From Aureococcus anophagefferens (lineage: Eukaryota; Sar; Pelagophyceae; Pelagomonadales; Pelagomonadaceae): 64,000 nucleotides of DNA. The DNA is taken from contig NW_008705565.1 of NCBI RefSeq assembly GCF_000186865.1, positions 2,153,097-2,217,096 of the forward strand. Direction: 5' to 3'. Position 1 is the stretch's first letter. Each line of letters starts with the position of its first letter. The notes under the pieces were generated by a model. That model searched no databases. It saw nothing but the letters and a program-made list of their open reading frames with translations, and had not been told where the DNA came from. A program made the position numbers and the translations under genes. Positions 1-64,000 of this stretch are shown here, piece by piece.

Positions 1-2
1 GG

Positions 3-1670
3 GCTGGGAAGGATTGCTGGACCTACGCGCGCGCGTGGTGGACTCCCTACGATTTCCAAAAGGAGGTCGAGGAGCGGCTCTCGTCGTGCCCCGAGTCCTG
101 CAACGCCTGCTACGGGCAGTGGAGCGGTCCCTGGGATCAGGAGGAGCAGTACTTCTACGAGCTCCACGAATACGAGAGCAGCGACTGCCGAGCGTCCTCG
201 CTGTTCCAGACGACGTACCTGCGGATCGGCTACTGCGTCGACGGCCGTCGCGGGAGCCTCGCCGTGCGACGCGACGGGCTGGTGGACTGGTACGCGGCGC
301 CGTACTGCGAGGGAGCGCCCGCGCTCGCCGACGACCCCTTCTTCTACGACGCGGTCGACGGGTGCGTGCAGTCGACGGCGCTCTCGTGGTCCAACCGGGT
401 CTTCGGGGGGGCGCCGGACGTGTACGTGCGAAGCAGCATGGCGGTGCTCCCGCGCGCGAGCGTGGACGCGTCGCGGCTCGTGGGCATCGAGGAGTGGTGG
501 CCGATCCCGAGGCTCCCCGGGACGCGCGTCTACGACTACACGGCGTGGTCCCTCGGGTGCGACGCGCTCCCCGCCTTGTACCGGGCCTACGAGCCGCGCG
601 TGTGCTACAAGGTCTTCAGCGCCCTGCCGGGCTGGATGACGAACTTGTACGCCCCGCCCGACCTGTGGCGCGCGTTCGAGTGCGAGGGCGACGAACTCGC
701 GGAGCGCTACTTCCTCGACGGCGCGTGCGCGGGAGACCCGTTCCGCTGGGACGAGCTCAACGAGTCGACGCACGACCTGCTCACGTGGACGTCGCAGATG
801 CTCGGCCCCGCGGACACGTGCTTCACGATGGCGGACTACATGAGCCACCGGAACAGCGGCTGCGGCCGGCCGCTGAGCCTCGACCGGTCGCCGTTCCACT
901 ACGTCGACCGCGGCGCCTCGCGCGGCGGCGGCGGCCGCGCGGCGACCATCTGGGTCGCCGCCGCGGCCGCGGCGCTCCTCGGCGCCGCCGTCGCGGCCGC
1001 GGCCCTGCGGCGCGCGCGGCGCGCGCGGCGCGCGCGCGGCCGGCGGTACGGCGGCGCGTCGAAAACCGCGCCGGCCGACGACGCGGGCCGCTGCGCGGTG
1101 AGCCTCGACGCGGCGCTCACCGTGACGGGCTGCGTCGGCTTCGAGCCCCCGCTCGGCGTCCGCGCGGGCGCGCGCCTCCGCGACGTCGTCGCGTCGGCCG
1201 AGGAGCGCGCGGCCGTCGCGCGCGTCGTCCGCCGCGCGTCCGGCGCCCGCGTCGTCGCCCAGACCGTCGCGCACGTCGGGGGCCGCCTCTTCCAGTTCGA
1301 CGTGTTGCCCCTCGCCGGCGGGGGCGCGACGCTCGTCGGCGCGCCCGTCGACGGCGCGCTCGCGTGCTTCGTCGCCGTCGCCGACGGCGACGCGCACTCC
1401 GTCTCGACGAGCAGCACGAGCCTCTTCTCCACCAAGTGGCGGGGCACGGTCGTGCTGCCCGACCGGCGGCGGGACAGAGCCGCGGCCGCCGAGCTCATCC
1501 ACGCGGCGACCGCGGCCGCGGAGCTCCTCCACCTCGCGCGCGCCGCGCCGCCGGCCGTGGGCGACCTCCTCCGCCCCGGCGAGGCGCGGACGGCCGCCGC
1601 GGTGGTCCTCCTGTCCCGGCTCGACGGCGCGCTCCGCCGCGCCGCGCTGGAGTTCCTCTGGGTACCTTAA
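3..1670 (+). CDS. Partial Cys-rich single-pass membrane protein (5' end outside window)
   Basis: The reading frame is already open at base 3 and stops at 1670, so the start lies upstream of the window. The first 300 or so visible residues are rich in Cys, Trp and Tyr and look extracellular. A single hydrophobic segment follows at about visible residues 312-335 (an Ala/Leu run after TIWV), and then an Arg-rich stop-transfer stretch of alternating RR and AR. The remaining 200 or so residues are an Ala/Val-rich presumably cytosolic domain. I do not recognise the family. Topology (outside N-terminal part, inside C-terminal part) follows from the positive charges after the membrane segment. Codon use matches the neighbours and no intron is needed in the visible part. 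Confidence 0.6.
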   Translation, partial: AGKDCWTYARAWWTPYDFQKEVEERLSSCPESCNACYGQWSGPWDQEEQYFYELHEYESSDCRASSLFQTTYLRIGYCVDGRRGSLAVRRDGLVDWYAAPYCEGAPALADDPFFYDAVDGCVQSTALSWSNRVFGGAPDVYVRSSMAVLPRASVDASRLVGIEEWWPIPRLPGTRVYDYTAWSLGCDALPALYRAYEPRVCYKVFSALPGWMTNLYAPPDLWRAFECEGDELAERYFLDGACAGDPFRWDELNESTHDLLTWTSQMLGPADTCFTMADYMSHRNSGCGRPLSLDRSPFHYVDRGASRGGGGRAATIWVAAAAAALLGAAVAAAALRRARRARRARGRRYGGASKTAPADDAGRCAVSLDAALTVTGCVGFEPPLGVRAGARLRDVVASAEERAAVARVVRRASGARVVAQTVAHVGGRLFQFDVLPLAGGGATLVGAPVDGALACFVAVADGDAHSVSTSSTSLFSTKWRGTVVLPDRRRDRAAAAELIHAATAAAELLHLARAAPPAVGDLLRPGEARTAAAVVLLSRLDGALRRAALEFLWVP

Positions 1671-1930
1671 GCTTAACATCGATCGTCATGAAGACGCGCG
1701 CATCGCGAGCGAGGCTCGAGCGGTCCCGCGGCCGACGCCTCGACGGGCGGAACTCCGAGGTCACCTGGGAGGTCCCCTGGGGCGAGGACGTCGGCAGCTT
1801 GAGGACGCTCTCGAGGATGTCAGAGTTCACCGTAGCGGCAACTTGAACCTCGAGCTCTCGACTTGTCCCTCGCCGAGGACTCCGACAGCAAGCTCTTCGT
1901 CGCGCAGATTCACCCACACCTCGCAGCACC

Positions 1931-3851
1931 ATGGCGCTCCAGATGGGCGGCGGCGGCGGCGCGATGATGAACATGAACGCGCCCATGCCCATGCAGGCCA
2001 TGCCGAACATGCAGACCATGCCCGCCTTCGAGGCGCCCCCGGGCGCGCCCGCGGCGCCGGCCGCCGGCGGCGCCGCCAACCCCCTCGGCGACACGCGGGC
2101 GGCGCGCGTCGAGGACGAGGCCCTCGCCGCGGGCGGCGGCGCCTGCCTCAGCGTCGAGTTCTCCGGCGCGACGGTCCGCGCGGCGTGTGGGACCCGAAGC
2201 AGAAGCGGTGCGACNNNNNNNNNNNNNNNNNNNNNNNNNNNNNNNNNNNNNNNNNNNNNNNNNNGACTCTGAGGATCCCCAGGGCGACGCCGCGATCGTC
2301 GCGCCGGGCCTCTGGCTCGGCGCGCGCGCGGCGCCGCGGGCCTGGGCCGGCCCGGGCCTCGCGCCGTCGCGCGCGACGAAGGCGACGCCCGACGCGGCGC
2401 CGGCCTTTGGCGCCGCGCGGCCCTGGGGCTTCGACTGCGGCGCGTCGGGCGAGCGGAAGAAGCGTTGCACGCTCGACCCGGCGCTCGCCGTGGGCCTCCT
2501 CCTCGCGCGGCCCCGGCAGCGCGCGACGCAGCTCGTGCGCACGCCCGTGCGCCGCGCGACGCTCGTCGCGCCGGGGACGGCGTCCCTCGAGTGGCGCGTC
2601 GCGGCGGCCGCGGCGCTCGGCGCCGTCGACGCGCGCGCGGCGCTCGTCGTCGACGCGCCCGTGGCCCTGCTCGTCGGCGCCTGCTACCGCGACGGCGCGC
2701 CCTTCGGGGTCGCCGACGTCGCCGACCTCGAGGGCGTCGGGCTCGTGATCGACTGCGGCTGCGGCGGCGTCGACGCCGCCGCCGTCGACTGCAAGGACGG
2801 CGCCTTCGAGGTGCTCGCGTCCGCGGGCGACGCCTGCGAGGCGTCGCGCGGCGCCCTGCTCGCGCTGGCGACGGGCGGCGCGGCCGACGCGGCCGCGCTC
2901 GCGGCGCTGGCGAAAGCGGCGAAGCGCGCGGCGAAGGACGCCGCGGCCGGCAGGTCCGTCGCGTGGGCCGTCGTCCGCGGCGACTGCGAGGGCGCGCTCG
3001 ACGCCGCCACCGTCGCCGCCAACGTCGGCGGCAAGCGCGCGCTCGTCGTCGCCGACGCCGGCGACGCGGCCCTCGGCGCGGCGGTGCTCACGGCGTCGGA
3101 CGTCGAGCTCAGCGGCGCGCCCGAGGGGCTCCGCGTCGCGGGCGCCGTGCGCCGCGACGTCGCCGCGGCGCTCCTGGGGGACGACGGCGCCGCGGGCGAA
3201 CCGGACGTGCTCTTCGAGGCCGGCGCGGCGCTGCCCTGCGCCGCGCGCCGGACCTACGAGCGCAAGGCGCTCCTCGGCGGCGGCGGCGAGGACCGCGCGC
3301 TCGACTTCGCGTTCCTCGAGAAGGCCGCCGGCGGCTGGCGGCCCGTGGGCGACGGCCTCGAGGACCCGTTCGAGACGGTGAACGACGACGAGGACGTCGT
3401 CTACTCCGAGCGCGCGACCGTCGAGTACAGCATCGACGGCCGCGGCATGCCGTCCGCCGTCGTGCTGACGGCCGCCGTGCCCATCAACTCGGAGCGCAAG
3501 GAGCGCAAGGACGCCGAGAAGCGGTGCTACCGGCTCCTCAAGTACTGCCTCGTCGGCTTCTTCTGCCTGCCCGTGATCTACACGCTGTTCCACATGCAGC
3601 GCCGGAGCCGGCGCATCGCGCGGACGACGGTCGCGCTCCGCGACTTCTACGCGCGCGCCAAGCCCGACAAGGTCGACAGCGCCGAGAAGATCGCGGCCAA
3701 GTACGAGGGCTTCGAAGAAATCCTCTACAAGCGCCTGGAAGCGACCTACCCCGGCCACCTCGTCATCCGCCCCGGCGCGAAGCCCGTCGAGGCGGAGAAG
3801 GAGGACGACGCGGCCACCGAGGAGGAGGAAGAGGACGTGCAGGAGCTGTAG
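1931..3851 (+). CDS. Met-rich, single-TM protein interrupted by an assembly gap
   Basis: The start at 1931 opens a Met/Ala/Pro-rich leader with repeated M-x-M motifs (for example NMNAPMPMQAMP). The frame before the 50-N gap (2215-2264) differs from the frame after it, so the true gap length or an intron inside it must reconcile the two. After the gap one frame runs to the stop at 3849-3851. It contains an Ala/Val/Asp-rich domain of about 400 residues, one hydrophobic segment near 3538-3595 (YCLVGFFCLPVIYTLF) and an acidic tail ending EEEEEDVQEL. I do not recognise the family. The single TM with a short basic flank suggests an organelle or endomembrane anchor (inference). Confidence 0.55.
2215..2264. 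other. Assembly gap of 50 N
   Basis: Exactly 50 unknown bases, a size often used as a default scaffold gap. It breaks the coding region of the Met-rich TM protein. Confidence 0.99.
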
Positions 3852-4161
3852 GCGGGGCGCGCCTCGAGTAAGTACGCCATAGAACCCACCATTCATGCCG
3901 CAAGCGGGCTCTCTCTCTTGCGCATGAGGCGACGCCACCCGTCTACGCCGCACCTTGTCTTCGAAATGCTTTCGAAAGATTACCCCCGGCGAGAGGCATT
4001 GCACGCGCCCCGACTTCGGGCGAAGTTGGACGGAGCTCCGGAGAGCAAAATATGGAGGCAAAAAACCAACCACAAGCGGGCTCGCTCGCTCCCAGCAAGT
4101 TGCTCCGCGACACCCACAACACTACCGCAACCTCTCAACGCAAGCGCGCAAGAACACGACC
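3852..4161. other. Intergenic region, 310 bp, no gene seen
   Basis: This lies between two plus-strand genes. It is lower in GC than its flanks. I see no RNA gene or repeat; it presumably holds the 3' end of the upstream gene and the promoter of the secreted protein at 4162. Confidence 0.5.
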
Positions 4162-4668
4162 ATGTCGCTCTCCGCCTCGCGCTCCATTGTCCTCGCGCTC
4201 GCGCTGCTCACTGGCGGCACCCACGCCCACGGCCTCCGCGCCCACGGCGGCGCCTCCGCGTCGCGCGTCGGCGCTTCCGCGTCGCACGGCGGCGCTTCCA
4301 CCTCGCGCGTCGGCGCCCGCGGCCTCCGCGCCGCCGGCGCGCACGGAGCCGCGCACGCGGCGCCTGGCGACGCCGACGCGGCCCAAGTCAAGTGCCCGTT
4401 CCTCGCGCGCCGCGCGGCGCTCGGCGGCGTCACGCGCTCCCTGTCCGAGCTCGATTCCTCCTACGTCCTCGTCTCGGTGCCGCTCCTGCGCAACCTCGAG
4501 GACATGGACTACTGGTGGCTCGGAGCTCCCGGCGCTCTGCATGGCCTACAACGCCTTCGACGTCAGCTTCGTCGAGGCGAGCGTCGCCATCTGACCATGT
4601 GCTACGACCCGCGACGCGGTCCGCCGCGTCGCCACCCACGACTGTTCCCCCTCCCGACGTTTGTGTAA
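4162..4668 (+). CDS. Small secreted Gly/Ala/His-rich protein, C-terminus uncertain
   Basis: A clear signal peptide (MSLSASRSIVLALALLTGG, then THAHG) starts at 4162. It is followed by an imperfect repeat of GAS-AS-RVGAS units rich in Ala, Gly and His, then a more ordinary segment (VKCPFLARRAALGGVTRSL). The frame ends at 4668 after 168 residues, but the last 50 are Arg-rich and look like noncoding translation. A frame one base over gives a more natural ending at 4594 (PALCMAYNAFDVSF), so a one-base sequence error or a genuine frameshift near 4520 is possible. The family is unknown. The 3' end is only 9 bp from the convergent beta-helix gene. Confidence 0.45.
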   Translation: MSLSASRSIVLALALLTGGTHAHGLRAHGGASASRVGASASHGGASTSRVGARGLRAAGAHGAAHAAPGDADAAQVKCPFLARRAALGGVTRSLSELDSSYVLVSVPLLRNLEDMDYWWLGAPGALHGLQRLRRQLRRGERRHLTMCYDPRRGPPRRHPRLFPLPTFV

Positions 4669-4677
4669 ATCCTTCTT

Positions 4678-5850
4678 TTACCAGAGCCTGAACAGATTCG
4701 ATGGGTGGTTGCTAGCGCGAAGGGTGCTCCAGTCGTCTTCTCCTGGTATGTAGTCCCATTCTGAGCCATCCTCCTTCGGCTCCATGCAATCCATGATGGC
4801 GTCCTCACCGAGGAAGTATACATTCCACTGCAGGTGCTTGCCCTGGACCGTGAGCGTGGCATCGTCGAGGATGACCATGAAAGGGGTTCGATCGCTGGAG
4901 GCGAAATTCGGCCTGGCGTACGAGGTCGAGCTGTCCACCTTTATATGAGAGCCTTCTCCTTGGGCGCAGATGGTCGCATTTTGACAAGGCGACTCCTTGC
5001 TCGAGAACATTGAGTTTTCGACTTCTACGCTTGCGCCGTCGATCGCCAAAGCGCCGTACACGGACTCGCCGATCAGCCGGCAGTTTCGGATCACGAGAGA
5101 AGTACCAGCGCCGTCCGCCTGAGCGCCAAAGTAGCCGCGAGACACATAGGAGTTTTGGAGCAGGACGTTCGAACCGGTCGTCGCGAACACAGCCATCCGC
5201 CCGAAACAAGCGAAGGCGCAGTTGTCGATCTTCACCCGCGCGCGTTCGCTCACCTTGACCGCTGTATCGTGCGCGTCCATGTTGAACCCATCTTCTTCGT
5301 CCTCCTCGACGTACGGCGGCGTATACCACAGGTCCCGAGAGAAGCCGTCGAAGGAGATATTCTTGAGCGTCAGACTAGTCTCGTCGCCTTCGACGAGGAG
5401 GAAGGGTGCATCGAGTGTCTTCGTATAAATCGTAACAGCTCCCCAATGATAAGGACGGCGTTCGTCGCCTTGATAGTCACGACCGAAGCTCCACTTCGGC
5501 CGTCGCGCGCCGACGATGCGGAGCGCGATGTTCGGAACGCGAAGCGTCTCGGGAATCTGGAGCGCTTTCGAGACAAGGATCGTGTCGCCGGTGCGCGCCG
5601 TCGCCAGCGCGGCCTTCAAGGTCAAATTCTCGGGGACGCGCAGCGGGCGCCGCGTTGTTTGGTAGAGGAGCAATTTGACCGTCTTCCGGTCGCCTTGGCC
5701 GCTGAAACTGTCCAAAGCAGTCTCCACGGCGACAGAGTCGGCGCCGCTGTCCGAGATACAGCGCAGAGCACCGCCTTCGAGATAACTCAAGACGGTCGCG
5801 GCTACATCGAGCGGGAGCTGCGCCGCACCGCGCCGTGCACGGGTCCGCAT
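4678..5850 (-). CDS. Parallel beta-helix protein with F-box-like N-terminus
   Basis: The predicted protein has 390 residues. Its first 40 (LPLDVAATVLSYLEGGALR) resemble an F-box-like start. The rest is a series of short hydrophobic strands with N, G and S turns (LTLKNISFDGF, VKIDNCAFACFG, VLLQNSYVSRGYF, LVIRNCRLIGESVYG, VEVENSMF), the signature of a right-handed beta-helix such as FBXO11-like or pectate-lyase-fold proteins. No catalytic residues can be assigned. The start at 5850 was chosen because a longer frame to 6027 would overlap the end of the upstream GH2 gene. Both genes are on the minus strand with about 90 bp between them. A substrate-binding role in ubiquitin ligation is only a guess from the F-box-like segment. 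Confidence 0.6.
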   Translation of the reverse strand: MRTRARRGAAQLPLDVAATVLSYLEGGALRCISDSGADSVAVETALDSFSGQGDRKTVKLLLYQTTRRPLRVPENLTLKAALATARTGDTILVSKALQIPETLRVPNIALRIVGARRPKWSFGRDYQGDERRPYHWGAVTIYTKTLDAPFLLVEGDETSLTLKNISFDGFSRDLWYTPPYVEEDEEDGFNMDAHDTAVKVSERARVKIDNCAFACFGRMAVFATTGSNVLLQNSYVSRGYFGAQADGAGTSLVIRNCRLIGESVYGALAIDGASVEVENSMFSSKESPCQNATICAQGEGSHIKVDSSTSYARPNFASSDRTPFMVILDDATLTVQGKHLQWNVYFLGEDAIMDCMEPKEDGSEWDYIPGEDDWSTLRASNHPSNLFRLW

Positions 5851-5941
5851 CGCAAATACTGCGGCCTTCGGCGAGCGCCCGGACTCCTCTCGAGGCAATT
5901 TTGAGCAAAACAAGCGCTTACATAGCGGCGCACCCAGACCC

Positions 5942-7750
5942 CTACACGCCCGCGTACTTGGCGGCCACGGCGGCGAAGCTCTCCTTGGGCCGGCGCCAGA
6001 AGTCGATGACGCCCTTGTGGTTCGCACCGCCGGGACGCTTCCCCTTGGCGCACGTCACGTTGATGAAGCCGCAGAGCGGCGGCGAGACGTCGGGCACGTA
6101 CTCGCAGGGCCCACAGGTCTGCGCGCCGTCGTTGCCCTTGAAGTCGAAGAAGTGCCAAAGCGTGATCCCAGAGATGAGCTCGTCCTGTAAAGCGACGTCG
6201 ACGTCGGCCTCAAGCACTTCCAGCTGGTACTTCGGCGACCACTTGACCGCGGTCGCATTGTCGTACTCGTAGATCGCGCCGGCGCCGGTCTCGCTGATGA
6301 CGAACGGTTTGCCCGGCTGCTCGTCGTTGACCCAGCTCGCGAGCCGCGACCAGAACGGCCCCGGGAGGCTCGTGTTTCCGAAGTCGACGTACCACGCCGG
6401 GTAGCCGTTGAACGAGACGAGCGACGCGTGGTCGAGGCACTCGTCGCGGTCCTCCTTGTTCGACGCCCACGTCACGAAGCGCGTGGAGTCCAGCCGCTTC
6501 AGCGTCTCCGCGCACGTCTTGTAGGCGGGGCACGCCTTCTTCTCCGTCGACGGGCCCTCGTTGAAGAAGCCCCAGGTCATGATCGACGGGTGGCTCGCGG
6601 ACGCGTAGACCATCTCCTCGAGCTGCGTCACCTGCGTCGACATCCACGCGGCGTCCTCCGTGTTCTCGACGGACACGCCGGGGCCGAGCGCCTCTTCCCA
6701 CATGACGATGCCCGCGGCGTCGAGGCGGTCGAGCCAGCGCTGGTCCTGCGGGTAGTGCGCGCCGCGCACGTAGTTCGCGCCGCCGGCCTTGAGCAGCATG
6801 ATGTCCTCGTCCATCTGCGCCTCCGTCGGCGACGCGCCCGTGTCGGGCCACTGCGTGTGGTGGTTCCAGCCGTGGAGCTTGACGACGTCGCCGTTCAAGG
6901 CGATGCGGCCGTCGACGGCGGTGAACGCGCGGAGGCCGAAGCGCTCGACGACGCCCGCGCCGCCCACGGAGACGCCGAGCTCGTGGAGCGCCGGCTGGTC
7001 GATGGACCAGAGCGTCGCGTCCTTCGGGGCGGCGACGGACGTCGTCGCTTTGCCGTCGGCGTACGTGAGCTCCTGCTCGCCGAGGTCGTCGCCGTCCCAG
7101 GACAGGCGCGTCTTCAGCTTGCCGGAGAAGGAGGCGTCGGAGAGCGTCACGTCCACGTCGACGGCCCACGCCTTGCCGTCGAACTTGGGGAAGACGTGCG
7201 CGCGCGCGACCGCGGGCCCCGTCGTCGCGTGGAGCACGACGGAGCGAATGAGGCCGCCGTAGTGCCAAAAGTCGCCGCCCGTGTGGAGCGGCGCCGTCGT
7301 GTCGTTGAAGCGATTGTCGGCGAGCACGACGAGCGTGCGCTTGCCGGCCTTGGGCGGGATCGCGAGGCGGAAGGGCACGTAGCCGCCGGCCGTGTGGTTG
7401 CCGACCTCCGCGCCGTCGACCCAGGCGCGGCAGAAGAAGGAGCAGCTCATGAACTCGAGCCACTGCGTCTCCTGCGACCCCGTCTCGAACGTCGTCTCGT
7501 ACATGCTCACGCCGCGCTTGCCGGGCACCCCTGGCGGCGCCGCGTCGATGGTGCCGGGGACGGCCATGGTGGACACGCGCGCGACGGCGTCGGCGCCCGC
7601 GGCCACGGAGTCCAGCGCGTCCGCGAAGCCGTAGGCCCAGGCGCCGTCGAGGAGCGTGGCCTCGTGCCCGCCGACGTACTTGGGGAACCAGCGCGGCGCG
7701 CCGTCTTCGAAGGCGACGGCGAGCACGGGTAGGAGGAGGCACTTGAGCAT
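5942..7750 (-). CDS. Secreted glycoside hydrolase family 2 (beta-glucuronidase/galactosidase-like)
   Basis: The 602-residue protein begins with a short signal peptide (MLKCLLLPVLAVAFEDG). It then shows the GH2 order: sugar-binding domain, Ig-like domain and TIM barrel. Barrel hallmarks are VVKLHGWNHHTQWPDTG, the acid/base glutamate in GFFNEGPS and the nucleophile glutamate in FVISETGAGA. LWHFFDFKG near the end is the usual beta-strand 8 region. Several N-x-S/T sites fit secretion. The exact sugar (glucuronide versus galactoside) cannot be told by eye. The start at 7750 gives the signal peptide directly; a longer in-frame extension to 7894 would overlap the divergent gene. It shares a 143-bp head-to-head promoter with the glycosyltransferase fusion. 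Confidence 0.85.
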   Translation of the reverse strand: MLKCLLLPVLAVAFEDGAPRWFPKYVGGHEATLLDGAWAYGFADALDSVAAGADAVARVSTMAVPGTIDAAPPGVPGKRGVSMYETTFETGSQETQWLEFMSCSFFCRAWVDGAEVGNHTAGGYVPFRLAIPPKAGKRTLVVLADNRFNDTTAPLHTGGDFWHYGGLIRSVVLHATTGPAVARAHVFPKFDGKAWAVDVDVTLSDASFSGKLKTRLSWDGDDLGEQELTYADGKATTSVAAPKDATLWSIDQPALHELGVSVGGAGVVERFGLRAFTAVDGRIALNGDVVKLHGWNHHTQWPDTGASPTEAQMDEDIMLLKAGGANYVRGAHYPQDQRWLDRLDAAGIVMWEEALGPGVSVENTEDAAWMSTQVTQLEEMVYASASHPSIMTWGFFNEGPSTEKKACPAYKTCAETLKRLDSTRFVTWASNKEDRDECLDHASLVSFNGYPAWYVDFGNTSLPGPFWSRLASWVNDEQPGKPFVISETGAGAIYEYDNATAVKWSPKYQLEVLEADVDVALQDELISGITLWHFFDFKGNDGAQTCGPCEYVPDVSPPLCGFINVTCAKGKRPGGANHKGVIDFWRRPKESFAAVAAKYAGV

Positions 7751-7893
7751 GATCGCGGGTGCGGCGCGGCGCTGCGAGCGGCAGTGCACTCGATGACCTG
7801 AGAAGCTTTTTACGTCTTCGCGTCCTTCGGCGAAGCAACATCGCGATGCATCGCCTTGGAGCATGCAAGGTTGGCAAAGTGCCGCGGCGCGCA

Positions 7894-10800
7894 ATGGGCA
7901 GCCCGGTAGCAGTCATCGCGCTGCTACTGCCACTAGTCCGCGCAGCAGCAAACTGCGACCGTTCGCCCACGCCCATCTACGTCTACGACGCGGATAAAAT
8001 CGACAATCCGTGGCTCGCGCACGCCGTGGACCGGCTCACGCGCAACCTCGTGCCGTCGGCCGTCGCCGTCGCGGACCCGAGCGATGCCTGCTGGTTCCTC
8101 GTGACGTCGCCCGCCGCGGCGGCCGGTCCCTTTGCCGACGCCGTCGCGCTCGCCGCGGAGGCGCCGCTGGCGCGGCTCGCGCACTGGGGCCAATGCGGCG
8201 CGAACCACGCCGTCTTCATGAGCGAGCACCCCGACGAGGAGACGCCGTCCGTTTGCCGGGCCGATTCTCAATGTCGCTGCAACTGTTTCGAAAAAGGATA
8301 GACGATCGCTCGTGTCGATGCCGCCGCAACTATTTCGATGAAACATGATCGTTCGTCCAAAAAAAAACAGCCGAAACGACTTTGTCGCCGCAGGTCCTTC
8401 GACGTCGGCGGCGCGGCGGTGCTGCGCTACGCGCTGACGAAGCGCAGCTTCCGCAGGGGCCGCGACGTCCAGCTGCCCGTCTACTACCCGGGCGCGGAGC
8501 CGCACCGGAACTACGCGGGCGCGCGGCGGACGGACGCGGACCTCGACGCCGCGGCCGCGTCGACGGCGCGGCCGCTGCTGCTGGGCTTCGTCGGCACCAT
8601 CCCCGCGGCGGGCACGCCCTACGTCGTGCCCGCGGCGCCGTCGACCTTCGGCCTGCGGAGCCGCGTCGTCGCGAGCTGCGCGCGCCGGGGCGGAAACGGG
8701 GCGATTCGAGGTCGCTTCAACACGAATGAAAGCCATCTACATTTCCGCGTCGAGAGATCGCTCGTCCAAATATGAGCCGAAACGAGTTGATCATGAAAGT
8801 GGAAACCGCCTCACCCGTGCGTCGCTCCCCAGGCGCCCACTCGCTGAGCAACGGGGTCGTCGTCGCGCACGCGGACGACGAGTCCGACTGGGGCGGCATG
8901 TGGAGCGACCACTACGCCGCGGTGCTCGCGAACTCGAGCTACGCGCTCTGCCCCGGCGGCGCGGCGCCCTACGCGTCGGAGCGGCTCGTCGACGCCATCC
9001 GGGCCGGCGCGGCGCCCGTCGTCGTCGACGACGGCCTCCTCGTGTTCCCGTTCGCGGGCCTCGAGGACGCGGACGCGCTCTGGGCGCGGTGCGCCGTCGT
9101 CGCGACGCCGGATTTGATGCGCTACGGGTCCCGCGGCCTCCTGCGCCGGCTCGACGACGAGCGGGACGCGGGCCTGCTGCCCGCGCGGCTCGAGGCGTGC
9201 CGGAGCCTGAGGGACCGCTTCCTCGGCGACGCGGACGCCGTCGTCGACGCGGCCTTCCGCGCGCTCGCGGCGTCGGCGCGGACCTGCGACGCGCCGCTGC
9301 CGCCCTGCGCGGCCCTGAACTCCGGCGGCACCTGCGCGGGCGAGCCCGTGGACGCGGGCCGCGACCGCGTCCGATCGAAGCCGACGTACCGCGAGAACGA
9401 GCGCGACCTCGTCGACGGCCTCCGCTGCCTCCGGAGCAACGCGGGGCCCGGCGACCGCCTGCGCGAGCTCGCCCTGACCGTCGCCGTCGCCGAGGAGTTC
9501 ATCCTCGTGGCCGCGCCGCGCCTCGCGGCGAACGAGTACGACGTCGCGACGCGGCTCCACGAGGAGCTCGAAAAGAACGCGAGCGTCGCCGTCCCGCCCT
9601 GGGCGTCGCGGGCCGCGGGCTGGAGCCACTACGTGCTCGGCATGCTCGACGAACAGGACGGCCTCGTGCTCGACGCGCGGGACCACTACGACGCCGCGGA
9701 CCGCCTCGGCGTCGCGCGCGCGAGCCGCCACGGGATCCCGATCCGCGACCTCCTCGCGGCGGAGCCCGTGCTCCTGGGCGTCGAGACGCGGTCCTGGCTC
9801 CTCAAGGAGATGGCCACGGGCTGGCGGCTCTGCGGGGCCGTGGCCTGCGGCGTGTCCCTCGGCGACCCCTTTGAAGGGGACCACGCGACGGTCTACCTCA
9901 CGACGCACGCGTCGAACGGCTTCCCCGTGGACTTCCCCTACGTGGACCGGCCGCGGCACGCCAACGCCGTCGTCTTCATGGAGCACGACGCGCGCTTCTT
10001 CCCCGACGGCGGCTTCGAGAAATCGCTGGAGGCCTTCCGCGGCGACGCGGACGTGACGCTCGGCTTCGCTCCGGGGGCGCCGCTCGCGGGCGTGCCGCAC
10101 CTGCCTCTCTCCTACGTCACGGACCCGCCGGGCGCCTTCGCGACGCCGCCCGTCGACTTCGACCGCAAGGCGAAGCACGTGCTCTGGGTCTCGTCGCAGT
10201 GCGACCCGAAGTTCGCCCGCGACAGGCTCGAGCGCGTCGACGCGCTCCGCGCCGCTCTCGGGCCCCTCTTCGCGTCGCACGGCGCCTGCCGCCCGACGGC
10301 GACCATGGAGGCGACCTTCCCCGAGTGCGCGTCCCTGCCGACCGACGCGCGGAGCGGCGGCGCCGCCACCGTCGACGACGACCCGCGGAGGCGCTGCGCG
10401 TACCGCAAGTCCGCGTTCGTCGCCGCCCGCGTGGACATCAAATCTTCAACCCGACTTCAATGTGAGCGTATTTGAAGGTTTCGACGCAAAGTTTTCTTTT
10501 GTGCTTCGAGAACTCGACGAGAGCGATCGATTCGTCCAAAAGTCAGCCGAATCGACTTCGATTTGGCCGAGCTAGAGAATTTCAAAGTTTGGTTGGGACG
10601 TCCCAAACCAGTGGTTGATTTCCGCACAGGTCGCCGCCTACGAGAACTCCGCGGCGCCGGGCTACGCGACGGAGAAGCTCTTCCAGGTGCTGGCCGAGGG
10701 CAGCGTGCCCGTCTACTGGGGCGCGCCGGACGCGCGGGCCCTGCTGCCGGCGCCCGCGGCCGCCGTCATGGTCGACGACTTCGAGGGCCCGGCGCTCGAG

Positions 10801-13800
10801 CCGCGCGGAACCCAAACTTCTCTCGCTCGGTCAAATCGAAGTCGATTTGGCTGATTTTTGGACGGGTCGTTTTCTCTCGTTGAGTTCTCGACGAATAGTA
10901 CAAGGATTTGTGTCGAAACCGTCGAATACGCGCACATTGAAGCCTGAGTTGGGGTCCACGCAGGCGCACGTCGCCGCGTACCTCGCGCACGCGCTCGCGA
11001 ACCGCACGGTCTACGACTTCCACCTCCACTGGCGGTCCCTGCCGCCGAACCTCTGGGCGCCGGGCTTCCGCCGGGCGCTCGACCACGCGAAGCCGTCCGT
11101 CTTCTGCGCCGCGTGCGCGTTCGCGGCGGCGACGCGGCGCAAGTACGCCGCGCCGGAGCCGTCGCCGACGCCGGACGCGGAGCTCGACGACCTCATGTCG
11201 TGGCGGCCCGCGCGTTCCCCAGGGTCGGTTTTCAAAGAAGAAGACTTCAACTCTTCCCGTTGCGCGCGCGTTCCTTCGAGACGGACGGGCCGCGCGGCCT
11301 CGCGCCGCTCGGCTCGCTCGGTTCGCCGGGGGACCCCCGCGACCCCCCCCGACACCGCAGGTGCGCCCCGGCGGCAAGATCATCCACGAGCCGGCGCCCA
11401 TCTTCCTCTACCGGCGCTACAACGAGAGCCGTCACTGGCGGGACCTCGAGGTGCTCACGCCCGCGGCCGAGGAGCGCGTCGTGTCGCCCGTCGAGGCGCG
11501 CGCGGCCGTCGCGGCGCGCGCGGCCGCGGGCGGCTACGTCGCCTGCCACGAGGTCGCCTGCGACGGCGACCCCGCCTGCCGCGCCGTGGCGCCGGTGGCC
11601 TGGTGCGGCGACGAGCGCGTCGCGCTGCCGCCGGGCGCGTACGCGCTCGCGAGCTGGCTCGAGCGCGGCGCCGAGCGCCGCGGCAAGCGCGGCGCGCGCT
11701 TCCACGTCGTCGCGAGCGCGGCGCCCGGCGACTCCTGCGGCGCCGTCGCCGGCGACGCGGGGTGCCGGGCCCGGGGCTACTACGTCGACGTGGGCTTCAA
11801 CGACGCGCGGTCGCGGACGCACGCGCTCGACGTCGACCGCGGCTGGCGGGGCCTCTGCGTGGACCCGGAGCCCGAGGCCGTCGGCGCGCGGGCCTGCGCC
11901 GTGGCGCGGGTCGCCGCCGGCGCCGCCGACCGCGCCTTCGCGGCCTACGCGCGCTACCTCGGCGACGACGGCGCGCCGACGGGGTCGCTCAACGGCACGC
12001 GCGGCCGGCCCGCGCTCTTCCGCAAAAAGGTGCGGACGGCGACGCTCGGCGCGCTCCTCGACGGCGCGGCCGCGCCGCCGATCATCGACCACCTCCACGT
12101 CGACACGGCGGGCTCCGAGGCCGAGGTGCTGCGGGGCTTCCCGCACCACGCGCGCTGCGCGCGCCGCGTGTCCGTGAGCGCGGCCGCGGCCCCCAAATCG
12201 CAGCGCCGCGTCCACGTCTTCCTCGAGGCCCACGGCTACGTCTTCGAGGGCACCGACCGCGGCTGCGACGTCTTCTACGGCGACTGCGGCGCCTTCGCGC
12301 CGAGCGAGGGCGCGCCCCTCCTCGCGCTCAAGAGCCCGCGGCCCGGCGACGAGCGCGGCCAGTCGGTGAAAGTCGCGCTCTCCGCGGACCTCACGGCCGC
12401 GCCCGAGGTCCGGCGCGACCCCGACGCCTACGACGTCTGCTTCGACTGCGGCTTCGGCAAGAGCTGCCACGGCCTGCGCGGCGGCCTCGTGCTGCCGCGC
12501 TGCGACGCGCGCGAGCTCGGCGACGGGCTCGGACGGGTCGACGCGTGGGTCGAGCGGCGCGAGGGCTCGCGCGTGGGCCCCAAGGTCTGGGCCTGGCTCT
12601 GGGACGACGCGGCGACGGCGCTGGAGGCGCTGCGAAACAAGACGCCGCAGAACCACGGCCGCGTGCGCCTCCACCTGGGCGTCGCGCACGAGCACCTCGG
12701 CGACGGCTTGCGCGCGGCCGCGGAGTTCGGCGCAGCCGCGGCGCTCGGCGAGCCCGGCGCCGCCGCGCGCCTCGCCGCGCTCCTCGAGCGCGGCGCCGCG
12801 GCGCCGCGGTCCGCCTGCGCCGCGGAGGCGCCCCGGGGCGTGCGCCTCGCGGTCCACTGCGGGGCCCTGGACGAGCGAGGGACGACGGTGTCGACGTACG
12901 ACTACGCGGACCTCGCGCTCGCCATGGGCCTCGTCGACAGCGTCCTCGTGCTCCACGACGCCAGTGTGCCGCCGCTGCCGGCGATCCTGGCCAAGTTCGA
13001 GGCGCGCTTCGGCCGGGACCGCGTCGTCGGGGTTGCGGCCGGGGACGTCGACGGCGTGTTAGCGCGCGACGGCGCGACGCACTTCTACGTCCAGAAGGCG
13101 GGTTTGGACGACGGCCTCGTGAGCGCCGTCGCGCGCACGCTCGTGCACTGCGTCTTCTTCGCGACGCAGGCCCACGGCGACGTCTACGCGCGCGTGAGCG
13201 ACCACGTGCCCGTCGACGGGCCCGCGTCCGCGCCGAAATCGTCAACCCGACTTCAATGTGCGCGTACGCGACAGTTTCGACGCGAGTCCTTCTGTCGTGC
13301 TTCGAGAACTCGACGAGAGCGATCGATTCGTCCAAAGATCAGCCGAATCGACTTCGATGTGACCGAGTTCTGAAGTTTGGTGGGGACCCCCGAAACCAGC
13401 GGTGGATTTCCACGCAGGCCCGCGTCCGCCGCGGCCGTCGTGCCCTTAGTCGTCCGCCCGGGCGACGTCGACGGCCCGGACCTGCGGGAGGAGCTCGGCA
13501 TCGCGGCGAACGCGACGGTCTTCGGCCGCCACGGCGGTCTGCACACCTTCTCCATCGACTTCGTCAAGGCCGTCGTCGAGGCGCGCGCGGCGGCGCGGCC
13601 CGACGTCGTCTTCCTCTTCATGAACACGGCGCCCTTCGGCGCGCCGATTCCCAACGTCAGATTCATCCCCGGCACGGCGGACCCGGACCGCGTCGCGGCC
13701 TTCGTGCGCACCTGCGACGCCATGCTCCACGCGCGCGCCGAGGGCGAGACGTTCGGCCTCGCCGTCGCGGATTTCGCGCGCCACGACCGGCCCGTGCTCA

Positions 13801-14102
13801 CCTTCGACTCGCCGGACCCGAGCTACGCGCGCTTCCACCTGAGCGTGCTCCAGAGGCGGGCCATCCCCTACCGCGACGCGCGGTCCCTCGAGAAGGCGCT
13901 CGACGCCTTCGACCGCGACGCGGCGCGGCGTTTGCCCCGGGGCTACTGGAACGCCTACCACCCGGCCTTCGGCCCCGCGGCCGTCATGGACGCGTTCGAG
14001 CGCGTCTTCCTCGCCGACGGGCCGGGCGAGACCTTCCGCCGGCCGCCGCCGGCGAACGACGAGGGCCTCCCCGCGGCCGCCGCGTACCTCGCCGCGGGCT
14101 AA
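7894..14102 (+). CDS. Giant multi-module glycosyltransferase (exostosin-like + GT10-like + FkbM-like + GT4-like)
   Basis: Seven exons (7894-8246, 8394-8677, 8833-10418, 10630-10791, 10964-11209, 11361-13219, 13418-14102) join in frame to about 1,724 residues. Order: signal peptide (MGSPVAVIALLLPLVRAAA). Exostosin-like GT47 module to about residue 320 (SSYALCPGGAAPYASERL). Unassigned linker. GT10 fucosyltransferase-like module at about 660-830, with VAAYENSAAPGYATEKLF and VPVYWGAPDA. FkbM-type methyltransferase at about 1010-1170 (GYYVDVGFNDARSR, HLHVDTAGSEAEVL). Sel1/TPR-like helices near 1310. A C-terminal GT4-like domain with EGETFGLAVADF. Five introns belong to introner families; the one at 11210-11360 is less certain. 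A Golgi/ER glycan-building role is likely. Two or more separate genes cannot be excluded, but every exon junction is frame-compatible. Confidence 0.75.
8247..8393 (+). mobile_element. Introner intron, family F2 (degenerate), copy a
   Basis: A 147-bp intron starts GTCCGTTT and ends CGCAG. The following exon begins GTCCTTCG, a decayed copy of the start (5 of 8 bases). The F2 core is visible around 8350 (CGTTCGTCC, then CAGCCGAAACGA). Excision restores the exostosin-like frame (EETP then SFDVGG). Confidence 0.6.
8678..8832 (+). mobile_element. Introner intron, family F2, copy b
   Basis: A 155-bp intron starts GCGCGCCG and ends TCCCCAG. It contains the core CGCTCGTCCAAAT then GAGCCGAAACGAG. The F2 terminal repeat is partly kept (GGGGCGGAAACG), and the target duplication is decayed (GCGCGCCG against GCGCCCAC). 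Splicing joins VVASC to AHSLSNG in the exostosin-like domain. Confidence 0.65.
10419..10629 (+). mobile_element. Introner intron, family F1, copy a (211 bp)
   Basis: The target copy GTCGCCGC precedes the element and is repeated exactly after it. The element ends TTTCCGCACAG. Intron equals the first target copy plus a 203-bp element, a GT-AG intron. Excision joins SAF to VAAYENS inside the GT10-like motif, strong evidence that the model is correct. Confidence 0.9.
10792..10963 (-). mobile_element. Introner intron, family F1, copy b, inserted in reverse
   Basis: A 172-bp intron with a GC donor (GCGCTCGA) and CACGCAG acceptor. Its core reads GGCTGATTTTTGGACG, the reverse complement of the F1 core, so the element lies antisense to the gene. 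The target duplication is decayed (GCGCTCGA against GCGCACGT, 6 of 8). Splicing joins DDFEGP to AHVAAYLAHAL. Confidence 0.8.
11210..11360 (+). other. Probable intron in the glycosyltransferase fusion, origin unclear
   Basis: Exon 6 clearly begins after GACACCGCAG. The donor is uncertain; GC at 11210 (GCGCGTTC) keeps the frame and is weakly similar to the downstream GTGCGCCC (5 of 8). A pyrimidine-rich tract precedes the acceptor. I cannot assign it to F1, F2 or F3. Confidence 0.5.
13220..13417 (+). mobile_element. Introner intron, family F1, copy c (198 bp)
   Basis: An exact 8-bp duplication GCCCGCGT flanks the element, whose last bases are TTTCCACGCAG. GC donor. Splicing joins PVDG to PASAAAVV in frame, into the GT4-like domain. 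The core near 13327 reads TCGTCCAAAGATCAGCC. Confidence 0.9.
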
Positions 14103-14112
14103 AGGCGAAAAC

Positions 14113-15849
14113 TTAGGGCCAGCGACTCACCTTGTTGCCCGCGGGCCCGACGGCGGCGCCATCGCCGTTGATGACCGCCGCGATGGTGCCGAGGCCCCCG
14201 AGGTGCGCCGCGGTGGCGCCCTCGAACGTCGCGTTCGGCGACGCGGACTTGCGGACGGCCGTGCGCACGACGACGGCCTCGTCGCGGAAGTTGCCGTAGA
14301 CGGCGACGGCGAGGGCGTCGTGGGCCTTGACGAAGTCGCCGACGGCGAAGCCGCTGTGGCCGCCGTTGCCGAAGCTGCCCTGCGTGCCGTCGAAGGGCAA
14401 GATCGCCTCCGCGTGGAGGGCCGTGCCGTTCTCGCCGAGCCAGCGGACGCCGTCCGTACCCGCGTGCTCGACCGCCAGGCCGTAGAAGGCCGCGCCGTGG
14501 CCGACCACGACTATGCCGACGCGGAGGCCGCAGCCGCCCGCGACGGCGCGCGGCTCGCCCGCGGCGTCGAGCGCCGTCGCCGCGCGCGACGCCGCGACGC
14601 GATCGCCGACGACGTGGCCGCTGCGCACCACGAGGCCCGCGTCGACGCGCGCGTCGAGCGTCGGCCCGCAGACGCGCAACAGGACGTCGCTCATGACGCC
14701 GGGATGGGCCGCGTCGCCCGCGTCGCCGCCGGGCGCCGCCGCGGCGTCGCCCCAGGCGACGAGCGCCGTCTCGCCCCGGGGCGCCGCCGTCGCGTCGACG
14801 ACCACACCCGCGACGCGCGCGCCGTGGGCGCCGGGCAAGACTTGCACCGCGGGGAGGCCGCCGGGGGGCGCCGCGAGCGTCGCGTGGCCCAGGCCCAGGA
14901 GCACCTGGCCGCGGAACGATAGGACGAGGCCGTCCTCGAGGTCGTAGTAGCCCGGCGCCAGGACGACGTGGAGCCCCCGGTCGAGCTTCTCCTGGATGAC
15001 GTCGCTGTCCACGGCGTCCGTCGCCACGAAGACGGCGCCAAAGTCCACGGCCGGGTCCTCGGAATGGTCGGGGCCACTCGCGTTAAACCGCGGCGCCGGG
15101 ACCCGCAGGTCGTAGGTCCCGTCGGCCCGGATGGTCACGTAGGGCTTCTCCGCGACGACGGGCGTCGCGTTGCGCGCCGCGTAGCTGCAGGCCGGGTCGC
15201 CGCCCCGGGGTATGCGCTTTGGAGGCGCGCCGCGGCAGCCGACGAACGCGACGTTGACGCCGCCGCCTACAACGGCCTCAGCGGCTGCGACGTCACCGTC
15301 GACGTCGACGGCGGCGGCGGCGTCGAAGGCGACGTTGCGCGCGAGCCAGGACCGCTGCGTCTCCAATATCGCGCCGCCGCGGAGCCGCGCGTTCGCCGCG
15401 TGCGCGCAGCGCCGGACGGCGCCGCCGACGACGGCGCGCCGGAGGCCGCCGCCGGCGAAGGCCAGGTCCCCGGGGACGTGGACGTTCTCCGCGCCCCGCG
15501 GCGCGCCGTCGTCCCCGCCGACGACGGCCACGCCGCCGGCGAGCGCCACGTCCTCGGGCGCCGCGCCGAGGCCCAGGACCTGCACGTACGGGCCGACGGC
15601 GACGGGCTCCGCGTAGGTCCCGGGCTTGAAGAGGAAGGCGGCGCGGACGCGGCCCAGGGCGCTCCCGAGCGCCGACAGCCGCGCCGCCGTCTGCGCGACG
15701 TGCTTCTCGCCGGGGTCGAAGACGTGCACGCTCTTGGGCCAGAGCGGCGGGTTCGCCTCCGTGCCGCGCGTCGCCGCGGCCTCGCGCACCTCCGCGGACG
15801 CAGCGCCGCAGGCCGCGGCGGCGAAGGCGACGGCGCGCGCGACGCGCAT
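14113..15849 (-). CDS. Secreted pectate-lyase-fold (right-handed beta-helix) protein
   Basis: 578 residues with a signal peptide (MRVARAVAFAAAACGAASAE). Two blocks follow the pattern of bacterial and algal pectate-lyase-superfamily proteins: an N-terminal block with FKPGTYAEPVAVGPYVQVLG, and a central block with VIQEKLDRGLHVVLAPGYYD, where the usual P-G-Y/V-Y element precedes the first coils. Many short strands follow (VLLGLGHATL, VAGVVVDATA, VVVGHGAAFYGLAVEH). The active site is not identifiable. Start 15849 is preferred because it directly yields the signal peptide; the frame is open much further upstream but that is an antisense shadow of the PX gene. The gene is convergent with the glycosyltransferase fusion (10 bp between stops) and divergent from the PX gene (168 bp). 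Confidence 0.7.
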   Translation of the reverse strand: MRVARAVAFAAAACGAASAEVREAAATRGTEANPPLWPKSVHVFDPGEKHVAQTAARLSALGSALGRVRAAFLFKPGTYAEPVAVGPYVQVLGLGAAPEDVALAGGVAVVGGDDGAPRGAENVHVPGDLAFAGGGLRRAVVGGAVRRCAHAANARLRGGAILETQRSWLARNVAFDAAAAVDVDGDVAAAEAVVGGGVNVAFVGCRGAPPKRIPRGGDPACSYAARNATPVVAEKPYVTIRADGTYDLRVPAPRFNASGPDHSEDPAVDFGAVFVATDAVDSDVIQEKLDRGLHVVLAPGYYDLEDGLVLSFRGQVLLGLGHATLAAPPGGLPAVQVLPGAHGARVAGVVVDATAAPRGETALVAWGDAAAAPGGDAGDAAHPGVMSDVLLRVCGPTLDARVDAGLVVRSGHVVGDRVAASRAATALDAAGEPRAVAGGCGLRVGIVVVGHGAAFYGLAVEHAGTDGVRWLGENGTALHAEAILPFDGTQGSFGNGGHSGFAVGDFVKAHDALAVAVYGNFRDEAVVVRTAVRKSASPNATFEGATAAHLGGLGTIAAVINGDGAAVGPAGNKVSRWP

Positions 15850-16017
15850 GGCTCCGCGCGCGCCGCTCCGGCGGGCTCGCGGGCTGCCCGCAGCGCCAAA
15901 TCGGCGGCGCCGGCGACGCGCGAGCTTAGGACGCCGCCCGGGCTGCTCACAGCAGCTTTGCATGGAAAACGTCAACCACTTGAATCCCTGGTGATTGACG
16001 CCTGCTGCACAGAGGCA

Positions 16018-17457
16018 ATGGAAGACGACCTGTGTCCGCGTGAATCCGCCCACCTGCTGCGGCCCGCCGGGGCGCCCGACGCGCCCGACGCGCCGCCCCC
16101 GCCGCCCCCGCCCCGGGCGCTCGAGGACCCGGCGACGCCGAGCTCCGGCGACGAGTGGGGCCACTTTAGCAGCGTGCCCGAGGGCTTCGACGAGGACGAC
16201 GAGACGTCGAACAAGAGCGAGGCCGCGTCGGTGGCGGCGCCCCCCGAGGCGCCGAGCCGCTTCGACAGCTCGAACTTCGGGGCCTGCGGCGCGCGCTGCG
16301 CCGCGCGGGCCTACAAGCGCACGCCGAGCGCGTGCGCGGGTGCCATGGGCTTCGAGGAGCGGTCGCCCGAGCGCGGCGAGGCGCCCGTGCGGCGCGCGCT
16401 CCGGCGGTCCGCGTCGCTGCCGGAGCTGCGCGCGCGGCCCGCGAGCCCCGGCGCGGACCGCGGCGGGCCCTGCCCGAAGCTCGCGGCCGCCGCAGCGCCG
16501 GCCACGGCCACCAGCAGCACCGCCACAACACAGTTCCGCCTCGCGATCCCCGGCGTCGACGACGTCGTCTACGGCGTCGACGTGCGCCGCGACGACGCGC
16601 CGCGGCGCGCCCTCGCCGAGGCGCCGCCGCGGTCGCGGCGGCGGCGGTCCGCGCGGTTCCGCGACGACGACGGCGTCGAGCGCTGGGACGTGCTGAGCGC
16701 GCGCGACCCCAAGAGCGGCGCCCCCGCCGTCGACGCGACGAACGTGTCCACGAACTACCGCGACGGCGGCGCCTACCTCAAGCCCGCCTTCGCGCCGCGG
16801 TCCGCGACGCGCTTCTTCCCGTGCGCCGGCGGCGGCGGCGTCACCGTCGCGCTCGCCATGGGCGCGGTGCGCGTCGTCGCGACGCCCTTCGAGAAGTTCG
16901 CCCAGTACGAGCTCCGCGTCTCCACGGACGGCGGGCCGCCGAAGAGCGCGTGGCGCCGCTACAGCGCGTTCCGCGCGTTCATGGACTGCCTCGCGGCCGA
17001 GTCCGCGCCGCGGCGCATCGTCCGCACCCTGAGCGCCTGGGCCGACGCCCAGGACGCGAAGAAGGTCTTCCGCTGCACGCACCCGGCCTACCTCGTGCGC
17101 CGCTACTACCACTTCGAGCACGTCCTCCGCGAGGCGCTCTTCGAGATGGAGTCGCCGGACCTGCTCCTCTCCTTCTTCGCGTCGCGCGACGCGCGCGACG
17201 GAAACGCCGGGCCCGCGACCCAGGCCGCGAAGCGCCGCGCGCGGTCCGACGACGCCGCGCGGCGCCCGCGCCACGCGGGCCCGCCGGGCCGCAGCCCCTT
17301 CGCGCGGTCCACGGACCGCGCGATCCCCGGCGCGTTGCCCTCCGACGCCGCGAGCGACGCCGTCTCCGCCGCGGGCACGCCCGCGCCGCGGTCCTCCTTC
17401 CTCGGCGCCTTCCTCGGCGTCCGCGACGTGAAGCGCGTGCCCGTGCCGTCGAGCTAG
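16018..17457 (+). CDS. PX-domain phosphoinositide-binding protein
   Basis: 479 residues. The N-terminal 260 are low complexity (Pro, Ala, Arg, Asp) with a possible phosphorylated RRSASLPEL motif. A PX domain occupies about residues 285-400: FEKFAQYELRVSTDGG, then WRRYSAFRAFMDCL, where the RRYSAF motif is the usual phosphoinositide contact, and ending FEMESPDLLLSFF. The C-terminal 80 residues are again disordered. A role in membrane trafficking is inferred from the domain. The start at 16018 (MEDDLCPRES) is the first Met after the divergent promoter, which carries TTGAAT and TTGACG motifs at 15979-15998. Confidence 0.75.
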   Translation: MEDDLCPRESAHLLRPAGAPDAPDAPPPPPPPRALEDPATPSSGDEWGHFSSVPEGFDEDDETSNKSEAASVAAPPEAPSRFDSSNFGACGARCAARAYKRTPSACAGAMGFEERSPERGEAPVRRALRRSASLPELRARPASPGADRGGPCPKLAAAAAPATATSSTATTQFRLAIPGVDDVVYGVDVRRDDAPRRALAEAPPRSRRRRSARFRDDDGVERWDVLSARDPKSGAPAVDATNVSTNYRDGGAYLKPAFAPRSATRFFPCAGGGGVTVALAMGAVRVVATPFEKFAQYELRVSTDGGPPKSAWRRYSAFRAFMDCLAAESAPRRIVRTLSAWADAQDAKKVFRCTHPAYLVRRYYHFEHVLREALFEMESPDLLLSFFASRDARDGNAGPATQAAKRRARSDDAARRPRHAGPPGRSPFARSTDRAIPGALPSDAASDAVSAAGTPAPRSSFLGAFLGVRDVKRVPVPSS

Positions 17458-17530
17458 CCTAAGATGTGCGAACGGCACTTAAGCTTGGCGGCAAGGTGAC
17501 CTGTGTCCAATGGTGCCGTGATCACGTACG

Positions 17531-19307
17531 ATGTCCGCGTCGCGCACGCTGAAGCTCGCGCTCGCGCTCTGCGCGGCGAGTTCGACGGCGTTCGTCGTAC
17601 CGGCGCCGCGCTGGACTACCATACAACACCCGCGCCGGGCCCGGGCGCGCGCCCTCCGCGCCAGCGAGAGCCTCTCCCCGGCGGAGCGCACCTGGTCCGC
17701 GCGGCGGAAGCTCGCGCGCGCGGCGTTCGACGCGCAGCTCGGCTGGAACCGCATCGACGACGAGGCCGCCGACGAGGCGGACGCGGCGGGCGCCGACGCG
17801 GAACCGACGAGCGACGCGGCGGCGAACACCGTCGGCACGACGGCCTTCGGCGTCGTCGTCGTCGCGCTCGTGCTCCGCTTCGGCGGGCGCGCCGCGCTGC
17901 TCCAGGTCCTGGGCCTCGACGTCGCCGCGGACACGGAGATCGCCCAGCGCATCGACGACTTCGTCGCCTGGAGCCACAGCTTCGACGTGATTCCGGGCTA
18001 CGAGGACGCGACGTTGCTCCTGCTCTACTGCGGCGCGTTTATCGTCGCCAAGGTCGGCTGCGTCGACCCGCTCACGTTCGCGCTGGCCATCTCGTCGGGC
18101 GTCTTATTCGGCGGCGTCGTCAACGGCGCGCTCGTCGCGACGGCCTGCGCGACGATCGGGTCCTCGGTGGCCTTCGGATTAGCAAGATACGGCCGGCCGC
18201 GGCTCCGGGAGAAGCTGCTCGTGCTCGTGCGCCGCGACGCGAAGACGCGCGCGCTGGAGCGCGCCGTCGCCGAGCGGGGCTTCGTCACCGTGCTGGTGCT
18301 GCGCCTCGCGCCCCTGTTGCCGATCCCCATCGGCGGCTACCTGTGCCGAAACCAAATCTTCAACCCGACTTCAATGTGCGCGTGATCGAACGATTTGGAC
18401 CAAACTCTTTCACTGTGCTTCGAGAACTCGACGAGAGCGATCGATCCGTCCAAAAATCAGCCGAATCGACTTTGATTTGACCGAGCTAGAGAATTCTCAA
18501 GTTTGGTGGGGACCCCCCAAACCAGTGGTTGGTTTCGGCACAGGCGGCTACAACTACCTGTACGGCGCGACGGACATGTCGTTCCTCGCGTTCGCCCCCG
18601 CCATGTTCCTCGGGTCGCTCAAGCCCTACGCCTTCGACGCCTACCTCGGCGTCGTCGGCAAGACCGTCGTCGACGACGTCGCGTCGGGCGCGCCGACGTC
18701 GCAGCTCAGCGACCCCGTGCTCGTCGGCGTCTTCGCGGCGTTTCTAGCCATCGGCGCGCTGAGCTCGGAGCTCGCGACGGAGGCGTGGCGCGACATCGAG
18801 GCCGAGTCGCTCGCGGAGGAGGAAAAGAGGAGCGCGGGCGGCGGCGCTGTCGAGGACGCCTACCCCGAGGGCGACTGGCTCGACGTGCTCGAGGTGAGGG
18901 AAGGGGCGCCGTGGCAGGCGCTGGAGGCGGTGAGGGAAAAGGTCGCGGAGGCCGAGCCCGACGGGTCCAAGGCGCTCCGCCGCGCGGCGCGGCGCGCGCG
19001 GCGGGCCCTGGCGACCATGGCGCGCGAGGAGCTCGCGCTCGCGCGCGTCGACGACGCCGCGGCGCGCGCGGAGGAGGGCCTGCCGCCGCGGGAGGCGACG
19101 GCGGCCGAGGACGCCGCGCGCGCGGCGTTCGTCGACCGCTTCGCCGTGCGCGCGCCCGCGGCCGACGCCGCGGCCGGCGTCGCCTCCGTCGTGCCGCCGG
19201 AGAGCGACGCGGAGCTCCAGCTCCCCCAGGCGCTCCTCGAGTCGACGCTCTTCTCCTACGTCGTGTTCCGCGCGCTCCTCGACGAGGCGTCCCTCGACGA
19301 CCCCTAG
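17531..19307 (+). CDS. Plastid-targeted VTT/TVP38 (TMEM64-like) membrane protein
   Basis: Two exons (17531-18332 and 18544-19307) encode 521 residues. The leader is a signal peptide ending SSTAFVVPAP, which resembles the ASAFAP cleavage site of stramenopile plastid proteins. Membrane segments follow (VVVALVLRFGGRAALL, LLLLYCGAFIVAKVG, LTFALAISSGVLFGGVVNGALVATACATIG cut by loops), then the VTT-type stretch VLRLAPLLPIPIGGYNYLYG that spans the intron. A long Glu/Ala/Arg-rich helical tail follows. VTT proteins act in lipid scrambling and membrane shaping; plastid-envelope placement is inferred from the leader. The splice across the VTT motif is a strong check of the intron. Ends 18 bp from the convergent RING gene. 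Confidence 0.8.
18333..18543 (+). mobile_element. Introner intron, family F1, copy d (211 bp, perfect ends)
   Basis: Exact target duplication GCGGCTAC. The element starts CTGTGCCGAAACCAA and ends GGTTTCGGCACAG, which match as inverted repeats. GC donor, AG acceptor. Excision restores PIGGYNYLYG in the VTT domain. Confidence 0.95.
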
Positions 19308-19325
19308 TAAAAACACCGCCGCGTT

Positions 19326-20624
19326 TTACTGGCTCCCCGCGACGTCGCTGATGGGCCGGGCGACGCGCGCGACGGCGGCCGCGACGGCCGCGTGCGCCGA
19401 GGCCAGCGGCGCGAGCAGCAGCGCCGCGGCCGCGCGGGCGAGGCGGAGGAGCCCGTTCGCGAGGACGGCCGTCGCGCGCCGCTGCGGGTCGAGGTGCCGC
19501 AGGCTCAGGGCCAGCGCGCGGTCGACGAGCCGGAGCCGCGCGAGCGAGTCCGTCGCGCGGAGCGCGTCGAGGCGCACCTCCGGCGCGACGCCCAGCGGCG
19601 GCAGCGGGTTGATGAGCGCCGCCGCGTACAAGCCGTAGGCCTCGGCGTCGACGGCCGGCCCCGCGGCCGCGGGCCGCGGCCCGAGGTCGTCGAGCACGGC
19701 GTCGAGCGTCGCCGACGCGCCCCAGCCGCCCGCGCGGCAGCGCCGGAGCCACAGGTCCAGGCGCCCGTCCAAATCCGCGACGAGCCGCGCGGCGTCCGCG
19801 GCGTCGGCGTCGCCCGCGGCGTCGTCGTCCAGGTCCTCGACGCACGCGACGCGGAAGCCGTCGTCGCCGACCCAGTCCCGCGCGATGCGCCGCCGCCGCC
19901 GCGCGACGCACTCGCAGAAGTAGCGGCCGTCGGGCGTCTCCGTGCACTCGACGATCTCGCACTCGCAGAAGACGGACGCCTGGGCGGGGAAAGAGTGCGA
20001 CATTTCCAACTTTGGAGGCTCCTATCTCGGTCGTTTTCCATTCGTTTCGGCTCATTTTTGGACGAGCGATCATCTCTCGGAGCGCTCTCGACGCGTGGAT
20101 GCTTTCTTTCGGAACATTCATGTTGAAACGACGTTGAATCACTCGTTTCCTGCCCCGACGGACGCCATGACGTTGTCGGGCGTCGCGCCGACGATGCCAA
20201 AGGTCGGCGGGTCGCGCTCGAGGCTCCGCTTCACGAGGCGCCGGTACCGCGGCTCGAAGACGTGGATCTTCATGCGCTGCTTCGGCAGCATGTGGTCGAG
20301 CACGAAGAGGCCGACCCGCGCGACGGGCTTGTGCTCGAGCGGCGCGGCCGCCGCGCCGCGCGCCGCGTAGGCCTCGGGCGCGAGCCGCGCGAGCAGCGCC
20401 GCGAGCGTCGCGTTCACGGGCGGCGCCGCGGGGATGCCCTGCCACGTCGTCCGGCAGCTCGGGCACTTGGCGCTGTGCCGCAGGGACGCGACGACGCAGC
20501 GCCGGCAGAACGAGTGGCCGCAGGGCGCCGTGAAGGGCTCGTAGAGCAGCTCGCAGCAGATGGCGCACTCGCCGCAGGACTCGAGGATCGCCGGCACGTC
20601 GACGTTCGACGACCACCACGACAT
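19326..20624 (-). CDS. RING finger plus LON-substrate-binding-like protein (LONRF type)
   Basis: Exons 20624-20166 and 19979-19326 give about 370 residues. A C3HC4 RING lies at residues 17-60 (CGECAICCELLYEP, APCGHSFCRRC, CPSC). It is followed by the start of a LON N-terminal-type domain (VGLFVLDHMLPKQRMKIHV, FEPRYRRLVKRSL, PTFGIVG) which continues in exon 2 (CEIVECTETPDGRYF). The C-terminal 150 residues are Ala/Leu-rich helices. The architecture fits LONRF-type E3 ubiquitin ligases. The intron is an F2 introner and splicing restores the LON region (NVM then ASVFCECEI). Tail-to-tail with the VTT gene. Confidence 0.8.
19980..20165 (-). mobile_element. Introner intron, family F2, copy c (186 bp)
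   Basis: On the gene strand it begins with target copy GCGTCCGT, then terminal repeat CGGGGCAGGAAACGAGTG, and ends CCGCCCAG followed by an exact second GCGTCCGT. GC donor. The core CGTCCAAAAATGAGCCGAA runs sense to the gene. Confidence 0.92.
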
Positions 20625-20812
20625 GGCGCGTCTCAGGCGGCGGCTTCGAGCGCTTCGCCGGCGCTCACAGCGTGGACAATTTCATGCGCACGCATGTTGA
20701 GGAGATGTTGAGGCAAACATCAGTCTTCGGGGCGGAGGGGCAGCCCGCCGGTTGAGAGGCAGCCCACACTTTGTGCCCTGCCGTCGGTCGCTCGCGGCCG
20801 GGCCGCCGCGCC

Positions 20813-21598
20813 ATGTCGAACGAGCTCACCGTGGCGGCGATCAAAAAGCACTCGGGCCAGTACGACCTCGAGCTCGTGCGGCGGCTCGCGGTGAGCAACG
20901 CGCGGCTCGCGAAGATCGCGAACGTCGAGCACTGCGTCAACCTCGTCGCGCTGAACCTGAGCGGCAACAAGATCATCAACGTCGAGGGCCTCGACGCGCT
21001 GGTCCAGCTCGCGCGCCTCGACCTCTCTCGGAACCAGATCCGCAAGGTCGAGCGCGGCCTCGCGCGGCTCCGGAGCCTCGAGCACCTCGACCTCCACGGC
21101 AACGCGATCCTCGGCGCGAAGCAGCTCGCCCGGGACCTCGAGCCCTGCGGTTCGCTGAGTTCGCTCGCCCTCGCGGCGCCCGACGGGTCCCGGGGCAACC
21201 CGTGCTGCGACGACGGCGACTACGTCGCCGCGCTCCGCGCGTCGCTGCCGCGCCTCGAGGCCCTCGACGGCGGCCGGCTGTCCCTGCGCGACGACGCCGA
21301 CGCCATCGCCGCCGAGCTCGCGGACGCGGCGCCCGACGCGCCCGCGCCGGCGCGCGTCGCGGACTGGCTCGGCCGCGACTTCGACTGGCGCGCGACCGAC
21401 CGCGCGCCCGCGCCGCTCAAGGCCGCCTACGCCCAGCGCGACGCCGCCGACGCCGCCGCGCGGGAGGCGCTCTTCCAGGCGACGACGGACTGCAAGCACC
21501 TCGCGCAGGACATGGACGCGGAGCTCGACAAGAGCCGCGCGCTCCTCGCGGACCTGTTCCCGGAGGACGCGGACCCCCTGGGGCTCGGGCAGCCGTAA
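20813..21598 (+). CDS. Leucine-rich-repeat protein (SDS22/LRRC-like)
   Basis: 261 residues. About four SDS22-type leucine-rich repeats occupy residues 28-120 (LVALNLSGNKIINVEGL, LARLDLSRNQIRKVE, LEHLDLHGNAILG), closed by an LRR-cap-like segment (LPRLEALDG). The last 130 residues are Ala/Asp-rich and helical. Such small LRR proteins are often protein-interaction subunits of axonemal or phosphatase complexes; no specific partner can be named. No intron is needed. The promoter between 20690 and 20735 holds repeated TTGAG motifs. Confidence 0.7.
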   Translation: MSNELTVAAIKKHSGQYDLELVRRLAVSNARLAKIANVEHCVNLVALNLSGNKIINVEGLDALVQLARLDLSRNQIRKVERGLARLRSLEHLDLHGNAILGAKQLARDLEPCGSLSSLALAAPDGSRGNPCCDDGDYVAALRASLPRLEALDGGRLSLRDDADAIAAELADAAPDAPAPARVADWLGRDFDWRATDRAPAPLKAAYAQRDAADAAAREALFQATTDCKHLAQDMDAELDKSRALLADLFPEDADPLGLGQP

Positions 21599-21674
21599 GG
21601 AAGCGCGGTCCAGGAGACCCGACGTGGCGCCGGAGCGCGGGCAGAGGTGCGCAAGTCGGCGTGCACGGTATCTG

Positions 21675-21727
21675 GTTGAACCTATATTGAACACTGCTTG
21701 AAAGGCGTCTTGATTCAGACTTGAACC
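21675..21727 (+). promoter_or_regulatory. Cluster of five TTGA-type motifs upstream of the aldo-keto reductase
   Basis: TTGAACC, TTGAAC, TTGAAA, TTGATT and TTGAACC recur at about 11-bp spacing, ending 60 bp before the start codon at 21788. Similar clusters precede several other genes in this AT-poor genome. A core-promoter role is inference. Confidence 0.4.
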
Positions 21728-21787
21728 GCCAGCTGAGGGTCCTGCACCATCGCGCTCGACGCCTCGCGCGGCTGCTCGCACGGCACC

Positions 21788-22771
21788 ATGCTCGACTCGG
21801 CGCTCCGAGTCGTGCTCGGCACCATGACCTTCGCGGGGCAAACCTCGCCGCGGGATGCGGCGACTATGCTGCGGACCTTCCTGGGCGCGGGCCACGTCGA
21901 GATCGACACGGCGCGCATGTACATGTCGGGAGAGACGGAGTCGTGCATCGGCGCCATCTTCGACGAGGAGCCCGCGTTGCAACGCCTCAAGACGTCGACG
22001 AAGGCGAACGCGTTCCAGGGATACGACAAGAGCCTCGACGCGGCGTCCGTCGAAAGGCAGATGAAGTCGAGCCGCGCGGCGCTGCGCGGCGCGCCGGTGC
22101 AGATCTACTACCTGCACAACCCCGACGGCGCGACGCCGATCCTCGAGACACTCGAGGCCGTGGACGCGCTCCACAAGGCCGGCGCGTTCGAGGAGCTCGG
22201 GCTGTCCAACTTCGCCGCCTGGGAGGTCGCCCACATCTACCACCTCTGCGCGGCGAAGGGCTTCGTCAAGCCCAGCGTGTACCAGGGCATGTACAACGGG
22301 TTGACGCGCGACGTCGAGCGCGAGCTGCTGCCGTGCCTCCGCGCGCTCGGCATGCGATTCTACGCCTACAATCCGCTCTGCGGCGGGTTGCTCGCCTGCA
22401 AGCACACGCGCGCGTCCCTCGCGGACCTCGACGACGGCTCGCGCTTCCGCAAGGACAACACGATGTACCGGGAGCGCTACCTCCAGGACGTCCAGCTCGC
22501 CGCCGTCGACGCCTTCCAGGCGGCCTGCGACGCGTCCGCGACGCCGCCGGTCCACGCGGCGCTGCGCTGGATGAGTCACCACTCGAAGCTCGCTCCGGGG
22601 GACGGCATCATCATCGGCGCGTCCAAGGTCGCCCACCTCGAGGACAACCTCGCCGGGCTCGGCGGCGGGCCCCTCGACGACGGCGTCGTCGCGAGCCTCG
22701 ACGCGGGCTGGGCGGCCGTCAAGGCCAGCGGCCTCTGCCCGTCCTACGAGCGCGGCACGTCCAAGTACTAG
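21788..22771 (+). CDS. Aldo-keto reductase (AKR7/aflatoxin-aldehyde-reductase-like)
   Basis: 327 residues, the usual length for an AKR. It starts on the first barrel strand (VVLGTMTFAG). The catalytic tetrad is visible: Asp and Tyr in EIDTARMYMSG, Lys in STKAN and His in QIYYLHNPD. LGLSNFAAWEV and FYAYNPLCGG are standard strand motifs, and IIIGASKVAHLEDNL is the NADPH-binding loop. It should reduce aldehydes with NADPH in the cytosol. The upstream region contains a TTGAAC cluster. Its stop is 13 bp from the stop of the convergent SNARE gene. Substrate unknown. Confidence 0.88.
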   Translation: MLDSALRVVLGTMTFAGQTSPRDAATMLRTFLGAGHVEIDTARMYMSGETESCIGAIFDEEPALQRLKTSTKANAFQGYDKSLDAASVERQMKSSRAALRGAPVQIYYLHNPDGATPILETLEAVDALHKAGAFEELGLSNFAAWEVAHIYHLCAAKGFVKPSVYQGMYNGLTRDVERELLPCLRALGMRFYAYNPLCGGLLACKHTRASLADLDDGSRFRKDNTMYRERYLQDVQLAAVDAFQAACDASATPPVHAALRWMSHHSKLAPGDGIIIGASKVAHLEDNLAGLGGGPLDDGVVASLDAGWAAVKASGLCPSYERGTSKY

Positions 22772-22784
22772 TAACACGTCCCGC

Positions 22785-25163
22785 TTACTTCCGCCCCCCG
22801 AAGAGGGACCAGCGCTTGTTCCGCTGCTCCTCGACGCGCCGGCGCTCGCGGCGCGCGTGCTCGCGGTACTCGCGCGCGGCGTCGGCCAGGTCGCCGGCCT
22901 TGCCCTCCAGGCCCTCGAGGAGCTCGCCGCGCTCCCGGAGCGCCGCGCCCGCGTCGGCGGCCGCGGCGGCGGCGTCGCGGCGGCCTTCCCCGCCGCCCGC
23001 CGCGTCGCTCTCGGAGCGGCGCCGCGGCGGCTCGTCGTCGGCGGCGGCCGCCGCGACGCGGTCCGGCGCGGACCGGGCCCGCGCGGGCCGGTGGAAGAAG
23101 TTCGCGATCTTCGCGCCGAGCGGCGACGCGGCCTTCTTCGCCGGCGGCGCGGGCGGCGTCGGCGGCCGCGGCGTCCGCGGGTGGTCCTGGATGTGGCACT
23201 TGCGCTTCGCGTCCGCGATCATCTTCTCCTGTGATTCAACGTCGCTTCAACTTGAGTGTCCCGTGTGCGCGCGTTCCAGAATAAGCATCTACGCTTCGAG
23301 AACGTTCCGAGAGATGATCGCTCGTCCAAAAATCAGCCGAAACGAGTGGAAACCGGCCGAGATCGGAGCCTTCGAAATTGGGAAAGGAGCTTTTTGCGGC
23401 CCTGATCTTCTCGATGTCCATCGTCGTGTCGACCGCGTCGTAGTCCAACGGCGCGCCGTCGTCGCTGCTGCTCGAGGCGTCGTCGGGCGCCGCCGCGTCG
23501 ACGGCGCGGTCCGCGTGGGCCTCCGCCGCGGCCTCGAGCGCCGCGTCCGCGTCGTGGAACGTCGCCGCGCCGTCGGCGACGGCCCACAGGACGTCGCGCC
23601 GGTCCGCGCCGCCGACGTCCACCGTCGCGTAGAAGGCGTCGGCGACGGCCGCGAGGGCGCCCGGGGGCCCGCAGAGCGCGACGTCGACGACGCGGACGCG
23701 CGCGTGCGGCGGCGCGAAGGCCAGCGCCGCGGCGAGGAAGACGTCGACGCGCGCGGCGCCGAGGCCCAGGGGCAGCGCGCCGCCGCCCGGCTCCGCGCGT
23801 TCGAAGGCCGGCGCGAGCGCCGCGCCGAGCTCGACGGCGTCGTCGTCGGCCGCGCACCAGTCGGCGACGGCGTCGACGACGCAGCGGAGCGTCTCGCCGC
23901 GGCGGCCCGACGTCTCGAGGGGCAGGCGGCTCACGAGCGCGACGACCAGCCCGTCGAGGCGCGTGGCCCGCGCGAGATCGGAGACCCCGGGCGCGTCGAG
24001 GCTCCGCGGCTCGAGCGTCGTGCCCGGCCGCGGCCGCGCGCGCAGTAGGTCGTCGACGGCGCCCGCCCAGCGCTCGAGGCTCGCCTCCTCTTCTGGCGCG
24101 GGCGACGTCGGCCGCGGGACCGTCCGCGCGAGGAACGTCGACAGCGACCCGCCCTTCGGGGACGTGCCGCGCCGCCGGCGGGCCTCGTCGGCGTAGACGC
24201 CCGCGCGCGCCGTCGCCGGGAAGCCCCGCCACGCGAGCGCGGCGCGGCGCGCGGGCGCGCCGCCGGACGCGTCCCAGTCCATCAACCGCCGCGCCTCGCG
24301 GCACTCGTCGGCGGACGCGCCCGCGCGCGACTCGTAGCGGAGGAACCGCCGCCGGCAGGGCGCGGGGTCTTGGGCGCCGGCGGAACGGATCGTCGCGCCG
24401 CAGCGCAGCGCGCCGCCTGTGTGGAAATCAAATATTCAACCAGACTTCAATGTGAGCGTAATTGAACGGATTGCGCCGGAATCTTCGGTTGTGCTTCGAG
24501 AACTCGATGAGAGCCATCGATTCGTCCAAAAATCAGCCGAATCGACTTCGATTTGATCGAGATAGAGAGTTCTGAAGTTTGGTGGGGACCCCCCAAACCA
24601 GTGGTTGATTTCCACACAGCGCGCCGCCGTAGGAGCCCGCGAGCGGGCGGTACTCGTCGTCGTAGCCGACGCGGGGCAGGCGCAGCTCGCCGACGACCGT
24701 CGCGGTCTCGAGCGCGTCGCCGCTGAGCAGGCCGACGGCCACGGCGACGTCGCGGCGCGACGGCGCGCGGAACGTCGCGGCCGCGTCCGCCGGCCACGCG
24801 GCGCCTGCGTTCGGGAAAACTTGAAAACTCTCGAAATCGACGTCGTTGTGGCCGGGTGCGTTTCTCTCATCCACGGAGATGCGTTGAAGGACGGTAGAAT
24901 TCGTGCGTATTGAAGTCGGTTCGCTTTCCACGCGGCGCGGCGCCGCGCTCCGCGAACGCGTTCTCGCGCACGTCCGCGGGGCCGAGGACGGCCTCCCGCT
25001 TTTCGCCGGCGGCGACGCAGGTCACGCGGGCCCAGACCCGCGGGCCGACGCGGCTGCAGTGGACGAGCCTCGCGACGCGCACGACGACGTCGACGGCTTC
25101 GTCCTCCGTCCCCGTAGTTCTGGTCTCGCCGAGGAGGCCCCCTCCGCTAAACGTTCGCATCAT
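22785..25163 (-). CDS. R-SNARE-tailed protein (tomosyn-like C-terminus) with three introner introns
   Basis: Exons 25163-24944, 24804-24628, 24416-23413 and 23228-22785 give about 614 residues. The C-terminus has an R-SNARE/VAMP-like heptad segment (ALRERGELLEGLEGK, LADAAREYREHARR) with the central Arg, then NKRWSLFGGRK and no membrane anchor, as in tomosyn. The centre is an Ala/Leu-rich domain I cannot name (LDGLVVALVSRLPL, RVDVFLAAALAFAPP). An Asp/Ser-rich acidic stretch precedes the last intron. A role in vesicle fusion or its inhibition is inferred from the SNARE-like tail. Upstream exons may be missing, because tomosyn relatives normally carry WD repeats before this part. Confidence 0.65.
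23229..23412 (+). mobile_element. Introner intron, family F2, copy d, with no GT/GC at the target
   Basis: An exact duplication GAGAAGAT flanks the element. The core CGTCCAAAAATCAGCCGAA runs on the plus strand, antisense to the gene. Exact excision would need a GA donor. A GC at 23400 would instead splice in frame and leave four extra codons. See findings. Confidence 0.75.
24417..24627 (+). mobile_element. Introner intron, family F1, copy e (211 bp), antisense to its gene
   Basis: Exact duplication CGCGCCGC. The element begins CTGTGTGGAAATCAA and ends TTGATTTCCACACAG, perfect inverted repeats. The host gene is on the minus strand, so the element is spliced in reverse orientation with a GC donor and AG acceptor. 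Splicing restores YGGALRCG. Confidence 0.95.
24805..24943 (-). mobile_element. Introner intron, family F1, copy f, internally deleted (139 bp)
   Basis: On the gene strand: target GCGCCGCG, then CCGCGTGGAAAGCG and CGACTTCAATACG, ending CCCGAACGCAG and an exact second target. The F1 core is deleted but both ends remain. GC donor. Splicing gives ERGAAWPADAAA. Confidence 0.88.
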
Positions 25164-26086
25164 CGTGCTGGTCAGGGGGGCGCAGAGCGTGTAAACGAAG
25201 CTCGCGGGAGATTCTTCGGGCGGCGGTGCCTATCGGCACACGCGCGCGCGGCGTCTCACCTCCACTGGATTTTTTGTGGCAGTAAACTTTTATTAGGGTG
25301 ATTTTTACGGGCCCCTGCACGACGGTCCGGCCCCGGGACGGGGGCCGGGGACGGCGGGCACGGGGGTTCCGGCACGGTAAATGCGCTCCGGGCACGCGGC
25401 CCGGCACGGGCCCGGCACGCGGCACGGCACTCGGCACGGGCCCCCGGGCACGGGCCGGGCACGGGCCACGCGGCCCGGCACGGGCCCGGCACTCGGCACG
25501 GGCCCCGGGCACGGGCCGGGCACGGGCCGGGGAGGCCCGGCACGGGCCCGGCACGGGGCCCCGGGCACGGCCCGGGCACGGGCCGGGGACGTGGCCGGGG
25601 ACCGCGGCACGCACCGTTGTGCAGGGCCCCCTATTTTTGCCCAGGCCAGGCGCTTCAGCACTCCACGTAGCGATAGCAGTGTGAATACGGTTTAACATTT
25701 GTGATGTAGCAGAACCTTGCCCTAAGTCGCTGTCGCCGGTCATGTGCCGCGCCACCTCCGGCTCGCGAAGGAAGTTTCGAGCGCGCGCGTCGCCGAGCGC
25801 GCAGCGCGGGTGAGGAAGAAGCACCGCGTCGTCTAGTACCTTAGACCTGGCGAACTGTAGTGTCCTGCTGTGTGCTGCACTCGGAACGCAGCGCATACAT
25901 CCGAGGCCCGTTTCAGTCGTGTGAATTTTCACAAACTCAAATCTATTGTCCGCATTCAAATCAGACTTATCCGGAGCTCTGAGCGGTTTGATGCTCGAGC
26001 AATACAATGCTCTGCCGATATCCGGTCACGTTTGCGCCAAAAACTGCGGAAGACGAAGTTCGGTAGCTGCCTGCGCAATACCAACC
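25164..26086. other. Noncoding region, 923 bp, with a GC satellite
   Basis: Between the divergent SNARE and secreted-protein genes. The left 140 bp are unremarkable, the centre is a GC-rich satellite within inverted repeats (annotated separately), and the right 450 bp are AT-richer with no supported gene. Confidence 0.6.
25309..25631. repeat. GC-rich satellite (GGGCACGGGCC-type units) within an inverted repeat
   Basis: The arms GGGCCCCTGCACGACGGT (25309-25326) and its near reverse complement at 25613-25631 enclose about 285 bp of tandem, drifting units built from GGCACGGGCC and CCGGCACGG. The unit length is irregular, about 10-19 bp. The whole could fold into a long hairpin or be a small inverted-repeat element filled with a satellite. 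Confidence 0.75.
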
Positions 26087-26771
26087 ATGCATAAACTAAT
26101 TGCTTTTCTCGCGCTGACCCAAGCCCAAGCGGCGCACTTCACCGATATCGGTGGGAAGAATTCCCGTGACGGCACTGGAGCCCAGGGATGCACCGAAGGC
26201 GGCGCCTATCCGCTGCATTGCGCAGTGTCCAGCGCATGCCTTTTACGAAGCCGCCCCCAGAGCTCGGTAGCCGCGGATCGAGCCTCTGGAGCCTACGCAA
26301 ACACCCCCTTTCGTCGCTTTTTGCGGACGCGGACGCGTTTCCGTTCGACGCCTCCGACACGAACCCGCGATTCCGCGCGCCAACCGCAGACCCGTCCGAC
26401 GCCGACGATACGAGATGATCGACCCCCCCCCCCCTACCAGGTACTGCACGGAGGCCGAGGCCATGGCCGCGAGCCCCGACCACAAGTCGCACGAGCACGT
26501 CGTCGAGGGCACGACGTACTACATGATCTGGGAGACTCCGTGGGCCTCGGCGATGGGCGTGTCGATGTGGCACGCGGACTACGTCGGCGACGCGCCGGCG
26601 TGCGCGTGCGAGGACCACGGCCACGACCACGACCACGACGACCACGCGGCGGAGGAGGCGGAGGACGTCGGCGTCGTCGCGGACGAGACCGAGACCGAGT
26701 CCGACGGCGCTTCGGCCGGCGCGCGCCTCGCCGCCGCGGCCGCGGTCGTCGCTCTCGCCGCGATCCTCTGA
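26087..26771 (+). CDS. Small secreted His/Asp-rich protein with hydrophobic C-terminus
   Basis: Two exons (26087-26226 and 26441-26771) would encode 156 residues. Exon 1 gives a signal peptide (MHKLIAFLALTQAQAAHFTD) and a Gly/Ser/Cys stretch. Exon 2 gives CTEAEAMAASPDHKSHEHVV, TTYYMIWETPWASAMG, the pair CACEDHGHDHDHDDH, an acidic segment, and a hydrophobic end (LAAAAAVVALAAIL) like a GPI-anchor signal. The HDHDHDDH run suggests divalent-metal binding. The acceptor (CCCCTACCAG after 13 C) is convincing. The GT donor at 26227 is chosen because it keeps frame; it is less certain. Family unknown. Confidence 0.5.
26227..26440 (+). other. Intron of the secreted His/Asp-rich gene
   Basis: 214 bp, GTCCAGCG to CTACCAG, with a 13-C run before the acceptor. 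The downstream exon starts GTACTGCA, 5 of 8 identical to the donor octamer, possibly a very old target duplication. No F1, F2 or F3 core is visible. Confidence 0.5.
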
Positions 26772-26899
26772 GCGCCGCCGAGCATCGAGCATCGGCCCCG
26801 TCACGATACCACGACGACCCCTGTGCAGCCACTCCACCGTACCCCTTGTGTGTGTGCCATAACTGCATGCTGAATCATAGAAACGAGCGTCACAGGAGC

Positions 26900-27589
26900 T
26901 TACGAGCCTCGTCCCTTGCCCCGCCCTTTGCCCCGCCCCCGGCCCCGGCCGCCGCCCTTGCCCTTGCCGCGGCCCGCGGGCCGGTCGCCCTTGCCGCGGT
27001 CGCCGGCCTGGGCCTGGTCCGGGTGCGCGCGGCGGTCGAAGGACTTGAGCATGCCGCCGAGCAGGACCTTGGCCGTCTTGAGCCGCGCCTCCGACTCCCC
27101 GGTGATCGTCAGCGTGCGCGCCGCGCCCTCGTCGCCGCGCTTGCTGATCTGGATGTGCGTCTTGCTGTTCGTCTCGATGTTCTTCAGCTTCGTCGACTGC
27201 TTGCGCAAGAGGAAGGGCACGAAGCCGGCGGGGATGGACATCTCCGCGGAGCAGGAGCCGGCCTGCTCGGCCTTTTTCGCCACGGCCGCGTCCTTCTTGC
27301 GCCGCTTCTCCGCGGCGTCGGCGTCCGGCGCGGGCTCGGCCTTGCGCTTCGCCGGCGCCGGCGCGGCGACTTCCGGCGGCGGCGCGCGCGTCGGCGGCGC
27401 GTCGCGGAGGCGCACGAGGTCGCCGAGCTCGACCACCGCGCCCGCGCGCACGAGCTTCTCGAGGCAGTCCTTGAAGTCGCTCCACGTAAGGTCCGTGTCG
27501 CCGAGCTTCGCGAACGTCTTCTTGCGCAACTTGTTCGGCTTCCAGCCGTCGCCCGCGTTTCCGAGGACGGCCTTGATAGCGCTCTCCAT
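26900..27589 (-). CDS. KH-domain RNA-binding protein with RG/KG-rich tail
   Basis: 229 residues. The N-terminal 70 form a small helical domain (KLGDTDLTWSDFKDCLEKLV, then AGAVVELGDLVRL). A basic Lys/Ala linker follows with a likely nuclear signal (AEKRRKKDAA). A KH-like domain spans about residues 120-190 (IPAGFVPFLLRKQSTKLKNI, THIQISKRGDEG, LTITGESEARLKTAKVLL); the usual GxxG loop is replaced by RKQST. The tail is Gly/Arg/Lys repeats. An RNA-binding role is likely. Start 27589 is the first Met after the divergent promoter shared with the EF-hand gene. Confidence 0.7.
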   Translation of the reverse strand: MESAIKAVLGNAGDGWKPNKLRKKTFAKLGDTDLTWSDFKDCLEKLVRAGAVVELGDLVRLRDAPPTRAPPPEVAAPAPAKRKAEPAPDADAAEKRRKKDAAVAKKAEQAGSCSAEMSIPAGFVPFLLRKQSTKLKNIETNSKTHIQISKRGDEGAARTLTITGESEARLKTAKVLLGGMLKSFDRRAHPDQAQAGDRGKGDRPAGRGKGKGGGRGRGRGKGRGKGRGS

Positions 27590-27632
27590 GCCTGGTGCGG
27601 AGGCAGGCCTCGACCGACCCCTAAAGCTCGCC

Positions 27633-27666
27633 TGATTGACCCTTTGTTGAACTGCAACAACTTGAG
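27633..27666. promoter_or_regulatory. TTGA-motif cluster in a divergent promoter
   Basis: TTGACC, TTGAAC and TTGAGG occur within 34 bp between the KH gene (start 27589, minus) and the EF-hand gene (start 27826, plus). Confidence 0.35.
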
Positions 27667-27825
27667 GCGCCGTTTCGACAGGAAGCATGGTGATGTGAGA
27701 CGGTTCTCGGCCGTCGAGCCGCGTCGAGCTGCCCGAGCGCGCGTTCAGGGCCCGCCGGCGCGGCGCAGAGCTGCCCTTCGTCCTCGCGAGCGCTTGCGCG
27801 CGCGCGCTGCTCCTTTCCGTTCCTC

Positions 27826-30800
27826 ATGGGCAGCGCCATCTCCCAGGAGAAGAAGGCGGAGGCGTCGCCGGGCGGGAGCGCGCACCTCAAGGCCATCGGC
27901 AAGTTCCGCGCGTCCCTGAAGAAGGCGGCGACCGAGGCCGACGCCGAGGAGACGCGCACGGCGGAGAAGGCGTCGTCGACGTCGTCGCTGCGCGTCGTCG
28001 CGGCCCGGTCCTTCCGCGGCAGGGCCGCCGCGCCGAAGCCCGAGGAGAAGCCCCGCGGCGGCGCGCAGCTGCTCAAGCCGGAGAAGGGCTCCGACGACGC
28101 GGTCGAGGACCTGGAGGCGCTCAAGGTCCTCGAGGACCTCGGCGACGTCCGCGGCGGCTGGCTCAAGCACCGCCTGCTCTGCCACACGCACCTGCTGGTG
28201 GCCGCGGTGCACCGGGACCAGGAGCGGCACTGGTCGCCCGAGGAGCTCAGCGCCCTGCGCGAGAAGCGCTTCGCGGGCATCCGCCAGGCCGCCGAGGCCG
28301 CGCGCGCGAAATTCGACGCGCTCACGGAGAAGCAGCGCAAGCACCCGACGAACCAGGGCGACCTCGCGCTCTACAGCGACGACGCGCTCCACCAGCGCCA
28401 GGCGATCCGCGAGGACCCGGAGGTCATCGAGGAGCTCCACCGCTGGTGGTGCAAGACCAAGTCCGTCCACGACGTCGGCGGCGACGGCGGCGACGGCGTG
28501 CTGTCCGAGGTCGAGTACGGCGCGTTCCACAGCGACCTGCTCAAGATCCTGCGGGACCACGCGGAGGCGGAGGAGGACGACGACGACGACTTCGACCACG
28601 ACTCGCCCGAGGCCCTGGCCATGCTCGACCAGGACTGGAAGCAGGACTCGGCGGGCGACGGCGTCGTCGACGAGCTCGAGTTCAAGAACGCCGTCTTCCA
28701 GGTCGCGGACGTCTGGACCGCGGGCGTCGACGCGGCGGAGTACCGCGACTTCCTCGCGACGTCCTTCAAGATCGTCTACGAGTCCTACCTCGGCCGCGAG
28801 CTGTCGGTGGCGTCGCTCTGCGTCGACCTCGAGCTCACGCTCGCGTGCTTCTCGACGGCCGCGGCCTTCACCAAGGCCCACAAGGCGGCCCTCGAGCGGG
28901 CCGTCGCGCGCAGGCTCGAGGTCGACGAGCACGGCGTGTCCGCCACCGCGACGACGGCGAAGAAGAAGGGCCTGCTCGTCGAGGTCCGGGTCGAGGCGGC
29001 GATGCCGCGCGCGGCCATGGCGCTCTGCGACAAGGAGTCGTGGCACGACGGCGGCGACGACGACGACGACGCCGAGGACGGCGCGGCCACGGAGCTCGAC
29101 GCCGACACCAAAAAACGCGTCGACGCGAAGAAGCGCGCGCGCTACGACCACCGCCTCGCCGTCGACGACCGCGTGGATTCCAAATCTTCAACACGACTTC
29201 AATGTGCGCGTAATCGAACGGTTCGGACCAACCTCTTCGGCCGTGCTTCGATGACTTGACGAGAGCAATCGATTCGTCCAAAAACCAGCCAAATCGACTT
29301 CGATGTGACCGAGCGAGAGAATTTCAAAGTTTGGTCGGGACGTCGCAAACCAGCGGTTGATTTCCACACAGGTCGACTACCTCGTCGCCGCGGAGTTCGA
29401 GGAGGGCTACTACGACCCGGTCAAGGTCAAGGAGATCCTGGCGCGCCGCGTCCAGGACGCCGTCGACGCGTTCTCCGCGGACGTCGACCGCGACGGCAGC
29501 GGCCGGCTGTCGGAGGACGGCGCGGCGGCGTCGCTCCAGAAGGTCGTCCGCGGGAAGAATAGCCGCAAGTCCGCGCCGCCGAAGCCCAAGGCCGCGAGCC
29601 CGCGCGCGTCGAACGCGAGCAAGGCGCCGAAGAAGAAGGGCAAGAAGCAGGAGGCCGCGGACGCGCCCGCGGCGTCGCCCGCGAAGGCGGCAAAGGCGGC
29701 GGCGGGCGTCGTCGTCGCCTTCGACGGCGCCCTCTACGACGTCGAGTTCGCCGACGGCCTGGAGACGGGCGTCGCGCGCGACCGCCTCGCCATGGTCGCG
29801 CCGTCGCCCGACACGGCCGCGGAGGCCGCGGCCGCGCTCGACGACTCCATCGCCGTCGGCGCGACGGTGGCGTGCGCGGGCCGCGCGCCGCCGCCCGGCG
29901 ACGCCAAGCCCAAGGCCGTCAAGCTCAAGAGCAAGCCCAAGTTCAAGCTCCGGCCGCGGACGCCGACGGCCTGGGGCGACCTCATCACGACGTGGCAGCC
30001 GAAGCTCAACTTCGCCGCGGCCATGTCCGTCCGCGCGACGTGCGAGATGGTCGTCGAGATCTACGCGGCGAAGATCGACGCCAACGCCGTCGACGAGAGC
30101 AACGGCAAGGACCGGCGGACCATGTCCGCCTTCGTCGTCCAGTTCCTGCAGCTCAAGTTCGGCAAGTCGCAGAAGTTCTTCAAGACCTTCCGCGCCTTCG
30201 TCGTGTCCCTCATCCGCGTCGTCGCCGACGTCCAGTCCGGCGACGGGCTCAACGCCGACGAGGCGACGGGCCACGCGTGGATCCTCCTCTTCGCGCGGGC
30301 CTGCCGCGTCGGCGAGGACAGCGCGACGAACCCGCACCTCACGCAGGACGCGTCGGAGCACCTCTGCGACCTCATCCGCGGCTCGCGGCCGAAGCTGGAC
30401 CAGTGCGCGGCGCTCCTGATCTCCAGGGACCCGCCCAAGGGCTCCTTCGAAGCGGCGCTGCTCAACGCGCAATCCCGCATCATCACGGGCTGGATCACGC
30501 TCGAGGGCGCGAAGCGGCTCTTCGCGGCGGGCCTGCGGCGGTGCCTCGACGCGCAGCCGGGCGCCGTGGGCTACTACAAGTACAGCCTGCAGATCTTCGA
30601 CGAGCTCTCCGAGGTCCGGGAGAAGCACGAGACGAAGGACGCGCGGGCGCGCGCGGTGCTCAAGTTCTCCGACTTCGTCGTCGTCATGGTCGAGCTCTTC
30701 ACGACCATCGCGAGGCACGCCGACGGCACCATCCCGAGCATCAGCTCCGACGCCATCGAGGCGCGGGGGCGCATCTTCGCGCTCGAGAGCGGCGACTCGG

Positions 30801-30868
30801 ACGCGCGGACGTCGCTCGTGGCCAACATGCTCATGGCCAAGCTCAAGGGCTCGCCGTCCAAGCCGTAA
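27826..30868 (+). CDS. Large EF-hand protein (943 residues)
   Basis: Exons 27826-29160 and 29372-30868. Starts MGSAISQEKKAE, where Gly2 could be myristoylated. Calcium-binding-like loops are DVGGDGGDGVLSEVEYGAF (about residue 220), a degenerate loop DWKQDSAGDGVVDELEF, and DVDRDGSGRLSE just after the intron. A basic linker leads to a Tudor-like beta segment (GVVVAFDGALYDVEFADG). The C-terminal 290 residues are mainly helical (LITTWQPKLNFAAAMS, AFVVQFLQLKFGKSQKFFK) and unknown to me. A calcium sensor or scaffold is inferred. The single intron is an F1 introner and its removal joins DHRLA to VDYLVAAEFEEG. Divergent from the KH gene and 33 bp from the convergent acyltransferase-like gene. Confidence 0.75.
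29161..29371 (+). mobile_element. Introner intron, family F1, copy g (211 bp)
   Basis: Target GTCGACGA before and GTCGACTA after (7 of 8). The element ends TTGATTTCCACACAG. GT donor. Core TCGTCCAAAAACCAGCC present, sense to the gene. Confidence 0.92.
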
Positions 30869-30901
30869 GGCGGCGCGAAAAAATCGGTTAGGAGCGGCCT
30901 T

Positions 30902-32179
30902 CTAGGTCATGAGGAGGGCGGCCTGGGGCGAGAGCTTCATCATGAAGGACTTGAGCTGCGTCGTGCCGCCCGCGTCGACGAAGTGGGTGATCTCGTCCCC
31001 GAGCATGAGGCCCACGGCGCCCCGCCAGTCGACGGGCGACTCGAGCGACGCGCCGAGCTGCGGGAGCGCCGCGGGGAGGTCGTCGTACTTGGCCGGGACG
31101 CCGCACGCGCAGTAGAGCGGGTAGCGGAGCTCGCCGCCCGTCGCCCGCGTGCCGAGCGCGTAGGCGTAGTCGTCGGACGGCGGCCCCGCGGCGAGCGCCG
31201 TCTGCGCGCCGCGGTGCGCGTCCGCGGGCTTGACCGTCGCGCCGGCGATGTCCGTCGCGACGAACGCGTCGACGGCCGCGGCGTCGCCGGCGACGACCAA
31301 CGCGCCGTCGAAGAGGTCGTGCGACACGGCGACGGTGCCGCCGCCGCGCGCGCTCGCGGCCTCGAGGGCCGCGTCGACGGCCGCGCGGTCCGCGTAGCCG
31401 ACGACGGACGCGGCCTTGGCGGGCGTCGCCTGGCCCGCGAGCGCCTCGGCGCGCGCGTCGCCGAGCTCGAAGGCCTCCTCGAGCGTGAGCGCGCCGGCGA
31501 AGACGAGCGCCGCGCACTCGCCGGCGACGCCGAAGCCCGCGACGCCCATGACCTCGCTCGGCAGCAGCGGCGTGTGCGCCCACGCGGGCATCTGGCTCTT
31601 GAGCTCGCCGTCGCCCCGGAGCTTCATGCGCATCTCGACCGTCGCCAGCGACATGACGATCGTCGCGTCGCGCTTCGCGCGCGCGTCGCTCTTGGCGCCG
31701 GACGCGAAGGCTTTGCGGAGGTCGTAGCCCCGGACCTCGGCCGCCGCGTTGAGCAGCCGCAGCGCGTGCTCGCCCTCGGGCTTGGACAGGAGCGCCTCGA
31801 CGGCCGCGGCGTCGAGGTCCCGCTCGCCGGGGAAGAGCACGCCGACGCGGTGCGGCGGGCCCAGGGGCGCGATGGACACGAGCCGCAGGCACACGACGAG
31901 GTTCTCGACGGTCTCGTCCTTCTCGCAGCGCTCCAGCCCGGCGGCGATGTCGTCGAAGAAGACGTCGACGATGTACCACTCGTCCGCGGGGCCCTTGAAG
32001 CACTCCGGGTCGTCCTCGATGTAGTGCGCGAAGGGCGCCGGCACGAGCTCGAACTCCGTGACGACGAAGCCCGGGGGCAGGCAGCAGTTGACGGCGTTGC
32101 GCACGTCGCCGAAGGTGCTGTCGAGGCTGAACGTCACCTGGATGCTGTTGCGCAGGTGGTCCCGCACGTCGATGTACAT
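30902..32179 (-). CDS. Acyltransferase-fold protein lacking the catalytic serine
   Basis: 425 residues. The N-terminal 110 form an alpha/beta domain (MYIDVRDHLRNSIQVTF, AHYIEDDPECFKGPADEW). From about residue 120 it follows malonyl-/acyl-CoA:ACP transacylase order: HRVGVLFPGE at the start, MPAWAHTPLLPSEVMGVAGF in the middle, then GFGVAGECAALVFAGALTL where the normal GHSLGE nucleophile motif would be, and later VAVSHDLFDGALVVAGD and GGELRYPLYCA. The Ser of GxSxG is missing (GFGVAG), so transacylase chemistry is doubtful and a binding role is more likely. Start 32179 leaves 146 bp to the divergent RNPS1-like gene. Confidence 0.65.
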   Translation of the reverse strand: MYIDVRDHLRNSIQVTFSLDSTFGDVRNAVNCCLPPGFVVTEFELVPAPFAHYIEDDPECFKGPADEWYIVDVFFDDIAAGLERCEKDETVENLVVCLRLVSIAPLGPPHRVGVLFPGERDLDAAAVEALLSKPEGEHALRLLNAAAEVRGYDLRKAFASGAKSDARAKRDATIVMSLATVEMRMKLRGDGELKSQMPAWAHTPLLPSEVMGVAGFGVAGECAALVFAGALTLEEAFELGDARAEALAGQATPAKAASVVGYADRAAVDAALEAASARGGGTVAVSHDLFDGALVVAGDAAAVDAFVATDIAGATVKPADAHRGAQTALAAGPPSDDYAYALGTRATGGELRYPLYCACGVPAKYDDLPAALPQLGASLESPVDWRGAVGLMLGDEITHFVDAGGTTQLKSFMMKLSPQAALLMT

Positions 32180-32325
32180 GGCGGCGCTCTGTGCGGCGGA
32201 CGCCGTAGACCACTTTCTCTGGCCGCCCTTGGCCCGCGATGCAGGCGCTTGCGCTTGCGGCAAAATGCTTGCAATCGCCGATCAAAAAGCCGATCGAGCT
32301 CAGCGCGATCGCTGCCGCGTTCATC

Positions 32326-33156
32326 ATGGACGAATCGAACCTGCTCCACGTCTCGGGCCTCACGCGCAACGTCACGGAGGCGCACCTCGAGGAGATCTTC
32401 GCCTGCTTCGGCGAGCTCGCCTCCGTGTCGCTGGCCGTCGACGAGACCGTGGGCCTGAGCAAGGGCTACGCCATCGTCGAGTTCGCGGCGCGCGGCGGCG
32501 CGCGGGCGGCGCTCGACTCGCTCGACGGCGGCGTCATCGACGGCGCCGGCGTCGCCGTGCGCGTCGTGACGCCCGAGCGCGACCGGTCGCCGAGCCGGTC
32601 GTCGCGGTCGCCGTCGCCGCGCGGCGGCCCGCGGCCGCCGCGCGGCGGCGCGATGGTGCCCCGGGCCGTGTCCGTGCGGGACCGGCCACCGCGGCGGTCG
32701 CCCGGCCGGCGGCGGTCGCCGTCGCGGGGCTACGACCGGCCCGGCCGCGGCGACGAGCCGCCGCCGCGACCGACCGGCGCGGGCCGGGGCTACGACCGGC
32801 CCGGCCGGGGCCGGTCGCGGTCGCCGAGCCCGCCGCGCCGGGGCCGCCGGCGGTCGCCCTCGCCCCGCGGCGGCCGCCGGTCGCCGGAGCGCCGCGTGCA
32901 CCCGCCGCCGCCGCCGCGCGGCGCGCCCGGCGGCCGCCGGTCGCCGCCGCGCCGCTTCGCCGGCCGGCGGCCGTCGCCGCCGCGGCGGTCGCGGAGCCCG
33001 CCCGCGCGGCGCTACCGCCGCTACTCGCGGTCGTCGTCGAAGAGCAGCCGGTCGCCGAGCCCGCGGTCCCGGTCCTACTCGAGCCGGTCCCGGAGCTCGA
33101 GCCGCGGGAGCCGGCGGAGCCGGTCGCCGTCGCGGTCCTCGAGCGGGAGCCGCTAA
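32326..33156 (+). CDS. RNPS1: RNPS1/SR45-like splicing factor (RRM plus RS-rich tail)
   Basis: 276 residues. One RRM at residues 4-80 (LLHVSGLTRNVTEAHLEEIF, then LSKGYAIVEFA as RNP1) has the RNPS1-type HVSxLTRNV start. The rest is an Arg/Ser/Pro/Gly tail with repeats such as RRSPSPRGGRRS and two GYDRPGRG units, ending in dense SR dipeptides. It should act in the nucleus in exon-junction or splicing complexes. Start 32326 (MDESNLLHVSGL) is preferred to an in-frame Met at 32239, which adds a segment with no similarity. Overlaps the end of the GH47 gene tail-to-tail. Confidence 0.82.
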   Translation: MDESNLLHVSGLTRNVTEAHLEEIFACFGELASVSLAVDETVGLSKGYAIVEFAARGGARAALDSLDGGVIDGAGVAVRVVTPERDRSPSRSSRSPSPRGGPRPPRGGAMVPRAVSVRDRPPRRSPGRRRSPSRGYDRPGRGDEPPPRPTGAGRGYDRPGRGRSRSPSPPRRGRRRSPSPRGGRRSPERRVHPPPPPRGAPGGRRSPPRRFAGRRPSPPRRSRSPPARRYRRYSRSSSKSSRSPSPRSRSYSSRSRSSSRGSRRSRSPSRSSSGSR

Positions 33157-35445
33157 GAAAACGTGCGCGCGTTTGAACGTGTGGATGGAGAAGGGGTGGG
33201 CCTCCGTGTTGAAGACGTACGCGTCGAGCGGGAAGGACGGCGTCTCCTCCTGGATGAGGTAGAAGTACTTGAGCGTCTCGGCGATCCAGAACGACTCCAT
33301 GCGGTCGAGGCGGTTCGCGCTCGCCGACGCCCTGGGCTTGGAGACGTCGCGCATGGACGCGTGGCCGAAGGGCGCGCGGAGCAGGTCGTCGATGGCCTGG
33401 AACGACTGCCAGGACCACGCGCGGTACTTGTCCCGCATGTGGTCCAGGCCCGGCAGGATGGACAGGTACCACCAGCCCTCGGCGGCCTCGGGCCGGAGGA
33501 TGTACTCCTTCGTGTCCGTCGCGCTCAGGTCCATGCGCTTCCGCTTCACGCGTTCGGGCCCGATCTTCGTCGGCTGCTTGTCGTACATCGCGAAGCACGT
33601 CGTCGCGAGCTCGTCGGCGAGGGCGAGGTGCCTCGCCGCGCGCGCCGGGTCGTCCTGGTAGGCGGCGCCTAAAGCGACCCAGCCGGGCACGAAGCACTGG
33701 AGGTGCTCCATCGCCGACTCGCGCGAGAACGCGGACCCGCCGCGCCAGTTCAGGTTGTCCAGGTAGAGCAGGCCGTCGTCGCCGCGGGACGTGAGGCGCT
33801 GCTCCATGCCGTCGAGGGCGTCGTTGTACATCTGCCACGCGTCCTCGAAGTCGAGGGGCTCGGCGCTCTTCGTCCGCGTCGCGCGCCGGTCCGCGCCGCC
33901 CTGGAGGAGCCAGACCTTGGGCAGGTACTCGTAGAACGAGTCGGCCTCGGCGCCGAGCGTGATCTTGCCCGACGACGCGCCGACGCACTGCGCGTAGAGG
34001 CCCGGCTCGAGGCGCGCGGCGCGCTTGATGTGGTCGTAGAAGAGGCGCGCGGTCTTGAGGAACTTGGGGTCGCCGGACACGCGGGCGAGGTAGATGAGCT
34101 CCAGCTGCGTCGTGCCCGCGTGGGCGAGGCTCGGGCAGCCGCCGCCGGACCGCGCGCCGAAGCTCGGCGGGCAGACGCCCGATCGCTTGTCGAGCTTGCC
34201 GTGGATGACGTTGCCGATGTCCAGCGCGCGCGTCACGAAGATCTTGTCGCGGCTCACCTCGTAGGCCCCCAGCAGCCCGCCGAGCACGCGGATCGTCGTC
34301 TCGAAGATGGACGCGGAGCTCGGCGGGCTCCGCAGCTTCTTCCCGAACGCCTCCGTCGCGACGAAGTCGCGCGCCTCCTTGAATTCCTCCTTGAGCCCGA
34401 CGATCCACAGCGTGTCCAGCGAGTCCACCAAGGTCACGGCCATGTCGAAGCCGCTGCCGACGGCGCGGCCGCTCACGGGGGCCACGGAGTCGCGGCCAAA
34501 CGCGCGGTCGCGGTAGCCCTGCCACGCGTGCTTCACGGCCGCGGCGATCGCCGCGCGGCGCCGCGCGAGCTCCGCGGCGTCCGTCGGCGCGTCCGGCGCG
34601 CCGGCCCGCAGGCGGACCTCCGCGACGGCCGGCGGCGGCGGAGGCGCGGGCGTCCGCCGCGGGAGCGGCCGGCAGAGCGCGACGCCGTCTTTCGCCGCGG
34701 CGGGCTCCGCGGACCGCTTGAGCCAGCACGCGCGCGGCGGGTCGTCGCCGGGCGCGCTCAGGACGGCGGCGACGCAGCCCGCGTCCGCGCGGCAGGCCTC
34801 GCAGCACGTCGCCTCCGTCGCGCCGACGAGCGCGGGCCCGTCGCGGAGGTCCTGGCCCGCGACGTCCAACCCGGCCGCGAACTCGCAGGTCGCCGTGCTC
34901 GCCGGCGCCTCCAAGGGTGGCGGCGCGGCCCGGGCCCGGGGCACGCAGGCGACGACGCCGGGCTTGGACGTCGTCCGCGTCGCGTCAGCCTTGAGCCAGC
35001 ACGCGCGCGGCGGCTCGTCCTCGGCGCCGCTGAGCACGGCGCCCATGCACCAGGACCGCTCGGCGCAGAGCGCGCAGCAGGCCTCCCGGCTCGAGTCCTC
35101 GAAGGGGCCCTCGCCGACGCCGTCGCCCGAGATGTCGACGTCCGCGCGGAAGTCGCACGTCGCCGCGGGCGCCGCCGCGGCGGCCGGCGGCGGCGGCGGC
35201 GCGGCGGGCGCCGCCGGCCGCTGCGCCGCCGCGTCGATGCCCTCGTGGAGCTGCGCCATGGCCTTGCGCAGCTTCTCCATCTCGCGCGTGCCGTTGCGCG
35301 CCTCGCGGAGGCCGCGCAGCGCCTGGCGGTCCGTCGCGAGCTCGGCGGGCGTCGTCATCACGACGGCCATCCAGGTGAGCGTCGCGATGCCGATGAGCGC
35401 CGCGAGCGGGCTCACCGGGAGGGTCGAAGAGCTGTGGCGACCCAT
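33153..35445 (-). CDS. GH47 alpha-1,2-mannosidase with two N-terminal Cys-rich repeats
   Basis: About 760 residues. A type II signal anchor lies at residues 12-31 (PLAALIGIATLTWMAVVMT), then a coiled stem. Two duplicated 70-residue Cys modules follow (CDFRADVDISGDGVG and CEFAAGLDVAGQDLR, each ending in PPRACWLK), PAN/apple-like. From about residue 285 to the end comes a full GH47 domain (TLVDSLDTLWIVGLKEEF, SFYEYLPKVWLLQGG, EYILRPEAAEGWWYL, SFWIAETLKYFYL, FNTEAHPFS). It should trim mannose from N-glycans in the ER/Golgi. The frame has no stop after FNTEAHPFS and stays open antisense through the RNPS1 gene; a one-base shift gives TAG at 33153-33155. The stated end assumes that. Confidence 0.8.
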
Positions 35446-35549
35446 CTTGGGTGGCGGCGCGCGCCTGGACGGCGCCGGTGGATGCGTCTGCCGCTGCGCC
35501 TGTGGCAGGTTTTTTGCGAGCGTTTTGGCTTTGACGCACGTCGGGCGCG

Positions 35550-37842
35550 ATGGTGGACCAAGACCGCGTCGCCCGGTGGCGGGGCCTCCTCGGCGGGTTC
35601 GTGCCCCTGTCGATTCTAGGCGTCTGTCTCATCGGGTACAACGCCCCGAGCGTATTCCTGTCGCTCGCCGCGGCCCCGCCGGCCGACGGCGCCCTGCGCG
35701 GCGTTTTGACGCCCATCGTCTTCACGAACGAGTACGGGTCGCGGACGGCGGGCGATAGTTGGTACCCGTCCTTCGCCGACAGCGTCCTCGTCGAGCCCCA
35801 CCGCCTGACGACCCTGTCGACGGCCGCCGCGGACGACGGCGCGTCGGCCGACCTTTCGAGGGCGACGTGGTCCGTGTCGACGGAGCGCGGCGCGCCGGGC
35901 CCCGCCGTCGAGCTCGTCGACGGCGCCTGGACCGTCCTCTTCGACGCCGTCGGGCGCTACGTCGTCGACGTGGCCCTCCCCTACGGCGACTGCGACGCGA
36001 ACCTCGCGGAGGCGGCGGCGTCCGTCGCCGTCGCGTGCGTCTACGTCCGGCGGTCGCTCCGCAAGTTGAACCCCGCGGACCGGGAGCTCTACTTCGACGC
36101 CTTCAAGACGCTCATGGCCGTGCCGACGGCGCGGGGGCGGCGGCTCTACGGCGGCGGCTACGCGTCGCTGGACGACTTCGTCGCGGTTCACCTCGAGCTC
36201 GCGGGCGACCGCCCGCGTGGAACTCAAATCTTCAACCCGAGTTCAATGTGCGCGCATGCGACTGTTTTGCCACGAGCACATGCGCTGTGCTTCGAGAACT
36301 CGATGAGAGCCATCGCTTCGTCCAAAAATCAGCCGAATCGACTTCGATGTGATCGAGCTAGAGCGTTCTGAAGTTTGGCGGGGACCCCCCAAACCAGTGG
36401 TTGGAATCCACACAGGCGACCGCGGCAACGACGCGCTCCACGACGGCATGGGCTTCGTGGCGTCCCACAACGCGCTGACCTTAGCCTTCGAGGCGGCGCT
36501 CCAGGTCGTCGCGCCGGCGGCGTCCGTGCCCTACTGGGACTACACGGAGGACCACCATCTGGCGAACGAGGCCGAGGACCGCCTGGCGACGTTGTGGTCC
36601 CTCGACGTCTGGGGCGACGACTTCTTCGGCACGGCCTCGGGCAAGTACCGCACGGTGGAGACGGGCCGCTTCGCCTACGCGCCCATCGCCAAGGCGGCCG
36701 CGGGCGCGCGCGTCAAGTCGCCCTACGGCTACCTCCGGAGCCCGTGGAACGTGAACAAGGACCCCTTCCTCCTGCGGGCCCACAGCTTCTGCGGCGCGTC
36801 CTACGGCTGGCTCGAGGGGAGCCTCACGACGGAGGCGTCGCCCATCGACACGGCCTGGCCGTCCTGCAAGGTCCACCACGAGCTCACGTTCGCCGTCGAC
36901 TCCTTGTACGAGTGGGTCTGGGCCGCCGCGTACGCGCCCCACGGGCCCGTCCACTTCATGATCGGCGGCTACACGCACTGCGGCGACATGGCCATGGCCG
37001 CGCTCCACGGGAATTCGTCCAGCGACGACCTCGAGGCGTCGAACGTCGCCAAAATCTTGGGCTCCGTGAAGCAGCGGACCGTCGCGTTCCCGAAGACGAT
37101 GTGGCGCTACGGTCTGGTGGAGTACCCCCAGGCCTGCTCCGACGACACGCCCCAGGCCCTGTGCCACATGATCTGCGACGACCCCGTGTCGCTGGGCAGC
37201 TTCCGGAAGTTCGCCTTGACGGGCGACATGGGCGAGAACCTGTTCGGCGCGTGGGTGGCGCGGCTGCCCGTGGACCTCTGGGGCCAGTTCCTCGAGCTCA
37301 TCTGCACGACGCCCTTCACGCCGGGCGAGCAGATGGGCGCGAACTCGCCCGTGGACCCCTCCTTCTGGCCCATCCACCCGACGCTCGACCGGCTGCTCCA
37401 GTACAAGCGCATCGTCAAGCCCTTCTCGAGCCCGGGCTGGGAGGCGCCCGACGGGCCCACGAAGTACTGCATCACGGACTACGACGGCATCGGCGCGTCG
37501 GACTGCAAGGGCCACCACCCCTGGGACGTCGCGCCCTGGGCCGTCGCCGTCGACGGCGACCCGGCGTTCGTCACGAACGGCGAGCTCCACGCCATGGGCG
37601 ACCCGCGGGCCTACGCGCTCCCCTACGTCTACGACGATTTTACCTGGCCCCACTGCGACGCCGAGGGCCACGTCTTCCCGCCGCCGTCGGGCGCGCCAAC
37701 GCCCGGCGCCGACGCCGCGGCGCACAAGCACGCGGCGCCCGAGGAACGGGATCCCGACGACCGCGGGCCGCCCGGCCACGACGACGACCACGGCGAGAAG
37801 CCCCAGGAGATGGGGTCCTCGCGGCCGGGGGAGGCGGGGTAA
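35550..37842 (+). CDS. Membrane-anchored tyrosinase (type 3 copper oxidase)
   Basis: Exons 35550-36204 and 36416-37842 encode 693 residues. An N-terminal hydrophobic anchor (FVPLSILGVCLIGYNAPSVF) is followed by a beta domain and the tyrosinase core. CuA ligands are in DALHDGMGFVASHNALTLAF; WDY at ASVPYWDYTEDHH is typical. CuB ligands are PHGPVHFMIGGYTHC and WPIHPTLDRLLQYK. The C-terminal 60 residues are Pro/His/Asp-rich. It should oxidise phenols with oxygen. The F1 introner interrupts just before the CuA histidines and must be spliced for activity (HLELA then GDRGNDALHDG). Divergent from GH47 with 104 bp between start codons. Confidence 0.88.
36205..36415 (+). mobile_element. Introner intron, family F1, copy h (211 bp)
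   Basis: Exact duplication GCGACCGC; the element begins CCGCGTGGAACTCAA and ends TTGGAATCCACACAG. GC donor. Core TCGTCCAAAAATCAGCCGAA near 36315, sense to the gene. Confidence 0.95.
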
Positions 37843-38468
37843 CACTGGCGCGTTTAGATCGCGGCTCTCGGGGTCAGGCGCCTCGTTCACGAGCCTCGTG
37901 GGCCTCGAGGCGCGCGAGCGTGGCTTTGGCCTCTTCGTGGCCCTTGGCGAGCAGAGTAGGCCTCAGAGGCCCGCCGCGCTGGGGATGGCGCACGGCGGAC
38001 GCGCCTCGCCGAAGGCTCACGCGTGGCCTCGCGATGCACGGGGGGAGCTCCCCATGTTCAACCAACGCAAGCGCTGCCGCTTGTCGAGCAACGAATCGTA
38101 GTGTTACCTCGATCGGCGGCGGGCGCGAGTTTTGCTCGGCCCGCGGTAGGCGCCGCGGCGGCTTGGCGAGGCCGTTGGCGTGGGGCAGCGGCGTCGCGCT
38201 GNNNNNNNNNNNNNNNNNNNNNNNNNNNNNNNNNNNNNNNNNNNNNNNNNNNNNNNNNNNNNNNNNNNNNNNNNNNNNNNNNNNNNNNNNNNNNNNNNNN
38301 NNNNNNNNNNNNNNNNNNNNNNNNNNNNNNNNNNNNNNNNNNNNNNNNNNNNNNNNNNNNNNNNGGGAGGGAGCGGCGCGTCTGCGGCTCGCCGCGGGGC
38401 ATGGGCCCGCGGCGCCGTCCGACGCGCCCCCTCCGGTCCGCGGTGGGCCCGCGGGCCCGCGGCGGCGG
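37843..38468. other. Intergenic region with assembly gap, no gene seen
   Basis: 626 bp between the tyrosinase and ShKT genes (tail-to-tail), containing 163 N. Short open frames here have no domain-like content. Confidence 0.5.
38202..38364. other. Assembly gap of 163 N
   Basis: Unknown bases in an otherwise noncoding interval. Confidence 0.99.
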
Positions 38469-39476
38469 TTACGGTCCGTCGCCCTGGGGCATGCAGAGCC
38501 CGCAGCTCACGGGGCAGTTTTTGAGGAGCTCCGCGTCGTAGGAAGGGCACGAGTAGCCGACCCAATCCGCGCACTTGTAGCCTTCCACGTCTTCGAAGTA
38601 GGGGTCGTCGACGCACTCAAACGGGGCGGACGTGGGCGCCAGGGTCGGGCCGGCCGTCGGGTCCGTGGGCGCGACCGTGGGCGAGAAGGTGGGAGAGAAG
38701 GTGGGCGGGGTCGTGGGCGAGGCCGTAGCGGGAACTTGGCCGGGTCGCGCTTACGTTCTCGCGCTGCAGGAGTCGCAGGAGTCGGCGCAGGGCGAGTGGT
38801 CCATGATGCATGCCATGTACATCGCGTCGCAGAAGATGACCTCGGGGGGCGGCATTTTCGCGTCTTGGGACCAATAGAGATTGTCCATCATGTCGATACC
38901 ACCCACTATTTGCTCGGGAATCAGATAACTGCCGTCCTCGGACAAAGCTTGCTCCGCCCATGCGATCGTCGAGGGGCAGTGCATTTGGAATGAGTTATCT
39001 AGGTTCCACTGGATGAAAGAGGATAATGTTGAGGCGCCGCGACTAATTTGATAGTCGCCGTTCGCGCAGCCGAGCCCCTTGAGGCACCCGAGGTAGCCGA
39101 AACCCTGCTCGAGATAGTAGCCCGCATACTCGGCGCCGTTGGCGTCGCACGCGTTCCAGGCGTCTCTGTTCTCCGCCGCGTGGGCCTCCTTCTTCATGCA
39201 GACGCCCTTGCTGGTTAGAACCCACGTATCCATGCAAGTGCCTTGACCGCACGGCATGGGGTCCTTGAGGTATGAGCTGTAGTGACCCGTCACGCAATCC
39301 CACTCCGAGAAGTCCGCGCGCGCGTCGGCGTTCGCCTGGGACCACGTCAGCTCCGAGTAGCCGCCCGCCGCGACCGGGTCGAAGGTGAAGGGGTAGTGCT
39401 TGGTGGACTCCGCGTAATAGGGGCAGGTCTTGTCGAAGATGTCGCACTCGGTGGGGCACTGCGTGGAGTCGGGCAA
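38469..39476 (-). CDS. Cys-rich secreted-type protein with Pro/Thr linker and ShKT domain (5' incomplete)
   Basis: The visible 5' part (39476 downward) reads as a Cys-rich ectodomain (CPTECDIFDKTCPYY, MPCGQGTCMDTWVL, CDAMYMACIMDHSPCADSC). It reaches a stop at 38751 in that frame. Immediately after, another frame continues with a Pro/Thr linker (PTTPPTFSPTFSPTVAPT) and a ShKT-type six-Cys domain (CVDDPYFEDVEGYKC, CPSYDAELLKNCPVSCGLC) to a stop at 38469. GTAAGCGCGACC sits at the junction, so an intron or frameshift links the two. The first exon(s) are not identified: upstream is a 30-bp repeat and a stop. Likely extracellular; function unknown. Confidence 0.55.
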
Positions 39477-39480
39477 CTTA

Positions 39481-39536
39481 CCCTCAACTCCTACCTCAAC
39501 CTCGGACCTACCCTCAACTCCTACCTCAACCTCGGA
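39481..39536. repeat. Two-copy tandem repeat, 30-bp period
   Basis: The 26-bp unit beginning CCCTCAACTCCTACC occurs at 39481-39506 and 39511-39536 with no mismatches, separated by CCTA. On the minus strand it would read SEVEVGVEG twice, so it may be coding in the ShKT gene. Confidence 0.85.
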
Positions 39537-40051
39537 TGGCCTCCGGCCACCTCACCATCGACCTCCATACTCAAGGGCAGCCTCCCGGCTGCCTGCCCCT
39601 AGGTCCCCGGCTCGCTCCCCGCCTCGCCCCTGGCTCGCCTCCGCCCCGCCGGGTACGTGGCAGAAGCCTATTCCCCTCAGTCCTAAGCAAAGGCAATAGA
39701 CTCCAGGTTAGACCCACGCGACTACCGCGCGCACCTGCTCTCCACAACCACCGCGCAGCCGCAGCAACCTTCTCCCTGCACTCCTTACACCTCGGAGAAC
39801 CCGCGACAGCCTCCTCAAGCTGCGCGAGCGCGTCCCCGCGACGCGCGCCTCGACGCCGTCCGCGACGTCGACCCCCTTAGGCCGGGCTTGCATGCGCTTG
39901 GCGTGCACCGAGGACTCGAAGACGTAGCGGAGCGGGTCCCGGCGCGTTCGGGCGCTTGGATACCCGAGGGCGACGTCGTCGACGTTCCGCTCCGGCGACT
40001 GGTCGCGGACCACGCCGCCGGCGGGCCACGAGGTGGGAGGCCGTGTGTTGG

Positions 40052-40087
40052 TGGGGGGCGGGGGGTGGGTGGCGGGTGAGGGGGGGG
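40052..40087 (+). repeat. G-run tract with G-quadruplex potential
   Basis: Six G, C, six G, T, GGG, TGGC, GGG, TGA and seven or more G on the plus strand satisfy the four-run quadruplex pattern. Confidence 0.6.
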
Positions 40088-40147
40088 TCGACACGGAGCG
40101 GGCGTGAAAGATCGAAGTGACGAAATGAATCCATTTTCATTTTAGTG

Positions 40148-40365
40148 AAGGTCAGGCATCAGAGACCCAGAGACTAGAGACCTGGGCATCGAGCATCAGA
40201 CCTGGGTTTCAGACTAAGAGAGACCTGGGATTGAAACCCAGGCCCTCGAATTACGAAAAAAACCTAGAAGTCGCCCAGGGCGTGGTCCAGGTCGCCGGCG
40301 GTGGGCCACAGGTGGACCACAATCACCTCCATCACCTTCAGCAGCAGCAGCAGCAGCAGCAGCGT

Positions 40366-40422
<57 letters not shown>

Positions 40423-40880
40423 GCGCGCGCGCGCGCGGGCATTCGAACCTACAATCAGACACAGAACGGCATAGGGAAGGCCATTTTAGCTCAGTGGGTG
40501 AAACTGTGACGGTAATAGACGGGATCCCGAAATCGAGTGGGCGCGCGCGCAGCCCGCAGCCGCAGTGATCGACCGAATGTACTCCGCCAAAAGGATGGGG
40601 CAGCGCCGGCGCAACTCACTGGCGTGCTCCAGTGCACTTCCTTGGCCCGGGATGGGCCCCGATAGCGGTTCTGGCGGCGTCGGGGCAGCCCAGACGTCGC
40701 ATGCGCACTCCTGCGGACAAACGGGTTGGGGCATCCTGTCGTCAAGCGGCAAACATATCTGTAATTTATATAGGGGGGATAAAAAATGGACCTCCAAAAG
40801 ACCTGGGTTTCATACTCAAAAAGACCTGGAAAAGCATCAAACCTGGGAATCAGACCAAAAGACCTGGGTTTAAAACCTGA
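40148..40880. repeat. Dispersed AGACCTGGG(TTTCA) units flanking a microsatellite
   Basis: The motif AGACCTGGG or a one-base variant recurs at 40148-40250 and again at 40795-40880, often followed by TTTCA or ATCAGACC. The two blocks are similar in structure but not aligned over long stretches. Purpose unknown. Confidence 0.55.
40339..40438. repeat. Compound microsatellite CAG-CGT-CGC-GC
   Basis: About eight CAG units pass into five or six CGT, about fourteen CGC and then a run of eight GC dinucleotides without interruption. Confidence 0.95.
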
Positions 40881-41070
40881 GCATCGGACTTCACTATTTC
40901 ATTTACACATTTTCGCTCGTCGTTTTCGAACGACTTTTTTACCAAGTACATGGCTCACGCGCCGAGGGGAAGGGGCGTGCTCGCGGGAGCCAATCCGGGG
41001 ATATTCGGACGCGGGAGTTGACGATACACAAGACTCGCTCTTGATGGATTGCGGACCCCGGCAAGATCGA

Positions 41071-41408
41071 GCCTCTGAAAACTCCGACCCGCGGTTCCTC
41101 CCTGGGCCGCGGAAGGAGACGCGTCGAGGCAAGAATCACTCCGGAGCCTGAGGCCGAGCCTCTGAAAACTCCGACTCCTGCAGTTCCTCGCCCGCCCCCC
41201 TACGTTTAGAGACGCGTCAAGGCAAGAATCTGCAAGATCGAGGACCACTGGTCCCATCCCTAGAGCTCCTCGGCCGCCTCGTAGCGAGGCGCCAGGCCGG
41301 CTCCGGCTGAGCCTGAGGTCGAGCTCGAGTCCCCAAACCTCCGACTCCCGCGGTTCCTCCCGGGCCCCCTACGATTAGAGACGCGTCAAGGCAAGAATCT
41401 GGCAAGAC
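41071..41408. repeat. Three diverged copies of an 85-bp unit
   Basis: Copies at 41071-41136, 41157-41240 and about 41333-41408 share CTCCGACTCC, GGTTCCTC, GAGACGCGTCAAGGC and AAGAATCT in the same order and strand. The second and third are closest. They lie just downstream of the FtsJ gene. Confidence 0.75.
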
Positions 41409-41417
41409 CCCCTTTTT

Positions 41418-42539
41418 TTAAGACGCGAAAGCCCCCGAGGCCTGCCCCGGCTCGTAGGTCGCGCCGAGCGTGCGCTCGTGGCGGCCGTTGGCCCAGAGCC
41501 AGGCGATCCGGGGCCCGGCGAAGCCGTGCTCCGCGAGCGCGGCGAGGACCTCCGCGAACTCGCCGTCCGCGTGTTTGTTCGTCGCCGTGGGCTGCTTCAG
41601 CGTCAGCACGAGGGCCGCGCCGCGCCGCAGCAGGGGGCAGACGGCGGGCGCCAGGAGCCGCAACGCCGCCGCCGGGTGCGCGTTCGCGTCGCAGACGCAC
41701 GCGTCGAAGCGGCCGCCGGCCGCCGCGGCCGCGAGCGCGGCGGTCGACTCCTGGACCCTCGCGCGCACGTGGACGAGGGCGCCGCCGCCGTAGGCGTCCA
41801 GCAGCGACGCGTCGAGGGCGCCCGGGTCGACGGCGGCGACGAGGGCCGCGCCGCGCTCGAGGCACAGCTGGCTCCAGCCGCCGGGCGACGCGCCGACGTC
41901 GACGACGCGCGCGCCGTCGCCCAAGCGAGCCCCGAAGCCGAAGACGTCGGCCGCCTCCCGCAGCTTGAAGTAGGCGCGGGACACGGCGTGGCCGTCGCGC
42001 TTCGACGCGATGACGGCGTCGTCCGTGGCGAACTCGTCGCCCGCCGCGCATACACCGACGTAGTAGCCCTCGACGTCGCCCCCGGAGCTCACGGGCTCGA
42101 CCGTGAGGCAGTGGCTGTGGCCCCGGGGCGCGAGGGCGAGCCGCTCCGGCAGCGCCGCGAGGAGCGACCCCTTGAGCGCGCGGTCGAAGTGGACGACGAG
42201 CTTCGCGGAGGCGAGCGACTCGCAGCCGTCGTAGAGCGCCACCACCGCTCCGGCGACGGCGTCGGCGCGCGCCACGCGCAGGTGGCAGGCCGTCGCCGCG
42301 TGCACGAAGCGCCGCGCGTGGCCGTCGCGCCGCATCGCCGCGACGACGCGCTCCGGGTCGTCCAGCGCGAAGACGACGACGTCCTTGCCGCTGCCGCATT
42401 GCGTCGCCTCCGGGAACCGCTGCGCCATCCACTCCTGGGCGCGGAACTTGTGGCCGTGCGACACCTGCAGCGACGCGAAGTGTGCAGTTGACGCTTGTTG
42501 GAGCTCGACGCATGGCGCAGCCGCGAGAAGCTCGGCCAT
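41418..42539 (-). CDS. FtsJ/RrmJ-type RNA 2'-O-methyltransferase (RlmM-like)
   Basis: 373 residues. The N-terminal 170 form a divergent alpha/beta domain. The Rossmann core has SRAYFKLREAADVFGF, the SAM loop VVDVGASPGGWSQLC (about residues 215-230), DACVCDANAHPAAAL and LTLKQPTATNK; these supply K, D and K of the K-D-K-E set, with the E probably in the final strand. It should methylate ribose in rRNA or another RNA; organelle or cytosolic location cannot be told. Start 42539 is the first Met after a TTGA-containing promoter. A repeat cluster follows the stop closely. Confidence 0.8.
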   Translation of the reverse strand: MAELLAAAPCVELQQASTAHFASLQVSHGHKFRAQEWMAQRFPEATQCGSGKDVVVFALDDPERVVAAMRRDGHARRFVHAATACHLRVARADAVAGAVVALYDGCESLASAKLVVHFDRALKGSLLAALPERLALAPRGHSHCLTVEPVSSGGDVEGYYVGVCAAGDEFATDDAVIASKRDGHAVSRAYFKLREAADVFGFGARLGDGARVVDVGASPGGWSQLCLERGAALVAAVDPGALDASLLDAYGGGALVHVRARVQESTAALAAAAAGGRFDACVCDANAHPAAALRLLAPAVCPLLRRGAALVLTLKQPTATNKHADGEFAEVLAALAEHGFAGPRIAWLWANGRHERTLGATYEPGQASGAFAS

Positions 42540-42974
42540 TGCGCTCGACGCCTCGCTAAGTTGACTCTTAGTTTGACGTCAACATGCAGTCACCGGCGTA
42601 ATCCACAGCTGAAACCCGGCCCTACCGCGAGAAAAGCGACGCGGTCATGACGACGAGAACGCGAAGCGTCGCGCCTGCCGAGTGCCCGCGGCGGCGCGCG
42701 AACTGCCGCGCGGCGGTCGCGAGGGGCGTCTTCGCGCCGCATGCATCGAAGGGAAGCAAACCGCGTGGACTCCCGCACGTCTCGCGAGGGAAACTAGTGG
42801 CGACGCGACCGACCCATCGTCGCTTGAGGACGTAGCTGCACACGCGTGAGGTGCTTGATCATTTGTTGAAGTCAAGGTTGCCCCAAGAATTCTGTTGAGT
42901 TTGAAGGCCGAGCACTGAGCGCCCTCGCCGCCCGCCTTCGACGTCGCGCATCGCGTCCACGCGCACACGCAAGC
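42540..42974. other. Divergent intergenic region, 435 bp
   Basis: Between the FtsJ gene (minus) and the plastid coiled-coil gene (plus). TTGACTC, TTTGACGTCAA and, further right, TTGATC, TTGAAG, TTGAG and TTGAAGG occur. No gene is seen. Confidence 0.5.
42853..42905 (+). promoter_or_regulatory. TTGA-motif cluster upstream of the plastid coiled-coil gene
   Basis: TTGATC, TTGAAG, TTGAGT and TTGAAGG within 53 bp, 70 bp before the start codon. Role inferred from recurrence at other genes. Confidence 0.35.
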
Positions 42975-44177
42975 ATGCTCTGCCGCCTCGTCGTCCTCGC
43001 CGCCGCCGCCGCGGCCTTCGCGCCCGCGGGCCTCACCGCCCGGACCTCCGTGGCCATGTCGGCGACGATGAGCAAGGCGAAGCTCACTACCATGGTCAAG
43101 GGCCTCACGAAGGAGACCTTCGAGTCCATCTACGAGCAGGAGGCGTGGATCGTCGAGAACGGCGGCAAGACCTGGATCAAGAAGACGCTCAAGCGCGTCG
43201 ACGAGAAGGCCAAGGCCTTCGGTCTCACCGTGAAGCCCGACTTCCTCGCCAAGGAGAAGCGCACGACCGAGGAGGTCGAGGCCGCCGAGGTCCTCGGCGA
43301 GGAGCGGGCGGCGCCGACGGCCGCCGCGTGGCGCGCGGCCTGCGACGCGGAGGGCGTCACGTCCTACGCCGACTTTGGCATCACGCTCGCCGCCTCGGAG
43401 GCCGCCGCGCCCGCCGCGCCGGCGGGTCCGCCGACGGCCGCCGCGTGGCGCGCGGCCTGCGACGCGGAGGGCGTCGCGTCCTACGCCGACTTTGGCATCA
43501 CGCTCGCCGCCGCCGGCGTCGTCAGCAAGGCGCCGGAAGCCCCCGCGGAGGTCGCGGTCTCCGCGGAGTTGGAGGCCCTGGTCTCCGCGCTCGCCTGGGC
43601 GCCCGAGGCCGAGGCCGACGCGGCGCTCGCCGCGGATCAGGCCGCGGAGGCGCGCGCTCTCCAGCAGCAGGCCAAGGCCCAGGCCGAGACGCGCGCCGCC
43701 GAGGACGCGGCGGCCGCGCTCGCCGAGGCCGAGGCCGAGGCCGCGGCCGCCGCGGCCGCGGCCGAGGCCCGGGCCGCGGAGGAGGCCGAGGCCGAGGCCG
43801 CGGCCGACGCCGAGGCCAAGGCGGCCGCGGACCTCGCGGCCGAGCGCGCCGCGGAGAAGGAGCGGCTCGCGGCCAAAGCCGCCGAGGAGAAGGCCGCCGC
43901 CGAGGCCCGGGCCGCGGAGAAGGCCGCCGAGGCCGAGGCCGCCGCCGCCGCCGAGGCCAAGGCGGCCGCGGACCTCGCGGCCGAGCGCGCCGCGGAGCAG
44001 GAGCGGCTCGCGGCCAAAGCCGCCGCGGAGAAGGCCGCCTCGGAGGCGGCAGCGGCGCAGCTGCCGGTGTCCCCCGCCAAGGCGAGGAGGCTGTCGCTCC
44101 GAGCGGAGGGCCAGCGCGCCCTGGAAAGAGCGGAGGGGGAAGGAGCCTCCTGGACGACGCGTCGTCTGAAGCCGTAA
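42975..44177 (+). CDS. Plastid-targeted Ala/Glu coiled-coil protein, long paralogue
   Basis: 400 residues. The leader MLCRLVVLAAAAAAFAPAG combines a signal peptide and an AFAP cleavage site, the bipartite plastid signal of stramenopiles. The conserved block KAKLTTMVKGLTKETFESIY with WIVENGGKTWIKKTLKRVD is shared with the gene at 45124. Then a 44-residue unit (PTAAAWRAACDAEGV, SYADFGITLAA) occurs twice. The rest is Ala/Glu/Lys coiled coil with an internal repeat (AKAAADLAAERAAE). I do not know its function. The two paralogues flank the MYND gene, pointing to local duplication. Confidence 0.7.
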   Translation: MLCRLVVLAAAAAAFAPAGLTARTSVAMSATMSKAKLTTMVKGLTKETFESIYEQEAWIVENGGKTWIKKTLKRVDEKAKAFGLTVKPDFLAKEKRTTEEVEAAEVLGEERAAPTAAAWRAACDAEGVTSYADFGITLAASEAAAPAAPAGPPTAAAWRAACDAEGVASYADFGITLAAAGVVSKAPEAPAEVAVSAELEALVSALAWAPEAEADAALAADQAAEARALQQQAKAQAETRAAEDAAAALAEAEAEAAAAAAAAEARAAEEAEAEAAADAEAKAAADLAAERAAEKERLAAKAAEEKAAAEARAAEKAAEAEAAAAAEAKAAADLAAERAAEQERLAAKAAAEKAASEAAAAQLPVSPAKARRLSLRAEGQRALERAEGEGASWTTRRLKP

Positions 44178-44196
44178 TCGAGACAGCACCCCTCTT

Positions 44197-44898
44197 TTAG
44201 TTGGCGCACGTGACGATGGGGACGCAGGTGCACGCCGGCGTCTTGCCCTTCCAATAATAGGCGATGCCACTGGCAGTCGGGATGGGAACGACGTAGTAGG
44301 ATATGGGCCCCCACCAGTCAGGAAGTCGACATGCACCCCAACCATACGGATCACCCCCTTGATTTTCGAACGATCCCCACATGTTTTTGGGCAATCTGTT
44401 CGTATTCCGGACGCCGCTGCCGCAAGCGCAGCAGCCCCCCCCGCAACCGCCGCACGCCGACGGAATCCAAATGCAATCGCTGGTGGTGCTTCCCGGGTAC
44501 CAAAAGGGAAACGAAAGGGAGCAGTACGTGACGAGGGACGGGGGAAAGAGGAAGCAACACGGTGGTTTGCACCAGCAGAGATAGCAGCCCTGGAACTTTT
44601 TCGCTCTCGCCTCCTCCTCCGGCAGCGAGTCGGCGTACTTCAGCGCCTCTTTAAAGGTTGGTCGTCTCGATGAGAACAACGTCGTAGCGCGCGTCAGATC
44701 AGCCCGCCGCAGCGCCGCCGCGCGCTCGTCCCGGATCTTTTTGCACGCCTTCTTGTGGCCGCGGTCGTTCCAATCGATCGTCTGGCAGTCCGAATTGCAA
44801 TACTGCGTCGTTCCGCAGGGGCAGCTCAGCAGGGTTTTCGGCGTCGCCCCGCAGGTCGAACACGTCGATTGCGAGTTGTCTGGAGCAACTTGCGACAT
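44197..44898 (-). CDS. MYND zinc-finger protein with Cys/Gly-rich tail
   Basis: 233 residues. MYND finger at residues 10-50: CSTCGATPKTLLSCPC, QYCNSDCQTIDWN, GHKKACKKI, with the C-x2-C, C-x-C, C-x3-C and H-x3-C pattern. A helical segment follows (FKEALKYADSLPEEEARAKK), then a Cys/Trp/Gly-rich part (CYLCWCKPPCCF, ACGGCGGGCCACGSG) ending in YYWKGKTPACTCVPIVTC. The combination suggests protein interaction and metal binding; the Cys-rich tail resembles nothing I can name. It lies antisense between two paralogous plastid-protein genes and ends 19 bp from the stop of the first. Confidence 0.72.
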   Translation of the reverse strand: MSQVAPDNSQSTCSTCGATPKTLLSCPCGTTQYCNSDCQTIDWNDRGHKKACKKIRDERAAALRRADLTRATTLFSSRRPTFKEALKYADSLPEEEARAKKFQGCYLCWCKPPCCFLFPPSLVTYCSLSFPFWYPGSTTSDCIWIPSACGGCGGGCCACGSGVRNTNRLPKNMWGSFENQGGDPYGWGACRLPDWWGPISYYVVPIPTASGIAYYWKGKTPACTCVPIVTCAN

Positions 44899-45123
44899 GC
44901 CGGGCAGCGTTACAGTATAATGCACATCGACGCTCGAATACTCAGCCACTTTTGGTCGTTGAAGTGAGTTGAGGCCGGAGATGTATTTCTTGACAGTCAG
45001 CTTTCGTCCAGTCAGGTCCTCCTCCTTCGCACCGTCGAGCGCCGCGTCCGCAGCCGCTGCATCCACCCATTGCAAAAGACACACCGCACCATCGCGCCGA
45101 TTCACAGGTCTCAGCCAAAAACC

Positions 45124-45591
45124 ATGCTCTGCCGCCTCCTCGCCCTCGCCGCCGCCGCCGCGGCCTTCGCGCCCCCCTCGGGCCTCACCGCCCGGAGCTC
45201 CGTGGCCATGTCGGCGACGATGAGCAAATCGAAGCTCACGACCATGGTCAAGGGCCTCACGAAGGAGACCTTCGAGTCCATCTACGAGCAGGAGGCGTGG
45301 ATCGTCGAGAACGGCGGCTCGACCCTCGTCAAGAAGACGCTCAAGCGCGTCGACCACAAGGCCAAGAGCTTCGGCCTCACCATGAAGCCCGAGTTCCTCG
45401 CGGGCCACAAGATCATGGTCAAGCACAAGGAGAAGCGCGAGGAGTTCTTCGCGCGCAAGACCGAGGAGGTCAAGGCCGCCGAGGAGGAGGCCGCCGCCGC
45501 CGCCGAGGCCGCCGCCGCGGAGGCCGCGGAGGCCGCCGCGGAGCCCGCCGAGGAGGAGCCCGCGGCCGAGGAGGCCGCGGCCGAGGAGTAG
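45124..45591 (+). CDS. Plastid-targeted Ala/Glu coiled-coil protein, short paralogue
   Basis: 155 residues. Leader MLCRLLALAAAAAAFAPPSG with the AFAP site. Block KSKLTTMVKGLTKETFESIY and WIVENGGSTLVKKTLKRVD is almost identical to that at 42975. The middle (FLAGHKIMVKHKEKREEFFA) is longer and more basic than in the paralogue, and the tail is pure Ala/Glu. Start 45124 matches the paralogue. An in-frame Met further upstream would add residues unlike a leader. Function unknown; a short thylakoid or envelope protein is possible. Confidence 0.72.
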   Translation: MLCRLLALAAAAAAFAPPSGLTARSSVAMSATMSKSKLTTMVKGLTKETFESIYEQEAWIVENGGSTLVKKTLKRVDHKAKSFGLTMKPEFLAGHKIMVKHKEKREEFFARKTEEVKAAEEEAAAAAEAAAAEAAEAAAEPAEEEPAAEEAAAEE

Positions 45592-45615
45592 AGCGCGCAC
45601 CGGCTAAGGGGATAA

Positions 45616-47087
45616 TTATCGCCGTCGTTTAAGCGCCGCGCGGACGAAGGCGTCGTCGCGCTCGCGGCGCGCCCAGTCGTCGGTCCAGAAGGGCGACGCG
45701 TAGGGCCGCGCGAAGTCGGCGGTGTCCGGCGGGTGGAGCCAGTAGTTGAAGGCCGCGTGGACGCCGCCGTCGGAGGAGACCTCGTGCCAGAAGCCGCAGG
45801 GCATGTAGAGCGCGTCGCCCGGCGCGAGGACGACGTCCCGGAACCGCGGCCGGCCAGCGAGCGCCGCGTACGACCCGCGGGCCTTGCGCAGCGTCGAGAA
45901 GTTCTCGGGCGGCGCGCCGGCGCCGTCGTCCGCGCCGCCGTCGTCCCCCGCGTCGTCGAAGTCGTCGCGCGCGCGGTCGTCGTCGAGGAGCGCGTCGAGG
46001 AGCCCCTCGGCCGCGTCGTCGTCGCCGTCGCCGAGCGCGTCGAGCGCCGCGTGGCGCCCGAGCGCGGCGTCGGCGCCGGCGTCACGGCCGTCGGCCTCGA
46101 CGCCCGGGTTCGACGCGTAGACGACGCGGCCGTTGCCGTGGACCCGGTGGGGGGCGCCGCCGCGCGGGCGCATCGCGCGCGTCGCCTGGGCAGCAAAAGG
46201 GTGATTCAACGTCGCTTCAACGTGAGTGTTCCGCGCGCGCGCGTTCCGGAAAAAGCATCCACGCTTCGAGACCGTTCCAAGAGATGATCGCTCGTCCAAA
46301 AATCAGCCGAAACGAGCGGAAAACGGCCGAGATAGGAGCCTTTGAAGTTGGGAATTTCGCACTCTTTTCCTGCCCCGCGCGTCGCCGACGGGTCCCAGAG
46401 GCGGATCCGCTTCCGGCCGCAGACGAGGACGAGCAGGTTGTCGTGGAAGTCGTGGTGCAGGCCCGACGAGTTGGCGTCGAAGGCCGCCCCGGCCGGCGCG
46501 CCGCCCATCCACAAATTCGCGTTCGCGACGACGAGCGTCGGCAAGAGCGGCGGCGACAGCGGCGGGCCGCCGGCCGCGAGCACGAGCGACGCGCAGGGCT
46601 CGCCGCAGATCTCCGGCCGGCCCTCGTCGTCCTCGCCGAGGGGCTGGGTCGTGAGGTAGTAGGGGCAGGGCGCGCCCCGCCGCGCGGCCTCGGCCGCGGC
46701 CGCGGCGAACGCGGACACCGCGAGCCGCCGCTCCCGGCCGAGGCCGAACGCGCGGCCGCTCGCGTCGCCCGCCGCGCGGAGCTCGACCTTGACCTCGGCG
46801 TCGCCGCAGGCGCGCGACACGGCCGCCACCCACGCCGCCGCCGGATCCGCCGCCGTCGCGCAGCGCGACACGCAGCCGAGATCGGCGGACGCGCAGTAGC
46901 GCCGCAGGAGGCACGGCGTCCGCGTCGCGACGAAGCGCCGGAAGAAGGTCGCCGCATCGACGGCGCCGTCGACCGTGGCGATGGGCTCGTTGATCCACGT
47001 GCACCGAAAGCCGGCGTAGCCGCTCGCGTCGCGCCCCTGTGCGCGGCGCCGCAGCCGCCGCCGCAGGCGGCGATGGGCGCGTGTCAT
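45616..47087 (-). CDS. JmjC/cupin_8 dioxygenase-like protein
   Basis: Exons 47087-46386 and 46185-45616 give 423 residues. The cupin core is spread across the intron: exon 1 ends in [20 protein letters not shown] (HxD iron ligands) and RIRLWDPS; exon 2 carries the rest, with [20 protein letters not shown] supplying the distal His. A 100-residue Asp/Ala insert separates the two halves. The fold predicts an Fe(II)/2-oxoglutarate hydroxylase of proteins or tRNA rather than a histone demethylase, given its size. The F2 introner must be spliced for a complete active site. Ends 24 bp from the convergent plastid gene. Confidence 0.78.
46186..46385 (+). mobile_element. Introner intron, family F2, copy e (200 bp)
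   Basis: On the gene (minus) strand: target GCGACGCG, terminal repeat CGGGGCAGGAAAAGAGTG, then the element reversed, ending CACCCTTTTGCTGCCCAG and an exact second GCGACGCG. GC donor. The core CGTCCAAAAATCAGCCGAA runs on the plus strand, antisense to the gene. Confidence 0.95.
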
Positions 47088-47362
47088 GCGCTAGTTGCGT
47101 TGCAAAGCGCGCGGTTGCGTTGCAAGGCTGCTCGCAGCGCGTCTCGAAGCGACGACGGCTACGCGAGGACGCGTCGCCGTCGGCGGGAGCTGCGAAAAAC
47201 AGCCTCCATGCCGCTTGCCTCAGCGCAGAGATCGCCGGCTCGCCGCCTCGACCTTGTGCACCCCGCTCGACCGCGCGCGGGACGTGACACGCACTCGCAC
47301 GCGAGCCACGACGCGGCCCGGGACAGCGCTCGGACCCCGCCGGCGCGTCGCACGAAAAAAAC

Positions 47363-47834
47363 ATGGCCGCGGCCGCGAAGGCCGTCGGCGTGCCGATTAA
47401 GCTCCTCCACGAGGGCGAAGGCCACATGGTGCGTCCGCCCCCCCGCGGCGCGCCCCGCCGACGGCCGCGCGACGACGGGGACCCCGCCGCGACGCCGCAC
47501 GCGCGCGCAGGTGACCATCGAGCTGAAGAACGGCGAAATCTACCGCGGCCACCTCGACGAGTCCGAGGAGACGATGAACTGCCTCGTGACGGACGTCGTC
47601 GTCACGGCGCGCGACGGCCGGGTCACGAAGCTCGAGAACGTCTACATCCGCGGCTCCCAGATCAAGCGCGAACGCCGCGCGTTTCGCGTCCGCGTTTTCG
47701 CGCGGTCGACCGCGGCGCGCGCCCGCAGGTTCATGATCCTCCCGGACCTGCTCAAGCACTCGCCCGTCTTCGAGAAGGTCAAGGAGCTGAAAAAGGCGGA
47801 CGACGCCAAGCCCCGACGAGGCCAGCGCAAGTGA
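47363..47834 (+). CDS. SNRPD3: Small nuclear ribonucleoprotein Sm D3
   Basis: Three exons (47363-47428, 47511-47665, 47729-47834) encode 108 residues. Sm1 motif: [26 protein letters not shown]; Sm2 motif: [19 protein letters not shown], which is joined across the second intron. N-terminus [14 protein letters not shown] and the short basic tail are typical of SmD3. It forms the Sm ring on spliceosomal snRNAs. Intron 1 is GTGCGTCC to GCAG (82 bp), intron 2 uses a GC donor (63 bp). Neither shows F1, F2 or F3 sequence. Confidence 0.92.
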
Positions 47835-47880
47835 GCGCGCGCGCGCGCTCGCCGCGGCGTGTGTAAAAAAACTTCGGAAG

Positions 47881-48762
47881 TTACCCGTCGAGGCCGACCT
47901 GGTTGCGGGGCTTGGCGGCCTTCTCCTCCTCGGCCTTGGCCTTCTGCTTGTTCATCTTGGCGAGGAGGATCTCGGCGTTGGGCGTCTCGATGACGTGCCT
48001 CGGCGCGAGGTCGCCGACGCCGGCGGAGTTGCGCGCGCGGACCTCGAAGGCGTAGAGCGTCGAGGGCTGGAGGCCCGTGATGATCTTCGTCGTGCAGTGC
48101 AGCGTCTCCGTCGTCCACTTCTCGTCGGAGCGGCCCTGGTGGTCCTTGACGATGCGGTACTTGAGCTCGTACTCGAGCGTCGGCCGGAGCCACTCCGTCG
48201 CCCAGGAGATGTGGACCTTGACGAGGGCGACGGACTCCGTGACGCGCCGCGCCGCCTGCGTCGGCGGGATGCGGGGGTCGTCGCTGGGGATCTCGTAGTG
48301 CTCGATGCGCGACACCTCCTCGAGCGTGAGCTTGCACGTCGTCTTGGGCTCGCGCGGCGCGCGCGGCGCCTTCTTCGGCCGCTTGAGGAGGCGCTCGATG
48401 ACGGCGGCGTCGGCGTCGTCCCAGTGGCAGTTGCCCACGACGTCCAACGGCACCTGGCTCATGTAGCACTTCTCGTCCTCGTCGACGCCGTTCTCGAGGA
48501 GCCACTCGACGATGGCCGCCTGGCAGTAGGCGGCGGCGATGAAGAGGCACGTCGTGTCCTTGAACTGGAACCACTTGAGGGACTCGAACTCGAGCTCCCA
48601 GTCCTCCATCTCCTTGGTGAAGCGGTCGTGGAGGAGCACGGGCTGCTGCTCGCAGAGGTCCTGGATGATCTTGAGCTCGCCGTCGCGCACGGCGCGGAAG
48701 GCGACGACCTGCCAGCGCACGCCCGAGTTCGTGTAGAAGTGGACCGCCTCGCCCTCGGGCAT
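47881..48762 (-). CDS. Ankyrin-like plus fibronectin-III-like protein
   Basis: 293 residues. Residues 1-115 resemble two degenerate ankyrin-type helical units (GELKIIQDLCEQQPVLLHD, TCLFIAAAYCQAAIVEWLL, ENGVDEDEKCYMSQV). Residues 160-265 form a fibronectin-III-like domain (KVHISWATEWLRPTLEYELK, TTKIITGLQPSTLYAFEVRA, RNSAGVGDLAP). A Lys/Ala/Glu tail follows. Start 48762 gives a sensible N-terminus; a longer frame reaches into the divergent protease promoter. Cytosolic scaffolding is possible; no enzyme motif. Divergent from the pepsin-like gene by 157 bp. Confidence 0.65.
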   Translation of the reverse strand: MPEGEAVHFYTNSGVRWQVVAFRAVRDGELKIIQDLCEQQPVLLHDRFTKEMEDWELEFESLKWFQFKDTTCLFIAAAYCQAAIVEWLLENGVDEDEKCYMSQVPLDVVGNCHWDDADAAVIERLLKRPKKAPRAPREPKTTCKLTLEEVSRIEHYEIPSDDPRIPPTQAARRVTESVALVKVHISWATEWLRPTLEYELKYRIVKDHQGRSDEKWTTETLHCTTKIITGLQPSTLYAFEVRARNSAGVGDLAPRHVIETPNAEILLAKMNKQKAKAEEEKAAKPRNQVGLDG

Positions 48763-48919
48763 GGTCGTTCTTGCGCTCAACGGTGGTGGGCTGCGCAGCC
48801 CATAAGCGGTATGCTGCCCTGTCCTGGTTGTTTGAGGTCGCGGTTGCAGTGCACTTTTGCCACAAGCCTGGCGAACACCTCGAGCTGAGATCTCAGTGCG
48901 CCCGACCCGCCCAATCACA

Positions 48920-50207
48920 ATGATGAAGGTTGTCCTCGCCCTCGCGCTCGGCGCGGCCACCGCCGACGTCTACCGCGTACGGCGCCCCGCGTCCGACGCC
49001 GTCGCGCCCCCCCTTTCGACCCCGAAAGAGCGCGAAACCCGGGGACGGCGCCCCCGCGGAAAACAGCCACGTTGCGCCGCCCGCCCCCCGCCGCGCGCGC
49101 CGCCCCCCCGCCGACCCGCGCCCGCCCGCCCAGGTCGCCCTCCAGAAGATGGACCGCGAGTCCTTCTCCCCGACGTTCGAGACGACGCCGAACAAGTTCC
49201 TCGGCGCCGGCGCCGACGACATCATCATCAAGGACTACCAGAACGCGCAGTACTACGGCGAGATCTCCGTGGGCACGCCGCCCCAGAACGTCGCCGTCGT
49301 CTTCGACACGGGGTCCTCGAACCTCTGGGTGCCCAACAAGAAGCCCTTCCTCTCGAAGCACGCGATCTACGAGAACAAGAAGTCGTCGACGTACGTCAAG
49401 AACGGCACGGAGTTCAAGATCCAGTACGGCAGCGGCCCCGTCTCCGGCGAGTACTCCCGCGACACCGTGGCCATCGGCGACTACAGCGTCGCCAACTACC
49501 TCTTCGCGGAGGTCGACGACACGTCGGGCCTCGGCATCGGCTACCGCCTCGGCCACTTCGACGGCATCCTCGGCCTCGCCTGGGGCGGCATCTCCGTCGA
49601 CGGCGTGCCGACGCCCCTCGAGGCCCTCGTCGCCTCGGGCCAGCTCGACGACGAGGTCTTCGCCTTCTCCCTCGGCGACGACGCCGACGGCGAGCTCGTC
49701 ATCGGCGGCGTCGACGACTCCAAGTACGAGGGCGACTTTTCCTACGTGCCCCTGTCCCAGAAGTCCTACTGGGAGGTGACCCTCGACGGCCTCGCCGTGG
49801 GCGCCTCCGGCAACATGACGACGGCCGTCAAGGCCATCGTCGACTCGGGCACGTCGCTCCTCGCGGGCCCGACGGCCGAGGTGAAGAAGATCGCGGAGCA
49901 GATCGGCGCCAAGTCCGTGCTCGGCAAGGAGTACACCATCGACTGCGACGCCAAGGCCGACGACATCGTCTTCACCCTCGGCGGCAAGGACTACGCGCTC
50001 GCGCTCAAGGACTACGTCATCGAGGACGCGGGCCAGTGCCTCTTCGGCATGATGGGCATCGACATCCCGGCGCCCAACGGCCCCTTGTGGATCCTCGGCG
50101 ACGTCTTCATGCGCAAGTACTACGTCAAGTTCGACATCAAGGGCGAGCAGATCGGCATCGCCACGGCCAAGTCGTCCAAGGCCGACGTCGGCTACGCGAC
50201 GGCCTAG
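48920..50207 (+). CDS. Pepsin-like aspartic protease (cathepsin D type)
   Basis: Exons 48920-48976 and 49134-50207 give 376 residues. Signal peptide MMKVVLALALGAATADVYR and, across the splice, the propeptide VALQKMDRESFSPTF. Two catalytic aspartates are in VVFDTGSSNLWVP and AIVDSGTSLLAGPT; the flap Tyr is in FKIQYGSGPVSGEYSRD; LWILGDVFMRKYYVKFD is the usual C-terminal motif. Expected location: lysosome/vacuole or secreted. The intron (157 bp, GTACGGCG to GCCCAG) is C-rich and not an obvious introner. Confidence 0.92.
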
Positions 50208-50320
50208 GACGCCGGCCCCGCGTGGAACCCCCAGCGCGCCAAGAGCGCCATCCGCCCGCTCCCTTATTTTGCGAGAATCTAGCGGGAGTTTGTGGTATAC
50301 TTCGACCTCCTTGTAGCAAA

Positions 50321-50364
50321 GCAACTGAAGAATTCTTGAAGTGCGAATTCTTAATCGAGTTGAT
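50321..50364 (+). promoter_or_regulatory. AT-rich TTGA-containing promoter segment of the GH39 gene
   Basis: AAGCAACTGAAG, TTCTTGAAG and GAGTTGATC occur just before the start at 50366, in one of the few AT-rich stretches here. Confidence 0.3.
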
Positions 50365-50365
50365 C

Positions 50366-52484
50366 ATGATGGCGATCTGGGCAGCCCTCACGCTAGCAGC
50401 GGCCTCCGCGATGGTGCGCGTCGACGTCGACGTGCACGGCCCGACGACGGCGCTCGAGCCCTATTGGAAGCGCAGTTTCGGCTCGGGCCACGCCGCGCTC
50501 GGGCTGCGGGACGACTGGCAGGCGGCGCTGGCCCGCGGCGCCGAGGCGTACGGCCTCGCCGGCATCCGGCAGCATGGGATCTTCGATGACGACATGGGCG
50601 TCGTCTCCCTCGACGCGGCCGGCGAGCCCGTGTACAACTTTACCAACATCGACGTCCTCTGGGACGCGCACGTGCGAAACGGCGTCGCGCCGCTCGTCGA
50701 GCTCTCCTTCATGCCCCTGGCGCTCGCCAACTGCTCGTCGGCCGCGCGGCCGTCGTCGCTGCCGGCCTGCGTGCCCAACGGCTGGGTCCGGACGGGCGTG
50801 CCGTTTCCGCCGCGGCGCTGGGACGACTGGCGCGACCTCGTCGCCGCCACGGCGGCGCACGCCGTCGACCGTTACGGCCTCGAGGAGGTGCAAACGTGGC
50901 GCTGGGAGGTGTGGAACGAGCTCTGGGGCGTGCCCGGCGCGTCGGAGACTGCGCTGGGGAACTACACGCGGACGTTCTACGCCGCGAGCGCGGAGGCGAT
51001 CAAGGGCGTCGACGCGACGCTGCGGGTCGGCGGGCCCGCGTCGGCGGGCGCCGTCGTCTTGCCCGCGTTCATCGAGGAAGTCGAAGCGCTGGGTCTGCCG
51101 TTGGACTTCGTCTCGTCCCACTACTACGGCAACGCTCGCGAGTGCCCGCCGGGCTGGGGCTCGAACGCGACGCTGAACGGCACGGCCCCGCCGTTCCAGA
51201 GCGGCAACGGGTCCTACTCGGCGTCCTGCGGCCGTGACGATTTTCGAGAGATTTTGACCGGGGAAAGGATGACCGACGCACTTGGTAGGTTCTACTGGAA
51301 TCCGGACTGCTTCGCGAAGGGGCTCGTGGCCTGGGCCAAGAGCTTCGTGCCCGACAAGTATCCGTTCTACGTGACGGAGTACAACGTCGCCGTCGGCGAG
51401 AACGACGTCGCGCACGACACGTCCACGGCCGCGGCGTTCCTATGGCGCACGATCGGCGCGCTCGACGGCGTCGCAGACGTGCTCTCCTGGTGGGCGTTCT
51501 CCGACATCTTCGAGGAGGCCGGCCTCCCGACGACCGAGTTCGCCGGGTTTTACGGCGCGCATCCGGCGCTCCTTTCGTGCGGGGGTTTCGCGCGACGAGA
51601 GGAGTTCCACCGTAGGCCTCGAGACCATCTCCGGCATCGCCAAGCCCGCGTTCCGCGCGTTCCAGCTGCTCCACGAGCACGCGGGCCCGCACCGCGTCGC
51701 CGCGACGGTGTCGTCGTCGGGGGACGCGGCGGCCGACGGCGGCGCCTGCCGCCTGACCGAGGACCTCGGGTGCTGGGACCAGGACGTCGCCCGCGACGGC
51801 GGGTGCCTGCCCTCGGTCGACGACGCCGGGGGGCCGTTCCCCGCGACGACGCCCGAGACCTGCGCGGCGTTCTGCTACGCGCGCGGCGCGGCGGACTCCG
51901 GCGCCGCGCCGGGCGCCTACGGCGGCGCGGTCAGGTACGTGGGCCTCGAGGCGGGGCGCGAGTGCTGGTGCTCGTCCGTCGGCGTCGCGGACGAGGCGCG
52001 GTGCCCCCGGGCGGACGATTCGGACTGCGACGCGCCCTGCGTCGGCGACGCGAGCCAAAGATGCGGAGGCACCTGGCGCCTGCGCCTCTACGCCGTCGAC
52101 TGCGACCCGCCGCCGCCGCCGCCGCCGACGCGGACCGTCGACGCGTTCGCGACGCGCGACGGCGCCAAGGTCGCCGTCTTCCTCTCGAACTGGGACGCGC
52201 GGCTCCCGCCCCAGGGCTGGTCCGACGCGCCGGCGCCGACGACCGCCGTGACCGTCGCCGGTGTCTCGGGCGATCTCGAGCTCTACCGCATCGACGAGGA
52301 ACACGCGAATCCCCGCGCGAGATGGCTCGCCATGGGCGCGCCGGCCGTCCCCTCGACCTCGCAGCTCGCGGAGCTCCGGGACGCGTCGCGCGTCGCCGCC
52401 GAGGTCGTGACGCTCGACGCCGGCGCCGTGGCCCTCGAAATGCCCGCGAACGCGGCCTACCTCCTCGTCGGGGCCGCAGCCTAG
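50366..52484 (+). CDS. Secreted GH39-type glycosidase with WSC domain
   Basis: Exons 50366-51210, 51289-51554 and 51616-52484 encode 659 residues. Signal peptide MMAIWAALTLAAASAM. The TIM barrel follows GH39 (xylosidase/iduronidase): acid/base Glu in WRWEVWNELWG, nucleophile Glu in PFYVTEYNVAVGEN, and WWAFSDIFEEAG. Splicing gives GNGFYWNPDCF and FYGLETISGIAKPAFRAF, the latter matching the GH39 ending GI-KPAFRAF. A WSC-type Cys domain (CRLTEDLGCWDQDV, CAAFCYARG, RECWCSS, CDAPCVGDASQRCGG) is inserted before a final beta domain. It likely cleaves extracellular or lysosomal glycosides. Both introns are short F3-type elements. Confidence 0.85.
51211..51288 (+). mobile_element. Short introner intron, family F3, copy a (78 bp)
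   Basis: Target GTCCTACT before and GTTCTACT after (7 of 8). Element starts CGGCGTCCTGCGGCCGTGAC and ends CACTTGGTAG. The frame would also stay open if unspliced, but splicing joins GNG to FYWNPDC. Confidence 0.7.
51555..51615. mobile_element. Probable short introner intron, F3-like copy b (61 bp)
   Basis: GC donor GCGCGCAT, then CCGGCGCTCCTTTCG, end TTCCACCGTAG. Similar layout and GTAG end to F3, but the target duplication is lost. Splicing gives FYGLETISGIAKP, a GH39 motif. Confidence 0.55.
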
Positions 52485-52517
52485 CGCGACGTAAAGTACG
52501 GCGCGCACCGTCGACTG

Positions 52518-53333
52518 TTACACGACCATCTTCCCCTCGGTCACCCCCGGCGACGACCCGCCCGTCGGGAGCATGCCGAAGAAGGAGGAGATCGTGGACG
52601 TGCTCGGCGACGCGTCCTCCTCGACATCGTCCTCCTCGGGCGCGACGGACTGCTTCGACTCGGACCGTGGCCGGTCGTGGCGGCGCGCGGCCTTGGTCTC
52701 GCCCTCGGCGCCGTAGGACTGGCCGCCCGCGAGCTGCTTGTACGCGCTGGAGAACTGGTCCTCGGTGAACATGCCCTCGACCATGCGCCCCTCGATGTTG
52801 AAGGAGTAGAAGACCGTGATGGCGATGGCGACCATGGCGCAGAGGAACACGGTGAAGATGACCGTCGTCACGATCTGGCTCGAGTCCTTGTGCAGCGCGA
52901 TCCAGGCGTAGAGCATGCCCTCCATGTGGAAGCTCACGACGCCGGTGGCGAGGCAGTAGAGCACCTGCTTCTGGTATCTCCGCATGCCGTCGACGGCGCG
53001 CTTCAGCGAGCCGTCGGGCCCCCGGAGCGCGAGGCCCGGCCCGCGGACGTTGACGATCGTGCACGTGATCGCCGCCGCCATGCAGCACCCGACCGAGAGG
53101 CTCGCGAAGCCGTAGAAGAAGTCGACGGCCCACGTGTTGTTGCCGTCGAGGAACCCGTCCGTGTCGTAGGCCGTGGGGATCAGGATGCCGCTGAACGCGA
53201 AGCCGCCGATGACGCTCGCCATCGTGTTCATCGACCCGAAGTTGTTCTCGAAGTACGTGAGCTCGCTGCTCTGGAGTTGCGCGCCCTGTTCGGCCACGGA
53301 CGCCTCCAACAACTTCTTCTGCGCCGAGAGCAT
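52518..53333 (-). CDS. Four-TM membrane protein, possibly Orai-like
   Basis: 271 residues. After a cytosolic helix (LLEASVAEQGAQLQSSELTY) come four hydrophobic segments: ASVIGGFAFSGILIPT; VDFFYGFASLSVGCCMAAAITCTI cut into parts; QVLYCLATGVVSFHMEGMLYAW; and TVIFTVFLCAMVAIAITVFY. Loop RGPGLALRGPDGSLKRAVDG resembles the intracellular loop of Orai/CRAC-like channels of algae and oomycetes. The tail is Ser/Glu-rich. Calcium-channel function is inference and needs comparison of the first TM pore residues. Start 53333 is preferred over an N-terminal extension overlapping the GH5 promoter. Confidence 0.6.
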   Translation of the reverse strand: MLSAQKKLLEASVAEQGAQLQSSELTYFENNFGSMNTMASVIGGFAFSGILIPTAYDTDGFLDGNNTWAVDFFYGFASLSVGCCMAAAITCTIVNVRGPGLALRGPDGSLKRAVDGMRRYQKQVLYCLATGVVSFHMEGMLYAWIALHKDSSQIVTTVIFTVFLCAMVAIAITVFYSFNIEGRMVEGMFTEDQFSSAYKQLAGGQSYGAEGETKAARRHDRPRSESKQSVAPEEDDVEEDASPSTSTISSFFGMLPTGGSSPGVTEGKMVV

Positions 53334-53476
53334 GGCCTCCGCGCCGCCGCCGCCGCGCCGCGCCGGTCCCGCGCCGAGCCGGGCTGCCTCACCGCGGCGC
53401 GCCCCGACTGGAATCGATCGAAACAATCGAAGTGCAGGTGTGGTGAACGGCAACGTTGGCTGGGCAGCCTTCCGAC

Positions 53477-55525
53477 ATGGGAGGCGTATTCCTGGTCGGA
53501 ATCGCGGGTGCGCTGGGACTCGCGGGCGCGCTGGACCGCATCCGCGTCGAGGATGGCGTGCTGAAGGACGCCGCCGGCCGCGCGCGCGTCTTCCACGGCG
53601 TCAATGTCGTCTACAAGGCGCCGCCCTGGCACCCGCGCATCGACGCGTTCTCGAGCAACGACTCGCTCGTGGAGGAGGACATGGCGCAGCTCGCGGCCTG
53701 GGGCTTCAACGTCGTGCGCTTGGGCGTCATGTGGCCCGGCGTCGAACCCGAGCGGGGCAGCTACGACCGAACCTACCTCGCGACGATGCGGGGCATCGTC
53801 GCCCGCCTCGCGGCCCGCGGCATCTACACCATCGTCGACTTCCACCAGGACGCGTTCTCGCAGGAGTACTGCGGCGAGGGCTTCCCGGCCTGGGTCGCCG
53901 ACGCGCTCGAGCCCGTGGCGACGTCCTGCGACGAGACCTGGCTCGCGGAGTTCGGCCGTCTGATCGGCCAATGCGCGCCCATCGCGTCCTACAACTTTAC
54001 GACGGACCCGGCGACGGGCTTCCCGGACACGGACGAGTGCCTCGCGCGCGACTTCACCATGTATAGTCGGGCCCCGGAGGTCACGTCGAGCTGGGGCAAA
54101 GTCTTCGCCAACGCGTCCGGCGTCGCCGAAGCGCTCGTCGCGTACTGGGCCGTCGTCGCGGAGACGTTCGCGGGCGTCGAGGGCGTCCTCGGCTACGATC
54201 TGGTGAACGAGCCGCTCAACGGGGACTTCTTCGAGGACGCGACGCTCCTGGAGCCGGGCGCCGCGGACCGGCGCCTCCTCGAGCCGCTGTACGCACGGAT
54301 GGCCGCGGCCATCCGGGCGAGGGACGCCGACGCGATCCTGTTCTTCGAACCGACGCCGTTTCCAGACACGTTCCCATCAGCGCCCTGCATCCGTGACGGC
54401 TTTCGAGAGATTTCGGCTGGGAAAACGAGGAAAAATCGTCACCGACGCATGTGGTAGGTACCCGTCGAACATCCCCGTCCTCGGCGGCGTCCACGCCGCC
54501 GGCTTCGCGGAGGCGCCGGGCGGCAACGCGGCGCTCTCCTACCACATCTACTCGTGCGGCTTCGCGGCGACGGACTGCGATCGGAACGGAGACGTGCCCG
54601 GCGTCGACTGCGACGCCTGCGACGCCTTCGCCGAAGCGGCGGGCGCGACGCGGTCGTCGGACGCGCGGAGGCTCGGCGCGGCGGCGTTCCTCACGGAGTT
54701 CGGCGCCTGCAGCGGCTCCGCGTCCTGCCTCGCGGAGATCTCGCGCGTCGCCGACGTCGCCGACGCGCACCTCCACTCCTGGGCCTACTGGCAGTTTGAG
54801 TCAGCGTCCCGCGGCCGCGACGGTTTTCGAGCGCTTTTGACCGGGGAACCATCGTCAGGTTCAAGTACTTCAGAGACGTCACGACGGTCTCCGGCCCCGC
54901 GGAGAGCTTCTACGACGCCGACGGCGCTCTCCAGGACGCCAAGGTCGCGGCCCTGCGGCGGACCTACGCTTCGGCCGTCGCCGGCGCGCCGGCGTCGATG
55001 CGCTACGGCGCCGGCGGCGCGTTCCGCCTCCGGTACGCGGCGGCCGGCGGGCTGACCACGGAGGTCGTCCTCGACGGCGCGGGCCCGCGCGTCGTCAGCG
55101 TCGCCAACGCGACGTTCGTCTCCGACGGCGCTCGGTTGACCGTCGCGGCCGGCGCCGGCGCGGCCGTCGACGTCGCCGTCGCGCGGTCGTCGACGGCGCC
55201 GACGGTCGGTGCCTACTCGTACGGCGACGGGCTCGTCCGCTGGACGCGGCGCAACGGCACCGCGGGCTTTTCCCTCGCGTCGAACGGAACCGGCTGGAAG
55301 GGATGCTACGTGAAGGACGACGCCGGCGCGACGACGTGCGCGTTGACGACCGACGGGCCCGCCGCGTGCGACGCGCTCGACGCCCACGGCCTCCTCTTCG
55401 ACTACACCATCGAGCTGTGGCGGGCCGAGCTCCTGGGCATCCACGCGAAGGTCGCCACGATCCCCGCGTCCTACTTCGGCCCGCTCCTCAAGGAACGGGT
55501 CGAGTTTGAGTGGGAGGACGCCTAA
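53477..55525 (+). CDS. Secreted GH5 endoglycoceramidase-like glycosidase
   Basis: Exons 53477-54369, 54458-54793 and 54859-55525 encode 631 residues. Signal peptide MGGVFLVGIAGALGLAGAL. GH5 barrel: FHGVNVVYKAPPW, RLGVMWPGVEP, VDFHQDAFSQEYCGEGFP, acid/base Glu in YDLVNEPLNGDFF and nucleophile Glu in FLTEFGACSGS. Splicing gives FPDTYPSNIPV and WAYWQFKYFRDVT, both continuous with endoglycoceramidase motifs. The rest is a beta-sandwich. Endoglycoceramidases cut the glycan from glycosphingolipids. Both introns are short F3 elements, like those in the neighbouring GH39 gene. The close spacing suggests a local burst of F3 insertion. Confidence 0.87.
54370..54457 (+). mobile_element. Short introner intron, family F3, copy c (88 bp)
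   Basis: Target GTTCCCAT before and GTACCCGT after (6 of 8). Element starts CAGCGCCCTGCATCCGTGAC and ends CGCATGTGGTAG. It contains imperfect inverted ends (CCGTGACGGCTTTC against CGGTGACGATTTTTC). It must be spliced, because the unspliced frame ends in a stop at 54455-54457. Confidence 0.8.
54794..54858 (+). mobile_element. Short introner intron, family F3, copy d (65 bp)
   Basis: Target GTTTGAGT before and GTTCAAGT after (6 of 8). Element starts CAGCGTCCCGCGGCCGCGAC and ends CATCGTCAG. Splicing gives WAYWQFKYFRD, the expected motif. Confidence 0.85.
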
Positions 55526-55613
55526 GTCGGCGTCGAAGCCGTGGTGGTGGACGCGCCGGAGATTGCGCACCGATCGACCGGGCCCTGCAGTGGCCCTGCG
55601 CTTCATCAACTGA

Positions 55614-55648
55614 GTTGAATCAAGCCTTGAACCAACCTTGAAGGTGAA
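55614..55648 (+). promoter_or_regulatory. TTGAA cluster upstream of the sulfotransferase gene
   Basis: TTGAATC, TTGAACC and TTGAAGG within 35 bp, 41 bp before the start at 55689. Confidence 0.4.
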
Positions 55649-55688
55649 CATTTAAAGCTGCCACGATGGTGATGGTGGACTAGCATCT

Positions 55689-56981
55689 ATGCTCGTCGCG
55701 GCTGCCCTCGCCGCGCTGGCGTCGGCTTCGGACCCGTGGGCCGCGGAGAAGGCGCGCGTCGAGGACTGGGTGCGCCGCGGCAAGGGGACCATCAGTTTCC
55801 TGCACGTCCACAAAGGCGGCGGCACGACCATGTGCGAGCTCGCGCGGGCCAACGGCATGCGCACGCAGCGCAACGTGGCCCACAGCGCCGCCTGGGCGGG
55901 CCACAACTGCAACCCGACGAAGGAGGACGCCTTCGACGCGAACAAGGGCCTGCCCGAGGCCGCGGTGGCTTACGCGGCGCGTATGCGCGGGTCGGGCGCG
56001 GCCGCGGGCGTCGTCCGCGAGGGCGCCGCGGCCCTCGGCGGCGGCGGCTCCTTCTTCTTCGCCAACGAGGGTCGGTTGCCCGCGGCGCTCGCCTTCGGCT
56101 CCTTCGCCTTCGTCGCGGTGATCCGCGAGCCGTTGAGGCTCGCGGTGTCGCTCTACGGCGCGAAAGCGGACGCGGCGCGCCTCGCGACCTACAACAACCG
56201 CCAGCTCTCGCTCTTCATCGGATGCGCGGCGTCCGTCCAGCGCCTCGTCGACGCGGGGAAAGCGACGGCGGAGACGCAGCTCGCGAGCTTCGAGTACGGC
56301 GACCGGCGCCGGCTCGCGCGGGAGAAGACGCGCGAGACGAAGCGCTCGCGGCTCGCGAGCTTCGAGTACGGCGACCGGCGCCGGCTCGCGCGGGAGAAGA
56401 AGCTCTCGCGGCCCGGCGACGCGGCGCGGGGCCTGCCGACGGGCCGCGCGTCGGACGCCTTCCGCGGCGCGAAGAACTCGAACAAGGCGCTGACCCGCGC
56501 GGCGGCCAAGGAGGAGGCGTCGCGCGCGAACTGCGACCAGTCCACCGCCGCGGACCTCGGCGACGCGGACCTCGCGGCCGCGAAGCTCCGCGTCGGCCGC
56601 TTCTCGCTCGTCGTGCCCACGGAGCGGCTCCGCGACGCCATGCCCCTCTTCGAGGCCAAGTTCGGCTGGCGGCCCCGGACCTACGCGCGCGCGGGCACGC
56701 ACAAGGGCGCGGCGTCGGACTACGACGCGGGCGCACTCGCGCGCGTCCGAAGCGACCCGGCGCTCGCCGCGGCCTTCGCCGCCGCGTCGGCCCTCGACCG
56801 GGACCTCTACGCCTACGCGCTCGCGGCCTTCGAGGCGCAGCTGGCGGCGCTCGCGCCGGACCCCCCGAGCGCCGCGGGCCGGGACCGCGTCGCCGTGCTC
56901 GGCACGCTCCGGGACCAGGGGCTCCTCGCGGGCGGCGAGTACGACGCCGCGCTGCGGCGCGCCAACGGGAGCCGCGCGTGA
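55689..56981 (+). CDS. Sulfotransferase (heparan-sulfate-2-O-type fold)
   Basis: 430 residues. Signal peptide or anchor MLVAAALAALASASDP. The 5'-PAPS-binding loop is ISFLHVHKGGGTTMCEL and the 3'-phosphate site is AFVAVIREPLRLAVSLYG; both are standard for Golgi sulfotransferases. The C-terminal part (FSLVVPTERLRDAMPLF, WRPRTYARAGTHKG) completes the fold. A 48-bp segment coding LASFEYGDRRRLAREK occurs twice (56279-56326 and 56351-56398), an in-frame tandem duplication absent from the family core. It should transfer sulfate from PAPS to glycans. Confidence 0.75.
   Translation: MLVAAALAALASASDPWAAEKARVEDWVRRGKGTISFLHVHKGGGTTMCELARANGMRTQRNVAHSAAWAGHNCNPTKEDAFDANKGLPEAAVAYAARMRGSGAAAGVVREGAAALGGGGSFFFANEGRLPAALAFGSFAFVAVIREPLRLAVSLYGAKADAARLATYNNRQLSLFIGCAASVQRLVDAGKATAETQLASFEYGDRRRLAREKTRETKRSRLASFEYGDRRRLAREKKLSRPGDAARGLPTGRASDAFRGAKNSNKALTRAAAKEEASRANCDQSTAADLGDADLAAAKLRVGRFSLVVPTERLRDAMPLFEAKFGWRPRTYARAGTHKGAASDYDAGALARVRSDPALAAAFAAASALDRDLYAYALAAFEAQLAALAPDPPSAAGRDRVAVLGTLRDQGLLAGGEYDAALRRANGSRA
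56279..56398 (+). repeat. In-frame 48-bp duplication in the sulfotransferase
   Basis: Two apparently identical 48-bp copies separated by 24 bp; both keep the reading frame and encode LASFEYGDRRRLAREK. Confidence 0.9.
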
Positions 56982-57116
56982 CTCGGTCGTAGGTCGCCCG
57001 CGAGACTTAAGATGGGGGGTTCAAGTTGCGGGGCGCGAGTCGGGAAAGGAGCGGGGCTAAAACTGGAGTTCGAAGCGAGGGGGGGTCAAAATCGAGCGGC
57101 GGCCGTCGCGCGTCGC

Positions 57117-58670
57117 TTACCGCGAGTCGTCGTCGGTCGTGCTCTTGACGATGGAGTGGACGACCATGTTGGCGACGCCGCAGGCGTTGGAGCCGCGGAC
57201 GAGGCGGTAGTAGCCGTCCTCGCCCCAGACGTCGTCCCACGAGTTCTTGATGACCCAGTAGGGCACCTTGCCGTTGCCGTCCGTGTGCTGGACGCCGTAG
57301 CCGACGACGAGGACGGCGTGGTCCAGGGACGTCGGGTCGCAGGTGAACATGTCGCCGTCGCCGTCCTCGTCCGGGTGGGACACGGAGCCCGCCTCGCAGT
57401 CGTCCTCGGACGTGCAGCCGACGACGCCGTGGACGTAGTAGTCCATGCCGTTGGCGTTGAAGGCGATGCTGAGGGGCCCGTTCTTCACCAAGGTCACGCG
57501 CATGAGCGACTCGTAGTCCGCGCCCATGGCGACCATCTGCCAGCCGGAGATGTGCGCGACGTCGCCGTCCTCCAGCTTCTCGTTGAGCAGCTCCTTGTCG
57601 CACGACGGCGTGCCCGTCGGGTTCCAGGCCGCGTCGCCGTACACAATCTTCTTGTAGGGCATGGTCTCCCAGGTCACCATGCCCCCGAAGTGGGACAGGT
57701 ACTGCATCGCCGCGAACGGGTAGCCGCCGTCGCAGCCGAGGTTCATCGTGTTGCACTCGACGAGCTGCTGGGGCGCGTAGGACTCGAGGTCGCCCGTGGC
57801 GAGGTAGTGCGTGCCCTCGAGGTCCGCCGCCGTGGAGAAGGACCAGCAGGAGCCGCAGTAGGCCTGGTTCTTGACGCGCGTGACCGCGCCGAGCTCGCGC
57901 CAGTCGAAGTCGTCGGGGAGGTTGCCCATGTCGTACTCCCCAAAGGCCGGGTACAGGTTGCAGGCCGCGCAGTCGCTGCCCGACGCCCAGCCGACCTCGC
58001 CCTGGCTCAGCTCGTAGTCCGTCGTCTCGCCCGTGTGCATCGCGAGGCCGTCGAGCCACGACTCGCTCGACGAGTCGGGCGCGTCCTGGAGGCGGCGCAT
58101 CTTCGACTTGTAGGAGCCGTCGGCGAAGGCGCCGGCCTCGGCGGCCTCGAAGACCGTGGGGTTCATCATCTTCTTGAGCTCCTGCTTGACGCGCGTGTAG
58201 TTGGTGATGGAGGGGTCAGTCATGCGGCGCTTGGACCGCTCCTCCTCGGTCTGGTCCGCGAAGACGTTGAGGCCGAAGAGCGCGTGCGGGTTCTGCGTGT
58301 TCAGGGCGTCGATGTAGTTCAGGTTCTTCGAGAAGATCGTGAAGCGGTCGTTGTACTCGTGCGTCGTGTCGTAACTCTTGGAGTACTCGTCGATGAACTG
58401 GTCGAAGAGGCTCTTCTGGTCGCGCGTGTCGAGCGTGCCGTAGGTGACGCTCTTCAGCTTGGCGAAGGTCGCCGGGTCCAGCGTCTGCTTGAACTCCTTC
58501 GTCACCGCGACGGCCTCGAGGGCGCTCAGCGACTTGCCCAGGGCGAAGGGCGAGCTCGGCACGGTCACGGCGGCGACGGCCGTCACGACGAGGCCCGACA
58601 GGCCCAGGAACGTCACCACGCGCCGCCGCACGGGCGTCGCGTCGAGCTCTTCGTAGTCGCCGCCGGCCAT
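57117..58670 (-). CDS. Papain-like cysteine protease with I29 propeptide
   Basis: 517 residues. N-terminal signal anchor VVTFLGLSGLVVTAVAAVTV (residues 18-37). I29-type prodomain about 85-150 (FDQFIDEYSKSYDTTHEYND, then FGLNVFADQTEEE). A long linker precedes the mature enzyme at LPDDFDWRELGAVTRVKNQ. Catalytic Cys in QAYCGSCWSF, His in LDHAVLVVGYG, Asn in PYWVIKNSWDDVWGEDGYY. An acidic insert (HPDEDGDGDMF) precedes the His. Expected in vacuole or lysosome. Start 58670 (MAGGDYEELDATP) avoids overlap with the divergent FKBP gene. No intron needed. Confidence 0.9.
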   Translation of the reverse strand: MAGGDYEELDATPVRRRVVTFLGLSGLVVTAVAAVTVPSSPFALGKSLSALEAVAVTKEFKQTLDPATFAKLKSVTYGTLDTRDQKSLFDQFIDEYSKSYDTTHEYNDRFTIFSKNLNYIDALNTQNPHALFGLNVFADQTEEERSKRRMTDPSITNYTRVKQELKKMMNPTVFEAAEAGAFADGSYKSKMRRLQDAPDSSSESWLDGLAMHTGETTDYELSQGEVGWASGSDCAACNLYPAFGEYDMGNLPDDFDWRELGAVTRVKNQAYCGSCWSFSTAADLEGTHYLATGDLESYAPQQLVECNTMNLGCDGGYPFAAMQYLSHFGGMVTWETMPYKKIVYGDAAWNPTGTPSCDKELLNEKLEDGDVAHISGWQMVAMGADYESLMRVTLVKNGPLSIAFNANGMDYYVHGVVGCTSEDDCEAGSVSHPDEDGDGDMFTCDPTSLDHAVLVVGYGVQHTDGNGKVPYWVIKNSWDDVWGEDGYYRLVRGSNACGVANMVVHSIVKSTTDDDSR

Positions 58671-58842
58671 CGTCGTGCGGGGGGCGGGGGGCGAGGTGCG
58701 ACGCGGCTGGACCTCCAGGGAGGCTCGGCGTCTCGATGTGCGTCTCGAAAGGCGGAAGATTGGGTATCTGCATCGTGCAGCCCGTATCGACGGAAAGGCA
58801 GCCCCGCGGTTGGGACCGCGCGCCGCCGCCAGCGCCGGCGCC

Positions 58843-59336
58843 ATGCCGGACGAGGGCACGGACGCCGACGCCATCGACCCGGCGACGAAGTGGTGGAACC
58901 GGCCCATCAAGCCGGAGACGGGCATCGGCACGCACACGCTCGACGTCGAGATCCTCGTCGCCGGCGACGGCTACCGCTTCCCCAAGCCGGGCAACGTCGT
59001 CGCCGTCCAGTACGTCGGCTACCTGCCCAGCGGCAAGGTCTTCGACTCGACCTACCGCCGCGGCGCGGCGCCGGCGCCGAAGAGAGATCGTCGGCGCACA
59101 ATTCCGCGCGGCCGTTGCACGCGGGGCCCGCGCGCGCAGGCACGCCGTTCAAGTTCAAGCTCGGCCAGAACCAGGTCATCGAGGGCCTCGACACGGCCAT
59201 CTCCCAGCTGAGCGCCGGCGAGCGCGCGAAGATCCGCGTCGGCTCCGAGCGCGCCTTCGGGAAGAAGGGCTTCCCCTACCTCGTGCCGCCGTCGACGCCG
59301 CTCGTCTTCGACCTCGAGTACCTCGGCTCCGAGTGA
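58843..59336 (+). CDS. FKBP-type peptidyl-prolyl isomerase
   Basis: Exons 58843-59062 and 59140-59336 encode 138 residues. The FKBP core is VVAVQYVGYLPSGKVFDSTY, then FKFKLGQNQVIEGLDTAISQ and FGKKGFPYLVPPSTPLVFDL, the usual beta-sheet and active-site segments. It should isomerise X-Pro bonds, probably in cytosol since no leader is seen. The 77-bp intron has a GC donor (GCGCGGCG) and the next exon begins GCACGCCG (6 of 8 identical), a possible worn target duplication. Confidence 0.88.
59063..59139 (+). other. FKBP intron, possible decayed introner
   Basis: 77 bp, GCGCGGCG to GCGCAG, with 6 of 8 identity between the donor octamer and the next exon's first eight bases. No F1-F3 core seen. Confidence 0.55.
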
Positions 59337-59392
59337 ACTGTGTTGTAATATGTGTCGCTAGACGCGCGCCGCGCTCGCGGGGTTTCTCTCCC

Positions 59393-61941
59393 CTAGAGCG
59401 GCGCGCTGGCGCGCTCGCAGAACGCGCGGTACTCGTCGACGGCCGCGGCCTTGTCGCCGGCCGAGAGCGCGGCCGCGCCGGGCTCCGCGGGCGCGGCGCC
59501 GCGGCCCAGCGTCGGCAGCGGGTCCTCGTGGACGGCGGCCACGTGGTCGGCCCCCAGGGCGTCGACGACGTCCCGCAGGAGCGGGTCCGCGCATAGGCCG
59601 CCGCCGGCCGGCGGCTCGGGCGCGCCGGGCCCGAAGACGGGCCGGAGCGCGAAGCGCGCGTCCGACGGCGCCTGGCGCTCGACGACCTCGCGTACTAAAA
59701 GCTCCTTGCGCCGCTGCTGGCGCAGCACCTTGGCCTCCATGGTGCCCCGGGGCGCGACGAGGCGGTAGACGAAGACGGGCCGCTTCTGGCCGAAGCGGTG
59801 CGCGCGGCACATGGCCTGGCGGTCGAAGCACGGGTTCCAGCAGACGTCGAAGAGGACGACGCGGTTCGCGCCCGTCAGGTTGATGCCCTCGCCGCCGGCC
59901 TTGATGGACATGAGCAGCACGTCGCAGCCGTCGCCGCCGCCGCCGAGGCGGCCGCCCGCGGGCGGCGGCGTCACCGCGCGCTCCGGCGGCCGCGGCCGCC
60001 GCTTCCTCCCGCCGGGCGCGAAGGCCGGCCGGAGGCGCCGCGGTGGCTTCTTCGCGTCGCCCGCGGGCGCGGGCGTCGCCGCGTCGGCGGCGGCCGGCGG
60101 CGCGTTGAAGTCGTCGACGATGGCCGACCGCTGCGCCGCGGGCGTCGCGCCGTCGATGCGCGCGTAGCGGAGCTTCGCCCCGCTGTCGGCGGCGGCGTTG
60201 GACGCGTCGATGAGGCGCTCGAGCACCGCGAGCGTGCCCAGCGTCTGCGTGAAGACGATGACTCGCTCGCGGCGGCGCTTCGCGGCGGCCATGACCGCGA
60301 GCGCGACGGCGGCCTTGCCCGAGTGGGCCGCGACGTCCGTGTCGTAGGCGGCCCGGTCGCCGTCCTGGAACACGGGCCGCGCCCAGGACCGGAGCGACCC
60401 GCCGAAGCCGCTCCACTCGCCGCAGTCCGCGTCGTCGTCGAAGGCCTGCTGGCGGAACTTTTTCGCCTGCTTCTCGCGGCGCGCGTCGTCGCGGGCCTTC
60501 TGCGCCGCCGCGCGCGACGCCTCGCGCGCGACGACCTCGGGCGCGCGCCAGCCGGTAGCCTCGGGCCGCGCGCGCTTCGCCGGCGGCGCGGCGCCCAAAC
60601 CGCCCGCGAGCGCGTCCGCGGCGCCGTCGTCGTCGCCGCCGTCGTCGAAGAGCCGCTCCTCCTCCGCGAGGGCGCCGTGGACGATGTCCGGGTGGTTCAC
60701 GATGGCCAGCGCGGTATGGTACGCGGCGAGCTCGCCCCGCGGCGCCGCGACCTCGCCCGCGTCCGCCTCGGCCGTGAACAGCCCCGCGCTCTGCTCGAAG
60801 GCGTCGTAGAGCGCCCGCTGCACGGGGCTCAACGCGCACTCGACGACCCAGTCCGTCCGCGGCGGCAGGTCGTCGCCGAGCTCGTCCGTGCCTCGCCGGA
60901 GCACGACGTCCTCGAGCTCGCGCTGGAGGACGTAGGCGCGGCGCAGCGCCGTCGCGCCGTCGTGGTTGCCGTCGCCGTCGGCGCCGGCGTCGCCCGCCGC
61001 GCCCTCGAGGTAGTCGACGATGGGCCGCTCGAAGAACGCGCGGAACCGGTCGTAGGACCCGAGCGCCGCGGGCCGCGCGAAGGTCACGAGGGCCCAGTAC
61101 TCGTCGAGGCGGTTCTGCACGGGGTAGCCGCTGGCCAGCACCCGCCGCCGCGTGCGGATGCGGCCCATGGCCTTGTAGAGCTGGCTCCGCGGCTCCTTCA
61201 GTCGGTGCGCCTCGTCGAGCACGAGCAGGCCGGGCCCCGGGTCGCAGAGCGCGGCGACGAACTCGGCCCTGGCGCCGGCGCCCCCCGCGAGCATGCGGAA
61301 CATCTCGTAGCCCACGAGGAGCGCGCCGCCCTCGCGCTGCCACGCGGCGACGGCCGCGAGGCGCGCCGCCGCGCCGCCCGCCGCGGGCAGCGTCCGCGGC
61401 CGCAGCGCGCGGTCCCGGGGCAGCCAGCGCTCGATCTCGCCGAGCCAGTTCGATAAAACAAAGGCCGGGGCGATGACGAGGGCCGTGCGCCGCGGCGGGC
61501 CGCCGCCGAGCCAGCTCTTGAGCACGCAGATGAGCTGGAGCGTCTTCCCGAGGCCCATGTGGTCCGCGAGGACGCAGCCCCGCGCGTCGCCCTCCTCCGC
61601 CGGCCCGACGCACCGCTCCCACATGAAGCGCACGCCCCGCTCCTGGTGCGGCTTCAGGTGCCGGCTCAGGTCGCCGTCGAGGAACCGCGCGTCGTCGGGA
61701 GACGCGCCCGGGTTCAGCGCGAGGCCCGCCGGCGCCGCGCCGGAACTCCTCGCCGGCGCCGGCGCACCTAAGAAGGGCGCGGGTGGGCGCGCGCGCGGCC
61801 CGTGTCTCTCTCTGACGCGGCGAAGAACAGGCAGGGGATGAGGCTGCAGGTGCACGTCGAATTCGCGCTCGGCGCGCGGCCGAAGAGGGCGGCGAAGTCC
61901 TTCGGCGGCGCGTCCTCCTCGCCGTCGGACGAGTCGCTCAT
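59393..61941 (-). CDS. SNF2-family ATPase (ATRX/RAD54-like)
   Basis: Exons 61941-61878 and 61767-59393 give 812 residues. Motif I CVLADHMGLGKTLQLICVLK, Ia ALVIAPAFVLSNW, II LLVLDEAHRLKEP, III VLASGYPVQN, V SIKAGGEGINLTGANRVVLF and VI CRAHRFGQKRPVFVYRL are all present. A long insert between the two lobes carries a nuclear signal-like KRARPEATGWR segment. HLKPHQERGVRFMWERC is ATRX/RAD54-like. It should remodel chromatin or move along DNA using ATP. The first exon (MSDSSDGEEDAPPKDFAALF) is short. The intron leaves GCGCGCCG/GTGCGCCG at its ends (7 of 8). Confidence 0.88.
61768..61877 (-). other. SNF2 intron, probable old introner (target duplication visible)
   Basis: 110 bp on the minus strand. 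Starts GCGCGCCG (GC donor), ends CCCTTCTTAG, and the next exon starts GTGCGCCG, 7 of 8 identical. Joining gives FGRAPAPARSSG in frame. The interior matches no family described here. Confidence 0.65.
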
Positions 61942-62419
61942 GGCGCGCTCGCGGCGGATGTGGCGCAGAGGCCACACAGCTCGCCCAGTGTGAGCGGCTC
62001 GTGCTGCTGCGACGCTGCGTCGCCCGCAGCGGCTTCCGCGCTGGAGCCCGGTCCCGCAGCCGGCGTACGACTGCGGCGGGACCGACCAGGGACGTCTCCG
62101 GCCAAGTGACTGGCGACGCGCTGCCGTGGACTCGCGCGGGCGCGGCGCGGCCGAGCCGCGGCGCGGCCGCGGGGGCTTTGGAGCCGATGCCGCGCCGACG
62201 GCCACGACCACGAGGAGACGCGGCCACCACAGCGCTCGAGGCGCGCCGCGCGGCGGACTTGCGCACGCCCCGGCTCGGGCTTGGTTAGGTTCAATTAGAA
62301 CGGCACTGCGGTTACTTGCCTGCAAGTCTCCTGAACACAGCAGATTCAACGAGGTACCTAGGTGCGATCACCCACTTTTGGCGCATTGCACGCGCCGGCC
62401 CGACACGAATCGCGGCGCC
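61942..62419. other. Divergent intergenic region, 478 bp
   Basis: Between the SNF2 and SPX genes. Near 62287-62345 it is AT-richer (TTCAATTAGAACGG, AACGAGGTACC). No gene, RNA or repeat is seen. Confidence 0.45.
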
Positions 62420-63595
62420 ATGAAGTTCGGCCACGACCTGGCGAAGGTGCGCCGCCCTCGCGTCCCTCGCCTCCCTCGCATGCCAAAACCTCGCCCCCGC
62501 GCGCGCGCGCCCGACGCCCGCACGCGAGAAGATCCCGCCGTGGCATCTCAGGTCGTGAACGTGAGCGACCCCGAGTGGGCGCCGTACTTCATCCAGTACA
62601 AGACGCTCAAGCAGCACATCAAGGCGATCCGCGCGGAGACGGACGCGCACGGGTCCCAGGACGGGAGCCCGTGCCGGAGCGCGGGCGGCGACTCGAGCCA
62701 GGCGGGAAGCCCCGCGCCCGCGGGCCGCGCGCGCGCGACGACGGAGGACCGCGTTGGCCTCGAGGACACGGGCGCGCCCGCGGCCCAGCGGAAGACGATG
62801 AGCGAGTCCGCGCCCGAGGTCGCCTTCTTCCGCGCGCTCCGCGCGGAGCTCCAGAAGTCGTCGAAGTTCTTCACGTCCGCGGAGCGCGTGCTCGAGATCC
62901 GGCGCGAGCGCGTCCACGAGGCGCTGCGCATGCTCAAGCGCGCCGCCGAGCCCTGCGGGGCGCTCTGCAAGCCCGGGCTCCTCGAGGACGACGACGCGCG
63001 CGCGCTGGCGGCGTGCGTCGCCTACTACCGCGACCTCCTGCTGCTCGAGAACTACGCGATCATCAACTACTGCGGCTTCTCGAAGATCCTCAAGAAGCAC
63101 GACAAGCGCACGGGCTTCGCGACGCGGTCCCAGTTCATGCGCATCTGCGTCGCGCCGCAGCCCTTCACGCTCCACCCGCGTTTGCTCGACATGATCAAGG
63201 AGGCCGAGGATCTCTACAAGGAGATGGGCGCCGCCGCCAAGGCCGCGCGCGACGACCGCGCGGCCCGGAGCGCCCAGGCCGCGGGGGAACCCCCGGCGCC
63301 CGCGGCCGCGGCGCCGACGAGCCCGCCGTGCCCGCGCGACGAGTCCGACTTCATCGACGCGATCCTCAACCTCCGCGCGGAGACGTCGAAGATCCGCGCG
63401 GCCGAGGACCACCGCGCCACGGCGGGCGACACGCCGCCGCCGACGGGCGACGGCGCGGCCTTCCCCTTCGCGTCCGCGTCCCCCGCCCGGCCCCCGCCCA
63501 ACGCCGCCGCCGTCGCGGCGAGCCCGCCGTTCCCCGTGCTCTTCGACCGCGCGGCCGACGGCGACGCGCCCGCCGCGAAGCGGCAGAAAGCCTAA
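62420..63595 (+). CDS. SPX-domain protein
   Basis: Exons 62420-62446 and 62552-63595 encode 356 residues. The SPX N-terminus MKFGHDLAK joins VVNVSDPEWAPYFIQYKTLK across the 105-bp intron (GTGCGCCG to CTCAG). SPX helices follow (FFRALRAELQKSSKFFTSAE) with the inositol-pyrophosphate site NYCGFSKILKKHDKRTG. The C-terminal 110 residues are disordered, and no EXS, VTC or RING domain is seen. It should sense phosphate status. The intron is a multiple of three with no stop, so retention would add 35 residues. Four bp separate its stop from the next gene's. Confidence 0.87.
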   Translation: MKFGHDLAKVRRPRVPRLPRMPKPRPRARAPDARTREDPAVASQVVNVSDPEWAPYFIQYKTLKQHIKAIRAETDAHGSQDGSPCRSAGGDSSQAGSPAPAGRARATTEDRVGLEDTGAPAAQRKTMSESAPEVAFFRALRAELQKSSKFFTSAERVLEIRRERVHEALRMLKRAAEPCGALCKPGLLEDDDARALAACVAYYRDLLLLENYAIINYCGFSKILKKHDKRTGFATRSQFMRICVAPQPFTLHPRLLDMIKEAEDLYKEMGAAAKAARDDRAARSAQAAGEPPAPAAAAPTSPPCPRDESDFIDAILNLRAETSKIRAAEDHRATAGDTPPPTGDGAAFPFASASPARPPPNAAAVAASPPFPVLFDRAADGDAPAAKRQKA

Positions 63596-63599
63596 GGTA

Positions 63600-64000
63600 C
63601 TACCGCGGGCACCAGGCGCGCGCGAGGGGCGGCTGGAGGTTCGCCGCCGCGGCCGCGACGGCGACGCAGTCCGCGTCGTCGACGGCGTGCGCTTCGCAGA
63701 ACCGCGCCGCGACGAGCTCCGCGTCGTCGCCCGCGTGGACGTCGAGGCGCCCCGCCGGGTCCTCGTCGCCGGGGAAGCGCACGGCCAGCGTCGCGGGCCG
63801 CCGGTGGTCCCAGAGCGCGTCCCGGACCTGCGCGGCCTGGCCGGCGACCTGCTCGCGGCACGCGGCGCCGCCCGGGCCGACGGCCGCGTCGCAGAAGGCG
63901 CGCCCGACGGCCGCCGGGTCGTCGCAGGCGGACACGGATATTTCGCGGACCTCGCCGGCGACGACGAGCTTGAGGACCTGGGGCGCGGGCGCGGGCGTTT
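63600..64000 (-). CDS. Truncated gene, small repeated alpha/beta domain
   Basis: The minus-strand frame runs from the right edge of the window to a stop at 63600, so the 5' end is missing. The visible 130 or so residues contain two similar units (VLKLVVAGEVREISVSACDD with AVGRAFCDAAV, and AVRFPGDEDPAGRLDVHAGD with LVAARFCEAHAV). CCCCAG before GTCCTCAAG could be a splice acceptor at about 63978. I do not recognise the family; it resembles repeated short ubiquitin-like units seen in algal proteins. Confidence 0.5.
   Translation of the reverse strand, partial: TPAPAPQVLKLVVAGEVREISVSACDDPAAVGRAFCDAAVGPGGAACREQVAGQAAQVRDALWDHRRPATLAVRFPGDEDPAGRLDVHAGDDAELVAARFCEAHAVDDADCVAVAAAAANLQPPLARAWCPR

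What the first reader, a model, noticed from the sequence alone, without database searches (positions are those of the whole stretch)
10419..36415. Family F1 introner: five introns of exactly 211 bp made of a 203-bp element plus an 8-bp target copy
Copies at 10419-10629, 18333-18543, 24417-24627, 29161-29371 and 36205-36415 have identical length, matching inverted ends (CTGTGTGGAAATCAA against TTGATTTCCACACAG) and an 8-bp duplication, four exact and one 7 of 8. Each interrupts an unrelated gene inside a recognisable motif, and removal restores the motif. Three more copies (10792-10963, 13220-13417, 24805-24943) are shorter or reversed. Identical length across five genes argues for recent mobility. 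Introners are established in Aureococcus and Micromonas; whether this exact family is catalogued I cannot tell.
Basis: partly seen in the sequence, partly recalled or inferred. Interest (0 to 1): 0.92.

Follow-up and report, generated by a model that had tools for sequence, protein, structure and literature searches.

The report
Intron-making transposons in Aureococcus-type alga
Short jumping DNA pieces have landed in genes of this alga and look like ready-made introns that the cell could cut out of its messages; elements of this kind were already described in the alga Aureococcus.

Summary
Five 203-bp elements plus an 8-bp target copy make five predicted introns of exactly 211 bp. Three further copies differ in length; the one at 24805 is only marginally similar. 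A 22-base internal motif of this family (F1) occurs 1,364 times in the 49-Mb genome and 0 times in the reversed control.

The best explanation is the known one: introners, i.e. non-autonomous terminal-inverted-repeat DNA transposons. The 3' splice AG is the last two bases of the element; the 5' splice GT/GC comes from the duplicated target. Sequence alone supports splicing: 71 of 72 F1 copies have a usable donor/acceptor pair, and in 50 orientable copies AG is present at the acceptor end in 50 and at the other end in 35.

A second family (F2, 192 bp) has polar ends: 69 of 71 copies have GT/GC on the side opposite the AG end, 21 of 71 on the other side.

The host is probably Aureococcus anophagefferens (one gene; two other genes found no protein so named), where such elements are published. 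Verdict: already known in kind, with some possibly new detail. No RNA reads were available.

The parts
10419..10629 (+). F1 introner copy 1: predicted intron 211 bp; target copy 10419-10426 (GTCGCCGC), element 10427-10629, second target copy 10630-10637; phase 0 in a GT10 (fucosyltransferase) gene
10792..10963 (+). F1-related copy, element reversed and shortened (164 bp), predicted intron 172 bp, duplication 6/8; same GT10 match, 162 bp of exon after copy 1
13220..13417 (+). F1 copy with deletion (element 190 bp), predicted intron 198 bp, duplication 8/8; no Pfam match spans this junction
18333..18543 (+). F1 introner copy 2: target copy 18333-18340 (GCGGCTAC), element 18341-18543; phase 1 in a VTT-domain gene
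24417..24627 (-). F1 introner copy 3: element 24417-24619, target copy 24620-24627 (predicted intron on minus strand starts GCGGCGCG); both 15-base ends match
24805..24943 (-). short introner-like segment (139 bp) with exact 8-bp duplication; only marginal similarity to F1; 177 bp of exon from copy 3
29161..29371 (+). F1 introner copy 4: target copy 29161-29168 (7/8), element 29169-29371; phase 0; relative's protein P0147 is continuous across the junction
36205..36415 (+). F1 introner copy 5: target copy 36205-36212 (GCGACCGC), element 36213-36415; phase 1 near the start of a tyrosinase domain match
46186..46377 (-). F2 introner element (192 bp, duplication CGCGTCGC 8/8); predicted intron on minus strand
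19980..20157 (-). F2 introner element (178 bp), duplication 8/8 (GCGTCCGT on minus strand)
23231..23384 (+). F2 core, 91% identical to 46201-46354, ends not found

Best explanation
F1 is a large family of introners: 203-bp non-autonomous DNA transposons (MITE-like, 8-bp target duplication, terminal inverted repeats). A transposase supplied elsewhere inserts the element into an exon and duplicates 8 bp. If the duplicated target begins with GT or GC in the reading direction, it serves as the 5' splice site. The last two bases of the element (outermost bases of the inverted repeat, read ...CAG) serve as the 3' splice site. Removal of 211 nt restores the exon exactly. Most F1 copies have AG at both ends, so the family can work in either orientation. 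Shown here: anatomy, copy number, donor/acceptor pairing, one-sided retention of AG, continuous domains after removal. Inferred: that splicing occurs, that a transposase moves the elements, and that insertions lacking a usable donor are removed by selection.
For: Eight copies in the window. 1,364 genome hits of a 22-base internal motif (up to 1 mismatch), 0 in the reversed control; 6 of the 8 window copies contain it at that stringency. Of 84 F1 copies examined, 72 have a duplication of at least 7/8 and 58 have 8/8; 45 of the 72 are exactly 203 bp (the other 12 rows were dropped from later counts). 71 of the 72 have a usable GT/GC donor plus AG acceptor pair; 37.5% of 8-mers in their flanks would qualify as target on one or both sides. 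In the 50 copies orientable by target alone, AG is at the acceptor end in 50 and at the donor end in 35; all 15 discordant copies go the same way. 19 of 19 copies with AG at one end only have GT/GC on the matching side. Pfam GT10 (E 8.9e-17) spans two junctions, VTT (1.5e-16) one and tyrosinase (1.5e-13) one. Ten of 26 relatives found for the VTT protein were aligned, none broken at the junction; P0147 is 98% identical across the 29161 junction. 211 is not a multiple of 3, so retention would shift the frame.
Against: No RNA evidence. No autonomous element with matching ends was found: hAT-type hits are weak, and the three loci read show no paired F1 or F2 ends. 12 of 84 F1 copies have poor duplications, some with ends my script may have misplaced. 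One F1 copy (L003) and two F2 copies (L094, L114) lack a usable donor. Targets qualifying on both sides are commoner than the flanks predict (20 of 72 against 4.4% of flank 8-mers, about 12% of qualifying ones), so some target preference may exist as well. Pfam found no domain in two of the six spliced frames scanned, and the FkbM match in a third does not span a junction.
Confidence: 0.94

Rival explanations
1. The GT/GC at the target start is the transposase's own target preference and has nothing to do with splicing; the elements are ordinary MITEs.
For: F1 targets with both GY at the start and RC at the end are commoner (20 of 72, right copy) than the flanks predict (4.4% of 8-mers; about 12% of qualifying ones). 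On the non-donor side of F2, 21 of 71 qualify against 21% of flank 8-mers.
Against: In F2 the ends differ, and GT/GC lies on the side opposite the AG end in 69 of 71 copies but on the other side in 21 of 71. A symmetric preference cannot do this. AG is also retained one-sidedly in F1 (50 of 50 against 35 of 50). Protein domains are continuous after removal.
Confidence: 0.04
2. RNA-based propagation (reverse splicing) of introns, as proposed for fungal introner-like elements.
For: Nearly all copies with a clear duplication have a usable donor/acceptor pair (71 of 72 F1, 69 of 71 F2), which a splicing-dependent spread would give.
Against: 8-bp target duplications and terminal inverted repeats are present, and F1 is found in both element orientations relative to the predicted intron. 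Fungal introners are described as lacking TSDs and TIRs (PMC9860276, section 8).
Confidence: 0.03
3. Unspliced repeats or assembly artefacts in gene-dense DNA.
For: No RNA reads were seen.
Against: 1,364 dispersed F1 motif hits; exact duplications in 58 of 84 F1 and 62 of 78 F2 copies; retained splice positions.
Confidence: 0.01

Closest known systems
Introner elements of Aureococcus anophagefferens (Huff, Zilberman and Roy 2016, Nature; text not held; known here from passages of later papers and from recall)
   Same: Elements with direct repeats and terminal inverted repeats of constant length (PMC7789003 passage); DNA transposition in both orientations with co-opted splice sites (PMC10228655 passage); about 210 bp called their characteristic length (PMC9481584 passage). 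That each carries one splice site and co-opts the other from the duplicated target is recalled.
   Different: The PMC7789003 passage speaks of canonical splicing motifs, whereas 39 of the 69 conforming F2 copies here have a GC donor. No published consensus could be compared, so identity of F1 or F2 with a catalogued family is likely but untested.
Introners across eukaryotes (Gozashti et al. 2022, PMC9860276; outline with abstract, found passages, and sections 8 and 26 seen)
   Same: Families with TSDs and TIRs that carry the 3' splice site and take the 5' splice site from the TSD (their Fig. 2B type; legend seen).
   Different: Their Fig. 2F Aureococcus sp. example carries both splice sites and adds 12 bp to the transcript (legend); conforming F1 and F2 copies here would leave no extra bases.
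hAT-superfamily MITEs (TIR form recalled, not from a call)
   Same: 8-bp target duplication; the non-acceptor end of F2 mostly begins CA (24 of 32), as in CAGGGCAG.
   Different: F1 ends mostly read CTGTGTGG; no hAT-type gene with matching ends was found.

Membership tests
Introner (TIR/TSD type) | Many similar introns at unrelated gene positions in one genome | tested here: met
   1,364 motif hits, 0 control; window copies in three different Pfam-named genes
Introner (TIR/TSD type) | Target site duplication | tested here: met
   72 of 84 F1 copies at least 7/8; 71 of 78 F2 copies, 40 of which were picked by an intact left end
Introner (TIR/TSD type) | Terminal inverted repeats | tested here: met
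   15/15 in two window copies, 10-11/15 in three; TIR triplets match left to right in 53 of the 62 copies (of 72) that carry a main variant at both ends, shuffled mean 30, maximum 44
Introner (TIR/TSD type) | One splice site carried, the other co-opted from the duplication, exact restoration of the exon | tested here: met
   71 of 72 F1 and 69 of 71 F2 copies have the pair; domains continuous on removal in three window genes. By sequence only.
Introner (TIR/TSD type) | Spliced in RNA | not testable with these tools
   no reads available
Aureococcus anophagefferens introner elements | Host is A. anophagefferens | tested here: inconclusive
   Leans to met. NCBI protein P0030 labelled A. anophagefferens matches the window gene at 21785-22768 with one substitution inside three blocks that I delimited by eye; overall 253/299 with 21 gaps. 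Against: the 26 hits for the VTT gene and the single hit for the 29161 gene bear no Aureococcus name.
Aureococcus anophagefferens introner elements | Same consensus as a published family | not tested
   paper not held; no published consensus available
Aureococcus anophagefferens introner elements | Insertion between nucleosomes | not testable with these tools
   only two close pairs in the window, with 162 and 177 bp of exon between
hAT superfamily | hAT transposase in an element with the same ends | tested here: inconclusive
   four weak PF05699 hits (E 0.001-0.004, over the Pfam cut-off in that search); three of the four loci were read (L149, L150, L152), without paired F1/F2 ends but only 3-8 kb each. 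The searches rang in none of the control genomes.
hAT superfamily | 8-bp TSD and CAG-type TIR (recalled) | tested here: inconclusive
   8-bp TSD met; the non-acceptor F2 end begins CA in 24 of 32 copies, F1 ends mostly CT

The most novel reading that the evidence does not exclude
The two families show how an ordinary transposon could become an introner by one base. In F2 one end keeps the CAGGGCAG form and the other reads CTGGGCAG, so that its terminus becomes ...CCCAG, a 3' splice site at the exact edge of the element. F2 has this at opposite ends in two mirror-image groups, each tied to one splicing direction, while F1 mostly has it at both ends and can splice either way. F1 and F2 share an internal core, so end changes, not body changes, would create and orient intron-making transposons. 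Whether this is already in print was looked for only by the searches, in a library that lacks the original paper.
Probability: 0.4. Interest if true: 0.55.

Novelty: already known. Interest (0 to 1): 0.4.

Why it matters
Introners are proposed as the major source of new introns (PMC9860276, abstract). The general mechanism is published. What this window adds is a sequence-only demonstration, without RNA, that splicing rather than a symmetric target preference sets which insertions are seen: donor dinucleotides follow the polarity of the element's ends. It also gives a possible one-base route from MITE to introner that can be tested by comparing strains.

Tried and rejected
No exact match to the F1 motif was found in the viral contigs or the prokaryotic genome contigs (the tool says records very near the window's genome may be left out). 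Rfam gave nothing at gathering scores. The search for an autonomous partner by Pfam hAT (PF05699), KDZ (PF18758) and DUF4371 (PF14291) gave no element with matching ends; none of these families is excluded, because the controls rang nowhere. In one search a loose scan for F1/F2 ends (up to 4 mismatches) gave four single matches (one in L152, three in L150), none of them forming a pair of ends. L149 holds a decayed hAT-type fragment inside an 8/8 duplication with ends CAAGCAAGTCC/CAAGCAGGGCC, unlike F1/F2 ends. The idea that P0001, P0027 and P0147 prove empty sites was dropped: their contigs could not be read, and how those proteins were predicted is unknown. The idea that the host is a different species (85% overall identity) was weakened, not excluded, by seeing that most of the loss lies in broken blocks of the database gene model.
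Full report
OBSERVATION. Five segments of exactly 211 bp lie at the stated coordinates. Each is a 203-bp element plus one copy of an 8-bp target. The second target copy follows the predicted intron, 8/8 in four and 7/8 at 29161. In the window 0.26% of positions show at least 7/8 similarity at that spacing and 0.03% show 8/8. The five elements are 86-90% identical to a 45-copy majority sequence and 77-85% identical to each other; the least similar of the 45 is at 39%. The inverted ends match 15/15 at 18333 and 24417 and 10-11/15 in the other three, where the changes lie mostly on the donor side. Copies at 10792 (reversed) and 13220 (shortened) clearly belong to the family. The one at 24805 has an exact duplication but only marginal sequence similarity.

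HOST. The window is G000 contig C5, 2,153,097-2,217,096, in a 49.05-Mb assembly of 86 contigs. An uninterrupted open frame with aldo/keto-reductase relatives (PF00248) at 21785-22768 finds an NCBI protein named from Aureococcus anophagefferens. In three blocks that I delimited by eye there is one substitution, the rest of the difference lying in apparently broken parts of the database model (253/299 identical, 21 gaps overall); environmental proteins P0027 and P0028 are 96% identical. Against this, none of the 26 relatives of the VTT gene and not the single relative of the 29161 gene bears an Aureococcus name. I take the host to be probably A. anophagefferens or a very near relative.

GENOME SPREAD. 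An internal 22-base F1 motif (up to 1 mismatch) has 681 forward and 683 reverse hits, and none for the reversed control. Six of the eight window copies contain it at that stringency, so the family is probably somewhat larger. I examined 84 F1 copies in L001-L078, found by that motif with up to 2 mismatches. 72 have a duplication of at least 7/8 and 58 have 8/8. 45 of the 72 are 203 bp, 7 are 202, 5 are 204 and 5 are 205. The 12 poor-duplication rows were dropped before the counts below.

SPLICING LOGIC WITHOUT RNA. Read in the splicing direction, the predicted intron begins with the duplicated target, which must start GT or GC, and ends with the outermost AG of the element. A usable pair exists in 71 of 72 F1 copies. 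In 8-mers of the flanks the share qualifying on at least one side is 37.5%. In 50 copies the target qualifies on one side only, which fixes the direction independently of the ends. There the acceptor-side AG is present in 50 of 50 and the same bases at the other end in 35 of 50, with all 15 discordant copies in one direction. This is what selection for the 3' splice site predicts. Against a pure-selection reading, targets that qualify on both sides are commoner (20 of 72) than expected (about 12% of qualifying 8-mers), so the transposase may also have some preference.

SECOND FAMILY. The repeats at 46186-46377, 19980-20157 and 23231-23384 belong to a second family, F2: mostly 192 bp, 8-bp duplication, ends CWGGGCAG. 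It shares with F1 a core of about 53 bp at about 80% identity. A 33-base F2 pattern (up to 2 mismatches) has 1,967 hits, 0 in the control. Of 79 F2 copies looked at, one had no findable ends; of the other 78, 71 have a duplication of at least 7/8 and 61 of those are 192 bp. Forty of the 78 were picked by an intact left end. F2 ends are polar: one end reads CT (giving a terminal AG), while the other is CA in 24 of 32 copies not picked by their ends, CG in 7 and CC in 1. Copies picked only by a CA left end had AG at the right end in 20 of 20; copies picked by a CT left end lacked it at the right in 20 of 20. On the side opposite the AG end, 69 of 71 targets give GT (30) or GC (39); on the other side 21 of 71 do, somewhat above the 21% of flank 8-mers. 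Exact left-end counts in the genome are 297 for CA and 748 for CT. A symmetric target preference of the transposase cannot explain this; splicing does.

PROTEIN EVIDENCE. Removal of the elements gives continuous domains: GT10 across the 10419 and 10792 sites, VTT across 18333, tyrosinase across 36205, there 12 residues inside the match. Ten of 26 relatives of the VTT protein were aligned, including P0001 at 98%, and none is broken at the junction. P0147, 98% identical and the only relative found, is continuous at the 29161 junction. No Pfam domain was found for the frames holding 24417/24805 and 29161, and the FkbM match in the frame holding 13220 does not span that junction. No relatives were sought for the 24417 gene. 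How the database proteins were predicted is not known, so they show that removal restores the protein, not that the sites are empty.

INVERTED REPEATS VARY TOGETHER. Of 72 F1 copies, 62 carry one of the variants TGG, TGC or CCG at positions 6-8 of both ends; the two ends agree in 53 of the 62. Over 10,000 shuffles the mean is 30 and the maximum 44. This fits subfamilies kept symmetrical by transposition.

MECHANISM. Most likely: transposase in trans, insertion into transcribed exons, 8-bp duplication, donor from the target and acceptor from the element, loss of insertions that cannot be spliced. The rarity of non-conforming copies (1 of 72 F1, 2 of 71 F2) suggests that insertions are largely confined to genes, or that unspliceable ones are removed very efficiently; I did not separate these. 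The superfamily is unproven. The 8-bp duplication and the CAGGGCAG end of F2 resemble hAT elements (recalled), and the genome has weak hAT-type matches, but none of the three loci read has paired F1 or F2 ends.

COMPARISON. Later papers describe A. anophagefferens introner elements with direct repeats and terminal inverted repeats of constant length and canonical splice motifs (PMC7789003, passage), insertion in both orientations with co-opted splice sites (PMC10228655, passage), and a characteristic length near 210 bp (PMC9481584, passage). The original 2016 paper was not held. F1 fits these features except that GC donors are common here, so I rate it already known in kind and probably in this very species. 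Mirror-image polar groups were not mentioned in the passages I saw, but I did not see the original or any supplement.

Noticed in passing
window 46186-46377, 19980-20157, 23231-23384: Second introner family F2 with different ends but a similar internal core to F1, 1,967 pattern hits in the genome, with polar ends and mirror-image groups.
   Followed up: yes
window 51218-51265, 54377-54424, 54801-54848: A third short repeat of 48 bp, 79-88% identical to the first copy, nature unknown.
   Followed up: no
window 42982-43249 and 45134-45401: Two stretches 88% identical, next to repeats rich in GAGGCC-like units (43598-44054 and 45465-45612).
   Followed up: no
L152:1855-5505 (minus strand): Open frame of 1,217 aa with zf-C17orf113 above its cut-off (E 1.2e-9) and, below their cut-offs, DUF4371 and hAT C-terminal matches, without recognisable F1/F2 end pairs in the 8 kb read: a possible domesticated hAT-like gene.
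   Followed up: partly
L149:713-1867: Decayed hAT-type fragment bounded by an exact 8-bp duplication (GGCGCAGT) and inverted ends CAAGCAAGTCCGAC/CAAGCAGGGCCGAC.
   Followed up: partly
window 10630-10791 and 24628-24804: Exon segments between neighbouring introners are 162 and 177 bp, near nucleosome size as reported for introners; only two cases.
   Followed up: partly
F1 copies, left against right ends: Inverted-repeat variants co-vary between the two ends (53 of 62 matched), suggesting symmetric subfamilies.
   Followed up: partly
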